Shown: positions 1 to 64,000 of the stretch, in pieces | Layout of the letters: each line of letters opens with the position of its first letter | Position numbering within the stretch: position 1 is the first letter of the stretch | Position numbers and translations under genes: made by a program | DNA from: Lacticaseibacillus mingshuiensis | Lineage (GTDB): Bacteria > Bacillota > Bacilli > Lactobacillales > Lactobacillaceae | Direction: 5' to 3' | DNA length: 64,000 nt | NCBI RefSeq assembly: GCF_016861785.1 | Contig: NZ_BOLS01000002.1 | Coordinates: 62,001-126,000, forward strand | Notes under the pieces: model-generated | Database searches by the model: none | The model's input: only the letters and a program-made list of their open reading frames with translations | What the model was told of the DNA's origin: nothing

Positions 1-245
1 AACGCCGACGAGGGGGCTGAGCCATGTCTGCCCTCCGCCCACCCTCATATTGCACACTCGAGATACACACCATATGAAGTCACAAAGGATGTCATCAAAC
101 TCACAACGCTGGTCTACTCCGATTGCCCTGGTCTTTACACAAATAAAGCCAACAAAGTATCAATCAGAAACTGACAAGAACAGCTCCTCCACTTTGCATT
201 TAATTTTCGCACATTGCTCCGGTCGTTCAGAATCATCGCCATAAA

Positions 246-283
246 TCAAAAAAAGCACCCACCCGTTTTGTCAGGTGAGTGCT
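246..283 (-). terminator. Rho-independent terminator of the BI-1 gene
   Basis: On the minus strand a 10-bp stem (AGCACTCACC / GGTGGGTGCT) is followed directly by a run of T. It lies about 15 bases past the stop of the Bax-inhibitor-like gene. In bases 1-245, left of it, I see no supportable gene, only one short unconvincing reading frame. Confidence 0.85.
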
Positions 284-297
284 TACGCAAATGCTTA

Positions 298-1008
298 CTA
301 GTCTCGACTCACACCACCGAAGATGCGGAGGATGACGAGGAAGAGGTTCAGGAAATCGAGGTAAAGCATCAAGGCGCCTTGGGTCACAAGGGCGTTTTCC
401 GCAATGAGACCGTCGCCAGTGCCGCCTGCTGTCAGGTAGACTTGCTTGAGCTTCTGGGTGTCAAAGGCCGTCATCACGATGAAGATCGCGAGGATGGCGT
501 AGTTGATCAGCCACTGCAAGCCACTCGATGCGATGAACAGGTTGACGAGGGACATCACGATCACGCCCCACAGCGCGGTGTAGGCGATGCTGCCGGCTTT
601 GCTGAGGTCCTTGTGACCGAACCGACCAACGAGGGACATGGAGACGAAGATCACCGCAGTCACAACGAAGGCCGCGAAGATGTTGATCGTCGGATAGACC
701 ATCAGGACCAGGCTGATCTGGAAGGCAAAACTGGCGGAGAAGAGGTAGAACATCAGATTACCAAAGGACGTATTTTGCTGTGCGCGCCGGCCGCTGACCA
801 TAAATGTCATGATAAACGGCAAGAACAGGAAGATCCATGCCAGGATCTGGTGCTGGCCAATGAAGGTCAGATACTGCTGCTGAAACGGTACTGCCAGCAG
901 ATAGGACAACAGCCCGGTCAACCCAAGGCCGAGACCCATCTTCGTGTAAACCTTGCTAAAGAACGACGCAACGCCCGCGTCGTCATTCACCACTCGACGT
1001 TCATCCAT
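298..1008 (-). CDS. Bax inhibitor-1 (BI-1/YccA) family membrane protein
   Basis: This 236-aa protein is almost entirely hydrophobic, with about seven predicted membrane segments after a polar N-terminus (MDERRVVNDD). It ends with the acidic-residue helix typical of the BI-1/UPF0005 family (LDFLNLFLVILRIFG near the C-terminus). Family members are putative pH-sensitive calcium-leak channels; the bacterial role is poorly defined. I chose the ATG at 1008 because AAAGGA lies 9 nt upstream; an in-frame ATG at 1032 has no ribosome site. It has its own promoter overlapping the end of murC and its own terminator, so it is probably monocistronic. Confidence 0.9.
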   Translation of the reverse strand: MDERRVVNDDAGVASFFSKVYTKMGLGLGLTGLLSYLLAVPFQQQYLTFIGQHQILAWIFLFLPFIMTFMVSGRRAQQNTSFGNLMFYLFSASFAFQISLVLMVYPTINIFAAFVVTAVIFVSMSLVGRFGHKDLSKAGSIAYTALWGVIVMSLVNLFIASSGLQWLINYAILAIFIVMTAFDTQKLKQVYLTAGGTGDGLIAENALVTQGALMLYLDFLNLFLVILRIFGGVSRD

Positions 1009-1052
1009 TGAATCAGATCCTTTCTGGGACACGTTTTGTTTGTATAGAAGTT

Positions 1053-1081
1053 ATTATACGAAACGCAGGCTGACTTGTCAG
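1053..1081 (-). promoter_or_regulatory. Sigma-A promoter of the BI-1 gene
   Basis: On the minus strand CTGACA (1076-1081) and a perfect TATAAT (1053-1058) are 17 nt apart. The -35 overlaps the murC stop codon, so the BI-1 gene can be transcribed independently of sftA-murC. No terminator is visible after murC, so read-through is also possible. Confidence 0.7.
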
Positions 1082-2406
1082 TTAGACTTTGGACTGAGAT
1101 CGCTCAAAAGATCGGCGAATGCGTTCTCGTATTTTTGCACATCCCCGGCGCCCATGAAGACGAAGACCGCATTTTTGTAATCCAACAGCGGTGACATGTC
1201 TTCAAGCTCGATCACATGTCCGCCTTCTGGAATCTTGGCCGCAAGATCCGCCGCCGAGACCGCACCCGATTTCTCACGCGCAGAGCTGAAGATCGGCGTC
1301 ACGTAAACGGCGTCGGCTGCATTCAAGGTCTTGGCAAAATCATCCAGGTAGGCAATGGTCCGGGAAAAAGTGTGTGGCTGGAAGATCGCCACGATCTGCT
1401 TGTTCGGGAACTTCTGGCGGGCGGCATCAAGGGTCGCGCGAATCTCGCTCGGATGGTGCGCGTAATCGTCGATGATAACGGCATCTGCCACCGTTTTTTG
1501 CGAGAAACGGCGCTTGACGCCGGCAAAACTGGCCAGCTCGCGTGCAATGAATTCTGGGTCGAGATTTTCCGTTGTGGCCACGGCAACGACGGCCAGCGCG
1601 TTCAAAACGCTGTGCTCACCGAACAACGGCACGTGGAAATGGCCGATGAGTTCGCCATGATGGAACGCGTCAAAGCTCGAACCCGTGGTGGTGCGCACCA
1701 CATTTTTTGCGACATAATCATCGCGGTCATCTAAGCCGTAATAATAGATCGGCACCTTTGCGGACAGCTTGCGGAGCCACTTGTCATCGCCCCAGGCAAA
1801 GATCGCCTTCTGGGTCTGATCGGCTTCGGTCTGAAATGCGGAGTAGACGTCTTCGATGCCGGTATAATAATCCGGATGATCATAATCGATGTTGGTCATG
1901 ATCGTATAATCCGGGTGATACGCGAGGAAATGGCGGCGATATTCATCCGCCTCAAAAACAAAGAACTGGGAATCCGGAACGCCTTTGCCGGTGCCATCGC
2001 CGATCAGATAACTGGTCTTGGCGATACCAGACAAGGTATGCGCGAGCAGCCCCGTTGTGCTGGTTTTGCCGTGCGCGCCAGCCACACCAATGCTGGTGTA
2101 TGGCGTCATGAATTTGCCAACGAATTCGTGGTAGCGATAGAAGGTCAGCCCAAGTTCATGCGCGCGAAGAACTTCCGGGTGCTCATCGGTGAAACTGTTG
2201 CCGCAGATCACGGTGTAGCCCGGCTTCAGGTTGTCCGGATCAAATGGCAACGACTGAATGCCGGCCTGTTCAAGCCCACGTTGGGTGAATGTGTACTGGG
2301 TGATGTCGCTCCCCAAGACTGTGTGGCCAAGATCATGCAAGATCAGCGCCAGTGCGCTCATCCCCGACCCCTTGATACCAATAAAATAATACGTGTCCTC
2401 TGTCAT
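1078..2406 (-). CDS. murC: UDP-N-acetylmuramate--L-alanine ligase
   Basis: MurC adds L-alanine to UDP-MurNAc, the first step of the peptidoglycan stem peptide, in the cytoplasm. The 442-aa length is normal for the family. The N-terminal UDP-binding loop GIKGSGMS (residues 10-17) and the ATP loop AHGKTST (111-117) are present, as is the C-terminal HHPSEI region of Mur ligases. AGAGGAAA precedes the ATG. It follows sftA by 17 nt and is probably cotranscribed with it, the same sftA-murC arrangement as in Bacillus subtilis. Confidence 0.97.
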
Positions 2407-2423
2407 GATGTTTCCTCTCTGTT

Positions 2424-5069
2424 CTATTGATCACTCAGGCGAGCTAAGTCTTCCTGGGTCAAGTATACATCCCGCGGCTTTGAAGCGTTAGCCGGCGAGA
2501 CAAAATGCCGGCGCTCCAGTTCATCGATCAGTTTGGCCGCATGATTGTAGCCAATGGAAAAGACGCGCTGAAGCTTGGACGTTGAGACCTCTTGTTGATC
2601 CACGAGATACGCCATCACTTGCGGCATGAGCGGATCTTGGTCCGCAGCGGCTTCCGATTTATGAAGCAACGTTTCCGGCTGAAAATCATAATGGACTGGC
2701 GCTTGTTGCTTGACGAACCCGACCACGTCATCGATTGCCTGGTCAATGAAGGTCCCCTGCAGACGGCGAGCTTGGCTGGCCCCGCTTCCCAGGTAAAGCA
2801 TATCGCCCTTGCCCAGCAAACGCTCTGCCCCAGCGGTATCGATGATGGTGCGCGAATCGACCTGACTGGCGACCATGAAGGCGATACGGGTCGGAATATT
2901 GTTTTTGATCGTGCCCGTGATGACATCGACGCTTGGCCGCTGCGTTGCCACCAGCAAATGAATGCCGGCCGCCCGCGCCTTGGCCGTGATGCGTGCAATG
3001 TAATCCTGCACTTCGCTGGACGCGACCATCATCAGATCGGCCAACTCATCGATCACGATCACGAGATATGGCAGCTGCAGACCGTAATCACCATGCGCCG
3101 CCGCTTTTTCATTGAATTGCTTCAGATTGCGGACACGCGCGGCTTCCAGCTTCTTGTAGCGGTCATCCATTTCCTGGACCGCCCACTTCAACGCAGCCGC
3201 GGCGGCTTTTGGATCTGAGATCACCGGCGAGACTAAATGCGGCAGACCATTATAAACAGCCAACTCCACCGCTTTTGGATCGATCAGCAGCAGCCGCACC
3301 TGTTGCGGCGTGGCCTTATACAACAGCGACGTCAGGATGCTGTTGATGAAGACCGACTTCCCCGATCCGGTTGCCCCGGCGATCAGCCCATGCGGCATGC
3401 GCCCGAGATCCGTGACCACCGGCTGGCCGAACAAGTCGACCCCAAGCGCAACGGTCAACGGCGAGCGTGCGTCTTGGAAAACAGGGCTCTGGAGCACTTC
3501 ACGCAACATCACTGGCCGGGGATGGAGGTTTGGTATCTCAATGCCCACCGTCGTTTTGCCCGGAATCGGTGCCTCGATTCGAATATCCCGTGCGGCCAAT
3601 GCCCGCTTGAGGTCATCCGTCAGATTGGTGATCTTATTGACCTTCACCCCTGGCCCGACTGCGACCTGAAATTGGGTGACGGTCGGGCCAATTGTTTTAT
3701 CGACCACATGCGCGTCGACGTTGAAGGCCGCCAGTGTTTTATCCAGCTGGCCCATTTGATTGACCGCCCATGTCTCCTGCGCCTCCTCGTCGCCGGTCGC
3801 AACGGGATCGAGCAGGTCAAGTGATGGAAATTCGTATGGTGCAGGCTGGGCTTGAGCGGTTGCCGGTGCTTCAGTGTCGCCAAGGCCATTTGCGCTCGGG
3901 TGCGACAAAACGGGCTGTGGTGCGGTGACATCGGTCGGTGAGACAGGAGTTTCTGGAACGGCAGACGACGATTGGGTCGCAGTTGGCTGCGCCGTGACCG
4001 TTTCAGTCGTTGACGCGCCCGACGTCGGAGCCGCCTTTTTCTTCGCTAAGTATGCTTGGACCTCTTGACTGACCGCGCGGCGATCCGGCAGTAAGGACCG
4101 TTCTTCACGGCTAGCCGCCTGCGTTGCCGTGGTCGTGGCCCGTTTTTCAGGATGCCGCCGAGTCTGGTCCATCATTTCCGTCAACGTCGCCGCCACATAA
4201 GTATGCGCAGATCCGGTCGGCGCCGGGGCGGTCTCATCCTGATCTGAATGGCGAGGTGACGCGTCTTCATCGCTGATCTGTGCCTCAGCTGAGGCCGGCG
4301 TCGCTTCATCAATCGAAGTGGTGAGGTCTGTGGTTTCCGCTTCATCAGTCGATATGGCGGGTTCGCCATCTGCCGCTTCGTTCGTTGGCTCGACCTCAAC
4401 TTCTGGCGCTTCCATGTCCGCCGAATCAGCAGCATTTTCCTCGACGTCCGCGGTCTCGCTATCGAGCTGGTCCGCGGCTATTTCTGAATCAGTCTGGGAC
4501 TCTGAAGTGGTATCCGAAATTGTCTCGGCATCGAGGTTTGGCTCAGGAGTTGCGCCGCGCGCATCCTCAGCCTCAGAATCCGCGTCTACCAGGGCCTCGT
4601 CCTGATCTGTTGCCACTTCGTCGACAGTCGGCAATGCTGAGTCGTCAGGCGTGTCATCATCGGAAGCGACCACTTCCACCGAAACGATTTCTGACTCGAC
4701 TGCCGCCTCCTCATCGTCCGCTTCGGTGGCAAGGAAAAATACGGCGTCGTCTGGCCGCTCAAGTCGAGTCAAAAGCGCGCTGTAATCGATCTTCACGCGT
4801 TGCGCCCGATCGACCAAACTGGCCGGCGTGGTGAAGGCGCTCATTGGCATCGTGCGCGCCAATGCCGCGCCAGGCCTGGCCTCAGTCTGGGTGGTCTCAG
4901 TCGTCGTTGGCGTGTGCGCCGCTGGTTTTGTGTTCGCGACCGGCTCTTTTTGGGGACGGGCGGTCGGGTGTTGCTGGCGCGGCGGCAATTCGTAGTCGTC
5001 GTTGGCGTCGTCAAATTTTGCCGGCGAAATTGGCTTGCGGCCAAAAGCCGGACCGTCATAATGAGCCAT
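2424..5069 (-). CDS. sftA: Soluble FtsK/SpoIIIE-type DNA translocase (SftA-like)
   Basis: This is an 881-aa DNA-pumping ATPase that would clear chromosome DNA from the division septum. The last ~470 residues hold the FtsK core: Walker A GATGSGKS near residue 565, Walker [14 protein letters not shown] near 675, and a C-terminal winged-helix gamma domain (about 815-875) that reads polar DNA sequences. The first ~410 residues are acidic, Thr/Ala/Glu-rich low-complexity sequence with no membrane segment. That makes it SftA-like rather than a membrane FtsK, and the neighbours murC and ytpR match the SftA locus of B. subtilis. AGAGGAAG precedes the start. No repeats of the linker with neighbours were seen. 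Confidence 0.93.
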
Positions 5070-5146
5070 TGCGATCTTCCTCTCTTGTGCTAATGGACCT
5101 ATTTTACCATAGAACGCCGCGTGCCCCGGCTCGAAACACTAAAAAA

Positions 5147-5268
5147 GGGTGCGGAGGTGCGCGTTTAGGGATGGGCAGCTAGCGCGGCCTGGGCGATCGA
5201 TGGCGCACCTTGCCATCGAACGACCGGGACGACTAGATGTCCCACCCCTGCGCACCGGAACCCGACTA
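5147..5268 (+). repeat. Intergenic palindromic repeat, array A copy 1
   Basis: First of three head-to-tail copies with a 127-bp period between sftA and ytpR. The whole unit folds into one hairpin. Outer arms GGTGCGC / GCGCACC pair, then the GGGATGGG and CCCACCCC arms, then an apical GATGGC / GCCATC stem around a short loop. It contains no convincing coding sequence. See findings for the family. Confidence 0.85.
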
Positions 5269-5273
5269 AAAAA

Positions 5274-5395
5274 GGGTGTGGAGGTGCGCGTTTAGGGGCG
5301 GGCAGCTAGTGCGGCCTGGGCGATCGATGGCGCACCTTGCCATCGAACGACCGGGACGACTAGATGTCCCACCCCTGCGTACCGGAACCCGACTA
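5274..5395 (+). repeat. Intergenic palindromic repeat, array A copy 2
   Basis: Nearly identical to copy 1, starting 127 bp later (a few substitutions in the arms). The high identity within array A, compared with the divergence between arrays, suggests a recent tandem duplication or gene conversion. Confidence 0.85.
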
Positions 5396-5400
5396 AAAAA

Positions 5401-5489
5401 GGGTGTGGAGGTGCGCGTTTAGGGGCGGGCAGCTAGTGCGGCCTGGGCGATCGATGGCGCACCTTGCCAACGAAAGACCGGGACGACTA
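5401..5489 (+). repeat. Intergenic palindromic repeat, array A copy 3 (3'-truncated)
   Basis: Third copy, 127 bp after copy 2. It stops after GGACGACTA, so the right outer arm is lost, and runs straight into the ytpR terminator. The apical stem also carries mismatches, as expected for a copy no longer able to form the full hairpin. Confidence 0.8.
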
Positions 5490-5530
5490 AAAAAGGAACC
5501 AAGACAAAACTGTTTGTCTCAGTTCCTTAA
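5490..5530 (-). terminator. Terminator of ytpR
   Basis: On the minus strand GGAACTGAGACAAA pairs with TTTGTCTTGGTTCC and is followed by six T. It directly abuts the truncated repeat copy. The rest of 5090-5582 is repeat array A, with no gene. Confidence 0.85.
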
Positions 5531-5582
5531 AAGGTCTTCTCATGATCGCATCCAGTCAGATGGATCGCGAACTTCGCTTCTG

Positions 5583-6221
5583 TTAGTTTGCTGCGGCCAC
5601 CACTTCAGCGGCAATGATCGGGTCGTATGGGGTCCCGGCCGGAATGTTGGCCGGCATCAACAAGATGCCCCGTGCGGCAGGTGCGCCTGGCACCGCCAAT
5701 TCGCGTGCCGCGCACAACATGCCGTAAGAATCGACACCGCGCAATTTACCCGGCCAGATGATCTTTCCATCCGGCATCATGGTGCCTGGCAGCGCTGCGA
5801 CGACTGTTTCGTTCAACGCGGCGTTGGGCGCCCCGCAAACGATCTGGCGGACGTTTCCATTGCCAAGGTCAACTTGGGTGATGTGCAGGTGGTCCGCATC
5901 CGGATGTGCTTCGATCGCGACGATCTTACCGATGACCAGCGTCGGCGCCTCATTCACGGGCAACACGCCTTCAAACCCAGCCGCTTCGAGCGCCTGGTTG
6001 AGGGTGGCCACATCCGCTTCACTGAGATGCACCTGGCCATCGCCGGTCAGCGCCGGCAGCCATTGTGAGACGTTGAAGAAATTGAAGCCAAGTGCCGCAC
6101 CGGCTTCGTCGAAAATGCCGACAATATCGCCTTTTTGCGTGGTAGTCTCAACGGCGCTGTCTTGCGCAAGCACGACGATCAAAGTGTCGCCCCACGCTTC
6201 CTTGTTCATGCTGGTGATCAA
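5583..6221 (-). CDS. ytpR: YtpR-like tRNA-binding domain protein
   Basis: A 212-aa protein with an N-terminal DUF4479-like part and a C-terminal EMAP-II/OB-fold tRNA-binding domain (about residues 92-200, VIGKIVAIEAHPDADHL onward) like that at the start of PheRS beta. Function is unknown beyond presumed RNA binding. I place the start at a TTG (6219-6221) because AGGAGG lies 7 nt upstream; the next in-frame ATG is 19 nt from that site. It sits with ytpP and sftA-murC as in B. subtilis, but the repeat array separates it from sftA. Confidence 0.88.
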   Translation of the reverse strand: MITSMNKEAWGDTLIVVLAQDSAVETTTQKGDIVGIFDEAGAALGFNFFNVSQWLPALTGDGQVHLSEADVATLNQALEAAGFEGVLPVNEAPTLVIGKIVAIEAHPDADHLHITQVDLGNGNVRQIVCGAPNAALNETVVAALPGTMMPDGKIIWPGKLRGVDSYGMLCAARELAVPGAPAARGILLMPANIPAGTPYDPIIAAEVVAAAN

Positions 6222-6246
6222 AATAGGACCTCCTGAGTGGTTAAAA

Positions 6247-6576
6247 TCAGATTGCGGCTGGCTGCAAGTTATTGATAAAGGCTTCGACTTCCGCCTTCGT
6301 CTTCCGGTCCTTGTTGACGAACCGGCCGATCTCCTTGCCATCTTCCAGCGCGATAAAACTTGGAATGCCCATCACACCCATGTCTTGGGCGATCTCGATA
6401 TTGTCATCGCGATCGACATAGATAAACGAGAACTCCGGATACTCCGCTTCGATTGCCGGCATTGCAGGCTTGATGAATTGGCAATCTGGGCACCAGTCAG
6501 CACTGAAGAACAGCATCTTCTTGCCAGGAGCCTTCGCTGCCTCCAAAATTGCCTCATTGCTATCGAATTTTTCCAT
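6247..6576 (-). CDS. ytpP: Thioredoxin-like protein YtpP
   Basis: A 109-aa thioredoxin-fold protein with the active-site pair in WCPDC (C29, C32) and a conserved cis-proline region MGIPSF. It probably acts in cytosolic thiol-disulfide exchange; the Asp in CPDC distinguishes it from housekeeping TrxA (CGPC). The start is the ATG 9 nt after AAAGGG; an upstream ATG overlaps the ribosome site. It probably forms an operon with ytpR, 25 nt downstream. Confidence 0.88.
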   Translation of the reverse strand: MEKFDSNEAILEAAKAPGKKMLFFSADWCPDCQFIKPAMPAIEAEYPEFSFIYVDRDDNIEIAQDMGVMGIPSFIALEDGKEIGRFVNKDRKTKAEVEAFINNLQPAAI

Positions 6577-6606
6577 GATCAACATCCCTTTCGCTTACAT
6601 TTGATA

Positions 6607-6640
6607 AGTATATTTTACACGTTTCCGGAGAAGATGCAAT
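6607..6640 (-). promoter_or_regulatory. Candidate promoter of ytpP-ytpR
   Basis: On the minus strand TTGCAT and TAAAAT are separated by 16 nt, about 30 nt upstream of the ytpP start. Position is approximate. Confidence 0.5.
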
Positions 6641-6717
6641 GCATTCTCCCTGCCTGCCGGTTATAATGAAACCAGTTTTGATTTTTGCCGCACGGCGGCG
6701 ATATTCGGAGGATTCTC

Positions 6718-7014
6718 ATGCGAAAAAATCAATGGTTGCTGATCGGCGCACTGGCCCCGCTGGCGGCGGGCGTGATTGCCGAAAGCGCGCGGCGCTATTA
6801 CTGGCACCATCTGTTGCCAAACCGGCTCTTCAAAGAGATGAAACAAGACGTTGCCACCACGCATACGGTGACTGGCGGCTGGATCGAGATGGCCCCCGTG
6901 GATCATGCCGATGGGACGATCTGGCAAGCGGCCTACCAAGGCGGTGTGACGACCGAAGATGGTGCCGTGATCAATTTTACAGTTAGTGCAACTGGGCAGC
7001 GCCTGGATCAGTAA
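6718..7014 (+). CDS. Small membrane-anchored protein, PepSY-like C-terminus
   Basis: A 98-aa protein with one N-terminal hydrophobic segment ([16 protein letters not shown]) followed by a polar domain ([11 protein letters not shown] ... [19 protein letters not shown]) that resembles the predicted small secreted/PepSY-like proteins of Firmicutes. GGAGG lies 7 nt before the ATG. A TATAAT at about 6662 is its likely -10. It converges on trmB and their 3' ends overlap by 32 bases. Function unknown. Confidence 0.75.
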
Positions 7015-7648
7015 ACCGCGCCGTCAGTTGATAAATAGCGCCACCTTTTTCACTGAACTTGTGCTCATATTCCGTCTCGACATTGTCAGGCAGCCGCGCA
7101 TCATTGTGCACGTCCACGCTGACAAGGTCAAACTGCATGCCGAAATTATTCATGCTGACCAGCGAATATTCAAACAGGCCACGGTTGTCGGTCTTGAACT
7201 GCAAGACCCCGGCCGCCTTTAAGATCGCGCGGTATTGAGCCAAAAATGTCTTGTAGGTCAGGCGGCGTTTCTCGTGCCGCGTTTTCGGCCAGGGATCGGA
7301 GAAATTCAGGAAAACGCCCGTGACCTCGCCTGGGGCAAAATAAGTCGTGAGATCGGCCCCATCCCCTAAGATCAATTGCAGGTTCGGCAGCTTCAGCGCG
7401 ACTTGTTTGCGCAGAATATAGCCGATCGCGGATTCTTGAATCTCCAGCGCAAGGAAATTCCGGTCGGGATGTTGCTGCGCCATTTCCGTGATAAAGGCAC
7501 CCTTCCCCGACCCGACTTCAAGATACAGCGGTTGATTTTTGGCAAAACGTTCCTGCCATTTGCCCGGCATGTTATCCGGGCGCGTTAAGATCTCATCAGG
7601 GTTCGCCGCGATCAGCGGAGCCGCCCATGGTTGGTTGCGTAAACGCAT
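6983..7648 (-). CDS. trmB: tRNA (guanine-N7-)-methyltransferase
   Basis: TrmB makes m7G46 in tRNA using SAM. The 221-aa protein has the SAM-binding motif EVGSGKG (residues 44-50), the [12 protein letters not shown] catalytic/tRNA-binding segment, and the typical MRLRNQPWA start. GAGGAG precedes the ATG at 7648; an ATG 15 nt upstream overlaps that ribosome site. It lies downstream of a YtmP-like kinase, as in Bacillus, with a strong hairpin between the two. Confidence 0.95.
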
Positions 7649-7665
7649 TACTTCTCTCCTCATAA

Positions 7666-7696
7666 AAGCACCGGTGCGACGTCCGCACCGGTGCTT
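7666..7696 (-). terminator. Hairpin between the YtmP-like gene and trmB
   Basis: A perfect 13-bp inverted repeat, AAGCACCGGTGCG / CGCACCGGTGCTT, with a 5-base loop. Only TTTTA follows on the minus strand, then the trmB ribosome site. It may partially terminate or process the transcript and so lower trmB expression relative to the upstream gene. Confidence 0.6.
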
Positions 7697-7699
7697 ATT

Positions 7700-8476
7700 T
7701 TAGTCTTGTTGATCAAGGACTTCTTGCATCTTGAGTAGCGCGGCATTCATTTCTGTGTAGCGCTGGGCGTCAAACATCCGCTGCGTTTCATCCAACAGAT
7801 GAAGCAAGCCATACCATTGCAGGCGGGTCGCGAGATCTGCGGTCAATTTCGTGCCATACGCGTCGAGCCATTCTTGCCACTGCGCGCGCGGCACATAATT
7901 GAACAAAACGACGGATAAGTCAAAAGCGGGATCGCCGAGCGACGCCTGATCCCAATCGACCAGATAAAGCCGCCCGCTGTCGGACAGCAGCCAGTTCTTA
8001 TGATTGAGGTCCCCGTGGCACACACGCAATTCGCGTTGCGGCGGCAACGTCATCAGCGCGGCAACAGCCTGTGCGACCACCGCGTGCTGCCGAAGCGTTG
8101 GCGCCAAATTCACCAACACACGCTCGCGCAGCGCAGGCAACGACTGGCCTTGACCACCGACTTTTTGAAGCATCCGGCGAAGCAGCACCGAATTATGGAC
8201 CTTGCCTAAAAGTTGCGCGACGATCGGCGAGCACATTTGCTCGCGCGTCATCGTTTTGCCATTGACCCAGTCTTGAGCCGTTAAAACATCACCGGTAGAA
8301 ATGCGTTTGGTCCAGATCAGCTTCGGGGTCACCCCTTCTACTGATAAGGCCGCCAAAAATGGGGACGCATTACGTTTTAAAAAGAATTTCTCGTGGGCAT
8401 AAACGCCCATAAATGCCCCACCGGTCGTGCCGCCAACTGGCTCTAGCGACCATCCGGGGTCTAAGTCAAAATTCAT
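7700..8476 (-). CDS. YtmP-like phosphotransferase (aminoglycoside/choline kinase fold)
   Basis: A 258-aa small-molecule kinase-fold protein. The catalytic loop CHGDLNHKNW (about residues 153-162) and the metal-binding VDWD motif (about 171) are intact. Its substrate is unknown; neighbourhood with trmB identifies it as the YtmP type rather than a resistance enzyme. I start it at the ATG at 8476 (MNFDLDPGW), which has a GGGAG upstream and gives the normal family length; the open frame extends 65 codons further without support. Confidence 0.85.
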   Translation of the reverse strand: MNFDLDPGWSLEPVGGTTGGAFMGVYAHEKFFLKRNASPFLAALSVEGVTPKLIWTKRISTGDVLTAQDWVNGKTMTREQMCSPIVAQLLGKVHNSVLLRRMLQKVGGQGQSLPALRERVLVNLAPTLRQHAVVAQAVAALMTLPPQRELRVCHGDLNHKNWLLSDSGRLYLVDWDQASLGDPAFDLSVVLFNYVPRAQWQEWLDAYGTKLTADLATRLQWYGLLHLLDETQRMFDAQRYTEMNAALLKMQEVLDQQD

Positions 8477-8569
8477 CTGCCAAAACTCCCATCCCAACGC
8501 ACCGATCTTCTGTGAGCTAAAATCAATATTACAAGCCGCCAGCCCTACCGTCAAGGCAATATTGAGGAA

Positions 8570-8690
8570 GGGTGCGGAGGCCCGCGGGATGGTGGAACAG
8601 CTAGGTCGGCTCAGGTACTTGGTGGCGGTCCTTGCCACCGAGTGCATGAGACGCCTAGATGTTTCCACCATGCGGGCCGGAGCCCTACTA
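8570..8690 (+). repeat. Intergenic palindromic repeat, array B copy 1
   Basis: Unit of the same family with different arms: ATGGTGGAA / TTTCCACCAT and GGCCCGCGGG / GCGGGCC pair, and the apical stem is GGTGGC / GCCACC. It lies between ecsB and the YtmP-like gene. The stretch 8477-8819 holds only the two repeat copies. Confidence 0.85.
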
Positions 8691-8692
8691 TC

Positions 8693-8810
8693 AGGTGCGG
8701 AGCGGGGCGCTTAGGTCTGAGCAGCTAGTTCGGCCTGAGCGGTTGATGGCGCACTGGGCCATCGACTGCTCAGGCCGACTAGATGCCCCAGAGCTGCCCC
8801 GCGAAAACGA
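8693..8810 (+). repeat. Intergenic palindromic repeat, array B copy 2
   Basis: Second copy, adjacent to copy 1 but with another arm type: GCGGGGC / GCCCCGC outside, GATGGC / GCCATC at the tip. Neighbouring copies within one array can therefore belong to different stem types. Confidence 0.8.
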
Positions 8811-8819
8811 AATTCCTGC

Positions 8820-10031
8820 CTACCTTGCGTCCAATTTTGCCAGCCGCAGCGGTAGATACCACAAGGCAAACACCACTGCCAGCGCCACGCCTGCCGCGAG
8901 GACCACGCCAACTTTGAGCCACGCCCCGCTGAGGGCTGCACCGACTGCCAAAATCACCGCCATCAATAGCAATAGGACCAGCACCAGCCGGCCAAACGAG
9001 GACTTTTTTTGCTTGAGCGACAACGGATACAGATGGGTGAAAACGATCTCGTCATATGCCAAGTAAAACGGCAACAGCTGGAAACCGACCAGGTAGACGA
9101 AAAGCAGGGCGAAGAGTCCGGCCAGCCACCACTGCTGGACAAAGGCTAAGATCGCCGCACCGATCACCGCTAAGCGCAAAAACAGGCCAAAAAATTCGGT
9201 TCGGCGCAGAAATCCGCGCACGTAGAGATAGGCCCAACTGCTGGCATAGCGTTTTGGCACCAGTTTTGTGAAGACATCCAGATATTTGCGGCGATGCACG
9301 CCGCCGCCGATCCCCGGCACGTCGGTGAAGAGATTGTAGAAGCGATAGATGCGGCCCATTCGCGCCGACTCGCGCTTGATCAGAAGTTGCCAATCGAGCT
9401 GGGCCGGCTGGAACCAATCGCCGATGCGCCAGCGAAGCAATAAGTCGCAGGCCAAGGCCACCGCCGTCGTGATCACCGGATGGATCCAGATGCCGGCCAT
9501 CAATCCGGCCCAGGCGACCAAGATCAATGCCGCCCGCGAAAGCCAAATTGGTAGATGCAACGTGTAATTGCCCAGCAATTGTAGCCACAGATCGACATCC
9601 TTGAACAACCACAGCGCAAGCAGAATCAACCCCAGCGACAACCAATCGCCGTGATGTAAGACGCCGAGCAGTGGCCAGGCCGCCAGCGTGGCGAGAAGCA
9701 AGGTCGCCAGTGGCAAAAGTGCGCTGTACCGCCGGGCCCGAAACAGGTAGCCGGCAAAATCGCTGGTGCGCGGCAACAGAAATGTCGCATCCGCCCCTTC
9801 CGCAAGCGTGGCCAGATCGCCAAGGCCAACGACCAACGCTAAAACAGCGGCCAGGGCCGGGGTGAACCACCATTGGGGCGTCAGATCATGGATCAGCTGA
9901 CTGTAGCCGTACAAGAGCGCGCCCAGCAGGATGATCAGGGCCAACACGAAATGGTCGTTGAAAACCAGCTGCAGATATTTGAATTGTTCTTTTGAGTGCC
10001 GCGCCAGCCGCGTTTTCCACAGCTTATTCAT
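8820..10031 (-). CDS. ecsB: ABC transporter permease EcsB
   Basis: A 403-aa polytopic membrane protein with about ten hydrophobic segments, matching EcsB in length and in its N-terminal soluble lead (LWKTRLARHSKEQFKYLQLVFNDHF). In B. subtilis EcsAB affects protein secretion, regulated membrane proteolysis and competence. Its ATG overlaps the ecsA stop by 8 nt, so the two are translationally coupled. Confidence 0.92.
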   Translation of the reverse strand: MNKLWKTRLARHSKEQFKYLQLVFNDHFVLALIILLGALLYGYSQLIHDLTPQWWFTPALAAVLALVVGLGDLATLAEGADATFLLPRTSDFAGYLFRARRYSALLPLATLLLATLAAWPLLGVLHHGDWLSLGLILLALWLFKDVDLWLQLLGNYTLHLPIWLSRAALILVAWAGLMAGIWIHPVITTAVALACDLLLRWRIGDWFQPAQLDWQLLIKRESARMGRIYRFYNLFTDVPGIGGGVHRRKYLDVFTKLVPKRYASSWAYLYVRGFLRRTEFFGLFLRLAVIGAAILAFVQQWWLAGLFALLFVYLVGFQLLPFYLAYDEIVFTHLYPLSLKQKKSSFGRLVLVLLLLMAVILAVGAALSGAWLKVGVVLAAGVALAVVFALWYLPLRLAKLDAR

Positions 10032-10761
10032 GCGCGGCCTCTTTCGTCATCGCCAAATAAATGTCGTCCAGCCGCCCTGCCGGCAGGTTGAACTGACGCT
10101 GCAAGCTGGTCAAGTCGCCAGTCGCCCGCACGCCGCCGTCTTTGAGCAGCACGAATTGATCCGCGACCTCTTCGGCGGTGTTCAAAATATGGGTCGACAT
10201 CAAAATGGCTGCCCCTGCCGCCCGTTTTTCCTCGACCAAGGCGAGTAAGTCATGGACGCCCAGCGGATCCAAGCCGGTGAAGGGCTCGTCGATCAAAAAC
10301 AACTTGGCATCCGTCATGAACGCGCAGACGATCATGACCTTCTGCTTCATCCCCTTGGAAAAATTATCCGGGAACCAGTCCAGTTTGTTGGCCAACCGGA
10401 ACGTCTCCAGCATCGCGTTCACCTTTGGCCAGGTCTGATCTTGATCGAGCTGATACGCCATCATGGTCAGCTCGAGGTGTTCCTTGAGCGTCAATTCCGG
10501 GTACAGGACCGGCGTTTCCGGCACATAGGCGATCGCCTGCCGATACGCATCGGGGTCGTCGGCCAGCGTTTTGTCGCCGATCGTGATCGCGCCGCTCATT
10601 GGCTTTAGGAGGCCGATGATATGTTTGATCGTCGTCGACTTGCCCGCGCCGTTCAAGCCGATCAAGGCAGTCACTTCGCCATCTGGGGCGGAAAAGTCCA
10701 GGTTTTTGATCACCGGCATGGCCCCGTAGCCGCCGGTGAGATGGTTGATCACTAAGCTCAT
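10024..10761 (-). CDS. ecsA: ABC transporter ATP-binding protein EcsA
   Basis: A 245-aa ATPase with Walker A GLNGAGKST (residues 35-43), a signature variant FSKGMKQ, and Walker B LFLIDEPFTGLD. It energises EcsB. The ATG at 10761 has GAGGT upstream; upstream in-frame codons lack one. It is divergent from hit, the same ecs/hit arrangement as in B. subtilis. Confidence 0.94.
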   Translation of the reverse strand: MSLVINHLTGGYGAMPVIKNLDFSAPDGEVTALIGLNGAGKSTTIKHIIGLLKPMSGAITIGDKTLADDPDAYRQAIAYVPETPVLYPELTLKEHLELTMMAYQLDQDQTWPKVNAMLETFRLANKLDWFPDNFSKGMKQKVMIVCAFMTDAKLFLIDEPFTGLDPLGVHDLLALVEEKRAAGAAILMSTHILNTAEEVADQFVLLKDGGVRATGDLTSLQRQFNLPAGRLDDIYLAMTKEAAHE

Positions 10762-10784
10762 TTGAATACCTCGTTCTCTTCGTT

Positions 10785-10815
10785 TTGACAACGCTTTTTA
10801 CGTCCAGTTTATGAT
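10785..10815 (+). promoter_or_regulatory. Promoter of the hit operon
   Basis: Consensus TTGACA (10785-10790) lies 19 nt from TATGAT (10810-10815), 45 nt before the hit start, in the hit/ecsA divergent region. Confidence 0.55.
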
Positions 10816-10860
10816 AACATGAAACCAGCCCACAGATTTAATAGGAAAGAGGAATCAGTG

Positions 10861-11289
10861 ATGACGGATTGTGTATTTTGTAAGATCGTAAGCAACGAGA
10901 TCCCGAGCACCGTGGTCTATGAGGACGATGTTGTGAAGGCCTTCTTGGATCTCACCCAGGTCACGAAAGGCCACACGCTGGTCGTGCCGAAAAAGCATGT
11001 CCCGGATATTTTCGCCTATGATGCCGAGCTGGCTGCTCAAGTTTTTGCCCGGCTACCAAAGATCGCCCGGGCGATTCGCGACAGTGACCCGAAGATCACC
11101 GGCATGAATATCCTCATCAATAATGGGGAGGTCGCCTATCAAAGCGTGTTCCATTCCCACATTCATTTGATTCCGCGCTATGATGCCAGCGATGACTTCA
11201 GCATCCACTTTGGCGACCACAGCGCGCAATACGACAGCGCCAAGCTCCAGGCCGTCGCAGACAGCATCACCGAAAAGGTAGGCGACTAA
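10861..11289 (+). CDS. hit: HIT family nucleotide hydrolase
   Basis: A 142-aa histidine-triad protein with the C-terminal active-site motif HSHIHLIPR and an N-terminal zinc-type CVFCKI pair. HIT proteins hydrolyse or transfer nucleotidyl groups (HinT-like); the physiological substrate is unknown. AGAGG precedes the ATG. It is followed 1 nt later by the YtxH-like gene. Confidence 0.93.
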   Translation: MTDCVFCKIVSNEIPSTVVYEDDVVKAFLDLTQVTKGHTLVVPKKHVPDIFAYDAELAAQVFARLPKIARAIRDSDPKITGMNILINNGEVAYQSVFHSHIHLIPRYDASDDFSIHFGDHSAQYDSAKLQAVADSITEKVGD

Positions 11290-11290
11290 C

Positions 11291-11689
11291 ATGGCAAAAT
11301 TTGGCAAAGGCTTTTTACTTGGGGCAGTGGCCGGCACCCTCTTCGCCCTTTTGACCGCGAAAAAAAGTGGGCCTGACCGGCAGCGGGCCATCGCCGATTA
11401 CGTGGATGATGTGACCAGCGCGACCGGGGATATGCAGCACGCCACCACGCGCCTTGGCAATGCCATCAAGGACCTGCAGCGCGAACTCAAAGAAACGCTT
11501 CAGCCAGCGCTCAAAGACATCAGCGATGACGTCACCGATTTTCAGTTCCAGGCGGAAGGCGCCACGGCCGCGATGCAGGAACACCTGGATGCCATCGAGG
11601 CTGCGACTGCCCCATTGTCAGACCTGACTGCCAGTGATGACGCCGCTACGGACAAAAGCGACGGGGCGTCATCTGAGAAGACAGCGTGA
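11291..11689 (+). CDS. YtxH-like (YhaH-type) protein
   Basis: A 132-aa protein with an N-terminal membrane segment (FLLGAVAGTLFALLTA) and a long amphipathic helical tail, the layout of YtxH-domain general-stress proteins. Its position between hit and prsA matches yhaH in B. subtilis. Function unknown. It is translationally close-coupled to hit. Confidence 0.8.
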   Translation: MAKFGKGFLLGAVAGTLFALLTAKKSGPDRQRAIADYVDDVTSATGDMQHATTRLGNAIKDLQRELKETLQPALKDISDDVTDFQFQAEGATAAMQEHLDAIEAATAPLSDLTASDDAATDKSDGASSEKTA

Positions 11690-11795
11690 TAGAAATTTGA
11701 AAGTTCTGTGAACACCGGGCCAACAAGCGCTTCAATGTGCTAAACTAGGACCCAGTGCTTATCATAAGCAAAATCTGGACTTAGGATGTGTGATA

Positions 11796-12704
11796 ATGAA
11801 AAAATGGATCGCCGGTCTCGCCGGCATTCTTCTGGCCGTCACCTTAGCAGGTTGCTCCTCGGGCGACAGTGCGACCGTTGCAAACATGAACGGCGCGAAG
11901 ATCACCAAGCAGGAGTACTACGATGAAATGAAGACCAGTTCCGTTGGCGGCGAGGCGACCCTTCGCAACATGATCTTGGCCAAGGCGCTTGATCAGCAGT
12001 ACGGCAAAAAAGTGACCACCAAACAAGTCACCAAGCAGTACAACGCCGTCAAGAAGAGCTATGGCACCTCATTTGCCTCTGCCCTTGAACAAAATGGTCT
12101 GACCACCAAGAGCTTCAAGGAAGAGATTCGCACTTCCCTTCTTTCCGAAGTTGCTTTGAAGGATCTCAAGAAGGTCACCCAAAAGCAGCTCGATACGCAG
12201 TGGAAGTCTTACGAGCCAAAGATCACCGTTCAGCACATTTTGGTCGCCAAGAAAGCCAAGGCTGAAGACATCATCAAGCTTTTGGCCAAGGACAACACCG
12301 AAAAGAACTTCAATGCCTTGGCAAAGAAGTACTCGACGGATACCGGCACCGCAACCAGCGGCGGCAAGATCGCGGCGTTCGACAACACGGATACCAGCCT
12401 CGACTCCGACTTCAAGACTGCGGCCTTCAAGCTGAAGCAAGGCGAATACACCACCACCCCGGTCAAGACGACTTATGGCTACCATGTCATTCGTAGCATC
12501 AAGAACCCGGGCAAGGGCAAGGAATCCGATCACACCAAAGAACTCAAAGAGCAACTTTACACGACCTGGGAATCCGACAGCACCGTGATGACCAGCGTGA
12601 TGAAGCAAGTGCTCGAAAAGGCCAATGTTTCCATCAAGGACAAAGACCTGTCAGACGTCTTGGACGTTTACACCAGCACCAGCTCCTCTACAGCAAGCAA
12701 CTAA
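11796..12704 (+). CDS. prsA: Foldase lipoprotein PrsA (parvulin-type peptidyl-prolyl isomerase)
   Basis: A 302-aa lipoprotein that helps secreted proteins fold after Sec export. The signal peptide ends in the lipobox LAGC with Cys20 as lipid anchor. The PPIC parvulin domain runs from about residue 135 to 230 (VQHILVAKKAKAEDI, GTATSGGKIAAF, TTYGYHVI). The ATG at 11796 is 9 nt after AGGA; a GTG 6 nt upstream is too close. It has its own terminator, and a TGCTAAACT extended -10 near 11740 suggests a separate promoter from hit. Confidence 0.95.
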   Translation: MKKWIAGLAGILLAVTLAGCSSGDSATVANMNGAKITKQEYYDEMKTSSVGGEATLRNMILAKALDQQYGKKVTTKQVTKQYNAVKKSYGTSFASALEQNGLTTKSFKEEIRTSLLSEVALKDLKKVTQKQLDTQWKSYEPKITVQHILVAKKAKAEDIIKLLAKDNTEKNFNALAKKYSTDTGTATSGGKIAAFDNTDTSLDSDFKTAAFKLKQGEYTTTPVKTTYGYHVIRSIKNPGKGKESDHTKELKEQLYTTWESDSTVMTSVMKQVLEKANVSIKDKDLSDVLDVYTSTSSSTASN

Positions 12705-12712
12705 GCACAATG

Positions 12713-12741
12713 AAAAAGTCGGCTGAGGCCGGCTTTTTTTG
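12713..12741 (+). terminator. Terminator of prsA
   Basis: GTCGGC / GCCGGC stem followed by seven T, 10 bases after the prsA stop. The stretch 12742-13033 that follows is repeat array C plus 22 bases of flank. Confidence 0.85.
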
Positions 12742-12743
12742 TA

Positions 12744-12865
12744 GGGTGCGCAGCCGAGCGTTTAGGTCTGAGCGGATAGTCTGCCTTGGGTGCTTGAGGC
12801 GCACTTCGCCTCGAGTGCACAAGACAGCTAGACGTCTCAGACCTGCTTGGCGGAGCCCAACTGTA
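12744..12865 (+). repeat. Intergenic palindromic repeat, array C copy 1
   Basis: Arm type GCCGAGC / GCTTGGC and a perfect 9-bp AGGTCTGAG / CTCAGACCT, with apical GAGGCG / CGCCTC. It starts directly after the prsA terminator. Confidence 0.85.
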
Positions 12866-12988
12866 GGGTGCGCAGGCCCGTGGGATGGTGGAACAGTTAG
12901 GTCAGCTCAGGTGCTTGGTGGCGCCCCTTGCCACCGAGTGCATGAGCTGCCTAGATGTTTCCACCATGCGGGCCGGAGCCCAACTGTA
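12866..12988 (+). repeat. Intergenic palindromic repeat, array C copy 2
   Basis: Begins 122 bp after copy 1 but uses the ATGGTGGAA / TTTCCACCAT arms and GGTGGC / GCCACC tip found in array B copy 1. It retains the shared ends GGGTGCGCAG and GGAGCCCAACTG. Confidence 0.85.
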
Positions 12989-13011
12989 GGGTGCGCAGGC
13001 CCGCGGGATGG
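12989..13011 (+). repeat. Intergenic palindromic repeat, array C copy 3 (truncated)
   Basis: Only the left arm (GGGTGCGCAGGCCC to GGGATGG) remains. The missing right half is not found on the far side of the neighbouring IS element, so IS insertion alone does not explain the truncation. Confidence 0.75.
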
Positions 13012-13033
13012 CAGCCCTCAACTTGATTACACA

Positions 13034-13200
13034 GTGAACTACTCGGCCATAAATGACTGAGCTTCTGGGAACACCGCTGACTTACACATCCAGCATTGAG
13101 CCTTCTGTGCAGCGGTTACGGCTATTGACCAAGGCGCGTCCCGCGCCACAAACCCTATCAGGTTTTAAACTGTTTGTTGCTCAGCCGCCAAGATATTCTT
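13034..13200 (-). ncRNA. Putative TnpB guide (omega) RNA at the IS right end
   Basis: In IS200/IS605 elements the tnpB 3' end and right end encode the guide RNA scaffold, whose guide is the flank just outside the element. Here the region holds a GGCGCG / CGCGCC hairpin (13133-13147), a CCGCTG / CAGCGG stem (13074-13115) and the terminal hairpin. The guide would be the 16 or so bases left of 13034 read on the minus strand (TGTGTAATCAAGTTGA). Inferred from family knowledge and position; expression is not shown. Confidence 0.5.
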
Positions 13201-14313
13201 GGCGGCGTTAATATCACGATCATGGCGCGTGCCACACTGTGGACAGGTCCATTCGCGCACGTCTAGCGCGTGTTTTCCGTCGTCGTACCCGCAATTTGAA
13301 CAGCGTTGCGAGGTTTTGTATGGCGATACCGCCACAACTTGTTTACCATACCAGGCCGCCTTGTACTCAAGCATCAGGCGTAATTCTCGCCAGGACTGGT
13401 TCGCGATGGCACGAGCCAGCTTGTGATTATGCAGGAGGCCCTTGGTTTTCAGGTCTTCTAGCTTGATCAGGTCGTACTGGCGTATAAGAATCGTACTGAG
13501 CTTCTGTAGATAGTCGCGACGTTGGTTGGCTTCCTTCGCGCTGTATTTGGCCACCATGCGCTTAGCCTTCAGATAGTTTTTGAAGTCACTGAGTTGCCGC
13601 GGAGCTTCCACCTTAAGATGGTGGTCCCAGGCGATTTCCTTTTCGGCTTGTGCACGCCGGCGAGCCAGGCGTTTTTCCCAGTAGTGTTTTTTCTTGGCGT
13701 TAGCCTTGTCGAAACGTTTGGTGGGATACTTCATGCCGTCACTGGTGATGACCAGGTCCGCGACCCCCATGTCCAGTCCTACCGTAGCCTCGCTCTTCGG
13801 CCACAATTCTAGTTCAACTTCCGCAACCACTAGAACGTAATAATTGTCCACGCGGTCGCGCACCACTGTGGCAGTTTTGATTTTGCCAACTGGGCGCTGC
13901 CCTGTCCGGAACAGAATCGGGCCCAGCTTTGGCATGCGCAAATGGTTTGCATCGGTAAGCACAATATTGTCGTTGACCGCATTGGCCCGGTACGTTGGCT
14001 TAGCAAAGCGCCGGGCTTTGAACTTAGGGTACCCGGCATGCTTCTTGAACAGATTCTGAAACGCTAAGTGCAGGTTGTGACTGACCGCAATCAGGCTAGT
14101 CGCATCGGCTTCTTTGAGCCATGGATATTGCTGTTTGAGTGGCTTGATCAGGTAGTTCATCTGGAACTCATTGACGTACTTGCCACCATTATTGTGGCGT
14201 TGAATTTGCATGTTGAGTAGTTCGTTCCACACGAAGCGGCACATACCGAAGTTACGTTCAATCTGTTGGCGCTGCGTTGCGTTCGGATAGATGCGTAGCT
14301 TGAAGCTCTTCAT
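13165..14313 (-). CDS. tnpB: TnpB RNA-guided endonuclease (OrfB, IS605 type)
   Basis: A 382-aa TnpB, ancestor-like relative of Cas12. The RuvC catalytic residues appear intact: Asp in VGLDMGVADL, Glu in IKLEDLKTKG and Asp in HDRDINAAKNIL. The four-cysteine zinc finger (CSNCGYDD ... WTCPQCG) is also intact, and no frameshift is seen. The start is the ATG at 14313; a TTG two codons upstream is possible. It overlaps the tnpA end by 56 bases in another frame. Full length suggests an active or recently active nuclease. Confidence 0.93.
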   Translation of the reverse strand: MKSFKLRIYPNATQRQQIERNFGMCRFVWNELLNMQIQRHNNGGKYVNEFQMNYLIKPLKQQYPWLKEADATSLIAVSHNLHLAFQNLFKKHAGYPKFKARRFAKPTYRANAVNDNIVLTDANHLRMPKLGPILFRTGQRPVGKIKTATVVRDRVDNYYVLVVAEVELELWPKSEATVGLDMGVADLVITSDGMKYPTKRFDKANAKKKHYWEKRLARRRAQAEKEIAWDHHLKVEAPRQLSDFKNYLKAKRMVAKYSAKEANQRRDYLQKLSTILIRQYDLIKLEDLKTKGLLHNHKLARAIANQSWRELRLMLEYKAAWYGKQVVAVSPYKTSQRCSNCGYDDGKHALDVREWTCPQCGTRHDRDINAAKNILAAEQQTV

Positions 14314-14752
14314 TGTCAATTATCTGCACCGCCTTACTCCGTTGATCATCAATGTATTTAGCAACAGCCTCCTGGTTCGTTGTTCCGATACTCTCGACGT
14401 AGTAGCTGGGTGACCACAGGTGACGCCCCTGGTGTTTCCAATAGCTTCGTTGAAGTTCGGGACACGCAACGAACATTTGACGAGCCGAAATACCCTTCAA
14501 CCACCGAACGATGTTAGTCACCGACAATTTCGGCGGTGCACTCACTAACAAGTGAACGTGGTCATCCTTACCAATCTCCATATGGTCGATACTGAACCCA
14601 TATTGTGCGGCGACCTCATAGAGGATTCGCTTAAGCACAGCTTCGACGTTTCCTTTCAGAACGCGGTTTCGGTATTTAGTGCCCCAAATGAGGTGGTAAT
14701 TGAGATTATAGACAGATGTTCTACCATACGTTACACGATTTGTCTCCTTCAT
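14258..14752 (-). CDS. tnpA: IS200/IS605 Y1 transposase TnpA
   Basis: A 164-aa HUH-type single-strand transposase. The metal-binding HVH is in DDHVHLLVSAPP and the catalytic Tyr lies in the YYVESIG helix. It is slightly longer than typical TnpA (130-155 aa) because of the N-terminal stretch MKETNRVTYGRTS. The ribosome site is weak. It looks intact, so with tnpB the element may be autonomous. Confidence 0.92.
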   Translation of the reverse strand: MKETNRVTYGRTSVYNLNYHLIWGTKYRNRVLKGNVEAVLKRILYEVAAQYGFSIDHMEIGKDDHVHLLVSAPPKLSVTNIVRWLKGISARQMFVACPELQRSYWKHQGRHLWSPSYYVESIGTTNQEAVAKYIDDQRSKAVQIIDNEELQATHLSERNAAPTD

Positions 14753-14858
14753 ACTAGTAATTATAACATGTTATCTTGCACCATGTGAAGCATGCTTGGG
14801 ACACAGAAGAAGGGCAATTCATCACGTCCTTGAAAGAACGTGTTTCCTTGCCCTAATT

Positions 14859-14910
14859 CAAAAAGCCGATCGCAGGCAACCACGGAAAATCCGTGAGCCA
14901 TGCGATCGGC
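14859..14910 (-). terminator. Terminator of yhaM
   Basis: GCCGATCGCA / TGCGATCGGC arms enclose a second small hairpin (CACGG / CCGTG) and are followed by five T on the minus strand. A further hairpin, AGGGCAA / TTGCCCT at about 14811-14853, lies between it and the IS left end and is unexplained. Confidence 0.8.
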
Positions 14911-14965
14911 AATTTTGTTAGTGTATTGAATGTTGGTGAGGCTATTTTCCGTTGCTTGTTTGCCC

Positions 14966-15934
14966 TCACTTTGGATCCGGGTACCCCTGCCCTTTTTCCG
15001 GACGGTAGAAACGGCGGTTGTCCATGCCAAAAAGCCGCTCCGTGAAAGTCCCTGGCTCCACGCGCTGGTAGGCCGTCGTTAACATGTTGATCTCGGCGTC
15101 CAACTCATCCAGGTCGTGCAGAATTTGCGCCTCAAGGAGTTGTGGGCGCACCGGCGAGCCGTATTCGAGCAAGCCGTGATGGGCGAGCACCACATGCCGC
15201 AACATGATCATGTCCTCACTCGCCGGGTCGATCTTCAATTCCTGCGCCGCCACCACGATGGCCTCGTCGATCAGCACAATGTGGCCGATCAGGTTGCCTT
15301 CCATCGTGTACTCCGTGGAGACGGGGCCGGACAGCTCGATGGTTTTGCCCAGGTCATGCAAGATCGCGCCGGCATACAGCAGCGATTTATTCACGCTACT
15401 GTATTGGGCCGCCACGCTTTTGGCCAAGCGCAAAATACTCAGCGTGTGGAACGCCAAGCCGCCTGTGAACGCATGATGATTAGACTTCGCCGCCGGATAG
15501 GTCAAAAACGCCTGCTTGTGGTCACCAAGCACCTTGCGCACGATGCGGTTCCAGTTGGCATTGGTGATCTGGAAGATAAAATCGTTGAGCTCCTCGCCCA
15601 TATCGTCGGCCGTCTCTGGGGCGTGCTCAACATATTTGCTCGGGTCATTGCCCTCTTCTTGCGTCGCCAGCCGCACGGAATAAAGCTTGATCTGCGGGTT
15701 GCCTTGATACAGCTCGCGCTTGCCGCTGACCTGCACCACTTCGCCGGCTTTGTACTGCGCAATGTCAGCCTCAGAGGCATCCCAGAACTTAGCCGAGATG
15801 TGGCCGCTTGCGTCTTGGAATGTGAAGGCGATGAATTTGTTGCCGTTTTTGGCCTGCCGCACTTCGGCCGTTTTGACCAGCACCGTCAGCTTGACCTCAT
15901 CGCCGTTTTGATAATCGAATATCTGTTTTGCCAT
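14966..15934 (-). CDS. yhaM: 3'-5' exoribonuclease YhaM
   Basis: A 322-aa protein with an N-terminal OB-fold (KLTVLVKTAEVRQAKNGNKF) and a C-terminal HD phosphohydrolase domain (ILHDLGKTIEL; VVLAHHGLLEYGSP). YhaM degrades RNA and single-stranded DNA from the 3' end in Firmicutes. The ATG at 15934 is preceded by GGTGG and gives the family length; the frame extends upstream without a ribosome site. Its place beyond prsA matches B. subtilis. Confidence 0.92.
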   Translation of the reverse strand: MAKQIFDYQNGDEVKLTVLVKTAEVRQAKNGNKFIAFTFQDASGHISAKFWDASEADIAQYKAGEVVQVSGKRELYQGNPQIKLYSVRLATQEEGNDPSKYVEHAPETADDMGEELNDFIFQITNANWNRIVRKVLGDHKQAFLTYPAAKSNHHAFTGGLAFHTLSILRLAKSVAAQYSSVNKSLLYAGAILHDLGKTIELSGPVSTEYTMEGNLIGHIVLIDEAIVVAAQELKIDPASEDMIMLRHVVLAHHGLLEYGSPVRPQLLEAQILHDLDELDAEINMLTTAYQRVEPGTFTERLFGMDNRRFYRPEKGQGYPDPK

Positions 15935-15989
15935 ACGCCCCACCTGTCTTCTATTTACCCCCATCATACCGATAACCTGCGCAAAGCGC

Positions 15990-16016
15990 AAAAAAATACC
16001 GTCCATCGCTGGACGG
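15990..16016 (-). terminator. Terminator between the YheA-like gene and yhaM
   Basis: CCGTCCA / TGGACGG stem followed by TATTTTTTT on the minus strand. Confidence 0.85.
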
Positions 16017-16033
16017 CGTTGTCTGCGCATTGA

Positions 16034-16399
16034 TCACTCTGCGTCAGGCTTTTTCATGTTGGCTTGGTAAAGCGCCACGATTGGCTGGGCGATGACTCGG
16101 TTGAGGTCATCCATCACCGTTGAAAGTGCCTGCTCGCGGGCCAGCAAGTCGTTGATCGGCTGCATGTTCTGCATCTTTTCACCGATCGTCTGAAGACCAG
16201 CCATTTCTTCCTGCGTGATCTCTTGGCCAGTGGCTTGTTTCTGCTGCAACTCGACTTGCTTGTCTTGGAACTGCTGGAACATCGCATAAGCGACGGCGTC
16301 CAGTTTCAGCATGTCATATGCCTTTTTCAAGTCCTGGAACTGTTCACTGGCCTCGAGGTCCTTTGCCAGTTGGTCTGCGGTATCGTATACGTTTGCCAT
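16034..16399 (-). CDS. YlbF/YmcA (UPF0342, YheA-like) family protein
   Basis: A 121-aa all-helical protein (ANVYDTADQLAKDLEASEQF ... QMQPINDLLAREQALS) typical of the YlbF/YmcA/YheA superfamily. Relatives in Bacillus form the Y-complex acting with RNase Y, but YheA itself is not functionally defined. GAGGCG precedes the ATG. It follows the penicillin-binding protein gene by 26 nt and is probably cotranscribed. Confidence 0.88.
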   Translation of the reverse strand: MANVYDTADQLAKDLEASEQFQDLKKAYDMLKLDAVAYAMFQQFQDKQVELQQKQATGQEITQEEMAGLQTIGEKMQNMQPINDLLAREQALSTVMDDLNRVIAQPIVALYQANMKKPDAE

Positions 16400-16425
16400 A
16401 ACGCGCCTCATTTCCCGAGTGTTGA

Positions 16426-18513
16426 CTAGTCGAACCAGTCACGAATGTCATTATACCATTTTCCGACCGTATCCTTGGCCGAGTCGACGCCATCTTGCAC
16501 GCCTTTTTGCAGCCCCGACCAGAAATCCGCCGCATCGTCGTCCGTGCTTGGTGTTTGAAGCGTCGCGCGGGCCTTGGCATCGGTGGTGTTGAATTGCGTT
16601 TTGGCCGTGTACGGCAAAATATTGCTCATTTCCAATTTAAAGATGCTGGCGACGCCGCTGGTGCTGGTGCCTTCAAGAAAATGCGTGCTGTCGGTCGTGG
16701 AAAAGCCGGTCCAAGTTGCCACCACCACATCCGGGGTGTAACCGACCACCCACTGATCGCGGGTGCCGTAACCCCAGCTACTTGGCACCTCGGTGGAGCC
16801 AGTCTTGCCGGCCACCGTGTAACCGGTCGGCGCCGCGGTCTGCCCAGTGCCGTCCTTGAAGACGCCGATCATCATCGAGGTCATTTCGGTCGCGACACTT
16901 TTTTTCATGATCGTCTTACTGGACGTCTTCGTGTTGTCCACCACCGTCTGGCCTGTCGCATCGACGATCTTGGTGATGAAATGCGTCTCCGGCAACTTGC
17001 CGCCATTGGCAAACGCCGAATACGCCCGTGCCATGGTCAACGGGGAAAAGCCGGTGGTGACCCCGCCCAACACAGCGGCCAAGTTTTGATCCTCTTTTTT
17101 CAGATCGATTCCAAACCGTGCGAGGCTCTGAACGCCGGTGTCCACGCCCAGCTTGTTCATGAGCCACACTGCTGGGGCATTCAGGGACTGGGCCAAGGCC
17201 GTATACATCGGCACACTGCCGAGATACTGCCCAGTCGGATTGGTCGGCGTGTACTTATTTGTCCCGTAACTGAGCTTCTTGTCCGTCAAGATCGAGTCAT
17301 ACGAGTAACCATTTTCCAGCGCAGGCGTGTAGACCATCAAGGGTTTGATCGTCGAGCCCGGCGAGCGCTGGAGCTGCGTGGCGTAGTTGTAGCCGAGGAA
17401 AACATGCTGGCCGCGCGCGCCAACAACGGCGATCACACCACCAGTTTTTGGATCGACCACGACCGAGGCGGCCTGCGCCTTGGTGCCATCGGAGGCGTTC
17501 GCTGGAAACGCCCAGTCCTGAGCGAAACTGTTCTGGAGCTGCGTCTGCGCGGTCGGGTCCATCGTCGTGTACACGCGATAACCCTTATTCAGGAGTTGAT
17601 CCGGCTGAATGTTGTACTTATCGCGCGCCTCCTCGATGACCGAGTCGAAGAACCACGGGTACTTCTCGGCGGTCGCCTGAGAATAGTTGTCGACGACGGT
17701 CAGCTTCGTCGCCTTGGCCGCGTCTGCATCCGCCTGGGAAAGCTTGTTGTTGTCGACCATCAGTCCGAGAATCAGATCGCGGCGCGCAACCGCATTGTCC
17801 ATGTGATCGGCCGGGTTGTAATAACTCGGATTGCGCAACATCCCCGTCAACGTCGCCGCCTCGCTCACCGTGAGTGCCGCCGCGTGCTTGCCGAAATAGC
17901 GCTCGGAGGCATCCTCGACGCCCCACACACCATTGCCGAAATAGGAATTGTTCAGGTACATGGTCAGGATATCTTTTTTCGAGTAAACTTTAGTGAGTTG
18001 CACGGCCAAAAAGATCTCTTGGGCCTTGCGCAGGTAGCTCTGCTTTTGCGTCAGCAACGTGTTTTTCGCGAGCTGTTGGGTAATGGTACTCCCGCCGCCA
18101 GTGATCTCCCCGCGGTGGATGACCAGGTTGAGCACCGACCGCGCGATGCCTTTGATGGAAAAGCCCAAGTTGGAATAAAACGTCCGGTCCTCGGTCGAGA
18201 TCACCGCGTTTTGCATGGCCGGGGCGATCTTGTCGAGCTCCACATAAGTGCCTTTTTGCCCATATAACGTGCCGGCGACTTTACTATTTTGATCATAGAT
18301 CGTCGTCTTGGTCTGCATCGTACTTTTGATCTCTTGCACATCCGCCGTTTTCGCCTTATAGGTAAAAAAGGCAGAGAACGCCAAGAACACGACCAGCAGC
18401 ACCAAGATCAGCCACCGGACGATCTGAAATCGTCTCAAGAACCAGCCGATCGCATGGCGCATGCGGCTGAGTAGCGCACGCACCCGCGCGCCAAATGTAT
18501 CCGTATTTTGCAA
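16426..18513 (-). CDS. Class A penicillin-binding protein (PBP1A/2A type)
   Basis: A 695-aa bifunctional peptidoglycan synthase. After a cytoplasmic lead and one membrane segment (about 34-52) comes the glycosyltransferase domain (EDRTFYSNLGFS near 106; GGGSTITQQLAKN). The transpeptidase domain follows, with SPGSTIKP (active Ser near 387), SLN in AQSLNAP, and KTGST near 573. The C-terminal ~40 residues are acidic. The start is a TTG at 18513 placed 8 nt after AGGAGG; no ATG fits better. It heads a short operon with the YheA-like gene. Confidence 0.93.
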   Translation of the reverse strand: MQNTDTFGARVRALLSRMRHAIGWFLRRFQIVRWLILVLLVVFLAFSAFFTYKAKTADVQEIKSTMQTKTTIYDQNSKVAGTLYGQKGTYVELDKIAPAMQNAVISTEDRTFYSNLGFSIKGIARSVLNLVIHRGEITGGGSTITQQLAKNTLLTQKQSYLRKAQEIFLAVQLTKVYSKKDILTMYLNNSYFGNGVWGVEDASERYFGKHAAALTVSEAATLTGMLRNPSYYNPADHMDNAVARRDLILGLMVDNNKLSQADADAAKATKLTVVDNYSQATAEKYPWFFDSVIEEARDKYNIQPDQLLNKGYRVYTTMDPTAQTQLQNSFAQDWAFPANASDGTKAQAASVVVDPKTGGVIAVVGARGQHVFLGYNYATQLQRSPGSTIKPLMVYTPALENGYSYDSILTDKKLSYGTNKYTPTNPTGQYLGSVPMYTALAQSLNAPAVWLMNKLGVDTGVQSLARFGIDLKKEDQNLAAVLGGVTTGFSPLTMARAYSAFANGGKLPETHFITKIVDATGQTVVDNTKTSSKTIMKKSVATEMTSMMIGVFKDGTGQTAAPTGYTVAGKTGSTEVPSSWGYGTRDQWVVGYTPDVVVATWTGFSTTDSTHFLEGTSTSGVASIFKLEMSNILPYTAKTQFNTTDAKARATLQTPSTDDDAADFWSGLQKGVQDGVDSAKDTVGKWYNDIRDWFD

Positions 18514-18636
18514 AACGGCCCCTCCTGTCAGATCTTGCCTATTTTACCATACAGGGAGATGGGGACTTCCGACCCAAGCCGGAGTTTAAAGATTTTTCAA
18601 TACATCATCGCCTAAATCAGGCGGAAAGGAGACCCG

Positions 18637-19467
18637 ATGCCCATTTTGACCCTTCACGCGACAGCCCCCGCGGCTGCCAGTGTGCGCGCGCTGCTTTCGG
18701 CGTGGCTGGTGCCGAAGAAAACCCAGCACCTGTTGCGCATCAACAAAGCCGTCACCATTGATGGTAGTTATCAAAATTTCAATGAACCTGTCGCGGCTGG
18801 CGCCCAGGTCACCTTGACGCTTCGCGACGACGACCCGCCGACGTATGTCCTGGCCGCCGAGGCGCCCGCGATCGTTTTTGAAGACGACCAACTGCTGATC
18901 TGCGACAAGGCCCCCGGCATCAAACCCCATCCCAACCAGCCAGGTGAAAACGGCACGCTGCTCAACCAGGCGGCGCGCTATCTGGACCCCCGCCCCGCCT
19001 ATATCACCCACCGCCTCGACATGGCGACAAGCGGTTTGATGTTGATCGCCAAGGATCCCCTGACCCAGGCCATTATCGACCGCGAACTGGCGGCCAAAAC
19101 AATGACCCGGTCTTACGTTGCCCTGGTGCCAGCAGGCTTGCCGGCAAGCGGTACGATCACCGCCCCAATTGGCGAGGATCCCGACGACAAGCGCAAGCGC
19201 ATGGTCCGCCCGGATGGCTTGCCGGCCGCCACCCATTACGAGACGCTTGCCGTGCGGGATGGCATCGCGCGGTTGAAGCTGACCCTTGAGACTGGACGCA
19301 CGCATCAATTGCGGGTGCATCTGGCCTCGATCGGCGCACCGATCATTGGCGATCCGCTTTACAGCACGCGCCCGGCTTCACGGCTGATGCTGCATGCGGC
19401 CGAAATGCGTCTGATCGAGCCGTTGTCGAGTCGCAACTTACATTTTGAGTCGCCAGTACCATTTTAG
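18637..19467 (+). CDS. RluA family pseudouridine synthase
   Basis: A 276-aa protein with the RluA catalytic motif HRLDMATSGLMLIAK (Asp128) and the C-terminal TGRTHQLRVHLASIG segment. The N-terminal part is S4-like. It would isomerise uridines in rRNA or tRNA; which site is not clear from sequence. AAAGGAG precedes the ATG. It converges on argR across a shared terminator. Confidence 0.92.
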   Translation: MPILTLHATAPAAASVRALLSAWLVPKKTQHLLRINKAVTIDGSYQNFNEPVAAGAQVTLTLRDDDPPTYVLAAEAPAIVFEDDQLLICDKAPGIKPHPNQPGENGTLLNQAARYLDPRPAYITHRLDMATSGLMLIAKDPLTQAIIDRELAAKTMTRSYVALVPAGLPASGTITAPIGEDPDDKRKRMVRPDGLPAATHYETLAVRDGIARLKLTLETGRTHQLRVHLASIGAPIIGDPLYSTRPASRLMLHAAEMRLIEPLSSRNLHFESPVPF

Positions 19468-19475
19468 GGAGACAG

Positions 19476-19526
19476 CAAAAAAGCGTCGCACCAAGCTGTG
19501 ATCAGCTTGGCGCAACGCTTTTTTTG
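19476..19526 (+). terminator. Bidirectional terminator between the RluA gene and argR
   Basis: A long stem, AAGCGTCGCACCAAGCT / AGCTTGGCGCAACGCTT, has A-run and T-run flanks and so serves both convergent genes. Confidence 0.9.
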
Positions 19527-19582
19527 TCGAATCTGGCGGGCATTCACAGCCTAGTTGGGACTCAGTGCGCACCGCCGCACCC

Positions 19583-20038
19583 TTATTCGATAAAGTTGTT
19601 TTTATATTGTTTGTTGAACCATTCCGCACTGGCGACGTCTGGGCTGATCACCACGATGGTATCGTGGCCCGCCAGCGTCCCCACGACCTGCGGAAAATCG
19701 ATCGTATCCAGGATGGCAGCCAGGAGATTGCCATTAGACGGAATCGTCTTGATGATGTTCATGAACTCGACGCGCGTGATCGACAAGCCGACCTCGCGCA
19801 CCGAATTGCCCAATCGTTCGAGTTCGGATTCTGAATCGCCGCGAAACAGCGTGTAGCGCACCGTCCCAGTGCCATCTTGGGCCTTGACCACGCGCATCTC
19901 GCGAATGTCCCGGGAGATTGTCGCTTGCGTCGCGTCGATACCCGCGTCTTTGAGCTCGCTGAGCAGCTCTTCTTGCGTGCTGATCGATTTTTGGTTGATG
20001 ATCTTCGCGAGCGCCGCTTGTCGTTCCGCTTTATTCAT
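19583..20038 (-). CDS. argR: Arginine repressor ArgR
   Basis: A 151-aa regulator with an N-terminal winged helix (about 1-70) and a C-terminal oligomerisation/arginine-binding domain (TVAGHDTIVVISPDV). It would control arginine biosynthesis or the arginine deiminase pathway. GAGGAGG precedes the start. It lies 25 nt downstream of argS and is probably read from the argS promoter, which puts it under the argS T-box. Confidence 0.94.
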   Translation of the reverse strand: MNKAERQAALAKIINQKSISTQEELLSELKDAGIDATQATISRDIREMRVVKAQDGTGTVRYTLFRGDSESELERLGNSVREVGLSITRVEFMNIIKTIPSNGNLLAAILDTIDFPQVVGTLAGHDTIVVISPDVASAEWFNKQYKNNFIE

Positions 20039-20063
20039 CAGACACCCTCCTCTATCGGGTCAA

Positions 20064-21746
20064 CTACATTTCAGCAGGCGCGTGCACACCCAGCAGCGCC
20101 AAGGCGTTGGTCAAGACATCGCTGGTTGCCTGAACCAGAGCCAGCCGGGCCGGCAACTCCGCGTCATCCGTGAGCACTTTGGTGGTGGCATAGTACTGGT
20201 TGAAGGCTTTGGCCAACCGCAACGCGTATTTGGCGATCACTGACGGTTCATACGTGTCGGCCGCGCGCTTGATGATATTCGGATAATCGCCGAGAGCCTT
20301 GAGCACATCCCATGCCGCCGGATCCGTGAGTGCGACTTCAGGCAGCGGCTGAGCCGTGGCCTTGGTTAAAATACTGTGGGCACGCGCATTGGTGTACTGC
20401 ACGTATGGCCCAGTCTCGCCTTCAAAGCGCACAACTTCTTCAAGGTTGAAGTCAAAATTGTCCAACCGCTCGTTTTTCAGATCATGGAAGATCACGGCCC
20501 CGACGCCGACTTCGCGGGCAACCTGATCGGCGTTTTCAAGATCCGGATGCTTGGCGGCGATCTGCTGTTTAGCCAGCGTAATGGCATCGTTCAGCACTTT
20601 TTCGAGCAAAATGATGTTGCCCTTACGCGTGGACAGTTTTTTCCCGTTCGCCGTGATCAACCCAAATGGCACATGGGTGATCTCGTTAGCCCAATCATAC
20701 CCCATTTCCAGCAAGACCGCTTTCAATTGCTGGAAATGCTCGCGCTGTTCGCCACCAACAACATACAGACTCTTGACGAAATCGTAGTGATCATGGCGAT
20801 AGATCGCCGCCGCGAGATCACGCGTCATGTAAAGCGTTGCACCGTCGGACTTGCGAATGAGGGCGGGGTTGAGATCGTACTTGCTGAGGTCCACGATTTC
20901 TGCGCCCTGACTCTCCTTGAGTAGGCCTTTGTCTTGCAGGGTCTGCACAACGGCGTCCATTTTATCGTTGTAAAACGCCTCGCCATTATAAGAATCAAAA
21001 TCGACGTCCAACATTTTATAGATTCGGTTGAACTCCGCCAACGACGCTTCGCGGAACCAGGACCACAGATGCTTGGCCTCTTCATCGCCGTCTTCCATCT
21101 TCTTGAACCAGGCGCGCGCCTCTTCGTCGAGTTCTGGCTTGGTCTCGGCCTCTTTATGGAAGCGAACGTAATATTCCAGCAGGTGTTTGATCGGTTCTGC
21201 CTTGACCTCTTCTTCAGAACCCCACAGCTTGTAGGCGACGATCAGCTTGCCGAATTGCGTGCCCCAATCGCCCAGGTGGTTGATCTTGATTGGGCTGTAG
21301 CCGACCTTTGTCATGATGTTCGCCAGTGCATTGCCGATCACGGTCGAACGCAGATGGCCCATACTCATTGGCTTGGCGATGTTCGGGCTGGACATATCGA
21401 TCGGCACATTGCCCTTGCCCAGCGTCAGGTCGCCATATTTGTCTTGCTGCTCAGCGATCGTAGTCAAAACACTATGGGCGTAGCTGACCTTATCAAGGAA
21501 GAAATTGACATAGCCGCCGACCGCTTTGACCTCTTGGAACGGAGTGGCATCGATTTTTTCCACTAGGTCCTTGGCAATCATCGGCGGCGCCATATGCCGA
21601 ATTTTCGCCAGCGTGAATGTCGGGAAAGCGTAATCGCCCATCGCCGAACTCTTTGGCGTCTCGACCAGCTTTGCGATGTCCGCCTCGCTGACCTCATCTG
21701 TTAGTACGGCGGCCAATGCCGTCACAACTTCTTGTTTAAAATCCAT
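20064..21746 (-). CDS. argS: Arginyl-tRNA synthetase
   Basis: A 560-aa class I synthetase. The HIGH-equivalent is in SPNIAKPMSMGHLRST, the KMSKS-equivalent in KKLSTRKGN, and the C-terminal DALR anticodon-binding domain is present. GGAGG lies 8 nt before the ATG at 21746; the open frame runs on into the T-box leader without support. Regulation is by the T-box leader immediately upstream. Confidence 0.96.
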   Translation of the reverse strand: MDFKQEVVTALAAVLTDEVSEADIAKLVETPKSSAMGDYAFPTFTLAKIRHMAPPMIAKDLVEKIDATPFQEVKAVGGYVNFFLDKVSYAHSVLTTIAEQQDKYGDLTLGKGNVPIDMSSPNIAKPMSMGHLRSTVIGNALANIMTKVGYSPIKINHLGDWGTQFGKLIVAYKLWGSEEEVKAEPIKHLLEYYVRFHKEAETKPELDEEARAWFKKMEDGDEEAKHLWSWFREASLAEFNRIYKMLDVDFDSYNGEAFYNDKMDAVVQTLQDKGLLKESQGAEIVDLSKYDLNPALIRKSDGATLYMTRDLAAAIYRHDHYDFVKSLYVVGGEQREHFQQLKAVLLEMGYDWANEITHVPFGLITANGKKLSTRKGNIILLEKVLNDAITLAKQQIAAKHPDLENADQVAREVGVGAVIFHDLKNERLDNFDFNLEEVVRFEGETGPYVQYTNARAHSILTKATAQPLPEVALTDPAAWDVLKALGDYPNIIKRAADTYEPSVIAKYALRLAKAFNQYYATTKVLTDDAELPARLALVQATSDVLTNALALLGVHAPAEM

Positions 21747-21768
21747 ATTTTCCTCCTTCTGGGTGCTG

Positions 21769-21950
21769 AAAAAAACCCGTCCCTTTTCCATTTGAAAAAG
21801 AGACGAGTTGCCCCGCGGTACCACTCTTGTTGACTGAACGTCCACTCAATATGAAATTCCTTCTCAAAAGCGCGCCACCGCCGTCCGCCAGCCGCTCGCA
21901 CCCCCGCGGCCTCACTGAAAACAGACAAACGATCTCCTCTTCGTCAATGA
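21769..21950 (-). promoter_or_regulatory. T-box riboswitch of argS-argR
   Basis: The minus strand has the T-box sequence AGAGTGGTACCGCGGGG (revcomp of 21811-21827). Upstream is a GC-rich stem I region that begins GACGAAGAGGAGA and contains AGTGAGG. Downstream is an attenuator hairpin CGTCTCTTTTTC / GGAAAAGGGACG plus T-run (21769-21805), just before the argS ribosome site. Uncharged tRNA-Arg would stabilise the antiterminator. I could not fix the specifier codon with confidence. Confidence 0.9.
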
Positions 21951-21964
21951 AGGTTGTTAATATC

Positions 21965-21991
21965 AAAAAAAGCCGGCGCTTGCGCACCAGC
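21965..21991 (-). terminator. Terminator of tRNA-Gly
   Basis: GCTGGTGC / GCGCCGGC stem with a GCAA loop and seven T, immediately 3' of the tRNA. Confidence 0.85.
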
Positions 21992-21995
21992 AAAA

Positions 21996-22066
21996 AGCGG
22001 TCGACGAGAATCGAACTCGCGACACCAGCTTGGGAAGCTGGAGTTTTACCACTAAACTACGACCGC
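21996..22066 (-). tRNA. tRNA-Gly (anticodon CCC)
   Basis: A 71-nt cloverleaf on the minus strand. Acceptor GCGGTCG / CGACCGC, anticodon stem CCAGC / GCTGG around loop TTCCCAA (anticodon CCC), and T-arm GCGAG-TTCGATT-CTCGT all fit. CCA is not encoded. It is transcribed alone from its own promoter. Confidence 0.95.
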
Positions 22067-22079
22067 AACAACATGAAAT

Positions 22080-22108
22080 ATTATAGCGGCCAAAAGGAAG
22101 ATAAGCAA
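22080..22108 (-). promoter_or_regulatory. Promoter of tRNA-Gly
   Basis: On the minus strand TTGCTT (22103-22108) and TATAAT (22080-22085) are 17 nt apart, 14 nt upstream of the tRNA. Confidence 0.8.
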
Positions 22109-22122
22109 GAGAAAAATTATCA

Positions 22123-22242
22123 CGGTGCGCAGGCCCGTGGGATGGTGGGGCGGCTAACTTGGCTCGGGCGCGCGAGGCGCACTTCGCCTCGAGTGCACGA
22201 GACAGTTAGACGTCCCCACCATGCGGGCCGGAGCCCAAGTAT
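22123..22242 (+). repeat. Intergenic palindromic repeat, array D copy 1
   Basis: Arms GGCCCGTGGGATGGTGGGG / CCCCACCATGCGGGCC, with apical GAGGCG / CGCCTC. It lies just upstream of the tRNA-Gly promoter. Confidence 0.85.
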
Positions 22243-22361
22243 GGGTGCGGCGCGGGGCGCTTAGGGGGTGGGCAGCTAAGTCCAGCAGACGCGTGAGGCG
22301 CTCTTTGCCTCGGGCGGCTGATGGCTTAGATGTCCCACCCCTGCCCCGCGAAGCCCGACTA
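22243..22361 (+). repeat. Intergenic palindromic repeat, array D copy 2
   Basis: Arms GCGGGGC / GCCCCGC and GGGTGGGC / GTCCCACCC, with apical GAGGCG / TGCCTC. It differs in arm type from copy 1. Confidence 0.85.
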
Positions 22362-22393
22362 GGGTGCGGCGGCCCGTGGGATGGTGGGGCGGC
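22362..22393 (+). repeat. Intergenic palindromic repeat, array D copy 3 (truncated)
   Basis: Only the left arm up to GGTGGGGCGGC remains. The stretch 22394-22513 that follows shows nothing recognisable. Confidence 0.75.
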
Positions 22394-22513
22394 GAAGTCG
22401 GCGAAAAGTCCTGGTGCCCACCTCACTTCAGACAAACAACCGCGCAATTAGCCACGAAGACCCTCATGCAAAATGTTCGACCAGCTTTAAATTATGAGAA
22501 AGGTCAAATTTTC

Positions 22514-22541
22514 TTGCCTAACTCTTTAACCGTGCTATAAT
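22514..22541 (+). promoter_or_regulatory. Promoter of the HicB-like gene
   Basis: TTGCCT (22514-22519) and a perfect TATAAT (22536-22541) with a 16-nt spacer, 32 nt before the start codon. Confidence 0.7.
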
Positions 22542-22573
22542 AAATAGAGAAAAAGTAGAAGGGAGCGATCGGC

Positions 22574-22963
22574 ATGGCCAAAACAACGCGACGATATTAC
22601 TTTGCGGCGCGTAACGAGCGCACGACCCACGGCTACCGGATCAATTTTGTCAACATTCCGCAAGCAGAAGCAAGTGGGACGACTTACGAAGAGACAGTCT
22701 ACTATTCCTACCGCGTGCTCGCAGAATTTCTCGCTCACCTGCCGAAGGACGAAGCTGCCCTGACCGCCTACACGCTCAACCAGATGCCTGACACTGAAGA
22801 CAGCAACGTCTTTTATTCACTAGTGAGCGTGACGCCAGATTTTGATCCACACAAGATGGTGACCCATTTCACATTGCCACAAGCGCCACCTGCCGAAATT
22901 CGACGCAAGGCCAGCAAACTCGCCCAGCTAGTTGCTCATCAAAGCAAGGTGGCTTCACTTTGA
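22574..22963 (+). CDS. Small protein with HicB-like fold features, function unknown
   Basis: A 129-aa protein. Its first half (GYRINFVNIPQAEASGTTYEETVYYSYRVLAEFL, split over the fold) follows the HicB antitoxin-type pattern of a short beta sheet then a helix with a TYEE motif. No HicA toxin or DNA-binding domain is adjacent, so antitoxin function is not claimed. AAGGGAG precedes the ATG. Its stop overlaps the start of a 59-aa membrane protein. Confidence 0.7.
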   Translation: MAKTTRRYYFAARNERTTHGYRINFVNIPQAEASGTTYEETVYYSYRVLAEFLAHLPKDEAALTAYTLNQMPDTEDSNVFYSLVSVTPDFDPHKMVTHFTLPQAPPAEIRRKASKLAQLVAHQSKVASL

Positions 22964-23139
22964 CGCTTAGTCGCATCACACTCGGCCTTTTTCTGGTCGC
23001 GGGCACTGTTTTTCTTGTTAGTCTGATCACATGGCTGATCGTCATGATCGTCAACCGCGAGCCCAAGTGGCCGCGGCGTGTTACGATCGGCAGTGCGGCC
23101 GTCGCGATCCTTGCCCTGGCCGTTAACGCGTTATTATAA
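22960..23139 (+). CDS. 59-aa two-helix membrane protein, coupled to the upstream gene
   Basis: A TTG start overlaps the upstream stop (TTGA) and has AAGGTGG 7 nt before it. The product begins MTLSRITLGLFLVAG and has two hydrophobic helices (about 7-29 and 41-58) around a basic turn (NREPKWPRR). A terminator follows, so it looks like the last gene of a two-gene operon. No family recognised. Confidence 0.65.
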   Translation: MTLSRITLGLFLVAGTVFLVSLITWLIVMIVNREPKWPRRVTIGSAAVAILALAVNALL

Positions 23140-23146
23140 GCCAAAC

Positions 23147-23188
23147 AAGCGCAGACCCGAACATTCTTGTCAGGGCGCTGCGCTTTTC
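23147..23188 (+). terminator. Terminator of the HicB-like/59-aa gene pair
   Basis: AAGCGCAG / CTGCGCTT stem with a long loop, then TTTTC. The T-run is short. Confidence 0.55.
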
Positions 23189-23288
23189 GTGTGGAATTAG
23201 GTAAAAATCAGCTGGTCAAACAGCGTGCGGTATGCTTTAATAGACCAGATGAAAATTTTCCTAGACGCATAGCAAAGGAGTGGCACAC

Positions 23289-24230
23289 TTGGTCAATTTG
23301 CACACGACGATCGGCTCGTTTGGGTTCGACAATGTTTTGATGAATGCCAGTGGGGTCCGCTGCATGACGGCAGCCGACCTCGATAAACTCGCAGACACCG
23401 TGGCGGGAACACTGATCACAAAAAGCGGGACCCCTGAGGCACGCACGGGCAATCCTAGCCCCCGCGCGGCCGGACTTCCCTTTGGCAGTATCAATTCGAT
23501 GGGCCTGCCAAATCTCGGCATCGACTATTACATCGATTACGTTGAAAAGTTCCAGGAAAAGCATCCTGACAAGCCGATCTTCCTGTCAGTTGCTGGGCTT
23601 GGCCCCGATGACTACCATGTGATCGCCAAAAAGATTCAGGCAAGCAACTTTACGGGCCCGACTGAATTCAACCTCAGCTGCCCGAACGTCCCAGGCAAGC
23701 CTCAGATCGCCTATGATATCCCGACGACCCGCCGCATCTTGGATGACATGTTCTCGTTTTTCACCAAGCCTGCTGGGATCAAGTTGCCACCGTATTTTGA
23801 CCTGACCCAATTCGACGACATGGCCGCCGTGTTGAACGATTATCCGCTGACTTTCATCAACTCGATGAATTCGATCGGCAACGGCATGGCCATCGACCCG
23901 GAGACTGACACGACCTTGATCAAACCCAAGGGCGGCTTCGGCGGTATCGGCGGCACCTACGCCAAGCCGATCGCGCTGGCCAACGTCCGCGCCTTCCGTC
24001 TGCGCCTGCGTCCGGAGATCGCGATCATCGGTACTGGCGGTGTCACCTCTGGCCGCGATGTCTACGATCTGATTCTCTGCGGCGCCAGCATGGTCCAACT
24101 CGGCACCGTGCTCGGCATCGAGGGTCTCGGGGTCTTCCAGCGTCTGACCGAAGAGCTCTCCGCTGAAATGGCGAAAAAAGGCTACACCTCGATCAGCGAC
24201 TTCCAAGGAAAATTGAAAACACTCGACTAA
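23289..24230 (+). CDS. pyrD: Dihydroorotate dehydrogenase, class 1A (fumarate type)
   Basis: A 313-aa cytosolic FMN enzyme oxidising dihydroorotate in UMP synthesis. The catalytic Cys is in NLSCPNVPGKPQ (C131), and the substrate loop NSMNSIGNGMAID and the FMN phosphate site GTGGV are present. Length and lack of a PyrK partner fit the fumarate-dependent type of lactic acid bacteria. I use the TTG at 23289, 8 nt after AGGAG; a GTG at 23280 overlaps that site. It stands alone, not in a pyr operon. Confidence 0.93.
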   Translation: MVNLHTTIGSFGFDNVLMNASGVRCMTAADLDKLADTVAGTLITKSGTPEARTGNPSPRAAGLPFGSINSMGLPNLGIDYYIDYVEKFQEKHPDKPIFLSVAGLGPDDYHVIAKKIQASNFTGPTEFNLSCPNVPGKPQIAYDIPTTRRILDDMFSFFTKPAGIKLPPYFDLTQFDDMAAVLNDYPLTFINSMNSIGNGMAIDPETDTTLIKPKGGFGGIGGTYAKPIALANVRAFRLRLRPEIAIIGTGGVTSGRDVYDLILCGASMVQLGTVLGIEGLGVFQRLTEELSAEMAKKGYTSISDFQGKLKTLD

Positions 24231-24235
24231 GCCCC

Positions 24236-24270
24236 TTCCCCTTCACGATTTTGTGAGGGGGATCTTTTTG
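24236..24270 (+). terminator. Terminator of pyrD
   Basis: CCCCTTCAC / GTGAGGGG stem followed by GATCTTTTT. Confidence 0.8.
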
Positions 24271-24310
24271 TCTAGCGGCTTCACTTGGTCCAACGAGTCC
24301 TGTTTTGGGC

Positions 24311-24680
24311 AAAAAAAAAGGGTCAGAATCGAAATGACAGATTCTGGCCCATATGTACAACAAACACACCGGTCGACGTGTCTTTTCAGCCATGGCCAGT
24401 GTGCATTCAAGCTTTTCAATTAGGAGACTGTCGGCGCCTCGCCGCGGGGTTTGGCGCGCCCAGATTTTCGACTTGGGGCGGCAAGATCTTGATGCGATCT
24501 TTGCTGCCGGACAATGGTGGTGCTGGTGGTACGCCCTCTCGCCTAATTTATGACACCACTGACTCGGATGTCCTTCATAGCGGCTGCTCTAGGTTTGCGA
24601 CGGGGGTGGACTCCCTCGCCGGGCACGCCGTCTCGGAGGAAAGCAATCTGTGTGGCCACACCAGATACCTCTTCAACTGT
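24311..24680 (-). ncRNA. Orphan structured RNA gene, about 370 nt
   Basis: A free-standing minus-strand transcription unit: strong promoter, no plausible coding frame, and a classical terminator (GGGCCAGAATC / GATTCTGACCC plus nine T, 24311-24350). Inside are several strong helices: AGAGG ... CCTC closing the 5' hairpin with GTGTGGCCACAC, GACGG ... CCGTC, GGCAGCAAAGATC / GATCTTGCCGCC, and a long-range AATTAGG / CCTAATT. No tmRNA, RNase P (GAGGAAAGUCC), SRP, 6S or riboswitch core was found in it. The 3' end does not lead into a gene. Unidentified. Confidence 0.7.
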
Positions 24681-24685
24681 CGATT

Positions 24686-24715
24686 AATATACACCCGTGA
24701 AAACGGTTTTGTCAA
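24686..24715 (-). promoter_or_regulatory. Strong promoter of the orphan RNA
   Basis: Perfect TTGACA (24710-24715) and TATATT (24686-24691) with an 18-nt spacer on the minus strand. The predicted start is near 24679. Confidence 0.85.
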
Positions 24716-24887
24716 CTTTATTTGTTAACGATTTAAATGCGCAAAATCCGCGTCTCACAGGCATTTCTTCTAGTGTCTTGTCAGTGCCAGATATATTTAT
24801 TTAAAATAACTTTCTGGCCTGGCCAATTTGGGTCACGAACGCTTCCCGGCAGAGGAATTGCCCGCCAATTTTCACGCCTTCGACGCA

Positions 24888-24919
24888 CAAAAGGCCCCCT
24901 CGCACCATGAGGAGGCCTC
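24888..24919 (-). terminator. Terminator of sdaAA
   Basis: AGGCCTCC / GGGGGCCTT stem with TTTTG following on the minus strand. Between 24720 and 24888 I see nothing else. Confidence 0.75.
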
Positions 24920-24958
24920 GCGCAATTTCGTTTATCTTCTTCTGACAGGCGAATTGAC

Positions 24959-25834
24959 TTAATTGGTCGCGTCACCGAAGATCTGTTTTTGCAGGCGCTG
25001 GCCTGTTGGTGTGGTCGCGAGGCCGCCTTCCGCTGTTTCGCGGAAGATCTGTGGCATCTGCCGGCCGACTTGATACATTGCGGTGATCACTTCATCTGGC
25101 GGAATCACGGAGCGGATCCCGGCCAGCGCCATGTCAGCCGAGACCAAGGCCTGCGAGGCACCCATCGCATTGCGCTTCACACAAGGCACCTCGACGAGCC
25201 CTGCGACTGGGTCACAGATCAAGCCGAGCATATTGGCAAGGGTGATGGCCACGGCTTGAGCGGCCATGTCTGCGGTGCCGCCCTTTGCGATGACCAAAGC
25301 CGCCGCCGCCATCGCGGAAGCAGAGCCGACCTCTGCCTGACAGCCGCCTTCTGCGCCGGCAATGCCCGCTTTGTTGGCGATCACCAAGCCAAACGCCCCG
25401 GCCGTGAACAGATAATCCACTTGGGCCTCTCGATCCATGCGCAGCTGGTCGCGCACCGCCATCAAGGTTCCAGCCAACACCCCAGCCGAGCCCGCGGTCG
25501 GTGTGGCGCAGATCAAGCCCATTTTCGCGTTGACCTCATTCACCGCCACCGCATTGCGCACCGCGGTCAAAACAGTTGGGCCAAGCAGGCTATCACCAGC
25601 ATCTAAATACTGATCAAGGCGTTTGGCATCCCCGCCTGTCAGCCCGGTCACGGACCGCACACCGGCGACGCCTTCCGCTACCGACGCCTCCATCACGGTC
25701 AGATTTTTCGCCATGATCGCACGAATGGTCTCGCGGTCCTTACCACTTGTCGCCATTTCGGTGGCGATCATCAAGTCTGCGACTGACGGATAATTGGCAC
25801 TTTGTTCGATGATATCTTGAATAGAATAAAACAT
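24959..25834 (-). CDS. sdaAA: L-serine dehydratase, iron-sulfur type, alpha subunit
   Basis: A 291-aa subunit that with SdaAB deaminates serine to pyruvate using a 4Fe-4S cluster. Candidate cluster cysteines lie in LICATPTAGS, GGCQAEVGSAS and LICDPVAGLVEVPC. It starts 9 nt after the sdaAB stop, with a G-rich ribosome site, so the two form an operon. Confidence 0.95.
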   Translation of the reverse strand: MFYSIQDIIEQSANYPSVADLMIATEMATSGKDRETIRAIMAKNLTVMEASVAEGVAGVRSVTGLTGGDAKRLDQYLDAGDSLLGPTVLTAVRNAVAVNEVNAKMGLICATPTAGSAGVLAGTLMAVRDQLRMDREAQVDYLFTAGAFGLVIANKAGIAGAEGGCQAEVGSASAMAAAALVIAKGGTADMAAQAVAITLANMLGLICDPVAGLVEVPCVKRNAMGASQALVSADMALAGIRSVIPPDEVITAMYQVGRQMPQIFRETAEGGLATTPTGQRLQKQIFGDATN

Positions 25835-25843
25835 GGCGTCCCC

Positions 25844-26512
25844 CTACTCGAAATACGTGACGTTTTGCATGTGTGGCAATGCGCGTAATTGCGGCACGAG
25901 GTCCGGGCGGCGCACGTCACTTTCAATGATCATGATCGCCTTTTCCCCCTTGGCGGCTCGAGTCACCGTCATCGTCGCAATATTGACATCATTTTCGCTG
26001 AAAATACTGGTGACTTGCGCGATCATGCCAGGCACATCTTGATGCACCGTGATAAAAGTCGGGGTGCCCATGGAAAGTGAGATCTTGAACCCATCGATCT
26101 CATTGATCTGTATGTTGCCGCCGCCGATCGAAACGCCCACCACCGACATCGTCCGCGTGCCTTTGGTCAAAACGATCCGCGCGGTGTTGGGATGATCGAC
26201 CTTATCGCTTTTTGGCACAAAACTGACCTTGATGCCTTGTTCATAAGCCAGGTGTAGCGAATCGCGCAACCGCGGATCGGCCGGGTCCATCCCCAGCAGG
26301 CCGCCGACAAGCGCAATGTCAGTTCCGTGGCCACGATATGTTTTGGCAAAAGATTCATACAGATAGATGTCGACTTTTTCCGGGACCTCGCCAAAGATAT
26401 CCCGGACGACTTTACCAATGCGCGCGGCGCCGGCTGTGTGCGAACTGCTGGGGCCGACCATGACCGGGCCGATGATGTCAAAAACGCTTCGAAATCGCAA
26501 TGCTTTATCCAT
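25844..26512 (-). CDS. sdaAB: L-serine dehydratase, iron-sulfur type, beta subunit
   Basis: A 222-aa subunit with GPSSSHTAGAARIG near the N-terminus and an ACT domain at the C-terminus (FITVHQDVPGMIAQVTSIFS), which usually senses serine. GAGGTG precedes the ATG at 26512; upstream in-frame ATGs lack ribosome sites. Confidence 0.95.
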   Translation of the reverse strand: MDKALRFRSVFDIIGPVMVGPSSSHTAGAARIGKVVRDIFGEVPEKVDIYLYESFAKTYRGHGTDIALVGGLLGMDPADPRLRDSLHLAYEQGIKVSFVPKSDKVDHPNTARIVLTKGTRTMSVVGVSIGGGNIQINEIDGFKISLSMGTPTFITVHQDVPGMIAQVTSIFSENDVNIATMTVTRAAKGEKAIMIIESDVRRPDLVPQLRALPHMQNVTYFE

Positions 26513-26570
26513 GTCACACCTCATCTTCGTTTCTTTCTGCATTATCGCACAAACACAAGCCATACCGGGC

Positions 26571-26608
26571 AAAAAAATAGGAGCAAGACAAAGGTCTGCT
26601 CCATTTTT
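26571..26608 (-). terminator. Terminator of mecA
   Basis: GGAGCAGAC / GTCTTGCTCC stem followed by TATTTTTTT on the minus strand; it also insulates sdaAB. Confidence 0.85.
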
Positions 26609-26627
26609 TCTTCATTTCTGAATTGAC

Positions 26628-27320
26628 TTACTTGAAATAGTACCGCGCTGTTTCAAGGGCGCTGGTCGCCATGATCGACTTGCCATACTCCGACAAAAGG
26701 GCCGCGGAAATGTTGGTCCGGTCACCAAATTCAAGGGCAAGTGCCAGTTGATCCTGTGCCTCATCGGCTGAGACGTGGTCCGTGTAGAAGGTCAGGACCA
26801 GGTAATAGTCGTTCTTGTATTGATAAAGGTCGCTGGCCGCCCCGTCCAGACGCAACTGCTTGGCAAGTGCCACAAAGTCTTCGAACGAGCCAAACCGGAG
26901 CACAAATTCTTCTTGCGCCGCCCCGTCGCCATCAATATAGCCGCCCTCATCGACGGCTTCGTTGGTCGTGTCATCATCTAACGCACGTAATTGTTGTTTG
27001 ATGAAATCGGGAACATCCTGGTCACCATCGTCAGCAGGCGCGTCGTCTTGGACATCGTCATTGTCGTCGTCTTCGCCGAGATCAACATTACGGCTGATCA
27101 AAAGCTCCAACCCGGACTGACTCGGCATCACCTGGAACGTGACCGCATCATTGGTCGCAAAGGTGTGATCCTTATCGACCTCATCGAGAATACTATAGAA
27201 GAAATTCTCGATCTGCTTGTGGTTGCCCAACAGATCAAGGACAGTGATTCCGCGCTCGGCCAGATCATCGTTGCCAAGCAGGACACGAATCGTGTTCTCA
27301 TTGAGTCGTTGCATTTCCAT
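26628..27320 (-). CDS. mecA: Adaptor protein MecA
   Basis: A 230-aa adaptor that feeds substrates such as Spx or competence factors to ClpCP. The N-terminal domain (MEMQRLNENTIRVLLGNDDL) binds substrate; an acidic Asp-rich linker (about 80-125) separates it from the C-terminal Clp-binding domain (FVLRFGSFEDFVALAKQL). GAGGTG is 8 nt before the ATG at 27320. spx lies next upstream, as in many Firmicutes, but a repeat array separates them. Confidence 0.93.
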   Translation of the reverse strand: MEMQRLNENTIRVLLGNDDLAERGITVLDLLGNHKQIENFFYSILDEVDKDHTFATNDAVTFQVMPSQSGLELLISRNVDLGEDDDNDDVQDDAPADDGDQDVPDFIKQQLRALDDDTTNEAVDEGGYIDGDGAAQEEFVLRFGSFEDFVALAKQLRLDGAASDLYQYKNDYYLVLTFYTDHVSADEAQDQLALALEFGDRTNISAALLSEYGKSIMATSALETARYYFK

Positions 27321-27451
27321 GACCACTGCACCTCACTTTGTTATGCGTCATAAACGCCATCGTGTGTCTGTAATCATTATACCAGATTACTAACTTCCGG
27401 ATAGTCTACCGCAATCACCATCAAAACGCAAACAGGACGCATCGGACGGAT

Positions 27452-27515
27452 GCCGAGTGCGCAGGGGTGGGCCGGCCAACTACCTGTCCCACCCTTGCTC
27501 GGCGGAGCTCAACTA
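27452..27515 (+). repeat. Intergenic palindromic repeat, array E copy 1 (internally deleted)
   Basis: A miniature unit keeping only GCCGAG / CTCGGC and GGGTGGG / CCCACCC arms plus the GGAGCTCAACTA end. The apical half is missing, yet the remaining arms still pair. Confidence 0.6.
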
Positions 27516-27520
27516 GGAAA

Positions 27521-27641
27521 AGGTGCGCAGCGGGGCAGCTAGTTCTGAGCGGATAGCTTGGCTCGTACGCTTGAGGGACACTTCGCCGCGAGTGCACGAG
27601 ACAGCTTGGCGTCTCATGCCTTCCCCGCGAAGCCCAACTGT
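27521..27641 (+). repeat. Intergenic palindromic repeat, array E copy 2
   Basis: Arms GCGGGG / CCCCGC and TTCTGAG / CTCAT, a more degenerate tip (GAGGGACACTTCGCCGC), and the shared end AGCCCAACTG. Bases 27321-27706 hold only these repeats and the spx terminator. Confidence 0.75.
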
Positions 27642-27671
27642 GACGGGCAAACAGTGTCACTTTGAGCGCAG

Positions 27672-27698
27672 AAAAAAAGGCGCCCAAAAACTGGACGC
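27672..27698 (-). terminator. Terminator of spx
   Basis: GGCGTCCAG / TTGGGCGCC stem followed by seven T on the minus strand. Confidence 0.85.
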
Positions 27699-27706
27699 CA
27701 ACAGTA

Positions 27707-28105
27707 TTAGTAGCCTGACATTAATTGGGCCTGCTGAAGCTCGATCGCCCGCACCTTGCGCGGCAAGAAGCGGCGAATCTCGTCTTCATTGAAGCCAACC
27801 TGGAGCCGTTTGTCATCGGCAATGATCGGCCGCCGGATCAGCGCAGGGGTCTGCACTAGCAGGTCAAGCAGCGCCGTCATCGACATATCATCAAGATCCA
27901 GCCCGAGTTCATGGAATGTCCGGGACCGGACCGAGATCAATTCCTCGGTCCCATTTTCAGTCATGCGCAATAGCCCCTTGATCTCCGCAGCAGTCAGCGG
28001 ATCAGCGACGATATTGCGCTCAACAAACGGAATCTTATGTGCTTTGAGCCAAGCACGGGCTTTGCGGCATGAGGTGCAACTAGGTGCATAATATAGCGTT
28101 ACCAT
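27707..28105 (-). CDS. spx: Transcriptional regulator Spx
   Basis: A 132-aa ArsC-fold regulator that binds the RNA polymerase alpha subunit under thiol stress. The redox switch CTSC is at Cys10/Cys13, and the IRRPII segment of the fold is present. The 131-132 aa length is typical. AAGGAG lies 9 nt before the ATG. The 28106-28361 spacer is AT-rich and probably holds its promoter, but I could not pick a single one. Confidence 0.94.
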   Translation of the reverse strand: MVTLYYAPSCTSCRKARAWLKAHKIPFVERNIVADPLTAAEIKGLLRMTENGTEELISVRSRTFHELGLDLDDMSMTALLDLLVQTPALIRRPIIADDKRLQVGFNEDEIRRFLPRKVRAIELQQAQLMSGY

Positions 28106-28361
28106 AAGCGCTCGCTCCTTCAAACGATAAATTCACAAAGCACTGATCTACAATTATCAGTATAAAGGAACGAACCCTGTCTTTACAATCAGATTGAAAA
28201 AAATATTTTTGTTTTTCCTGCAACTGTCTGTTGTCATTATTGGCATTTTTGGCCATTATCACGCAACTAATGAACATTTAGCCGTGTTATGTTCATTAAC
28301 GGTGTCTTCGGCATATGCTTAACTAGATAAATTACAGAAAGAAATTTATCGTTTTATATTG

Positions 28362-29099
28362 TTAGACGATGAAGGCCGCGCCTTGGGTCGCCAGTTCAAC
28401 CGGAATGTCAGACGCCGCGGCCTGTGCCTGCGCCAATAGTGTCTCGAGGGGGAGCTGCTGCGGTAAATGCGTGAGCAGCAGGCGTTTGACCCCGGCGGAT
28501 TGGGCGAGCTGACCGGCCTCTGGCGCCGTCAAATGCCAGCGCGGCGCTGGTTTATCCGCCAGGAAGTTTGTGTCGGCCATTAACAGATCAGCCCCCTTTG
28601 CAAATGGGGTCAAGCCGGTAAAGGCCCGGGTATCGCTTGTATTGACCAACACGCGCCCCGTTTCATTTTCGACTAGCCGCACCGCAAACGCTGGCACCGG
28701 GTGTTCCGTCTCCAAAAAAGTGGCCGTCAGTGGCCCTAACTGTAGCGTCGTTGCCCCATCGTAACCCACGCCTTTGGTAAAGTCGCCGAATGTCAGCGCA
28801 GCAAAATTCAGCGGGTCCTTGGTGTGGCCATAAATTGGGAGTGGTCGTACCTTCGCCGGCCCCTGATGCAATTGGCAGTAATACTGCAAAACGCCGACGT
28901 CTGCCGTGTGATCATGATGGTAATGAGTCAACAGCACCGCGTCGAGTTGGCTGGCCGGCAACACTTTTTCCAGCTCAAGCAAAGCGCCTGAGCCCGCATC
29001 CATCAAGAGATGGTAGTCCCCGCTTTCCACTAGATAAGCTGAGGTCCCGATGCCATTTGCAGGATAGCCGCCTAAATACCCAAGAATCGTCAATTTCAT
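28362..29099 (-). CDS. Metallo-beta-lactamase fold hydrolase (YhfI-like)
   Basis: A 245-aa MBL-fold protein with the metal-binding HYHHDH (residues 59-64) and further ligands in ETEHPVPAF and LLMADTNF. It resembles RNase Z-like YhfI proteins; the substrate is unknown. The ATG at 29099 is 9 nt after AAGGA. The frame continues upstream without support. It is divergent from the ABM-like gene with only 44 nt between starts. Confidence 0.87.
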   Translation of the reverse strand: MKLTILGYLGGYPANGIGTSAYLVESGDYHLLMDAGSGALLELEKVLPASQLDAVLLTHYHHDHTADVGVLQYYCQLHQGPAKVRPLPIYGHTKDPLNFAALTFGDFTKGVGYDGATTLQLGPLTATFLETEHPVPAFAVRLVENETGRVLVNTSDTRAFTGLTPFAKGADLLMADTNFLADKPAPRWHLTAPEAGQLAQSAGVKRLLLTHLPQQLPLETLLAQAQAAASDIPVELATQGAAFIV

Positions 29100-29143
29100 T
29101 GTCATTCGTCCTTTCCGCTGATTGGAAGCGTTATACTGAGTGC

Positions 29144-29725
29144 ATGGGGGTGTATTTTTTGTCACATCAAATGCAAATGGTCTTGGGGACCACTTACTTT
29201 TTAAAACAGCTCTATCAAAAGGCGCCAGAGTCGCTACGCCTGGCAGAGGGCATGATTCAAGGGCAAAGTTCATTGCTGCTCGATCCAACTGGCAGCGTGC
29301 CCTTTGAGGCGCCGTTGCGTTACCAGATTCGCGACCACTATCAGGAAGTGCCGCAAGACGGCTATCTATACCTGATGTATTTTCGCTTGAATGAGGACGA
29401 AAGTAGCGTGTTTGAGAGTCAGGTCAAGCGGCTACTGGACGAGGCGGACCGCATTGCCGGCCTGCAAAGCATGCACCTGCTCAAGCTGGCCAGTAAGCAC
29501 ATCGAATTCGTTGTCATGAGTACCTGGCATGATAAACTCGATCCTTACACTAACCGCTCCTTACCCATGGTCGAACCGTTGCGCGCGTTCAAGCATCGTG
29601 CAGCCGCCGGGGAAGGCTATCATGAAAGTGAGTATCACTTCACGACGCCTGACGCCATTGCCGATAGCGAGGAAAAAGAGCACCGACCGCTTGATTTAAA
29701 GCGACTATTTCACCAAGGCAACTAA
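29144..29725 (+). CDS. ABM/HmoB-like protein, function uncertain
   Basis: A 193-aa protein. Its second half (YLYLMYFRLNEDESSVFESQ, and VVMSTWHDKLDPY) has the pattern of antibiotic-biosynthesis-monooxygenase (ABM) folds, as in the heme-degrading HmoB/YhgC, but key haem-binding residues cannot be assigned. The start is uncertain: the ATG at 29144 has a weak ribosome site, and a TATACT 7 nt upstream looks like a -10, so the mRNA could be almost leaderless. An ATG at 29171 is an alternative. Confidence 0.65.
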   Translation: MGVYFLSHQMQMVLGTTYFLKQLYQKAPESLRLAEGMIQGQSSLLLDPTGSVPFEAPLRYQIRDHYQEVPQDGYLYLMYFRLNEDESSVFESQVKRLLDEADRIAGLQSMHLLKLASKHIEFVVMSTWHDKLDPYTNRSLPMVEPLRAFKHRAAAGEGYHESEYHFTTPDAIADSEEKEHRPLDLKRLFHQGN

Positions 29726-29734
29726 TGACGAGAT

Positions 29735-29772
29735 GCTGGCCCAAAACAATTGTTTTGGGCCAGTTTCTATTT
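29735..29772 (+). terminator. Terminator of the ABM-like gene
   Basis: CTGGCCCAAAACA / TGTTTTGGGCCAG stem followed by TTTCTATTT. Confidence 0.8.
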
Positions 29773-29859
29773 GACCGAGTCAAGTAACGCATTCAGTCTT
29801 GGGCGGGCTCGGATGCCCCCCGCACGATCAAGAGAACGGTGCGCCGGCTCAATTTTCAC

Positions 29860-31869
29860 CTAGCCATACCGGTCCGTCAATTGCGCCGCCAACCAGGCAA
29901 ACGCCAGGTCGACGAGCGAATAGATCGCCCAGACCACGAGCACCAAGCCACCTGTTTGTCCGGCCGTGGCCGAGGCGATGAAATGCACGATCACAAACGC
30001 GTTAAGACTGGCAAAAACCAGCGGCGCGAGATACACCCCAAACGTTGAGACATAAGCCACACCTGTTAGCTGGCTGGTCGGCATTCCCAGCTGCCACAGC
30101 ACTCGCCGCACCGGGGCGCGTCCCTGCGCGTGAGTCACCTGTTTAAGCAGCAGGATGCAGGCCGTCGCGACCAGTACCGCCCCGCCCATCAAAAGCGTGA
30201 TAAAAACGGCGAAACCAAACAAGGTATCCACCGCACGAGCCATTGGCCGGCGCACGTTCAATCCTGAACGGCTAAAGGAATCATCGGTATCCTTGGTCAT
30301 GGTCGGCAGCTTGGAGCCTTTGCGCACCGCCTGATCATAGCGCACATAATCGATCTGCGTTTGATCATCGAGCTGCTGTTCCACGCGATGACCGGCCGCC
30401 GTCTCCTTCAGCCAATAAATCGCCAGCGGGTCATTGACGCCGCGCATCGCCTCAAAATCGCTGTCGGCCACCACCAGGCCCCGGTCAAAATAGATCGCGG
30501 ACCCCAGCGGAAAAGCAGTGGTCAGATCGCTGATCGCCAGCGTTCGCCCGTCTGCCGGAAACGTGATCTGCCGGCCCGCATTGACCAGCCGCTGCGCCGG
30601 CCCGCGCCGTAAAAAGGCCGGGTCCGACAACACCAATGCGGCTTGCCCAGGAGCGACCTGCAAGGCTGGCAGATTCGGTTGCCATTGCCGAATCCGCTGA
30701 TAATCACTGAGTCGCATCACCTGATACAAGGTGGTGGTGGTATCGTCTCGGCCCTGCCTGCGCAGTGTTGTTTTCCCCACCATTCGTTTAGTCGTCACTT
30801 TCGCCTGCCGCGTGATCAAGCCGGCCGCCTTTTTTTCCACCAGGGCGTCGTTTGACACGGAAGCGGTGATCGGCAGTGGCATACTATTTTCCACCTCGCG
30901 TTGGCCCAACTGCAGGAGCATCGCGGCACTGCCAAGCACGGCGATCGTCAAAGTGGATAGCAAGGTGATCAGCCACAAGGCAAAATGGTCGCGGCGCCAA
31001 CGCTGATACAAGGTGTTCGCCGCCAGCAGCCATTTCGCATGCCGGCGGACGACCCGCCAGCGCGCCAGCAGAAACGCGGCAGCCGGCAGCGATTGACGAA
31101 AGACCAGGTAAGTACCCAGGATGCCGCAAAATGTCAGCAGGCCCAATTGCCCCCATCCCGGCAGGCCCGTCAGCTGACGAAGCGGCCGGACCCAGGCAAA
31201 ATAGTTCCCGGTGCCGATCGCGGACCAGCCCACTAAGAGCATGCCGGCACAGGCCAACACGACCTGCCAACCGCTCAGCCGAGGCGGCAAATGCTGTGCC
31301 TCAGCGCGGCGGCCGCGCTGGTGCCCAAGGGTGCGGACGAATGCCGCGTTGACCGCACCGACGATGAGGTACACCAGCAGGAACAGGCCAATCAGCTGAC
31401 CGGCGATCTGCAGCGACCATTGAATGCCGATCGCTGTCTGAAAGCCCATCAGTCGCACGAGGGCCATCGCCAACAATTTTGACAACAGCACACCACCGAC
31501 CAGCCCGATCACCAAAGCAGCCGCGCCAGTCATCAGCGCTTCCCAGATCAGCACCCCACCGAGCCTGCTGCTAGGCATTCCCAGCAGTCGGTACATGTCC
31601 AGCTCCTCGGTGCGCCGAGCCAGCAGCAGCGTGTTCAGGTAGATCAAAAAGGCCACAATGAAGATCAACAGCAGGATCCAGGCCAGTGTCATCACCGCCG
31701 GCATCAGACGTGAATCCTCAAGCACGCTGCCGGTCGCATGCATGAGCGGCCGCATGTCGATCAGGGCGCCGACCGCATATGCCAGCGCAATCAACACCCC
31801 GGCCGCCACCGCGCCGATCAAGGTGCTGTGGCGATGGCGCTTCAGATTAGTCCACGCGAGGTGTCTCAC
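29860..31869 (-). CDS. Bce-type ABC transporter permease (peptide resistance)
   Basis: A 669-aa FtsX-family permease with about ten membrane helices: seven before about residue 312, a large extracellular domain (about 320-530), and three more at the end. This layout is diagnostic of BceB-type transporters, which detoxify cell-wall antibiotics such as bacitracin, nisin and related peptides and signal to a partner histidine kinase. Its start overlaps the ATPase gene by 23 nt. It is divergent from a matching two-component system. The specific drug is not predictable. Confidence 0.88.
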   Translation of the reverse strand: MRHLAWTNLKRHRHSTLIGAVAAGVLIALAYAVGALIDMRPLMHATGSVLEDSRLMPAVMTLAWILLLIFIVAFLIYLNTLLLARRTEELDMYRLLGMPSSRLGGVLIWEALMTGAAALVIGLVGGVLLSKLLAMALVRLMGFQTAIGIQWSLQIAGQLIGLFLLVYLIVGAVNAAFVRTLGHQRGRRAEAQHLPPRLSGWQVVLACAGMLLVGWSAIGTGNYFAWVRPLRQLTGLPGWGQLGLLTFCGILGTYLVFRQSLPAAAFLLARWRVVRRHAKWLLAANTLYQRWRRDHFALWLITLLSTLTIAVLGSAAMLLQLGQREVENSMPLPITASVSNDALVEKKAAGLITRQAKVTTKRMVGKTTLRRQGRDDTTTTLYQVMRLSDYQRIRQWQPNLPALQVAPGQAALVLSDPAFLRRGPAQRLVNAGRQITFPADGRTLAISDLTTAFPLGSAIYFDRGLVVADSDFEAMRGVNDPLAIYWLKETAAGHRVEQQLDDQTQIDYVRYDQAVRKGSKLPTMTKDTDDSFSRSGLNVRRPMARAVDTLFGFAVFITLLMGGAVLVATACILLLKQVTHAQGRAPVRRVLWQLGMPTSQLTGVAYVSTFGVYLAPLVFASLNAFVIVHFIASATAGQTGGLVLVVWAIYSLVDLAFAWLAAQLTDRYG

Positions 31870-32623
31870 GGCGCTTGCCTCCCCCGTTGATGGTCGCTTC
31901 CATGTCGATGATCTGGTCGAAAAATGCCTGGCGGGAGCCGCTTCGGGTCACCTCGGCAAAATACGCCCCATCGCGAATAAAAATGATGCGATTACAAAAA
32001 CTGGCCGTGAACGCATCATGCGTGACCATCATGATGGTGCGATCCTCTTCCAGATTCAATTTTGTCAGATAACTTAGTAACTCCGTGGCGGCCATGGAGT
32101 CCAGACTCCCGGTCGGCTCATCGGCTAAGATCAGCGCCGGTTGCGTGATCAAGGCGCGTGCGGCGGCCACGCGCTGGCGTTGGCCAAGGCTAAGCTCGGT
32201 CGGATAACGCGCCAGCAAGCCCGTCAGATCGAGCAAGTCCGCCACATGGGCGAGCCGCGCCTCGATGTCGCTGGGTGCAGGCGGGACAAAGGTCAGGGGC
32301 AACGTGATATTGCTCGCCACCGTGAGATCCGAAAGCAAATTGAGCTCCTGGAAAATGAACCCGACTTGTTCGCGCCGGTATTTGGCCAGAGCCGCATCAT
32401 TGAGCTGAGTGAGATCGATTCCGCCGACCCACACGCTCCCCGTCGTCGGTGTATCAATAGAAGCAATAATATTCAGCAGGGTGGATTTCCCCGCACCACT
32501 GGGCCCCATGATGCCGACAAACTCGCCGGCATCAATGTGAAAGCTGAGATCGTTGAGAGCCCCGATTCGGTTGAACCGGTGACCATAGATCTTTGTCAAA
32601 TGATCGACTGTGACAATGCGCAT
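31847..32623 (-). CDS. Bce-type ABC transporter ATP-binding protein
   Basis: A 258-aa ATPase of the MacB/BceA group. Walker A is GPSGAGKST, the signature ELSLGQRQR, and Walker B ALILADEPTGSLD. AAGGAGG precedes the ATG at 32623; the frame runs on upstream across the regulatory region without support. It pairs with the overlapping permease gene. Confidence 0.93.
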   Translation of the reverse strand: MRIVTVDHLTKIYGHRFNRIGALNDLSFHIDAGEFVGIMGPSGAGKSTLLNIIASIDTPTTGSVWVGGIDLTQLNDAALAKYRREQVGFIFQELNLLSDLTVASNITLPLTFVPPAPSDIEARLAHVADLLDLTGLLARYPTELSLGQRQRVAAARALITQPALILADEPTGSLDSMAATELLSYLTKLNLEEDRTIMMVTHDAFTASFCNRIIFIRDGAYFAEVTRSGSRQAFFDQIIDMEATINGGGKRRETPRVD

Positions 32624-32750
32624 CTGGGCGCCTCCTTGTGTTGTGTGGCCGGCTGCACCCCGCCGTCTGCGGTGCACCAAACCGTGAGCGCACCCGCCTC
32701 GTCCGACCGCGACGCGCGGCGTGCCATCCGCTCCAATGATAACAGATTTT

Positions 32751-32775
32751 CGCGACCCGCGCCGCTTGTGTCGCG
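32751..32775 (+). promoter_or_regulatory. Inverted repeat in the Bce-like divergent promoter region
   Basis: CGCGAC (32751-32756) and GTCGCG (32770-32775) are an exact inverted pair with a 13-nt spacer, just upstream of a TACGAT -10 candidate (about 32789) for the response-regulator gene. It is a candidate regulator site; GC richness makes a chance match possible. Confidence 0.35.
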
Positions 32776-32815
32776 CGCGTAAAACCGCTACGATAGTAGA
32801 AAATGGAGGTCCGCT

Positions 32816-33490
32816 ATGTTCAAGATCATGATCGTAGAAGACGACGCGACGATCGCCAACTTGATCGCCCAAAATCTAGTCAAGTGGCAATTCACGCCGG
32901 TCGTGGCCACCGACTTCAACCGCGTCTATGAGCAATTCCAAAGTGAAAAACCGCACCTGGTCCTGCTCGACATCAACCTACCTGTTTATGACGGCTATTA
33001 CTGGGTCCAAAAGATTCGCCAAGACAGCCTCGTGCCGGTCATCTTCATTTCCAGCCGCAACACCAACATGGACATGATCATGGCGATGAATCTCGGCGGC
33101 GACGATTTTGCCACCAAACCCTTTGCGATGGAAGTTCTGCTCGCCAAGATCAACGCCCTGCTTCGCCGCACCTATAATTACAGTGACCAAAATAGCGAGG
33201 CGCTTGAATACAACGGCCTGATCTTGAACCTGCAGACCGGCGGCGCCAGCATCAATGGCCAAGAGATCGACCTGTCGAAAAATGAATACAAGCTCCTTCA
33301 GATCCTGATGCGTAGCCATGGCCAGATCGTTTCTCGCACCCGGCTACTCAAGGACCTCTGGCAGGACGAGCGGTTCGTGGACGACAACACCCTCACCGTG
33401 AACATCAACCGGCTGCGGCGCAAGATCACAGACGCCGGCCTCCCCGATTACATTCAGACCAAAGTCGGGCAGGGCTATCTGATTCCCTGA
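32816..33490 (+). CDS. Response regulator, OmpR family (BceR-like)
   Basis: A 224-aa regulator with a receiver domain (phospho-acceptor Asp52 in LVLLDINLP; Lys in TKPFAMEVLL) and a C-terminal winged helix (SKNEYKLLQIL ... TVNINRLRRKI). It would control the divergent transporter operon. GGAGG precedes the ATG. The kinase gene starts 27 nt after its stop. Confidence 0.93.
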   Translation: MFKIMIVEDDATIANLIAQNLVKWQFTPVVATDFNRVYEQFQSEKPHLVLLDINLPVYDGYYWVQKIRQDSLVPVIFISSRNTNMDMIMAMNLGGDDFATKPFAMEVLLAKINALLRRTYNYSDQNSEALEYNGLILNLQTGGASINGQEIDLSKNEYKLLQILMRSHGQIVSRTRLLKDLWQDERFVDDNTLTVNINRLRRKITDAGLPDYIQTKVGQGYLIP

Positions 33491-33517
33491 CCCCTGCCGC
33501 ACAGAAAGGACTGCGCC

Positions 33518-34579
33518 ATGACATTTCGGGATTACCTACGCGATCACCTACCGCATCTCCTCTTTTTCTTCGGCGGGTTGTTGCTACTGTCGATCGGCCT
33601 GTGGCTGGACCCGCAGCATCGCATCGCGTTTTCCACGTTTGGCTACCTCGACTTGTTGTTGACGCTTCTTTTTTGCGGCTTCGGCCTGTGGCGCTTCAGC
33701 CGGGAGCGCCGCTTTTGTGCCCAACTGCAGGCACGCCGCACCGCCGGCCCCGACGCGCTGAACTGGCGCATGCCGGTCAGCGGCTCACGGCGGGAAAAAA
33801 TGATCGCGGAAAGCATCAACAGTCTGCTTCAAGCGCATCAGCAGCAGCTCTCTTCCCTGGTCGCCCGCCAGCAGGATCAAAAGACGTTCATCGACTCCTG
33901 GGTCCATGAGATCAAAGTGCCACTGGCAGCTGTGGAACTGCTGACGGACAGCCTGGATGGTCAGGCGCCCGAAGCGTCCCTCGATCAGATCGCTTTGCAG
34001 CTCGACAAGATCGACCAAAATGTGGAACAAGTCCTGTATTACTCACGCCTGGACAGTTTTTCCCGAGATTACCTACTCCAGGAATATGATCTCGGCACCC
34101 TGGTCAATGAAGTGGTCGTCAGCCAGCGCAACAGCTTCATCGCCGGCCGGCTGAGTTTTGCCCTCACCGGCGACAAGGCCAGTGTGGTGACCGATGAAAA
34201 ATGGCTCCGTTTTATTTTCACCCAGCTGGTCAGCAACGCGATCAAGTATACTGCACCCGGCGGCAAGATCACCGCGACCATCGCCAAGGAAAGCCACGAA
34301 GTCACCCTGACGTTGACGGATACCGGCATCGGCATTCCCCAAGACGAATTGCACCGGGTGTTTGAAAAAGGCTTCACCGGCACGAACGGGCGCAATGCCA
34401 ATCAAAAATCCACCGGCTTGGGCCTTTTTCTTGCCGCCCAGCTCGCGGAAAAGCTTGGCCATTCCCTGACGCTCACCTCCACAGTCGGGCAAGGGACGGC
34501 GGTCACGATTCATTTTACCCATCTCAAGTATTACGACCAGGAAGGTGCGACCCTGCACAAGCCAGCGGTCCATCAGTAA
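33518..34579 (+). CDS. Intramembrane-sensing histidine kinase (BceS-like)
   Basis: A 353-aa kinase with two N-terminal membrane helices (about 11-30 and 43-58) joined by a loop of about 12 residues. With no extracellular sensor it must rely on the transporter for input. The phospho-acceptor is His130 in FIDSWVHEIKVPL, and the ATPase motifs TDTGIGIP and STGLGLFLAAQL are intact. AAAGGA precedes the ATG. Confidence 0.93.
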   Translation: MTFRDYLRDHLPHLLFFFGGLLLLSIGLWLDPQHRIAFSTFGYLDLLLTLLFCGFGLWRFSRERRFCAQLQARRTAGPDALNWRMPVSGSRREKMIAESINSLLQAHQQQLSSLVARQQDQKTFIDSWVHEIKVPLAAVELLTDSLDGQAPEASLDQIALQLDKIDQNVEQVLYYSRLDSFSRDYLLQEYDLGTLVNEVVVSQRNSFIAGRLSFALTGDKASVVTDEKWLRFIFTQLVSNAIKYTAPGGKITATIAKESHEVTLTLTDTGIGIPQDELHRVFEKGFTGTNGRNANQKSTGLGLFLAAQLAEKLGHSLTLTSTVGQGTAVTIHFTHLKYYDQEGATLHKPAVHQ

Positions 34580-34590
34580 GGAGGCGCGTC

Positions 34591-35304
34591 ATGTTCACAG
34601 CTGCGCTCACATTTTCGCAATGGGGCTGGATGGAAAAACTCAGCACGATCTGGATTCCTGTTTGCATGTTTGGCGGCGGCGCCTTGATCCTGATCGCCGC
34701 GTTCAGCGCGATCTACCAACAGCGATCCCTGATGAAAAAATGGTTCCTCGGAATTTCGATCACGTTGATCGCCGTTGCGACGATCAGTGGCCTCGTCATG
34801 TGGCATCTGATTCAACCTTACCGGACCCTGTTACCGTATGTGTCGGCGCGGGTGCGCGTTGAAAAAGTCGAGCTTGGCCGGCTGGTGCCCCTAGATGGCA
34901 ATGAAGTGGCGACTATGTCACGCCTCAACAACTGGCGTGATCTCGACAAACTGCCGATGTACAAGCGGCAGACCGTCAGCCAGCCCGTGAACTACCTCGG
35001 ACAGTCAAACGACACCGAGTATTTCGAACTGGCCAACAAGATCTTTTCCTTCTCGGGGAAGATCCAGACCGCGCCCGGAAAAAAGACAGAATTGGTCGGC
35101 TACCGCTTCACCGTCAGCGACCGGCGCTATACCAAGCTGGGGTTCATCGACCCGTACAACATTTCCACCACTGCCCTGGCCATCGCGCCGGCACAAAAAA
35201 AGCGGACCTATGAGCCGCCTTCCACGGTCAAGGTCCACTATTTGCAACAAGATGGCGGCCAATGGTTAGGCGAAAATGACGGATCCGTCGACGACCCAGA
35301 ATAG
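34591..35304 (+). CDS. Unknown two-helix membrane protein in the Bce-like operon
   Basis: A 237-aa protein with two helices (about 21-42 and 51-71) and a polar, probably extracellular, C-terminal domain of about 165 residues (VRVEKVELGRLVPLDGNEV, KIFSFSGKIQTAPGKKTEL). It follows the kinase by 11 nt with GGAGG upstream. It is not part of the classical BceRS-AB set. No family recognised. Its 3' end is only 9 bases from the convergent nrdG, with no terminator. Confidence 0.8.
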   Translation: MFTAALTFSQWGWMEKLSTIWIPVCMFGGGALILIAAFSAIYQQRSLMKKWFLGISITLIAVATISGLVMWHLIQPYRTLLPYVSARVRVEKVELGRLVPLDGNEVATMSRLNNWRDLDKLPMYKRQTVSQPVNYLGQSNDTEYFELANKIFSFSGKIQTAPGKKTELVGYRFTVSDRRYTKLGFIDPYNISTTALAIAPAQKKRTYEPPSTVKVHYLQQDGGQWLGENDGSVDDPE

Positions 35305-35313
35305 CGCCATGTC

Positions 35314-35886
35314 TTACCGTTTCAGATTCGCCCAGATCTTGACCTCACCTGCTTCAAGGCTTGCCGGGACATCGATGATGCGCTGATTGGCACTGCCGCG
35401 AAATTGCAAGGTGAGGTCTTTTTCTGCTTCCAAAAAGCGGCCATCGACCAAAATATCGAGCAGGTCCAATAAGTCGAGTTTATCTTGCGACTCTACCAAC
35501 AGCTCATCCCATTTGTACCCCGTCCAGCTCCAAATATCCTTGGTGTGGCCAAATTCAGCTCGCACCCGGCGGCAGAGTTGCAAGCAGACCTGGGTATTCA
35601 AAAACGGTTCCCCGCCCAAAAGCGTCAGGCCCTGCACATAAGGCTGCGCTAGATCGGCGATGATCTGATCTTCGAGCGCCTGGGTATAAGGCGACCCATA
35701 GCGAAAATTCTGGGCGACCTTGTTGTAGCAACCTGGGCATGCAAACTTGCAGCCGGAGACATACAGGCTGCAGCGAACCCCTTCCCCGTCGACAAACGTG
35801 AAGGGCTTATAACTGGCCACGTTGCCAAGCGACAGATCGCTGGCCAGCCATTCCTGAGGTTGGGGATCATTTGGTTTTGTGAGCAT
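35314..35886 (-). CDS. nrdG: Anaerobic ribonucleotide reductase activating protein (radical SAM)
   Basis: A 190-aa radical SAM protein. The cluster motif CX3CX2C is at C46, C50 and C53 (GCKFACPGC) and the SAM-binding GGEPF follows. NrdG makes the glycyl radical on NrdD. The ATG at 35886 is 9 nt after AAAGGA. Normally nrdD lies next to it; here the adjacent upstream gene encodes a 268-aa protein that keeps only an NrdD-like zinc ribbon. The two genes overlap, so they are coupled. Confidence 0.92.
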   Translation of the reverse strand: MLTKPNDPQPQEWLASDLSLGNVASYKPFTFVDGEGVRCSLYVSGCKFACPGCYNKVAQNFRYGSPYTQALEDQIIADLAQPYVQGLTLLGGEPFLNTQVCLQLCRRVRAEFGHTKDIWSWTGYKWDELLVESQDKLDLLDLLDILVDGRFLEAEKDLTLQFRGSANQRIIDVPASLEAGEVKIWANLKR

Positions 35887-36673
35887 CGTCGTCATTCCTT
35901 TCGATAAAGCTGAGGTGCAGGTGGGGCCGCTGGATGGTTGCCGGACGCGCTGGGGTCACGACCCCGCTGGCGGTGAGGCGGCGCACCTCGCCTTTTGCTG
36001 GATCCGCCTCGCCGCATTGCGGGCAGCGATACACCCCGCCGATGTGGCTGAAGCGGCCCTGAAAGCCGCAGACAAAGCAGCGGTCGCGCGGCGCGTCGAG
36101 CAAAATGGCGCGCGCATTGTGGCGGGCAAACTGCCAACTGGCGATCAGCGCCGCCGGATTTTCCGTCAGGTCTGGCAACTGCATGACCAGCCGCACTGGA
36201 TGCGAGACCCCTGCCCATTGAAAAAGGGTATCGGCCGTGCGTGTCTCAGTCGGCAGGGGCATTGCCAATTCCGCCGGTGTGCCAGTCCACAAGCCAGGCG
36301 TCAAAAAGCGGGCCGCGCATTGGGCCAGCAGTGGCAGGTAGGACGGCGCCGCAACTGCCTCGGGCCAGCTGAACCAAAGCTGAGGGCCAAACAGTCGGTG
36401 ATGTGGCCCGACACCGGCCAGCAACTTAGTCAAAATGGCTGTCTGAAGCACCCCTTCACCGCCCACCAAGACCGTTTTTTGCCGATCGGCGGACAGCAGA
36501 CGGGTCGCAAGCTGATCGGCGGTTGCCGGCGAAAGTGAAAACGGGGCATCCCCAACCAGCGCCAAGATCGCAGGGCCTGGGGTCGCAAGCCACCGGTTGA
36601 CGGCATTGTCCAGCTGGCCTGGCCGGATGGTGATCAGCGGCCCAGCCGCCGAGCGTTGTTCACTCCCATTCAT
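35867..36673 (-). CDS. NrdG-partner protein with NrdD-like zinc ribbon, novel N-terminus
   Basis: A 268-aa protein. Residues 197-250 resemble the C-terminal end of anaerobic ribonucleotide reductase: CFVCGFQG (C199, C202), YRCPQCGEADPA (C217, C220), then VRRLTASGVVTPARP. NrdD usually has the glycyl-radical loop TCGYLGNPQARP there; the CGYLG is replaced. Residues 1-190 match nothing I know and lack the 10-stranded NrdD barrel. It is too short (NrdD is about 700 aa) and not obviously a fragment, since it has its own strong ribosome site (AGGGGGG). Function unknown. Confidence 0.75.
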   Translation of the reverse strand: MNGSEQRSAAGPLITIRPGQLDNAVNRWLATPGPAILALVGDAPFSLSPATADQLATRLLSADRQKTVLVGGEGVLQTAILTKLLAGVGPHHRLFGPQLWFSWPEAVAAPSYLPLLAQCAARFLTPGLWTGTPAELAMPLPTETRTADTLFQWAGVSHPVRLVMQLPDLTENPAALIASWQFARHNARAILLDAPRDRCFVCGFQGRFSHIGGVYRCPQCGEADPAKGEVRRLTASGVVTPARPATIQRPHLHLSFIERNDDDAHKTK

Positions 36674-36740
36674 CGCCGTCCCCCCTTGCTCTTGTCCTGT
36701 TTAATATACCACAAGCCCGCTAGATATCGTGCACGCTTGT

Positions 36741-36780
36741 AAAAAAAAGCGACGGCCCCACAAGATATGGGGGCATCGCT
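36741..36780 (-). terminator. Terminator of the pur operon
   Basis: AGCGATGCCCCCA / TGGGGCCGTCGCT stem followed by eight T on the minus strand, 13 nt past the purD stop. Confidence 0.9.
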
Positions 36781-36793
36781 AATTTTGTCGATT

Positions 36794-38032
36794 TCAGGCC
36801 AGCGCGTGCCAACCAATGTCGCTGCGACACGCCAGCGTTCCCTGCAGCGGGGTCATGCGCGCATAGGCCTCGGCTTGGGCCGCAGCGAGGTCGGCGCCTG
36901 CGCCAATGACGGTGAAGATGCGCCCGCCGCTGGATTTGAGGCCATCTGTCCCACGCACGACGCCGGCCGGCACCCACCACGTACGTTGGCGCTCGTCTGG
37001 TAGGACCACCGCAACGCTGGGCCGGGTCACTGCCGGATAGCCTGGATGCACCGCGACGACGCCACAATAGGTCTGACCATCCAGGTGGAGCCTCGGTTGC
37101 TTCCCGGCGAGCAGGGCCATGATCAATTGGTAAAAATCATCTTGAATCTGCGGCAACAGGACTTGGGTCTCCGGATCGCCAAAACGCAGGTTGTACTCAA
37201 GAATTTTCGGCCCGGCCGCGGTGAACATCAAGCCAATGTACAGTACCCCGCAGCCGTACAGCCCATCCACAGTCATGCCGGCCAAGGTCTGGTCGACCAG
37301 CGCACGGGCCTGGTCTCGTTGCGCCTGGGAAAACTGAGGCGCAGGGGAATAGGCCCCCATGCCGCCCGTGTTTGGGCCCTCATCATGGTCGAAGCGCCGC
37401 TTATGATCCTGCGAAAGTGGCAAGATCACGCGGCTCATGCCATTGAAAAGTGCCATCACTGAGACCTCTTCGCCGCTCAAATATTCCTCGAGCAACACGG
37501 CCGCATAGGGATTATCCGCATAGGCCTTGGCCAGTGCCGCATTTGCGGTGGCCGGATCAAGCGCGACGGTGACCCCTTTGCCAGCGGCCAACCCGTTTTC
37601 CTTGATCACAACTGGCGCGCCGACCTTGGCCAACTGTGCTTGTGCTTCCTGAAGCGAGTGGACAAGCGTCGCCTGAGCAGTCGGCAACTGGTGCCGCGCC
37701 ATGAACGCCTTGGCGAACTCCTTTGAGCTTTCCAGTTGGGCGATCTGCTGGGTCGGGCCAAAGACAGCCAACCCCGCCTGGGAAAATGCATCCACGATGC
37801 CCGCCGCAAGTGGCGCTTCAGGGCCGATGAAGGTCAGGGACACATGCTGCCGAGCAAATTCGATCAAACTGGCCTGATCATTTTCCGTGACCGGCACGGT
37901 GGTCAACCCCAATAGCGGCATGCCGGCATTACCCGGGGCCACAAAGACCTGATCCACTTCAGGCGCCGCCAAGAACGCTTTGCCCAGCGCACTTTCTCGC
38001 GCGCCACTGCCGACGATCAACACATTGACCAT
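36794..38032 (-). CDS. purD: Phosphoribosylamine--glycine ligase
   Basis: PurD makes GAR from phosphoribosylamine and glycine. The 412-aa ATP-grasp protein begins with VNVLIVGSGARESALG, and HDEGPNTGGMGAYSPAPQ and LEYNLRFGDPETQ are typical. AAAGGAAGG precedes the ATG. It is the last gene of the purEKCSQLFMNHD operon. Confidence 0.97.
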   Translation of the reverse strand: MVNVLIVGSGARESALGKAFLAAPEVDQVFVAPGNAGMPLLGLTTVPVTENDQASLIEFARQHVSLTFIGPEAPLAAGIVDAFSQAGLAVFGPTQQIAQLESSKEFAKAFMARHQLPTAQATLVHSLQEAQAQLAKVGAPVVIKENGLAAGKGVTVALDPATANAALAKAYADNPYAAVLLEEYLSGEEVSVMALFNGMSRVILPLSQDHKRRFDHDEGPNTGGMGAYSPAPQFSQAQRDQARALVDQTLAGMTVDGLYGCGVLYIGLMFTAAGPKILEYNLRFGDPETQVLLPQIQDDFYQLIMALLAGKQPRLHLDGQTYCGVVAVHPGYPAVTRPSVAVVLPDERQRTWWVPAGVVRGTDGLKSSGGRIFTVIGAGADLAAAQAEAYARMTPLQGTLACRSDIGWHALA

Positions 38033-38049
38033 GATTGCCTTCCTTTCGC

Positions 38050-39579
38050 CTAATGCCGGAAATGGCGGACGCCGGTCGTGACCATCGCGATGCCGTATTG
38101 GTCTGCCATGGCGATCGAATCCGCGTCCTTGATGCTGCCACCGGGTTGAATGATCGCCTTGATGTCATGCTTGGCGGCATATTCCACGCAGTCATCCATT
38201 GGGAAAAAGGCATCCGAGGCCATCACCGCGCCGGCAAAATTCTTTTTCTGCTGGGCTTCGGTTAACGCCAGTTCAACGGAGCCGATGCGGTTCATTTGCC
38301 CCGCGCCGATGCCGAGGGTCTGACCATCTTTTGCCACCACGATCGCATTGCTCTTCACATGCTTGACGACCTGCTGGGCAAAAAGCAGTGACTTGATCTG
38401 GTCAGGGGTTGGTTGTACCTTCGTGACCACAGTGAGATCCGCTGCCGATTCGATCGCCGCATCACTCTCCTGACGCAGCAGACCACCCAGCACGGAGACG
38501 GTCTCCAGATGCGGGACGTTCGGCGTGTCGCTGAGCTGAATCTGAATCAGGCGCACATTCTTCTTTTTCGCCAACACGGCAAAGGCATCCTCATCAAAAG
38601 CCGGGGCCATGATCAGCTCCAAAAAGAGCGCGTGCATCTTTTCAGCGGTGGCCAGATCAACGGGCCGGTTCAGCGCAATGATGCCGCCAAAGATCGACAT
38701 CGGATCGGCTTCATAGGCTTTGTCCCAAGCCGCCTCGATCGTCTCGCCTTCCCCGATGCCACAAGGGTTCATGTGCTTCACGGCGACCACAGTTGGCGCG
38801 GTGAATTCGTTCACCATGGCCAGCGCCGCATCCGCATCCTTGATGTTGTTGTAAGACAACTCTTTGCCATGTAGCTGAGTGCCACTTGCCAGCGACGCCT
38901 TAGGAGGATTTGGAACGGCGTAAAAGGCAGCGTTTTGATGACTATTTTCACCATAGCGCAAGGACTGCTTCTTCACATAGGTTGGGGTGAAGGTCTCGGG
39001 AAAAGGCTCAGGATCCAAGTACGCGGCGATCTGGGCGTCATAGGCGGCTGTCGTTGCAAAGACTTTCGCGGCAAGCTGGCGGCGAAGCGCGGCATCATCG
39101 GCATCGAGGCCGGCCAGCACCGCTTCGTAATCGGCTGGGTCCACCACGGCCCACACGCTGTCGCTGTTTTTGGCCGCCGCACGCAGGGCACTTGGGCCGC
39201 CGATATCGATCTGCTCGATCGCCTCGGCACGGGTCACATCCGGTTTTTGAATCGTTTCAGCAAACGGATAGAGATTGACGCAGATCACATCGATCGGCGT
39301 GATCTCATGGGCCGCGAGTGCCGCCATGTGCGCAGGCTCGTCTCGCTTCGCCAAGATACCGGCATGGATACGAGGATGCAGGGTCTTCACGCGGCCGTCG
39401 AGCATCTCCGGAAAGCCGGTGACTTCATCGACGCCTGTCACTGCCAGGCCGGCTGCCTCGAGCACTTTTTTGGTGCCGCCTGTTGAGACCAGTTCAAAGC
39501 CGCGCGCCAAAAGTCCGGCGGCAAATTCCGTCAATCCTGTTTTGTCAGAAACACTGAGCAATGCACGTTTCACAGTCAA
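38050..39579 (-). CDS. purH: AICAR transformylase / IMP cyclohydrolase
   Basis: Bifunctional PurH catalyses the last two steps to IMP. The 509-aa length is standard; the N-terminal cyclohydrolase part ([12 protein letters not shown]) and the formyltransferase KHMNPCG motif are present. The start is probably a TTG at 39579 that overlaps the purN stop (TTGA), 4 nt after AAGGAG; a GTG at 39573 with 10-nt spacing is an alternative. Confidence 0.96.
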
Positions 39580-40145
39580 AACACTCCTTTTTCAATGAGG
39601 TGGTCCACAGTTGTCGGCAATAGTTGGTGCTCGACGTCATGAATCCGTGTTTCAAGGGTGGCCAGGGTATCATCCGGCCGAATGCGCACCGGCTCTTGGG
39701 CAATGATGCGCCCCGAATCGATACCGGCATCCACAAAATGGACCGTCACCCCTGTCACTGTGACGCCATATTCGAACGCATCCGCGATGCCAGCGCGGCC
39801 TGGAAAACTCGGAAGCAGGGCCGGATGCAAGTTGATGATGCGATCGGGAAAAGCAGCTAACAGCGTCGGGCCGATGATGCGCATGAAGCCGGCCAACACA
39901 AGCCCATCCGCTTCAGGCAATTGCGCGACCAATGCCGTCTCCGCTGCCGCTTTGGTCGGATACGCGCGGTAGTCGATCACGATCGTCGGCACATGCGCCG
40001 CTTTGGCCTTGGCCAACACCGGCGCGGCTTTGTGGTCACAGACAAGGGCCACGAGACTGACATCGCGGCGCCCGGCAAAATACGTTGCCAGCGCCTCAAA
40101 ATTAGAGCCTGTCCCAGATGCAAAAACGATCAAGCGCGTCGTCAT
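39576..40145 (-). CDS. purN: GAR transformylase (folate-dependent)
   Basis: A 189-aa enzyme that formylates GAR with 10-formyl-THF. The GTGSNFEAL loop, [10 protein letters not shown] (catalytic His) and the Asp in VDAGIDSG are present. GGAGG precedes the ATG at 40145, whose ATGA overlaps the purM stop. Confidence 0.96.
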
Positions 40146-41143
40146 GCTTGCCTCCATTCCACCGCGTCCTGGGTGCGACGCTGAACCGTCCCGAGGAGGC
40201 GGCTATGCGGCAAGGCCGCCTGGATCCGCGCCGCATTTTCTGGCGCGACCGCGAGTACCATGCCATACCCCAGGTTGAAGGTCCGGCGCATCTCAGCCAA
40301 GCTGAGGTCCCCAGCCGCTTGAATGCGCTGAAACAGTTCCGGCCAGGCCCAATCCGTCAGCACGGCCGCGCAGTCTTTTGGCAGCATGCGCGGCACATTT
40401 TCGGTGAACCCGCCGCCTGTGATATGCGCGATTCCATGAATCAAGCCATGGGCGATCAGTGGTTGGACTTCCTTCACGTAGATCGTGGTAGGACGCAGGA
40501 GCGCATTTTTCAATTCGATGCCATCCGACAAAGGTCTTGCGTCGAGGTCCGTTTCCGCCAGCAAGGCCCGGATCAGTGAGTACCCGTTACTATGGGCCCC
40601 GCTACTCGGCAGGCCGATCAACACATCGCCTGGCGCAACGCCCTGCGGCAAGATCGCATCCGCCTCGGCCAATCCGACCGCAAATCCAGCCAGGTCATAA
40701 TGGCCCTGTGGATACATCCCCGGCATCTCGGCCGTTTCTCCGCCGATCAGCGCCATGCCCGCCAGCGAACACCCATACGCAATGCCGCGCACCACCGTTT
40801 CGACTTGGGCCGGCAATAATTTATCGGTGGCGAGGTAATCCAAGAAAAATAGCGGCGTGGCGCCGTCCGCCAGCAGGTCATTGGCAACCATTGCGACCAG
40901 ATCCACGCCGATCGTATCATGCTGGTCACATTGAAGCGCCAACAGTAATTTAGTGCCGACCCCGTCAGTCGCCGCCATCAGCACCGGCTTTTTGGCATGC
41001 GGCAAACGGTATGCCGCGGAAAAGCCGCCTAGTCCGGCCAGTACTTGGTCGTTTTGCGTGGCTTTGGCCAACGGGGCAATGCGCGAAACGACCTCATCGC
41101 CGGCTGCGATATCGACCCCTGCGCTTTTATAATCATGCGTCAC
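40142..41143 (-). CDS. purM: AIR synthetase
   Basis: A 333-aa enzyme closing FGAM to AIR. AATDGVGTKLLLAL, the FFLDYLAT segment and GAHSNGYSL mark the PurM fold. It starts at a GTG overlapping the purF stop (GTGA), with GGGGAGG upstream. Confidence 0.96.
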   Translation of the reverse strand: MTHDYKSAGVDIAAGDEVVSRIAPLAKATQNDQVLAGLGGFSAAYRLPHAKKPVLMAATDGVGTKLLLALQCDQHDTIGVDLVAMVANDLLADGATPLFFLDYLATDKLLPAQVETVVRGIAYGCSLAGMALIGGETAEMPGMYPQGHYDLAGFAVGLAEADAILPQGVAPGDVLIGLPSSGAHSNGYSLIRALLAETDLDARPLSDGIELKNALLRPTTIYVKEVQPLIAHGLIHGIAHITGGGFTENVPRMLPKDCAAVLTDWAWPELFQRIQAAGDLSLAEMRRTFNLGYGMVLAVAPENAARIQAALPHSRLLGTVQRRTQDAVEWRQA

Positions 41144-42624
41144 GCTGACACCTCCCCGATATTGATCGCCAAATGACTCAGTTCCTCACTCAGATGCGGC
41201 TCGTAATCATCCAGCGGCGTCGGATACTCACCAGTGAAGTACGCGACACAAAGGCCACCATTGGGCGCGGTGGTCTTCAGTCCCACACTGGCTTCAAGGC
41301 CGGCGACGGACAAAAAGCCCAGCGAATCGACGCCGAGAATCGCCTTCATCTGACTGACACTGTGATTGGCCGCAAATAATTCTTTTGTCGTCTGAATATC
41401 GATGCCATAAAAACATGGGAAACGCAGCGGCGGACTGGCGATACGCAGATGCACCTCTTTGGCCCCTGCATCCTTGAGCAATTGAACCAGCTGAATGGCC
41501 GTGGTCCCCCGCACGATCGAATCATCGATCAACACGATGCGTTTGCCGGCGACCACCGCCGGCACGGCACTGAGCTTGAGCCGAACACTACGCTCACGAA
41601 GCGCCTGAGTCGGTTGGATGAATGTGCGGGCAATGTATTGGCTCTTCACCAACCCAAGCTCATATGGAATGCCACTTTCCTGCGCATAGCCCAGCGCGGC
41701 CGAAAGTGAGGAATTCGGGACACCGACCACGATGTCCGCATCGATCGGCTGCTCTTGAGCAAGGCGCCGCCCCATTTTTTCACGAGCCAGATGGACATTA
41801 ACGCCATGAATCTCGGAATCCGGTCGGGCAAAATAGATGAACTCCATGGAACACACCGCCAGTTGGGTCTGGGTCGTAAAATGATCCCGCACCAACCCGG
41901 CATCCGTGATCTCGACTAACTCGCCCGGTTCGACATCGAAGCAAAAAGTCGCACCGACCGCAACCAGCGCCGCCGTTTCACTGCAAACGACGTAACCGCC
42001 GCTTGGCAGCTGGCCGACCACTAAGGGCCGAAAACCATTGGGATCCACTGCCGCGTAAAGCCCGCTTTCGGTCAAGATCGCAAAGGCAAAACCACCATGG
42101 ACCTGATTCAACGCCGCCTTCAACTGGCCGATGAAGGTCGGTGCGGGACTTCGCCGCACCAAATGCATCAAGACCTCGGTGTCACTGGTCGACTGAAAGA
42201 TCGCCCCATTGGCCTCAAGCTGAGCGCGCAATGACGCTGCATTGGTCAAATTGCCGTTATGCGCCAAGGCGATCGCCGAATCGGTGAACCGAAACAGCAA
42301 TGGTTGAATGTTTTCCAAAATACGGCCGCCAGCCGTCGCGTAACGCACATGCCCCAATGCGGCATCCCCACGCAATTGCTGCAGGGAAGCCGGCTGAGCG
42401 AACACCTCCGCCACCAAGCCAAAGCCGTAATGCCGGCGCAGCCCTTCTGGCGTCTTACCAACAATGCCGGCGCCTTCTTGGCCGCGATGTTGCAGGGTGT
42501 GCAGGCCCAAATGCGTCAATTCAGCCGCATGCGGATCCCCCCAGACCCCAAAAACGCCGCATTCCTCATTCAGGCTTTTGATCTCTTCCGGCGCCGGGCC
42601 GGTCGTGGTTACTTCAGTAGGCAT
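41140..42624 (-). CDS. purF: Amidophosphoribosyltransferase
   Basis: PurF commits PRPP to purine synthesis. The 494-aa protein has a 21-residue propeptide before the nucleophile Cys22 (ECGVFGV), a class II glutaminase domain, and the PRPP loop VLIDDSIVRGTT. Family members of the Bacillus type carry a 4Fe-4S cluster; likely C-terminal cysteines are not all evident here. It overlaps the purL stop by 16 nt. Confidence 0.97.
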   Translation of the reverse strand: MPTEVTTTGPAPEEIKSLNEECGVFGVWGDPHAAELTHLGLHTLQHRGQEGAGIVGKTPEGLRRHYGFGLVAEVFAQPASLQQLRGDAALGHVRYATAGGRILENIQPLLFRFTDSAIALAHNGNLTNAASLRAQLEANGAIFQSTSDTEVLMHLVRRSPAPTFIGQLKAALNQVHGGFAFAILTESGLYAAVDPNGFRPLVVGQLPSGGYVVCSETAALVAVGATFCFDVEPGELVEITDAGLVRDHFTTQTQLAVCSMEFIYFARPDSEIHGVNVHLAREKMGRRLAQEQPIDADIVVGVPNSSLSAALGYAQESGIPYELGLVKSQYIARTFIQPTQALRERSVRLKLSAVPAVVAGKRIVLIDDSIVRGTTAIQLVQLLKDAGAKEVHLRIASPPLRFPCFYGIDIQTTKELFAANHSVSQMKAILGVDSLGFLSVAGLEASVGLKTTAPNGGLCVAYFTGEYPTPLDDYEPHLSEELSHLAINIGEVSA

Positions 42625-44816
42625 GGCAAGGCCTCCTCATTGATGGTGGCCAATTCGTGAACTGGCACGGTCAGGGTCTGGTCATTTGTTGCCACAGTCA
42701 GCACTGCCGGTTGAACGACGCCGGTCAAATGGGCATCATCTCCCATTGCAGACTCAAACGCTGCTTGATTTTCAGGCGCAACAGTCACAATAAAGCGGCC
42801 CTGCGTTTCGCTGAAAAGCCAGCCTGCCGGCAATGGCAGATCCACCTTCGCCCCTAAGCCACCGGCGATCGCCATGTCGCTCAATGCGACCAACAACCCA
42901 CCGTCGCTCACATCATGGGCGGCGGTGACCAAATGTTGCCGAATCGCCGCCAAGAGTCGACGCTGGGTGGCCGCGTCTTGAGTCAGGTCAAATGGGGCAA
43001 GCGCCCCGGCAACCGCGCCTGTGGTCACTTGTTGCAATAAGGAGCCGTTGAAATCTGGCCCAGTCTCGCCGATCACATAGATCAGCTCGCGGACCTGTTT
43101 GAAAGCCGGCGTGGTGATCGTCGAAAGATCCTCGATCAGCCCTACCATCCCGATCATCGGGGTCGGATAGATCGCCTCGCCATTGGTCTCGTTATACAAA
43201 GACACGTTCCCCGAGATCACAGGCGTGTTCATCGCTTTGCAGGCCGCCGTGATGCCCTTGGCCGATTCGGCTAACGAATAAAAACTTTCTGGCTTCGTCG
43301 GATCGCCGTAGTTCAAACAGTCGGTGATGCCCAACGGTTCGGCGCCGGTCGCCACCAAATTGCGAGCGGATTCGGCGACCGTGATCGCCCCACCGATCTC
43401 TGGGTCCAAATATAAATACCGGCCATTTGAATCGGTCGTCATCGCCAACGCGCGGTGGGTGCCACGCACCCGCACAACCGCGGCATCGGCCCCAGGACCA
43501 AGCACTGTGTTTGTCTGCACCTGCGCATCATAGCTCCGGTAGATCGCTTTTTTGTCGGCCACGTTGGGATCCGCCAATAATTGGCGAAGGGTCGCAAGCA
43601 ATGACAGCACCCCTGGCTCAAAATCGGGCGCCGGCTGCTGCAATCGCGAAGGTTGAACGCCCTTTTGGTGATAGACTGGTGCCTCGTCGGTCAAAACAGC
43701 CACCGGCACATCGCACACCACTTCACCGCGATGCAAAAGTCGGTATTGGTGCCCTTCATCGACGCGTCCGCAAACCACCGTATCGAGATCGTACCGCTTG
43801 AATAGCGCGACGATCTCGTCTTCATGCCCCGCCTTCACGCAGAGCATCATGCGTTCCTGCGATTCGGACAGCATGATCTCAAACGGTGTCATTTCGGGTT
43901 CGCGCTGGGGAATCAGGTCAAGGTCAAGCGTCATGCCGGAATTGGCCTTGCCTGCCATCTCAACGCTGGAGGAGACGAGGCCGGCAGCGCCCATATCCTG
44001 CATGCCGACCAGTGCGTCTTGATGCTCGCGAGTCACTTCAAGGCAGGCATCCATCAACAATTTTTCCATGAATGGATCGCCGACCTGAACTGCTGAGCGA
44101 TCCGCCGCCTCGTCATCGGAAAATTCAGCCGAGGCAAAACTTGCACCATTGATGCCATCGCGGCCTGTTTTGGCCCCCACATAGATCAGGGCGTTGCCGA
44201 CACCGGCTGCCTTGCCACGCTGAATCGCGTCGGTATCCATCACGCCGACACACATTGCGTTGACCAGCGGGTTGCGCGCATAACTGTCCGCAAACCGTGT
44301 CTCCCCGCCAACCGTCGGAATCCCGATCGCATTGCCATAATCCCCGATGCCGGCCACGATCTGGTCGATCAACTGTCGCACATGTGGATCCTTGGGGTCA
44401 CCAAATGCCAGCGAATCCAGCAGCGCAATCGGCTTTGCCCCGATGGAAAAAATATCGCGGATGATGCCGCCCACGCCGGTCGCAGCGCCTTGATATGGCT
44501 CAACGGCACTCGGGTGATTGTGGCTCTCCGCCTTGAACACAACGGCCTTGCCTTCCCCGATATCAATGACCCCAGCACCTTCACCAGGCCCCATCAGGAC
44601 GCGGTCGTTTTTTGTCCAAAACGTCTTCAGCACCGGCTTGGAATACTTGTACGCGCAATGTTCGCTCCACATCCCGCTGGCCAAGCCCACCTCGGTGAAA
44701 TTCGGACGGCGGCCCAGCAGCGTGGTCAGGCAATCGTATTCGTCCTCATTCAACCCAAGCCCCAAATAAGGCTTCTCAGTCGCGATCTGGTCAGGCGAAA
44801 GTTCTCGTTGCAACAT
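42609..44816 (-). CDS. purL: FGAM synthase subunit PurL (small type)
   Basis: A 735-aa ATP-dependent subunit that works with PurQ and Pur[11 protein letters not shown] near the N-terminus, [18 protein letters not shown] and DVSDGGL mark PurL. The length is that of the three-component enzyme. The start lies inside purQ (26-nt overlap) with AAAGGAG upstream. Confidence 0.97.
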
Positions 44817-45489
44817 CGGCAGGTGCTCCTTTCATCGCGTTGATCAGAGACTCAAAAACGCCGAGGCCATCGGTGCCACCAAGCAGCGTCTCGACTGCGC
44901 GCTCCGGATGGGGCATCATGCCCAAAACATTGCCGCGGGCGTTCGTCAGCCCGGCAATGTCGTTTCGGCTGCCATTGGGATTTTCCGCATAGCGGAACAC
45001 CACTTGGCCTTTTTCCTCAAGTTGCGCCAGCGTGGCGTCATCGGCATAGTAATTGCCTTCGCCGTGCGCGATCGGTAGGGTGATCTGCTGCCCTTCCGAA
45101 TAAGCCGAGGAAAATGCGGTACGCGCATTGGCCACGATCAGGGGCGTTGGTTGGCAGATAAACTGAAGCGAGGTGTTCCACTGCAGCGTTCCTGGTAGCA
45201 GCCCGGCTTCTGTCAAGATCTGAAACCCATTGCAGACGCCAAGGACATAACCACCCGCGGCCGCAAAATCCTTGAGTGCCGGCATGATCGGGGCAAATTT
45301 GGCGATCGCCCCGCTTCGCAGATAATCCCCATAGGAAAAACCGCCCGGCACCACCACGCAATCGAACCCAGCCAGCGAGGTTGCCTGGGCAGAAACAAGC
45401 TTAACGGCCTGACCGGCAACGTCGCCGATCGCCCAGGTCATGTCCGCATCGCAGTTGGACCCTGGAAAGCTCAGCACCGCCGCCTTCAT
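44791..45489 (-). CDS. purQ: FGAM synthase glutaminase subunit PurQ
   Basis: A 232-aa class I glutaminase supplying ammonia to PurL. Cys in [11 protein letters not shown], and the His/Glu pair in [10 protein letters not shown], form the catalytic triad. Its ATG overlaps the purS stop (ATGA). Confidence 0.97.
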
Positions 45490-45752
45490 TCGGCCACCGC
45501 TGCGTCGCTCACGGGCTCAAGCGTGAACCGGTAGGACTCCGTATTGATATTCGCCAACATCGTGTCACAGATTCGATCGATCTGCGCCCGCACCGCCGCC
45601 TCATCACCGCTGAGGAGCAGTTCAAAATATTTGCCGACCAGCACATGCTGCACATTGTCATCACCCAAACGTGCCAGGGTGTTTTGAATCACCTCGGCCT
45701 TGGGATCCAGGACAGACGGCTTGTAATTAACAAAGATCTTGGCCTTAAACAT
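45486..45752 (-). CDS. purS: FGAM synthase subunit PurS
   Basis: An 88-aa bridging subunit of the PurLQS complex ([20 protein letters not shown]). I start it at the ATG at 45752, 8 nt inside the end of purC, which matches family length. Confidence 0.95.
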
Positions 45753-46467
45753 GTTGGACTCCTTTCTGCAACCGAGCGAAGACTTCCTCATACACCGGAG
45801 TTAGCGGCCCCTCGTTTTTCCGAAAAACATCCTTGTCCAGCGACTCGCCTGTCGCCTCGTCGACCAACCGGAAGTTATCCGGCGACAACTCGTCCGCCAA
45901 GACCAACATACCGTTACTCAGGCGACCAAATTCCAATTTAAAATCGACCAACTTGATACCGATCGCCGCAAAGCGCCGCGACAGATACGTATTGACCGTG
46001 TCGGACAAGGCGTGGACCTGTTTGAGGGTGGCCGCGTCTGCGATCTTCAGCGCGATGATCTGCTCATCGTTGATGAATGGATCGTCCAGCGCATCGGATT
46101 TGAAATAAAATTCGTGAACGGCTGGGGTCAGCGGCATCAAATGGGTCAACGCGAACTTCCGCTCAAAAGAGCCGGAAACATAATTCCGCACGACCGCCTC
46201 CAGAGGCAGCATCGTTGCTTTTTTGACCAGCATCGTCGTCTCATCCGGCGCGGACAGGTAATGCGTCGGCACACCAGCATCGGTCAGCTCCGCGAACAGC
46301 ATGGCAGAAATGCGGCGATTGACCGCGCCCTTGCCATCGATGTGCACCTTTTTCTTGCCATTGAGCGCCGTCGCCTGGTCCATGTATTCGACCCAGAGCA
46401 CGTCAGGGTCGTCCGTCTCGTACATTTTCTTTGCCTTACCTGTGTAGCGAAGTGCCATGCGTTTCAT
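45745..46467 (-). CDS. purC: SAICAR synthetase
   Basis: A 240-aa enzyme joining aspartate to CAIR. GKAKKMYETDDP, VRNYVSGSF and KLEFGRL are typical. GGAGG lies before the ATG, which overlaps the purK stop. Confidence 0.96.
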   Translation of the reverse strand: MKRMALRYTGKAKKMYETDDPDVLWVEYMDQATALNGKKKVHIDGKGAVNRRISAMLFAELTDAGVPTHYLSAPDETTMLVKKATMLPLEAVVRNYVSGSFERKFALTHLMPLTPAVHEFYFKSDALDDPFINDEQIIALKIADAATLKQVHALSDTVNTYLSRRFAAIGIKLVDFKLEFGRLSNGMLVLADELSPDNFRLVDEATGESLDKDVFRKNEGPLTPVYEEVFARLQKGVQHV

Positions 46468-47585
46468 CGCGTCTCATCCTCCAATTGAACTGCATCAAGC
46501 AGGTTTATCGTGTCTAGCCCTGTCACCGTCAAATGGCCCATTTTTCGCGCGGGCCGAATCTCGGCCTTCCCATAATCATGAAAATGCCACTCAGGATGGT
46601 GCGGCCACTGCTGGCGTGCCGCAGTGAGATCACTGCCCAATAGATTGCGCATCACTGCCGGTGCCCGCTGAACGATCGGCGGAATCGGCAAGCCGCAGAT
46701 ACTCAGGATATGGGCCTGGAACTGGGAAAAATTGCAGGCCTCAATGGAATAATGGCCGGAATTGTGTGGCCTTGGCGCCAGCTCGTTGACCACCACGCCA
46801 TGCGTCGTCTCAAAGAGTTCGATGCCAAGCACGCCGCGCAGATCCAAGGCCGTGGCGATGCGTGCCGCCATGTCCTCGATGCGCCGGCCAAGCGCCGGAT
46901 CCAGATGCGGCGCCGGGGCAATGGTGGTGTGTAGAATATGCTGCGCGTGCCGATTTTCAACGATCGGAAAACAGCGGACCTTGTCTTGACCATCGCGGGT
47001 GACCATCAGGGACAACTCACGCGTGAAGCTCAGGCGTTCTTCCAGAATACATGGCGTCTTGGCGGCCAACGCCTGCGCTTTCGCGAGATCCGCCGGCCCG
47101 TTCACATTCACCTGGCCGTGACCGTCATAACCACCTGTGGTCGTCTTCAAAATGGCTGGCACTCCGATCTCATGAATCGCTTCAACTAAATGCGATTCAT
47201 CTGGCACCGAGGCAAACGCCGCAGTTGGAATACCCAGCTCGCGCAAGGTCGTTTTTTCCTGAACCCGGTCGCGGGTGAGCGCCAATAGGTTTGTGCCCTG
47301 GGGCAAGGCCGCATACTGCTTGGCCGCCTCAAGTGCCGCCAGATCCACATTTTCAAATTCATACGTCAGGACATCTGCCGCCTTGGCCAGCCGCATCAAG
47401 GCATCGCGGTCATCATAATCGTTGACCAGCTGAAAATCCGCGACCTGGCCTGCTGGTGCATCTGGTGTGGGATCAAGCACCCCCACGCGATACCCCATTT
47501 CCTTTGCCGCCTGGGCCAGCATTTGACCAAGCTGGCCGCCGCCAACGATGCCGATCGTCGCAGGTGGAATGATTGCCTCAATCAT
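46464..47585 (-). CDS. purK: N5-CAIR synthetase
   Basis: A 373-aa ATP-grasp enzyme converting AIR to N5-CAIR. The N-terminal nucleotide loop [12 protein letters not shown] and [18 protein letters not shown] are diagnostic. The ATG at 47585 overlaps the purE end by 8 nt and has GAGGC upstream. Confidence 0.96.
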
Positions 47586-48063
47586 CAAGGGCTGCCTCGC
47601 TTTCTTCTGCTGCCTTGGTCTGGGCTTCACGAAATGCGGTCAAGCGTGCCAGCAGGGCAGGATCGTGGCCTGCAAGGATCGATGCCGCAAAGAGTGCCGC
47701 ATTCGCCGCCCCTGCCTCACCGATGGCCATTGTTGCCACTGGCACCCCAGCGGGCATTTGAACGATCGACAAAAGGGAGTCGACACCGTTTAATGTTCGT
47801 GTTTTAACAGGAACGCCGATCACTGGCACGAGGGTGTTCGCCGCCAACATGCCAGGTAGATGCGCGGCCCCGCCTGCGCCTGCAATGATCACGTCGATTC
47901 CGGCCGTCGCCGCATTTTTGGCAAACGTTGAAAGGGTCTCAGGCATTCGATGCGCTGATATCACCCGTTTCACGTACGGTATTGCTAGTTGTTCCAACTG
48001 CTTTGCTGCTACTTTCATGGTCGGCCAATCCGATTTGGAGCCCATGACGATCGCCACTTGCAC
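47578..48063 (-). CDS. purE: N5-CAIR mutase
   Basis: A 161-aa class I Pur[20 protein letters not shown] and [11 protein letters not shown] form the active site. The start is a GTG at 48063, after GAGGTG; this gives family length, whereas the frame extends upstream into the promoter. First gene of the 11-gene IMP operon; purA and purB are absent here. Confidence 0.96.
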
Positions 48064-48092
48064 GCTGGTCACCTCTTTCATTTGATAGCCAA

Positions 48093-48121
48093 AATATAGC
48101 ACAGAATTTCGAACGCCTCAA
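48093..48121 (-). promoter_or_regulatory. Promoter of the pur operon
   Basis: On the minus strand TTGAGG and TATATT (48093-48098) are 17 nt apart; predicted transcription start near 48086, 23 nt before the purE GTG. Confidence 0.65.
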
Positions 48122-48133
48122 CCAATTTTGCTA

Positions 48134-48170
48134 ACGTTGTTCGTTTATTTATAAATTAATGTTCGTGTTT
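48134..48170 (-). promoter_or_regulatory. Two PurBox-like sites upstream of purE
   Basis: The minus strand carries AACACGAACATTAA and ATAAACGAACAACG, two matches to the CGAAC-centred PurBox, 22 bp apart, i.e. two helical turns on one face. They lie about 77 and 55 bp upstream of the predicted start. In Lactococcus an activating PurBox sits near -76, so PurR activation by PRPP is likely. The PurR gene is not in this window. Confidence 0.65.
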
Positions 48171-48182
48171 ATTTTTCTGTAT

Positions 48183-48216
48183 AAAAAAAGCCGAGACATT
48201 TTGATTGTCTCAGCTT
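48183..48216 (-). terminator. Terminator of the ROK kinase gene
   Basis: AGCTGAGACA / TGTCTCGGCT stem with seven T on the minus strand. Confidence 0.9.
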
Positions 48217-48244
48217 TCCGTTTTCCCTGGTCTATCCGACCCGC

Positions 48245-49108
48245 TTAGTCCAGATGTTGCTCGAAATTTGCGACCGCGCCGATCAGGTTGGCTTCATCTT
48301 TGTATTTGCAGATCGCGACTTCCGGACGAACGGTCGCGATCTCGACCTGCTTCATGATCGCATCAAGGGCAGCCTCAACACCAGGAAGCAAGCGTGGATT
48401 ACGCGACACGCCCCCGCCCAGCAAAAACAGCTCCGGATCATAGCTGTACTGCAGATTGAAGATCGTCACAGCCAGTGCATGATACATGGTCTCGACTTCC
48501 TTGATCGCCTGCGGATCACCGGCGTCGGCCAGATCAAAGACCTCTTTACCTGACTTGTTTTCGCCGGTCGCGGCATTGTAGCGATTAGCCGCATTGACGG
48601 CAGTACCAAGGCCGCTGACGGTATTGTCGCCTTGGACCATGAACCCGAACTCGCCGCCAAGCAGATGCGCGCCATGTTCGATCTTGCCATCCGCGATGAT
48701 CGCACCGCCGACCCCAGTGCCCAGGACCAGCACGATCACGCGTTTCTTCCCAGCCCCTGCACCGCTAGCAACTTCTGCAAGTGCGGCACAGTTCGCGTCA
48801 TTTTCGAATGTCACCGGCAGGCCGAAATGTGCAGCAAGTTCCGGTTGAATCGGAAAATTATGAATGTAAGGCAAGGCACTGGCACCTTCGATGACCCCAG
48901 TGTCCTGGTTCACAGCCCCCGGTGTCGACATGGCCACACCGGTGATGGCGTAAGCCTGCTGGAACTTCTTCACCTCAGCCGTCAGATCCTCATAAAATCC
49001 AGTCAGTGTCTTCGGTGTGGCGATCGCGTGCGCCGCCTTTAGTTCATTGTTGTCCCAGACTGCTAACTTGATCGTCGTGCCACCGACATCGATCACTGCT
49101 AATGCCAT
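48245..49108 (-). CDS. ROK family sugar kinase, zinc-motif-less
   Basis: A 287-aa ROK kinase with the phosphate loop DVGGTTIKLAVWD, the catalytic ENDANCAAL and the adenosine motif GTGVGGAIIADG. It lacks the ROK zinc motif (His plus CxCGxxGC): the segment HLLGGEFGFMVQGDNTVSG has neither the usual GH nor the cysteines. Such zinc-free ROK kinases are often beta-glucoside or other sugar kinases (BglK-like) rather than GlcK. It lies alone between the pur operon and ptsHI; substrate unknown. Confidence 0.88.
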   Translation of the reverse strand: MALAVIDVGGTTIKLAVWDNNELKAAHAIATPKTLTGFYEDLTAEVKKFQQAYAITGVAMSTPGAVNQDTGVIEGASALPYIHNFPIQPELAAHFGLPVTFENDANCAALAEVASGAGAGKKRVIVLVLGTGVGGAIIADGKIEHGAHLLGGEFGFMVQGDNTVSGLGTAVNAANRYNAATGENKSGKEVFDLADAGDPQAIKEVETMYHALAVTIFNLQYSYDPELFLLGGGVSRNPRLLPGVEAALDAIMKQVEIATVRPEVAICKYKDEANLIGAVANFEQHLD

Positions 49109-49236
49109 AATTGTTTCCCCCTTAGAATGATTACTTAATCAGTGTACCGCTTTCACGCCGCCTTGACGAGGGCCGGCAGTGCCGGGGATCAGAAACGAAC
49201 GCGCTTGGACGCGGCCAACCCCAGAAATTTTGCGAA

Positions 49237-49270
49237 ACAAAAAAACGCCACCCTCAAAAGAGAGCGACGC
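49237..49270 (-). terminator. Terminator of ptsHI
   Basis: GGCGTCGCTCTC / GAGGGTGGCGT stem followed by seven T on the minus strand. Confidence 0.8.
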
Positions 49271-49283
49271 CTTCAAGTTGTGA

Positions 49284-51011
49284 TCACTTGGCTGCAGTGT
49301 ATTTTTCAACAAGCGCCTTGTTCTCATCATTTGAGATGGAGTCGTTGAGTGCCTTCTCAGCCATTTCGGCCATGTCAGCAGTCGACAACTTCTTCATCAG
49401 ACTGCGCACCCGCAAAACGGAGGTCGCAGACATCGAATATTCATCAAGACCCAGACCCAAAAGCAGTGGCACCATGATCGGGTCGCCCGCTGCTTCGCCG
49501 CACATGCCGGCCCACTTGCCTTCCTTGTGCGCGGAATCAATGACGTGCTTGATCAAGCGCAGGATGGACGGGTTGTAAGGCTGGTAGAGATACGACACGC
49601 GGTCGTTGCCACGATCGGCAGCCATCGTGTATTGAATCAGGTCGTTGGTGCCGATCGAGAAGAAGTCGACGTGCTTGGCGAACTGGTCGGCCAAAACAGC
49701 GGCGGCTGGAATCTCGATCATGATTCCGAGTTGGATGCTGTCGGAGACTTTGACCCCGGCCTTGACCAGGTTGTCCTTCTCTTCGAGGAAGACTTTCTTG
49801 GCAGCTTCAAACTCCTGAATCGTCGCGATCATCGGGAACATGATCCGCAGATTGCCGAATGCACTTGCACGAAGTAAGGCACGCAGCTGAGTACGGAAGA
49901 TATCCTGACGGTCAAGTGAGATCCGAATCGCACGGTATCCAAGGAACGGATTTTGCTCATCCGGCAGTGGCAGGTAAGGCAGATGCTTATCCCCGCCGAT
50001 ATCCATGGTGCGCACAACGACTGGCTTCGGATTCATCGTTTCGAGGACCTTTTTGTAGGCTTCGAACTGATCATCTTCGGTCGGCAGTTCTGCGGAATCC
50101 ATGTACAGGAATTCGGTCCGATAAAGACCGATTCCTTCAGCCCCATTGGCAAGAACGCCATCCAGGTCCTTCGGTGTCCCAATATTTGCGGCAACGTCAA
50201 AATGTTTGCCATCCGCAGTCACGGATGCCGCCGTCTTGAGCAACTGCCACTCCGCCTTTTGCTTGGCAAATGCGTCTGCATCTGCCTGTGCTTGGGCGAT
50301 CTGTGCCTCGGATGGGTCGATGGTGACTTCCCCGGTCAAGCCGTTGACTGTCACCATTTCGCCTGCCTCAACACTGGTGGTGATGGAATCCGTCCCGACG
50401 ATCGCTGGAATCTCAAGCGAGCGCGCCATGATCGCAGAATGTGCGGTCCGGCCACCGATATCCGTGACGAACGCCTTAACGAAATTCTTATCGAGCTGCG
50501 CGGTGTCAGAAGGTGTCAGGTCATGTGCGACCAAAATGACTTCTTCGTCGATCAGTGCAGGGTTTGGTAAAACTCGGCCCAGCAAGTGTGCCAAGATGCG
50601 CTTCGTGACATCACGAATATCAGCAGCACGCTCTTGCATGTAGGCGTTGTCGGTCATCGCTTCAAAGGTCGCGATGAACATATCGGACACGGACTTCAAA
50701 GCGCCTTCCGCGTTGATCTTGTCATCTTTGATCTTATTTTCGATGGCGCCAGCAAATTCTGGGTCTGCCAAGATCATCATGTGGGCATCAAAGACTTGCG
50801 CCTCTTCTTCCCCTAACGATTTAGCGGCCTTGTCGCGGATGATCTGTAATTCATCGTTGCTTTGCGAAAGCGCCTTGTGCAAACGGTCGATTTCTTTTTC
50901 CGGATCCTGGATCGAAGTCTGAGAAAATGACAAATCGGGTTGCACTAAAAGATAAGCCTTCGCGGTTGCGATGCCATCACTAGCGGCGATCCCTTTCAGT
51001 GACTTTGTCAT
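49284..51011 (-). CDS. ptsI: PTS enzyme I
   Basis: A 575-aa PEP-protein phosphotransferase that phosphorylates HPr, starting all PTS sugar uptake. The phospho-histidine is near residue 189 in [12 protein letters not shown]; the PEP-binding part has [23 protein letters not shown] and MCGEAAGD. Its ATG overlaps the ptsH stop (TAATG). AAGGAAGG lies about 13 nt upstream. Confidence 0.97.
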
Positions 51012-51277
51012 TAGTCAGACAAGCCTTCCTTCTTCATGGTGTCTTCGATCGCAGCGATCGCGTCTGCTTCGTCTGCGCCTTCAGCGGAGATGGAAACATC
51101 AGCACCCTGGCCGACGCCAAGACTCATCACACCCATGATGGACTTCAGGTTGACGCTCTTGCCCTTGTATTCAAGGTTGATATCGGAGTTGAACTTGCTT
51201 GCCGCCTGCACCAAAAGAGTGGCCGGACGTGCATGGATCCCTGTTTCTGCAATGATGTTAAATTCACGTTTTTCCAT
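51011..51277 (-). CDS. ptsH: PTS phosphocarrier HPr
   Basis: An 88-aa HPr with phospho-His15 in GIHARPAT and regulatory Ser46 in [10 protein letters not shown], the target of HPr kinase that turns on CcpA-mediated catabolite repression. AAGGAG precedes the ATG at 51277. Forms the ptsHI operon. Confidence 0.97.
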
Positions 51278-51317
51278 GACTAATCTGCTCCTTCGCCTAA
51301 AAGAATTCATTTGCCGA

Positions 51318-51338
51318 ATAGAATTTTCGATTCTATTT
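51318..51338 (-). promoter_or_regulatory. Perfect inverted repeat upstream of ptsH
   Basis: AATAGAAT-N5-ATTCTATT, an exact 8-bp palindrome 41 nt upstream of the ptsH start, overlapping a plausible -10 region downstream of TTTACA. It could be an operator or a 5'-leader hairpin. Confidence 0.4.
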
Positions 51339-51388
51339 CTTGTAAACCTTACCATTATTTGGCCATCTGGACAAGTGGCTACGCACTA

Positions 51389-51580
51389 TTAATCCGCATT
51401 TGACGAGCGAAAATGGTAGTTGATCTTGCCGCCGCGCTGGGCGTCTCCGACGATCTCTTTGCGCGCCGGATAATTCGTCCATGCTTGGCGAAAATCGTTG
51501 AAGTGTTCTGGGTCGATCTCGAGCACTTCGAGTTTCCCTGCGCGCAGGTCGTCCATCAGTGATGTGTAATCCGGTGCCAT
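51389..51580 (-). CDS. 63-aa conserved-looking small protein, unknown
   Basis: A 63-aa acidic protein (APDYTSLMDDLRAGKLEVLEI ... GKINYHFRSS split) with a good ribosome site (GAAGGGGG) before the ATG. It lies upstream of ptsH and divergent from clpE. No domain recognised. Confidence 0.65.
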   Translation of the reverse strand: MAPDYTSLMDDLRAGKLEVLEIDPEHFNDFRQAWTNYPARKEIVGDAQRGGKINYHFRSSNAD

Positions 51581-51700
51581 TTGCTTGCCCCCTTCCTCTC
51601 TACAGGACTACGATAGCATTGTCCAAACGACCAGACAAGCAAACAGTCGTCATTGGTCAAAACTCCCAGAATATCACGATGGGAGCGGTTGCAATCTTTT

Positions 51701-51727
51701 TTAGCACTCGTCAGGCGCGAGTGCTTG
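51701..51727 (+). promoter_or_regulatory. CIRCE element (HrcA operator) upstream of clpE
   Basis: TTAGCACTC-N9-GAGTGCTTG matches the CIRCE consensus TTAGCACTC-N9-GAGTGCTAA in 16 of 18 arm positions. It overlaps the -35 of the clpE promoter, so HrcA would block polymerase binding. Confidence 0.85.
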
Positions 51728-51752
51728 ATTTTTGCTTTTGCCGGTGTATACT
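51725..51752 (+). promoter_or_regulatory. Promoter of clpE
   Basis: TTGATT (51725-51730) and TATACT (51747-51752) with a 16-nt spacer. The CIRCE element covers its -35 and the CtsR box its start site. Confidence 0.75.
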
Positions 51753-51753
51753 A

Positions 51754-51777
51754 GGGTCAAGGTCAAAAAAGGTCAGA
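51754..51777 (+). promoter_or_regulatory. CtsR operator at the clpE start site
   Basis: GGTCAAAAAAGGTCAGA (51761-51777) matches the CtsR heptad direct repeat (RGTCAAANANRGTCAAA) with one change; a further GGTCAA half-site precedes it. It covers the predicted transcription start. Confidence 0.85.
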
Positions 51778-51823
51778 CAACCTTTTTGCGACCATTTACG
51801 TCTTATCAATGGAAGGTCGTGAC

Positions 51824-54055
51824 ATGATGCTGTGTGAGAATTGTCATCAAAACCCAGCCACGATTCATTTATATACAAGTGTTAACGGTCAGCGCAAAGA
51901 GATCGATCTTTGCCAGAACTGCTATCAGCAACTGAAAGCACAAGCAGGTGGAAAAATGAGCCCAACAAATGCAACAAATGATCCATTCGGCTTCAACAGC
52001 CTGGACGACATTTTCCGCGCAATGAGCCAAGGTCAAGGCCAAGCGCCACAGGACCAAACTCCGCCGACCCAATCAGGCCGCGGCGGCGGGCCGAGAGACC
52101 CACGTGGTCCTCAAGGTAATGACCAAAGCATTTTGGGTCAGTTTGGCGTGGACCTGACAGCCAAGGCACGTCATGGCGAGATCGATCCGGTGATCGGTCG
52201 CGACAAGGAGATCGCCCGAGTCATCGAGATCTTGAATCGCCGGACCAAGAACAACCCTGTTTTGATCGGTGAAGCAGGGGTCGGGAAGACCGCGGTCGTC
52301 GAAGGCTTAGCCCTGAAGATCGCAAACGGCGAAGTGCCTGCCAAGTTGCAGGATCGCCGCGTCGTTCAACTCGATGTTGTTTCGCTGGTGCAAGGCACCG
52401 GTATTCGTGGGCAGTTTGAGCAGCGGCTCCAGCAGCTGCTCGATGAGTTGAAACAGGATGCCACTGTGATTCTGTTCATCGATGAGATCCATGAGATCGT
52501 CGGCGCCGGTGATGCCCGTGGTGGCATGGACGCCGGTAATGTCTTCAAGCCGGCTCTGGCGCGTGGTGAGATGCAGCTGGTCGGCGCGACGACCAATAAC
52601 GAATACCGCGAGATCGAAAAAGATTCCGCCCTTGCCCGCCGTCTCCAACCCGTCACGGTGGATGAGCCGTCGCAGGAAGAGACCATCGAGATTCTTAAGG
52701 GAATTCAGCCGCGCTACGAAGCGTTCCATCACGTCAAGTATTCTCCAGAAGCGATCAACGCAGCCGTTTCGCTGTCCGCACGGTACATTCAGGACCGCTT
52801 CTTGCCCGACAAGGCCATCGACTTGCTCGATGAGTCCGGCTCCCGCAAGAATTTGACCATCGATGTCGCCGACCCGCAGACGATCAAGGACAAGATCGCC
52901 GATGCCGAAAAGCAAAAACAGGCCGCGCTCAAACAGGAAGACTATGAAAAAGCCGCCTTCTACCGGGATCAAGTGACAAAGCTCGATGACATGCAGAAAA
53001 AGCAGGCCCTATCTAGTCAAAACGAGACCCCGACCGTCACTGAGAAGGACATGGAACAGATCGTCGAAGAAAAGACGCACATTCCTGTCGGCGAATTGAA
53101 GCAACAAGAGCAGCAACAGCTCCAAAACTTGGCGCCTGATCTTGAAGCTCATGTGATCGGCCAAAATGAGGCGGTCGATAAAGTCGCCCGCGCCATTCGC
53201 CGCAACCGCATCGGCTTCAACAAGACCGGCCGCCCAATTGGCTCCTTCCTCTTTGTCGGCCCAACCGGTGTCGGCAAGACCGAGCTCGCCAAGCAACTGG
53301 CCAAAGAGCTGTTTGGCTCGACCGATTCGATGATTCGCTTCGATATGTCGGAGTACATGGAAAAATTCAGTGTGTCCAAGCTTATCGGGTCGCCGCCAGG
53401 TTATGTCGGCTATGAAGAAGCCGGCCAACTGACCGAACAGGTGCGGCGCAATCCGTACAGCCTGATCTTGTTGGATGAAATTGAAAAGGCGCATCCGGAT
53501 GTGATGAACATGTTCCTTCAGATCTTGGATGACGGCCGCCTGACCGACAGCCAGGGTCGCACCGTTTCGTTCAAAGACACGATCATCATCATGACGTCAA
53601 ACGCCGGCTCCACCGATGCCGAGGCCAACGTGGGCTTCGGGGCATCGCTGAACGGCACAACGAAGAGCGTGATGAATCAGTTGGGCAACTACTTCAAGCC
53701 CGAATTCCTCAACCGTTTTGATGACATTATCGAATTCAAGACGCTGAGTAAGGAAAGCTTGATGCAGATCGTTGGGCTGATGATCGCCGATACCAATAAC
53801 AACATCAAGAACCAGGGTCTGTCAATCAAGGTCACCGAGCCCGTCAAGGAAAAACTCGTCGAGCTGGGCTACGATCCTGCCATGGGAGCGCGGCCATTGC
53901 GCCGGGTCATTCAGGAGCAGATCGAGGACCGCGTCGCCGACTTTTACCTGGATCATCCAACCGCCAAAGCCTTGGAGGCACGCATTGCAAACGGTGACAT
54001 CGCCATTTCCGATGCCGCCCCTGCCCAGGTCAAAAGCGATCAGGTGAAAAAATAA
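51824..54055 (+). CDS. clpE: Clp ATPase ClpE
   Basis: A 743-aa Hsp100 unfoldase for ClpP. The N-terminal zinc finger has C4, C7, C30 and C33, the mark of ClpE. AAA-1 (Walker A GEAGVGKT) and AAA-2 (GPTGVGKT, and [10 protein letters not shown]) are split by a short UVR-like coil ([12 protein letters not shown]). The ATG at 51824 is preceded by GGAAGG; an earlier in-frame ATG overlaps that site. Apparent dual HrcA and CtsR control makes it a heat/protein stress gene. Confidence 0.96.
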
Positions 54056-54070
54056 TCAATGGTTATGAAC

Positions 54071-54110
54071 GGAACTGGGACAAAACTTTTGTTTTGTCCC
54101 AGTTCCTGTA
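54071..54110 (+). terminator. Hairpin after clpE
   Basis: GGAACTGGGACAAAA / TTTTGTCCCAGTTCC, a perfect 15-bp stem, but with only CTGTATA after it. Probable terminator with a weak T-run. Confidence 0.6.
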
Positions 54111-54137
54111 TAGTGCACTAATGTTACAGCAGTGTCG

Positions 54138-54247
54138 TGGGCCAAATGTCCGGGTCCGAGCGGCTAAGGTCCCAATCACCTGGTCCAAAGTTCGGACCTG
54201 GCGCTTGGAACACTTACCTGTCGGACCCAAAAACGACATTTGTCCCA
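54138..54247 (+). repeat. Long imperfect palindrome, second type
   Basis: A roughly 105-bp single-copy palindrome: GGGCCAAATGTC / GACATTTGTCCC, GGGTCCGA / TCGGACCC, then TAAGGTCCCAA / TTGGAACACTTA and an apical CCTGGTCC / GGACCTGG. It has the same nested-arm architecture as the repeat family but no shared end sequence. Bases 54056-54448 hold only this, the clpE hairpin and the next promoter. Confidence 0.65.
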
Positions 54248-54363
54248 CTTCCGTTTTTTTCCAAACTGCGTGAAGCCAGTGTCCAACAGTCACCAAGACC
54301 CATGGAAAAACTGTTTTGCGTGAGGATTTTTTAAGCATTTCGCACATGGCATTTGCGCGGCTG

Positions 54364-54416
54364 TGCTACAATATGAGTGGAAATAAATACTGGCTTTGTA
54401 GCGCGGGTGCTACAAA
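54364..54416 (+). promoter_or_regulatory. Extended -10 promoter and leader hairpin of the DUF1827 gene
   Basis: TGCTACAAT (extended -10, 54364-54372) is followed in the leader by a perfect hairpin TTTGTAGC-N6-GCTACAAA (54395-54416), 32 nt before the start codon. The hairpin repeats the GCTACAA of the -10 region, so it could act at DNA or RNA level. Confidence 0.5.
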
Positions 54417-54448
54417 CGTCAAGACTAGCCCACATAGGGGGTGAGCAG

Positions 54449-54748
54449 ATGCGTCTGATCGATGTTACGAACAGTTATCCCAACTTGGTCGCCCAGCAGC
54501 TGGCCAATACAGATACCAAATTCATCAAGATCTATTCGCTTGGCAGCACCACCGTCATCTATACCAAAGCACCGACTCACACAGAGCTCTTGTTCACAAG
54601 TGAGACGCGCAATATCAAAGATACCGAGATCGCCTTTGCTTTAGAGAAGCTATGCAGCGTCAAATTTAAAGACGTGCAGGTGATCAGAGGCGACCGCCTC
54701 GCCGAGGTATCCCTTCCCGCCCGGGTCGAGACCCAGCAAGCGGAGTAG
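54449..54748 (+). CDS. DUF1827 family protein
   Basis: A 99-aa protein (MRLIDVTNSYPNLVAQQL; YSLGSTTVIYTKAPTHTEL) matching the DUF1827 family restricted to lactic acid bacteria and relatives. Function unknown. GGGGGTGAG precedes the ATG at 54449. A terminator follows it, so it is monocistronic. Confidence 0.85.
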   Translation: MRLIDVTNSYPNLVAQQLANTDTKFIKIYSLGSTTVIYTKAPTHTELLFTSETRNIKDTEIAFALEKLCSVKFKDVQVIRGDRLAEVSLPARVETQQAE

Positions 54749-54749
54749 T

Positions 54750-54778
54750 AAAAAGCCGGCAGCGCCGGCTTTTTTTTC
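54750..54778 (+). terminator. Terminator of the DUF1827 gene
   Basis: AGCCGGC / GCCGGCT stem with eight T. Confidence 0.9.
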
Positions 54779-54801
54779 GGTTTTCGAGCAAAGGAGTCAC
54801 C

Positions 54802-55869
54802 ATGAGTGTTATCAGTCGCATCAAAACTTGGCTGACCAATCGCCGGCCGCCTCGCCGCCCTCGGCCCCAACGTCCTGCCACTGCGCCAGCCGCCACCCGA
54901 CCACAGCCAGCCCCGATGCCGGCGTCGCAACCAGCCGCCACCGCAAGCGCCCCCGTTCAATATGGGCCAGCCGCGCCGCTAGTCCATGTGACGCTGAACT
55001 ATTTTCTCAGCCGCTCAAGCCAGTCCTTGAAAAAAACGATCACGCTCACCGGCTATAGTGGTGCGCCCTTGACCCTGCCATGGACCGTCCTGCCCGGCTA
55101 TGTGCTGGTCTCCGTCACGGGCTTCACCGCAAGTTTTCCAGCGACTAACACCACGATCACCTATTATTACGAGCCGCGCTTGGCTGGACCTGTCCTGGTC
55201 TATCACCGCACCACGACTGGGCGCCTGCTCAGCTTGCCGGAGATCTTGCGCGGCCCGGTCAACACCCAGTTCACGGCGGAGGCGCTGCCAGAAATGGCTG
55301 ATCAGCTGCTGGGGCCGGCGCGCCAAAATGGGACGTTCACCACGCACACCCAGACGTTGCATTTCACATACAATGTGGCCCAGCTGGAAAATGCGCAAGC
55401 GCCCGAACAGGCCTACATTACCTTGAACATTGGCAAGACCGCGTTTTTGGCTCCAGAGGACACCGCGACACATGGTGCCTATCTGCCTGCGGGAACCGCG
55501 TGGCGTGTCTACACCATGGTGCGCGAGCCAAATCAAACAGTCTGGCTCAATCTTGGCGGCGAGCTGTGGATCACGGCAAGCGACACGACGCCACAGACCG
55601 ACCTCCCATTTTTGCCAGGCCCGATGCAGCTCGCGTTGCCAACGGTTCATTTTGAAGGCACGACGACTGCCATGAATCAGCAAGCGCGCATTTCCGCAGG
55701 CCCAACTGGGGTCACCACTTGGGATGCCCCATACGGTCAGGCGATCGCGCGACTGGCCAGTGGCACCGCGGTTCATATCAGCGCGAAGACCGTCCTGGCT
55801 GATCACAGCGAATGGCTTGAGACCGACTGCGGCCTGGTCCTCGCCAATTACGTTGAGTGGCAAAACTGA
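54802..55869 (+). CDS. MucBP-like repeat protein without signal peptide
   Basis: A 355-aa protein. A basic N-terminus (ISRIKTWLTNRRPPRRPRP) and a Pro/Ala-rich linker (to about 55) lead to a MucBP-like module (about 61-125, VTLNYFLSRSSQSLKKTITL ... TITYYYE), a second similar module (about 185-265), and a C-terminal SH3-like part (TTWDAPYGQAIARLASGTAVHI). MucBP domains usually sit in cell-wall adhesins, but no signal peptide, membrane helix or LPXTG is present. AAAGGAG precedes the ATG. Location and ligand unknown. Confidence 0.75.
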   Translation: MSVISRIKTWLTNRRPPRRPRPQRPATAPAATRPQPAPMPASQPAATASAPVQYGPAAPLVHVTLNYFLSRSSQSLKKTITLTGYSGAPLTLPWTVLPGYVLVSVTGFTASFPATNTTITYYYEPRLAGPVLVYHRTTTGRLLSLPEILRGPVNTQFTAEALPEMADQLLGPARQNGTFTTHTQTLHFTYNVAQLENAQAPEQAYITLNIGKTAFLAPEDTATHGAYLPAGTAWRVYTMVREPNQTVWLNLGGELWITASDTTPQTDLPFLPGPMQLALPTVHFEGTTTAMNQQARISAGPTGVTTWDAPYGQAIARLASGTAVHISAKTVLADHSEWLETDCGLVLANYVEWQN

Positions 55870-55877
55870 ACCTAACC

Positions 55878-55926
55878 AAAAGCGCGACCCTTTTTCCGCA
55901 ATTGGAAAAAAGGTCGCGCTATTTTG
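55878..55926 (+). terminator. Bidirectional terminator between the MucBP-like and SseB-like genes
   Basis: AGCGCGACCCTTTTTCC / GGAAAAAAGGTCGCGCT stem between convergent genes. Confidence 0.85.
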
Positions 55927-55933
55927 TTGCGGG

Positions 55934-56815
55934 TTATCCGCGCGTATATTTCGGGGTGATCTGTTCCACCACGCCAGCCAGATCATGATCCATGGCTGCG
56001 ATATTCAAACCATTTTCAGCTTCATCGAGATGGGCATGGCCCAAGTCAGCCAGCTGCTGGAAAAACTTGCCGCGAACCGTTTCGTCGATCGGCTCAAGAT
56101 CCAAGACGATAAAATAATTCGCCATGTCCTGATACCGCATCATCAGCAACCACCCACGCTTGACGGCCGGTTGCTGCGCCAAGGCAGGTTCAATAGCTTC
56201 CCAGAACCCTGCCAGCACCTCTTGAGCTTCGCTGACTTCGATCGCCATGTCTTCGTCGGTGGCGCTGTGGCGATGGGCCGCCTGTTTCGCCAGGTCCGCC
56301 ATTGCGTCGCGCTCAAGCGTGATGTTGTCGCTGAATGGATTGATCACGGCGCCGGCGAGATCCTCATTTTGCTCGATCATTGTGACCATGTCCTTGAACC
56401 GCACGGCCAGCCCATGCGCGCGCTCAACGTTTGCACCGATTCCCGCATTGTTCCAAGAGTCATACAAATCGTTGACCGCCAGCCAGTCGGTGAAAAATGG
56501 CTGGAAGGACTTGCCATCGGTGGTGGTCATGACCGGAAATTGAATCTCAGTGTCCTCATCCACCTGAATGTGGCCCTCCGCATCCGCCTTGATCGGGGCG
56601 TCGGACAACGCGATCACGATCAGGCGACTGTTTTCGATGAGCTCTTCCAAGAATTCACTCATCGCGGTGTCGCTTTGTTCCAGCGAGTAGGTCCGCCATT
56701 TTGCCAGTAGGTCATCGTTGGTGATGCCTTCTACATTCGCGGAAATATCAACGCCATCGTGCGCTGCTGGGGTCTGGTGCTTCACATCGTCTTTGCCAAA
56801 TTCATGCAATGCCAT
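55934..56815 (-). CDS. SseB-like protein
   Basis: A 293-aa protein with an SseB N-terminal domain (LEELIENSRLIVIALSDAPIKAD ... FPVMTTTDGKSFQPFFTDW split) and an SseB C-terminal domain (GFWEAIEPALAQQPAVKRGWLLM). SseB was named for serine sensitivity in E. coli; its role in lactobacilli is unknown. AAGGGAG precedes the ATG. It is 18 nt downstream of prfC and likely cotranscribed. Confidence 0.8.
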   Translation of the reverse strand: MALHEFGKDDVKHQTPAAHDGVDISANVEGITNDDLLAKWRTYSLEQSDTAMSEFLEELIENSRLIVIALSDAPIKADAEGHIQVDEDTEIQFPVMTTTDGKSFQPFFTDWLAVNDLYDSWNNAGIGANVERAHGLAVRFKDMVTMIEQNEDLAGAVINPFSDNITLERDAMADLAKQAAHRHSATDEDMAIEVSEAQEVLAGFWEAIEPALAQQPAVKRGWLLMMRYQDMANYFIVLDLEPIDETVRGKFFQQLADLGHAHLDEAENGLNIAAMDHDLAGVVEQITPKYTRG

Positions 56816-56833
56816 GAGGTGCTCCCTTCTCGA

Positions 56834-58411
56834 CTAAAGCTTAGCCGTCAACCGAACGTCTGGATACTTATCTTGGAACCAGCGCATCGCGTACTGATTT
56901 TCAAACAGGAACAATGGCGCGCCCGCCAAGTCCTTCACCAGAAGATTACGCGAACTGCTCATTTTTTCATCGAGCTGCGTCTCGTCGATCCACCGCGCGA
57001 TGCGGCTGCCGATCGGCGTCATCACAACTTCCGAATTATACTCGTTTTGCATCCGGAACTTAAAGACTTCGAACTGCAGCTGCCCGACCGCGCCGAGAAT
57101 GTAATCATCGGTGCTGTACGTGCGATACAGCTGAATGGCCCCTTCTTGGACCAGCTGCTGCATGCCCTTATGGAAGCTCTTTTGCTTCATCACGTTTTTG
57201 GCCGTGACGCGCATGAACAGCTCAGGCGTGAACTGTGGGAGTTTCGCATATTCCACCGGTTCCTTGCCAGCGAAAATACTGTCGCCGATCTGGAAATTGC
57301 CCGTGTCATACAACCCGACAATGTCGCCGGCCACGGCACTTTCCACGGTCTCACGCGAATTGGCCATGAACTCCGTCGAGTTGTTCAGCCGCATCACTTT
57401 GCCGGTGCGCGTCAGGGTCACATCCATCCCGCGTTCAAACTCGCCAGCGCCGATTCGCACAAACGCAATGCGGTCACGGTGGTTGGGATTCATGTTGGCC
57501 TGAATCTTAAAGACGAAGCCGGAAAAATTCGGATCGACCGGACTGAGCTTGCGGCCGTCCTCAAGTACATGCTCACTTGGCGAAGGCGCCATGTCCACAA
57601 AATTTTTGAGGAACGTCTCAACGCCGAAGTTGGTCAAAGCGGAACCGAAGAACACCGGCGTCTGATCACCCTGCATCACCTTTTTCAGATCAAACTGATT
57701 ACCGGCATCGTTCAACAGCGCAATGTCATCCAGGGTGTCGCGGTAAATGCTTTCCTGGCTGATCGGTTCGCTTGGATCCAGCTTACCGTCTGCATCCAGC
57801 GGCAAAAAGCGCTCACCGGCTTCGTTTTCCCGGTACAACTCGACCTGCTTGGCGCGTCGATCGTACAGGCCCAAAAGACCCTTGCCCATCCCCATCGGCC
57901 AGTTCATCGCGTAACCTTCGATGCCGAGCAAATCCTCCAGCTCGGCGATCAAGTCCAGCGGCTCGCGGCCATCGCGATCCAGCTTGTTCATAAAGGTGAA
58001 GATCGGAATGCCGCGCTGTTTCACGACTTTGAACAGTTTCTTGGTCTGGGCCTCGATCCCCTTGGCGGAGTCGATGACCATCACGGCCGCATCCACTGCC
58101 ATCAAGGTTCGGTAGGTATCTTCGGAGAAATCCTCATGCCCCGGCGTGTCCAAGATGTTGATGCGCTTGCCTTGATAATCGAATTGCATCACCGAACTCG
58201 TCACGGAGATCCCACGCTGCTGTTCGATTGCCATCCAGTCAGATTTCGCAAAATGCCCTGACTTTTTTGCCTTCACAGTCCCGGCTTCACGAATGACGCC
58301 GCCAAACAGCAAGAGCTGCTCGGTGATCGTCGTTTTCCCAGCATCCGGGTGAGAAATAATGGCAAAGGTGCGGCGCTTGTCTACCGCGGCTTGTAATTCT
58401 TGTTTATTCAT
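56834..58411 (-). CDS. prfC: Peptide chain release factor 3
   Basis: A 525-aa translational GTPase that removes RF1/RF2 from ribosomes. G1 [10 protein letters not shown]3 DTPGHEDF and G4 NKLD are intact. The ATG at 58411 is preceded by AAAGGA. Confidence 0.96.
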
Positions 58412-58480
58412 AAAAGATCCTTTCAAAAGCGGTCGTGACGGACAGCGCTGCGACTTACATCCGAAACCCTTCTTTTCATC

Positions 58481-58506
58481 AAAAAAGTCCCGGACACTCC
58501 GAGACC
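58481..58506 (-). terminator. Terminator of the CorC/HlyC-family gene
   Basis: GTCTCGGA / TCCGGGAC stem with a 3-base loop and six T on the minus strand. Confidence 0.8.
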
Positions 58507-58551
58507 AAGTCTTGTTCCATTATAAGGAAGAACCGACGCGACTTCAATCGA

Positions 58552-59901
58552 TCATTCTTCTGATTTGCTGGTCGGCTCAGCGGAAGCCGGCTGACTGAGG
58601 TGCACATGCACATTGATCATCCGCGAGCCGTCCATTTTGCCCGTGGTCAACGTACTGCCGCCTGGCAATGGCAGCGATTCCTGCTGGCGGTTCGTCGGAA
58701 TTTTGCCCAATTGGGTGATCACGTACCCCGCCAGCGTGTCGACATCATCGGCTTCCAGCGTCATGTGAAAATAGGCATTGAACTCGCTGATCGGCATCTT
58801 GCCAGCCACCAGATAATCATCGGCATCGAGCTTCGTGACCATCACAGTGGCCTGGTCGCTTTCGTCATCGATATCGCCAACGACCTCCTCGATCAGGTCC
58901 TCGATCGTGACGACGCCGACCACGCCGCCGTATTCATCGAGCAAGATCGCCATTTGTTGCTGGCGGATGCGCATCTCGGTCAACAGATCATCCACCGTCA
59001 ACGTTTCGGGGACAAACAATGGGTCAGTCATGACATCTTCAAGCCGTACCTGCTCAAACCCGACGCGGCGCGCCTCTTTGAGCAGATTTTTGATATGCAC
59101 GATACCGATGACATTATCCTTATCGCCTTGATAGACGGGAATCCGCGAATAAATGTTGTCCAGAATCGCGTCGATCGCCGTCGCATCAGGCGCATCCGCA
59201 TCGACCATGAAGGCATCGATTCGCGGCACCATCACCTCGCGCGCCATTTTGCTGGTCAGCGAGATCACACCTTCGAACATTTCGTACTCGTCGTCTTCCA
59301 GCGCCCCACTTTGACGGCCCTGCTCGATCATCGACACCATTTCATCACGGGTGACCTGATCTTGTTTCTTGGAAAAATCGATCGGGGTCAGCTTCATCAA
59401 CAGGTTTGTCGATGCCGACAGCAACCACACGAACGGCCGCATCAAAACAGACAGCCAGCTGATCGGCGTGACTGCCGCCTTGGCGACTTTTTCCTTCATT
59501 TGAAGCGCGACCTGCTTCGGATATAACTCCCCAAATACCAGCGACAGATAGGACAGGATGATCGTCACCAAGAGCACCGCGGCCTCATGGGCCCAGCTCA
59601 AGTTGCCAAACAATGGCTCGACATAACCCGCCAAGGTCGTGGCCGCGCTGGCCGATGCAAAGAAGCCAGCAAACGTGATGCCCACCTGAATCGTGGCCAA
59701 AAAGTTGGTCGAGTTCGCCATGATCGCGGTGAGCTTCCCCGCCTTTTTATCGCCGGCCTTCGCCTGCGCCGCCATTTTGTCTTTCGACAACGACACCACC
59801 GCGATCTCCGCGGCCGCAAAGCAGGCGTTGATCAACGTCAACACCACGATCAAGATCAGTTGGGGCCATATCGCACCACTGGCGCCTTCTGCCATCACCA
59901 T
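58552..59901 (-). CDS. CNNM/CorC-type (hemolysin-like) membrane transporter with CBS pair
   Basis: A 449-aa protein. An N-terminal DUF21/CNNM membrane domain of four helices (about 10-190) is followed by two CBS domains (about 215-340) and a CorC_HlyC C-terminal domain (ESLPLPGGSTLTTGKMDG split). The family includes magnesium/cobalt exporters; 'hemolysin' is historical. The ATG at 59901 follows AAAGG by 5 nt; another in-frame ATG lies two codons on. Confidence 0.9.
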   Translation of the reverse strand: MVMAEGASGAIWPQLILIVVLTLINACFAAAEIAVVSLSKDKMAAQAKAGDKKAGKLTAIMANSTNFLATIQVGITFAGFFASASAATTLAGYVEPLFGNLSWAHEAAVLLVTIILSYLSLVFGELYPKQVALQMKEKVAKAAVTPISWLSVLMRPFVWLLSASTNLLMKLTPIDFSKKQDQVTRDEMVSMIEQGRQSGALEDDEYEMFEGVISLTSKMAREVMVPRIDAFMVDADAPDATAIDAILDNIYSRIPVYQGDKDNVIGIVHIKNLLKEARRVGFEQVRLEDVMTDPLFVPETLTVDDLLTEMRIRQQQMAILLDEYGGVVGVVTIEDLIEEVVGDIDDESDQATVMVTKLDADDYLVAGKMPISEFNAYFHMTLEADDVDTLAGYVITQLGKIPTNRQQESLPLPGGSTLTTGKMDGSRMINVHVHLSQPASAEPTSKSEE

Positions 59902-59965
59902 CCACACCTTTCAAAATTGGGCACTCTGCCCATGTTGTTCTACTATCTTGAGGCCTGACCATCCC

Positions 59966-60007
59966 GCCGACCTAGCTGTTCCACCATCCCGCGCACCTAC
60001 GCACCCT
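59966..60007 (-). repeat. Intergenic palindromic repeat, array F copy 2 (truncated)
   Basis: On the minus strand the left arm only (AGGGTGCGTAGGTGCGCGGG to CTAGGTCGGC split). It follows F copy 1 head to tail and loses its right half, like the last copies of arrays A, C and D. Confidence 0.75.
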
Positions 60008-60010
60008 TTG

Positions 60011-60134
60011 TAGTTGGGCTTCGGCCCGCATGGTGGAAGCAGCTAGTCGTTCCAGTCGCCCGATGGCAAAATACGCCATAAACCGCCCAGGCCGAACTAT
60101 CTGCTCAGACCTAAACGCTCGGCTACGCACCCTG
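60011..60134 (-). repeat. Intergenic palindromic repeat, array F copy 1 (chimeric)
   Basis: On the minus strand the left arm is of array C copy 1 type (GCCGAGCGTTTAGGTCTGAG), but the right arm is of array B copy 1 type (TTCCACCATGCGGGCC), so the outer arms do not pair. The apical ATGGCG / GCCAT stem still does. Lies between the AI-2E gene and the CorC-like gene. Confidence 0.8.
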
Positions 60135-60159
60135 TATTTGTCCAGTATACCACGCCACT

Positions 60160-61299
60160 TCACGGTTTGGGCTTTGAGTTCGGGAGGGTGCCGGTCAAGG
60201 CCGCGGTGCGTTTTTGGTCCTGGTGAAAATGGTAGAGCTCAAGCGCATAGGTCACAACTGTTTTGATCACCGCATAGGCAGGTACCACTAAGATGGTTCC
60301 AAGCAAGCCCCATAAGTTACCGGCGACCAGCAACAAGATAATGATCGTCATCGGATGGATGTCCAACGACCGCCCGATCACATTCGGATAGATCACGTTA
60401 CCGTCGACCTGCTGCACGATGATCACCACGACGATCGTCAACGCGACCTCCGTCCAGCTGCGGGTCACGGCTACCAATAGTGCCGGCGCAATGCCAATGT
60501 ACGGGCCAATGTAAGGAATCAAGGTCACGATGCCGGCAAAAAATCCCAGCAAAAACGCGTATGGCATCCCGATGATCAGATAGCCGATAAACGTGAAGGT
60601 CCCAACGAACAAACATTCAATGACCTGACCCGCGATGTAATGCGACAACGTGGCATTCATCCGGTGAAAAACGCCAGCGATCTCATCGCCATAACGCGCT
60701 GGCAGCAATTTTTGCACCGCGGGCACGAACCGGTCGCCATCCTTCAGCATGTAAAACAGAAGCACCGGAATCGTGATCAACGTGATCACCACGCCAACAA
60801 CGGATCCGACCACACTGGGCAGGCCGCTGGAAAAATTGCCGAGCAGACTGGTCAGAATCTTCGCCGGATCGACTTTGATATTGGCGACCATGCTGGCGAT
60901 GCCGAATTGCTGATACCATTTATAATGAGACAACTGAGTCAGCTCTTGGCGAATGAATTTGACAAAATCCGGTAGTCCCGCGACCAGCTGGGTGATCTGG
61001 GTGATCAGATTGGGAATGATGGCTGCGATCGTGAAGACAGCCAGTGCCACCACCACCGCAAAAACAAGCAGGATGCCCCAGCCGCGCCGAATGTGCAATT
61101 TTTCCAGTAAAGTGATCAGCGGGTTGAACAGATAATACATAAAGCCCGCGGTCAAAAGCGGCACCATCAGCGTTGAAAAAAATGTCGCGATCGGTGCAAA
61201 CAAAAACGACAGATTTGTGAGTCCAATTACTAAGAAGACCAGAATAAGGGCTTCAAGTGACCAAAAGAGCAGTTTCGATCGGCGCAATTTTTCAAACAT
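60160..61299 (-). CDS. AI-2E family transporter
   Basis: A 379-aa polytopic protein of the AI-2E (UPF0118/PerM) family, with about eight helices and the conserved PYIGPYIG segment. Members export small molecules or ions; AI-2 itself is not assured. AGGAGG lies 7 nt before the ATG at 61299. The frame extends further upstream without support. Confidence 0.9.
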   Translation of the reverse strand: MFEKLRRSKLLFWSLEALILVFLVIGLTNLSFLFAPIATFFSTLMVPLLTAGFMYYLFNPLITLLEKLHIRRGWGILLVFAVVVALAVFTIAAIIPNLITQITQLVAGLPDFVKFIRQELTQLSHYKWYQQFGIASMVANIKVDPAKILTSLLGNFSSGLPSVVGSVVGVVITLITIPVLLFYMLKDGDRFVPAVQKLLPARYGDEIAGVFHRMNATLSHYIAGQVIECLFVGTFTFIGYLIIGMPYAFLLGFFAGIVTLIPYIGPYIGIAPALLVAVTRSWTEVALTIVVVIIVQQVDGNVIYPNVIGRSLDIHPMTIIILLLVAGNLWGLLGTILVVPAYAVIKTVVTYALELYHFHQDQKRTAALTGTLPNSKPKP

Positions 61300-61431
61300 A
61301 ACGCGTCCTCCTTGGCGGGTGAGAGTCGGCTGCCTGTCCCGATCGACAGCCATTGTTAGCCGTGGTCCCGCCATGTCAACTCAGTGCTATAATAACAGAA
61401 ATAAGACCGAAACGTGAAAGCTGTGACCACT

Positions 61432-61869
61432 ATGACCATTGAAGTGACAAAAGATCTGACCAGTACCACCTACCAAGATGCACTTGCGATTCGTACCACC
61501 GTCTTTGTCGAGGAACAAAACGTCCCGGCAGACCTGGAAGTCGACAGCGAGGAAGCCCGCGCCATCTATTTTGTGGCGTATGACCAAGGGCTCGCCTTGG
61601 GCACCGCGCGCTTGCTCAAAGAAGGCTATGGCTATCATGTGCAGCGCGTGGCTGTGCTCAAAGCTTATCGTCATCATGGAATCGGTGCCCAGTTACTTGA
61701 CGCGATCGTGGACTATGCCCAGGCGCATGACGCGGGTGAATTGCGGCTTGGCGCCCAGCTGACCGCAGTTGGTTTTTACAAGGGGCTGGGTTTTCATCTG
61801 ACAGAAAAACCTGAGTTCTTGGATGCCGGCATTCGGCATCGCGAAATGGCCCTGAATCTGACCGATTGA
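61432..61869 (+). CDS. GNAT family acetyltransferase (ElaA-like)
   Basis: A 145-aa N-acetyltransferase. The acetyl-CoA loop is in VQRVAVLKAYRHHGIGAQLL, and TTVFVEEQNVPADLEVD is typical of ElaA-type members. TATAAT at 61388-61393 is a likely -10. The start is uncertain because no strong ribosome site is seen; a GTG at 61414 is possible. Confidence 0.85.
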   Translation: MTIEVTKDLTSTTYQDALAIRTTVFVEEQNVPADLEVDSEEARAIYFVAYDQGLALGTARLLKEGYGYHVQRVAVLKAYRHHGIGAQLLDAIVDYAQAHDAGELRLGAQLTAVGFYKGLGFHLTEKPEFLDAGIRHREMALNLTD

Positions 61870-61968
61870 TCGCGGCGTAAGCGACCCCCAGCGGTTCCGT
61901 TCGGGCGCCTGCCTCGCTGGCCGCGAAGAACATGCTATAATGAACGCAATACAATTAGGAGGTGCGCC

Positions 61969-62460
61969 ATGGGCAATGGCAAGGCTACCTTGATCTTCAC
62001 CTTTTTCTTTGGTATTCCCTATCTGTGCGCACAGCTGATGATCGGCATCGCCTACAACGCGTTGGTGCTGCATGCCGACAGTATCTGGCGGACGGCGGTC
62101 GGCGCGATCGTCGGCGCGACCATCATCTATTTTGCTAAGATTCCGCTGGAACGTCCGCTGCGCATCCTCGGCAAATACACGACCATTCAATTCATCCACT
62201 TGGCGGTACGCTTTTTCATGTTGCAGGAAGCCAAGCTGTGGAAGATCATCTTGAATTATCTGCTGGATCTGACGGTGGCCTTTGCCGCCATCGACCTGGT
62301 CCGCGTCCTCTTCCCAACTCCCGAAGCACACGCCTTCATCATTGGCACCCCATTTGGCTGGGTGCTGGCTCTGATGGTCGTGTCGCTGTGCATCGGTGCC
62401 TATATGGATCTGGATGCCATGTCGCTCGTACCGACGATGAAAAAAATGCGGAATCTATAG
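61969..62460 (+). CDS. Four-helix membrane protein, unknown
   Basis: A 163-aa protein with four hydrophobic helices (about 7-30, 43-57, 90-112, 126-147) and a basic tail (TMKKMRNL). AGGAGG lies 6 nt before the ATG. No family recognised. The following spacer, 62461-62863, holds decayed gene fragments. Confidence 0.75.
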   Translation: MGNGKATLIFTFFFGIPYLCAQLMIGIAYNALVLHADSIWRTAVGAIVGATIIYFAKIPLERPLRILGKYTTIQFIHLAVRFFMLQEAKLWKIILNYLLDLTVAFAAIDLVRVLFPTPEAHAFIIGTPFGWVLALMVVSLCIGAYMDLDAMSLVPTMKKMRNL

Positions 62461-62540
62461 CTGCTGAAGCGAGCACCCCGACTGTGATGTGAATTTGATA
62501 GACGAATTTGTACGGAATGAAAACGCTAAGTCGTCCACTT

Positions 62541-62580
62541 TTTTGACAATCGGTGGTCCGATCGGCTCGGGCAAAATTCG
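62541..62580 (+). pseudogene. Possible deoxynucleoside kinase N-terminal remnant
   Basis: Translates as FLTIGGPIGSGKIRV, close to the P-loop start of lactobacillar deoxynucleoside kinases (VLSGPIGAGKSSL). Nothing of the rest of the enzyme follows. Short; could be chance. Confidence 0.35.
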
Positions 62581-62610
62581 AGTGTCCAGACGATTGGGGG
62601 TCACCGCGGA

Positions 62611-62858
62611 CTGCAGTGCCTGCTACACGGCCTCAACGTCAGCGCCAATCAACGCGTGACGATGGGCAAATCTGCGCAACAAACTGAGCGGGTGGTGTCG
62701 CAATGCAGCCAGCTATATCGATAGTGGCAATCTGCTTTTCATTACCGGGCTGGAAAAGTTCAGTGATCTGATTGCAAGCCGTTCTGCCCGTTTATCAGCA
62801 GCCGACACCGTAACCCCACATTTGCTTGCAAAGCTCGCCCAAAGCGCATGGAGGAATA
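62611..62858 (+). pseudogene. DUF1697 protein remnant, frameshifted
   Basis: Two frames carry pieces in the right order. First LLHGLNVSANQRVTMGKS from 62620, like the DUF1697 start LLRGINVGG. Then, one frame over, NAASYIDSGNLLFITGLEKF from about 62701, like its NSGNVLF motif. Deletions join them. The fragment runs into the ribosome site of the next gene. Confidence 0.6.
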
Positions 62859-62863
62859 AGCCG

Positions 62864-63283
62864 ATGCAGATCAGATCAATGACTGAGAATGACGAGCCTG
62901 AACTAGCACGCATCTACTTAACAAGCCGTCAAGCAACGTTTACATGGATGGCGCAGGCAGACTTCAAGCGCAGCGATTTCCAACACGACACGCTCGACGA
63001 GGAAGTGCTGGTTGCAACGATCGACCGGTGCATCCTCGGATTCGTCAGCACTTACCAACCCGACAACTTCATTCATCTATTATTCGTCGATCCGCAATGC
63101 TTTGGTCACGGAATCGGCAAGCAACTACTCACGACAGCACTGACCCATACAGGACGTCCAGCCCGTCTCAAGTGTCTAAGCGCCAATTACCGTGCACGCG
63201 AATTTTACCGGCGCAATGGCTGGGTGACGGAAAGCGAAAACACCACACCGCCCGCCTATTTGAATTTGGTTTACGGCGCTTAA
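62864..63283 (+). CDS. GNAT family acetyltransferase
   Basis: A 139-aa N-acetyltransferase with the acetyl-CoA loop VDPQCFGHGIGKQLL and the C-terminal NYRAREFYRRNGW. GGAGG lies 10 nt before the ATG at 62864. The upstream in-frame extension belongs to the DUF1697 remnant. Substrate unknown. Confidence 0.87.
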   Translation: MQIRSMTENDEPELARIYLTSRQATFTWMAQADFKRSDFQHDTLDEEVLVATIDRCILGFVSTYQPDNFIHLLFVDPQCFGHGIGKQLLTTALTHTGRPARLKCLSANYRAREFYRRNGWVTESENTTPPAYLNLVYGA

Positions 63284-63386
63284 TTCAAAAATTTCCGAAT
63301 CAGGTTCCGGTCTGAATGGAGGAAACATATCAATGTCCCAGTCACTTTGGGGATAAGCGGCCCCGAGCGCCTAGGGCATGTTATCG

Positions 63387-63416
63387 GTTCCACCATTCCG
63401 CGGACCTGCACACCCT
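63387..63416 (-). repeat. Intergenic palindromic repeat fragment G
   Basis: Left arm only on the minus strand (GGGTGTGCAGGTCCGCGG, then AATGGTGGAAC). It is a truncated solitary unit between convergent genes. Confidence 0.65.
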
Positions 63417-63421
63417 GAATA

Positions 63422-63464
63422 CAAAAAATCTCGCGCTGCAAAATGCAGATCGCGAGATTTTTTT
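63422..63464 (-). terminator. Bidirectional terminator
   Basis: AAATCTCGCG / CGCGAGATTT with an inner TGC / GCA and flanking A- and T-runs, serving both convergent genes. Confidence 0.85.
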
Positions 63465-63466
63465 GG

Positions 63467-63982
63467 CTAATCCCATTCATCGTAGCCCTTCAGCTGATCC
63501 ATTGAAATGAAGAGTAAGTGCTTGACCGCGGTGATCTTGCCCTCCGTCAGCTGATAGCTTTCAAGGTAATACGGATTGTCCGTTTGACCGATGTGTTCAG
63601 GCAGCGGGAAGCCGGCTTTTTCGAGGCGCTCGAGCCCGCGGCTGAACATCGTCTCGACGGGAAAATTCGCCAGCACGCTGTCCGCTTTTTCGCTGACCTC
63701 CCCGACTGTGGCGGCTGGCAGTTGCACAGCTTCAAGGCCGGCTGGGGCCGCGGTGCCTGCCGGAAGCAAGCTGCCGATCCAATACTGAAACGCGCCATAT
63801 GGGGAAAACATCAACAGCGCCGTCCGGTTCGGCTGGTTGGTCAGTGCATCCAGTGCCGCAAAGTGGCCAGCCGCCTCAAAGTCCTGCCAAGCCTGGTCAA
63901 ACGTGCCGAGTTGGTCCATCGATTCTGTCATGTATACCTTGCCAGCAAACACACTTGCTGGCCGGTCGATCAAAGATGTCAT
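63467..63982 (-). CDS. Unknown 171-aa protein
   Basis: A soluble 171-aa protein, acidic overall (DQLGTFDQAWQDFEAAGHFA ... KHLLFISMDQLKGYDEWD split). It has no membrane segment and no recognised domain. GGAAGG lies 8 nt before the ATG, 18 bases from the window edge, so the gene is complete. Confidence 0.75.
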   Translation of the reverse strand: MTSLIDRPASVFAGKVYMTESMDQLGTFDQAWQDFEAAGHFAALDALTNQPNRTALLMFSPYGAFQYWIGSLLPAGTAAPAGLEAVQLPAATVGEVSEKADSVLANFPVETMFSRGLERLEKAGFPLPEHIGQTDNPYYLESYQLTEGKITAVKHLLFISMDQLKGYDEWD

Positions 63983-64000
63983 ATTGTGTCCTTCCTAATT

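Follow-up and report, generated by a model that had tools for sequence, protein, structure and literature searches.

Hairpin units with covarying stems form head-to-tail arrays between genes of Lacticaseibacillus and other Lactobacillaceae

The 64-kb window, by which we mean the whole stretch of 64,000 nucleotides analysed here, contains a family of hairpin-forming units whose arms keep matching each other although their letters differ widely between copies and between species, so that the folded shape is seemingly what is kept. The source genome, a Lacticaseibacillus whose nearest named relative is L. yichunensis, carries at least 193 full-length units, and the element family is apparently undescribed. 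The reading that we tentatively favour, with somewhat less than even confidence, is that of a non-autonomous extragenic hairpin family, almost confined to Lactobacillaceae, in which the fold is under selection and the units are laid out in polarised arrays.

The initial annotation had reported 11 full-length and five partial copies of a hairpin unit of about 120 nt in seven intergenic spaces of the window, together with a list of arm types. Both the numbers and the positions were confirmed by searches with the covariance model R1, used as a detector of full-length matches on the unit strand in the window, and with a sequence HMM; the listed arm types are correct, and so is the assumption that the DNA comes from Lactobacillaceae. 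The 11 full-length copies score between 62.7 and 138 bits with R1 (E 6e-29 to 6e-12), and an eighth intergenic space of the window holds an internally deleted remnant. The features, in window coordinates, are as follows.

5147–5267, plus strand: full unit with outer stem GGTGCGC:GCGCACC (R1, 114.8 bits)
5274–5394, plus strand: full unit, close copy of the unit at 5147 (R1, 118.8 bits)
5401–5490, plus strand: 3'-truncated unit at the array terminus (sequence HMM, model positions 1–89)
8570–8689, plus strand: full unit (R1, 138 bits)
8693–8813, plus strand: unit that has lost its normal 3' end (R1, 94.7 bits, and sequence)
12744–12862, plus strand: full unit (R1, 113.9 bits)
12866–12985, plus strand: full unit (R1, 134.3 bits)
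12989–13014, plus strand: terminal 5' partial unit (partial-unit scan of array ends)
19553–19582, minus strand: unit remnant with deleted interior (L. yichunensis has a full unit at the matching place)
22123–22240, plus strand: full unit (R1, 119.6 bits)
22243–22360, plus strand: full unit (R1, 91.2 bits)
22362–22402, plus strand: terminal 5' partial unit (partial-unit scan of array ends)
27444–27514, plus strand: unit with most of its interior deleted, counted as partial (R1, 28.7 bits)
27521–27639, plus strand: full unit (R1, 86.2 bits)
59966–60005, minus strand: terminal 5' partial unit (sequence HMM, model positions 2–41)
60012–60132, minus strand: chimeric unit with arms of differing types (R1, 80.1 bits, and sequence)
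63298–63415, minus strand: degenerate full-length unit (R1, 62.7 bits)

The unit at 12744 follows directly on the terminator-like hairpin and T run of a PPIase gene. Some details differ from the earlier statement that all full copies share their ends and a single fold, namely in the unit at 8693 without its normal 3' end, the degenerate unit at 63298 and the chimera at 60012–60132. In the latter, the 5' arm reads CCGAGC/AGGTCTGAG and the 3' arm TTCCACCAT/GCGGGCC, and since the two arms are of different types, the outer and middle stems are, judged by eye, unpaired.

Each unit is a single long hairpin of about 115–124 nt with a fixed skeleton. On the foot side this comprises a short foot stem, an outer stem of about 7 pairs and an unpaired stretch on the 5' side that usually ends in TTAG; towards the tip, a TAG/CTA segment lies between the middle stem and a long tip stem that has recurrent wobbles and is capped by a short tip loop. 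The stem letters are nearly free to vary, yet 91–97% of stem cells are paired. Among the 150 best-scoring copies of the source genome, selected by a structure-aware score, pairing reached 97.5% of stem cells compared with 81.6 ± 0.3% after shuffling (none of 500 shuffles reached the observed value), and 34 of 42 stem pairs had undergone double-sided change. A second set of 191 distinct copies was chosen and aligned by sequence alone, within stretches picked around model matches; its 7184 stem cells consist of 6115 Watson-Crick, 759 G-U, 114 A-C and 196 other combinations.

Pairing also holds across genomes. Eighteen other genomes of the genus contributed 45 distinct rows, in which 91.2% of cells are paired and double-sided change is seen at 39 of 42 pairs. 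A set of 30 rows from 20 genomes, including 22 rows from 14 genomes of seven other genera, gave 91.9% paired cells and double-sided change at 33 of 36 pairs, with all four Watson-Crick types used at many stem pairs; what the other genera have in common is the skeleton and not the stem sequences. The covariation proposed in the initial annotation proved real when set against a phylogeny-based null (44 sequences, eight simulated sets, minimum column distance 4): 18 column pairs scored higher than any of the 59,048 null values, and every one of them belongs to the 36 stem pairs.

Such covariation had been attributed either to selection on the fold or to a process that makes both arms at once, and selection agrees better with the conserved asymmetric loops and wobbles. 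We regard as improbable a mutational process without selection, in which template switching from arm to arm (quasipalindrome correction, a known mechanism described in PMC8794818) re-matches the arms after each mutation. The presence of all four Watson-Crick types at many pairs would fit such a process, as would the isolated double changes, of which there are four in 26 orthologous unit pairs and, in 77 close paralog pairs that share members, 48 single ones and six two-pair runs. However, the asymmetric internal loop and the recurrent wobbles persist across the genus, although template switching would be expected to remove them as well, and changes in place within the stems of the 26 orthologous pairs are one-sided in 62 cases and two-sided in only 5. 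The same pairs diverge by 3.4% in stems (65/1911), 8.5% in unpaired columns (64/749) and 3.8% in left flanks (86/2291). Stem divergence stays below that of unpaired columns but is close to the rate in the left flanks, which leaves constraint in place unproven; the converse claim that resident copies are unselected, drawn from the small share of compensated changes, was dropped, as the contrast between stems and loops speaks against it, with the flank rate close to the stem rate. The extensive compensatory change within single genomes makes selection on shape versus template switching between arms directly testable in food bacteria.

The fold could also be kept as RNA: selection would maintain the stem of a transcribed unit that works, for instance, as a small RNA or as a hairpin at which transcripts end or are processed. 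We consider this reading possible but rather unlikely. Structured RNAs typically combine covariation with conserved loops and recurrent wobble pairs, and units often start a few nucleotides past a stop codon (median 6–7 nt where the gene reads toward the array, using a crude ORF caller). Units with both neighbouring genes co-directed have G-U and A-C in a ratio of 18:7, and units with both opposed in a ratio of 29:24, which is the direction that RNA predicts, but the contrast is not significant (p 0.22). Against an RNA, units occur in all four gene orientations (++ 21, +- 29, -+ 19, -- 33, with no clear bias), the outer and middle stems, which vary freely, contain few G-U pairs, and more than 100 copies of unlike sequence would be unusual for one RNA. 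Outside the wobble-rich pairs, G-U exceeds A-C only mildly (139:109 in the 191 copies; 108:67 over the four gene contexts), and hence these counts do not separate DNA from RNA.

The covariance-model search suggested in the initial annotation was extended to the family Lactobacillaceae with a broad model and found the fold in 91 of 301 genomes, representing 16 of 40 genera, with 210 genomes lacking a detected unit; in an order-wide sample the fold was found in two genomes outside Lactobacillaceae. Two further genomes of the genus carry at least 148 and at least 130 copies. The family is also present on plasmids of L. paracasei, L. rhamnosus and Pediococcus, where the incomplete PLSDB gene table lists no feature under the units; units of the window types used as query gave no match in phages, plasmids or E. 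coli.

The initial annotation had not recognised the unit as BOX, RUP or REP, in agreement with our searches of Rfam and of papers in an open-access library, which returned no described family matching it. In Rfam, using gathering and E<3 thresholds, tRNA was the only family in the window, and the units matched only mir-306, below threshold and in a chance-like manner. CRISPR arrays consist of identical repeats separated by unique spacers of similar length; this assignment was rejected, since here the units themselves vary and the spacers are 1–8 nt. Integron attC sites would work alike, being folded single strands recognised by shape, with variable stem letters and directional arrays, but they have core boxes and gene cassettes between sites, whereas the units lie mostly 1–8 nt apart with no cassette genes; by eye, the unit ends lack attC boxes in attC order, and membership was rejected on the order of these end motifs. 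A MITE of a DDE insertion sequence would have the terminal inverted repeats of a resident IS and a constant target duplication; the spacers observed between units are 1–8 nt long and partly resemble the left flank. ERIC, BOX and RUP are single-consensus families, whereas the units have many pairing arm types per genome, a fold spread over 16 genera and no single consensus (median pairwise identity 0.69 in 273 copies from the source genome and L. yichunensis). What the units do share with these and other stem-loop repeats is a mostly intergenic location, a common fold and tens to hundreds of copies (PMC2267715); in the tables of that survey the sole Lactobacillus is L. johnsonii, with one genic family, Lac-1. 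Mitochondrial GC clusters, double-hairpin elements and sponge RHE are likewise intergenic hairpins, often in tandem, and a few complementary substitutions distinguish two sponge RHE types (PMC2800124). These belong to other genomes, and the portion of the source that treats them describes no skeleton common to many genera (PMC2800124).

Closer in habit are REPIN/REP-BIME elements with RAYT, which resemble the units in being extragenic, high-copy, hairpin-forming and clustered (PMC3116915, PMC8266576). Compensatory changes are common in the predicted REPIN hairpin, for which a single-stranded intermediate has been discussed (Bertels and Rainey 2011, PMC3116915). REPINs are linked to RAYT genes and retain two conserved REP ends in the form of an inverted doublet (PMC3116915, PMC8266576), whereas nearly all stem letters of the units vary. 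The units also stand head to tail, their arrays carry a 5' partial on one side, and the family is not tracked by any Y1 gene. The GTAG foot tag of REP was looked for in the three bases before the first unit of 107 arrays, which are GTA in just 5 and otherwise AAA (25), TCA (12), TAA (10), ACA (9), GAA (8) or ATA (7) among the leading triplets. A REP-like element moved by a Y1 transposase (IS200/IS605 or RAYT) acting on a single-stranded hairpin would account for the strand-specific hairpin, the conserved irregularities and the extragenic habit, and an IS200/IS605-type tnpA-tnpB pair adjoins the 12.7-kb array. We nevertheless consider this very unlikely, and it is already weakened: Y1_Tnp was not found in 11 unit-bearing genomes of the genus (G001, G004, G005, G006, G007, G011, G014, G017, G022, G024 and G027), and in other genera it occurs in 11 of 20 unit-rich genomes compared with 7 of 20 without a detected unit. 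The RAYT link suggested in the initial annotation, checked via the Y1_Tnp family, was thus not found.

Within an array, the units run head to tail in one orientation, mostly 1–8 nt apart. No mixed-orientation site was seen among the 98 sites formed by 150 listed matches of the source genome, and no adjacent opposite units in 121 arrays of G027 or 112 arrays of G005. A truncated 5' partial unit closes the right end of 84 of 136 arrays (63/102 in the source genome, 21/34 in L. yichunensis), 52 being without one by the criterion used, while a 3' partial at the left end was found in 1 of 136; shuffled flanks gave no partials. Most of the right-end partials (78/84) stop at or before model position 60, approximately the hairpin tip. 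The spacers resemble the left flank to a modest degree (2.03 nt vs 1.39 nt when shuffled), and orientation is not significantly biased between chromosome halves (p 0.10 in G027 and 1.0 in G005, assuming the origin at position 1). The precise left end and the stop within the first arm would fit a polymerase halting in the hairpin, such that a reverse transcriptase copying the unit via RNA leaves half-units; this we find hardly credible, as RVT_1 was not found in the source genome, L. yichunensis, G001, G006 or G011, all of which bear units. The family shows no correlation with Y1 transposase or with reverse transcriptase, and both were rejected as a required mover.

For the favoured reading of a selected fold in polarised arrays, we propose that a copying or maintenance process recognises the folded strand via its conserved loops and wobbles, so that selection would act on shape. 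New units, derived from a neighbour or from another site, would be added in matching orientation at the place marked by the 5' end of a resident unit, and the 5' partial on the right would be the leftover of an old one. Host replication and recombination alone may suffice for the copying. The polarised arrays also provide a natural record of unit turnover.

Comparison with L. yichunensis revealed units or remnants in both genomes at all 26 matched sites and full units in both at 23, of which 9 have equal unit numbers; 28 of 43 units of the source genome have an orthologue with at least 0.90 identity. Array sites outlast about 7% divergence, and unit number and type turn over. The presence/absence differences seen include no de novo insertion and are deletions of the hairpin, except for one plasmid site of ambiguous direction; recent losses look like hairpin deletions. 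Of 215 units that share an array with others, 157 are closest to a unit in a different array. The remaining 58, closest to a mate in their own array, show that local duplication also occurs, but they are too few for pure local tandem duplication to be the full account, which was rejected. Unit ends follow the site (0.894 vs 0.830 identity for units with unlike interiors, in pairs that are not independent); a template switch inside the conserved ends during copying would make the ends track the site more than the interior does. A more far-reaching version, which we regard as doubtful, is a shape-addressed cassette system with polarised, orientation-specific addition of units beside a resident 5' end, in which interiors are traded between sites, site-specific ends stay, and folding is the sole requirement on the traded part. 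If true, inheritance of such a genomic element would rest on structure and not on sequence.

Signals for the direction of array growth are weak and point leftward. At the 0.90 identity threshold 14 of 30 leftmost and 23 of 30 rightmost units are conserved, with Fisher p values of 0.03, 0.06, 0.03 and 0.80 at thresholds of 0.85, 0.88, 0.90 and 0.92, respectively, and mispairing is not significantly higher in the rightmost units (p 0.20). Among 82 arrays, it is the leftmost unit that has the closer relative elsewhere in 49 and the rightmost in 31 (p 0.045).

Copies of the roughly 120-nt intergenic hairpin were oriented, and 32 of them were aligned and folded (25 of 42 pairs with double-sided change) and used to make an own-genome covariance model. 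In the window this model returned 11 full-length copies, which together with five partial ones reproduced the count of the initial annotation; beyond the seven intergenic spaces noted there, an eighth holds a remnant, a unit with its interior deleted, at 19553-19582 (-). The unit has a direction: on the forward strand the copy at 8570-8689 reaches 138 bits, on the opposite strand 42.6 bits. The 2.76-Mb genome of Lacticaseibacillus mingshuiensis contains at least 150 matches, a floor because the best 150 of 1518 candidates were scored and all 150 were positive; window units 8693, 22243 and 27521 are absent among these 150 listed matches. A sequence-only HMM, run over the window and 60 regions surrounding matches (61 stretches, 492 kb), found 193 copies with more than 100 of the 120 model positions and 17 shorter ones.

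The earlier claim that the stems covary was borne out against a tree-based null. For that, a G-test with average-product correction was applied, using a custom script and not R-scape, to a MAFFT alignment (A6) and to eight simulated sets in which parsimony substitutions were re-placed on a FastTree tree, an approximation only, because the repeats recombine. Among column pairs at least four apart, 18 surpassed each of the 59,048 null values. Every one of them is a stem pair; the remaining 18 of the 36 stem pairs stayed at or below the null maximum. Pairing was 97.5% of cells in the 150 best-scoring own-genome copies (reached by 0/500 shuffles; slid controls 31-39%), 91.2% in 45 distinct rows from 18 other genomes of the genus and 91.9% in 30 rows from 20 genomes (22 rows being from 14 genomes of seven other genera), although model fitting favours pairing in these three alignments. 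All four Watson-Crick types are used at many pairs of the 30-row alignment. In 191 distinct copies that were chosen and aligned from sequence alone, we counted 6115 Watson-Crick, 759 G-U, 114 A-C and 196 other cells.

The description of the family is secure. Units of the window share the recurrent ends GGGTGCGGAG...GGAGCCCAACT and those of many other genera GAG-N-GC...GC-N-CG-TTT; further recurrent features are a 5' unpaired stretch, usually with TTAG at its end, a TAG/CTA segment and a short tip loop, often with CTTTG inside. Wobbles recur in the tip stem, with T-G at 52:72 in 130/148 rows and G-T at 49:75 in 114/148. Many combinations of outer with middle stem type exist among own-genome units (adjusted mutual information 0.27), and each type keeps its matching partner: outer-stem Watson-Crick cells amount to 93% within a unit versus 63% when the 5' and 3' arms come from different units. 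The unit at 60012-60132 (-) is chimeric, with arms of two types, apparently through recombination between two tandem units.

The covariance-model search of this genome and other Lactobacillaceae, proposed as a check in the initial annotation, revealed a wide distribution. Of 60 genomes searched with the own-genome model, 20 gave matches, and every one of these belongs to the 30 Lacticaseibacillus genomes in the set. A broader model, for which 44 sequences from 19 genomes were used, matched in at least 91 of 301 Lactobacillaceae genomes and 16 of 40 genera, a floor given strict filters and 11 candidates scored per genome. Two genomes of the genus carry at least 148 (G027; best 150 of 683 candidates scored) and at least 130 units (G005; best 150 of 527). 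In an order-wide sample, 9 of 246 genomes had matches, seven from Lactobacillaceae and two from other families (G433:C1:981457-981819 and G476:C49:31860-31975), the latter possibly acquired by transfer. A plasmid search with a window-type unit gave no match, and a G005-type unit was found in 15 plasmid records (nine Pediococcus, six Lacticaseibacillus), with no feature annotated under the matches in an incomplete gene table. In the plasmid set L209, L210 and L211, a unit lies in the IIC/IIB interval of a mannose-family PTS operon in L. paracasei and Pediococcus inopinatus.

Units are organised in head-to-tail arrays. The 150 listed matches fall at 98 own-genome sites with one to four units each, none (0/98) of mixed orientation, and 546 kb of scanned sequence held 107 arrays, 69 with at least two hits counting partials. 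Spacers of at most 12 nt (n=129, 80 arrays) measured 1-8 nt and were identical within an array in about half of 73 comparisons. The right end is a 5' partial (minimum score 14, start near unit position 1, at most 10 nt away) in 84 of 136 arrays of two genomes with enough flank, and 78 of these 84 stop at or before model position 60; a left-end 3' partial was seen in 1/136, the deleted unit at 27444. By inspection, 26 arrays of other species or genera have the right-end 5' partial in some cases and not in others. Adjacent units score identically or nearly so at L096:1501-1748 and G021:C19:18585-19065, suggesting that recent local duplication also contributes there.

The genome was compared with G021, taken to be L. 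yichunensis, a species whose strain 33-1 has an EcsB 98% identical to the one encoded in the window. Units or remnants were present in both genomes at 26/26 sites with both flanks matched, and full units at 23, the L. yichunensis stretches having been partly selected around units. One continuous alignment of 105 kb, at 92.8% identity, covers nine L. yichunensis arrays: opposite eight of them the own genome also has an array, and opposite the ninth an internally deleted remnant. Unit number was equal at 9 of 23 sites. Orthologues at 0.90 identity or more were found for 28 of 43 own units, and 12 of the other 15 were closer to a unit from a different L. yichunensis array; at sites 25 and 83 one unit was swapped with flanks unchanged. 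Change within species on plasmids is of the same kind: five aligned L. paracasei records carry one unit, two units plus a remnant, or a remnant only. A P. acidilactici record has a unit with its interior deleted, and an L. plantarum plasmid lacks nearly all of the unit at the PTS site, keeping about the last 13 nt, consistent with either a deletion or an older state.

The conserved ecsB neighbourhood was searched with the broader model in 19 further Lacticaseibacillus genomes; units were present in 8 of the stretches and not detected in those of G001, G002, G004, G007, G008, G009, G011, G013, G020, G023 and G028. The aph-ecsB space carries units in L. mingshuiensis, L. yichunensis, G027 and G022. 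The first two genomes and G014 (whose list is without ftsK itself) have units next to o5758, in the space towards ftsK; other sites are lineage-specific. This mixture of common and lineage-specific sites indicates that array sites have been gained and lost over the genus, with no gain directly observed.

Whether the fold acts as DNA or RNA was approached through orientation and substitution patterns. Neighbouring genes are oriented in mixed ways relative to arrays, and no significant chromosome-half bias was found. Outside wobble-rich pairs, G-U mildly exceeds A-C (139:109, 191 copies); the comparison by gene context gave 108:67 overall, with 18:7 where both flanking genes are co-oriented versus 29:24 where both are opposed (p 0.22). 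Between 26 orthologous pairs, 62 pair-state changes were one-sided (26 WC/G-U, 19 WC/A-C, 13 WC/other, 4 between mispairs) versus five two-sided. Stem columns diverge by 3.4% versus 8.5% for unpaired columns, and 90-nt left flanks by 3.8%, like the stems, once flanks below 75% identity are removed. A selected fold combined with array addition is the likeliest mechanism, a reading we hold tentatively, at slightly less than even confidence.

A linked Y1 (RAYT-type) transposase, as the initial annotation had suggested, did not emerge: within the genus, 13 of 30 genomes have Y1_Tnp, and searches of eleven unit-bearing genomes did not find it; in other genera it occurs in 11/20 unit-rich genomes versus 7/20 without a detected unit. 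The reverse transcriptase family RVT_1 was present in 14 of 46 genomes, with no match in that of L. mingshuiensis. Searches of an open-access literature collection, which does not include subscription papers or preprints, yielded no recognised description of the family, and one may have been published elsewhere. An IS200/IS605-type pair at 13165-14716 (-) adjoins the 12.7-kb array on its right:

13165-14319, minus strand, TnpB
about 14342-14716, minus strand, Y1 TnpA match

The matching place in L. yichunensis is without this pair. Elsewhere in the window, a sub-threshold T-box leader match (21796-21956 (-), 58.3 bits, gathering threshold 93) lies at the start of argS and adjoins a tRNA gene at 21996-22066.
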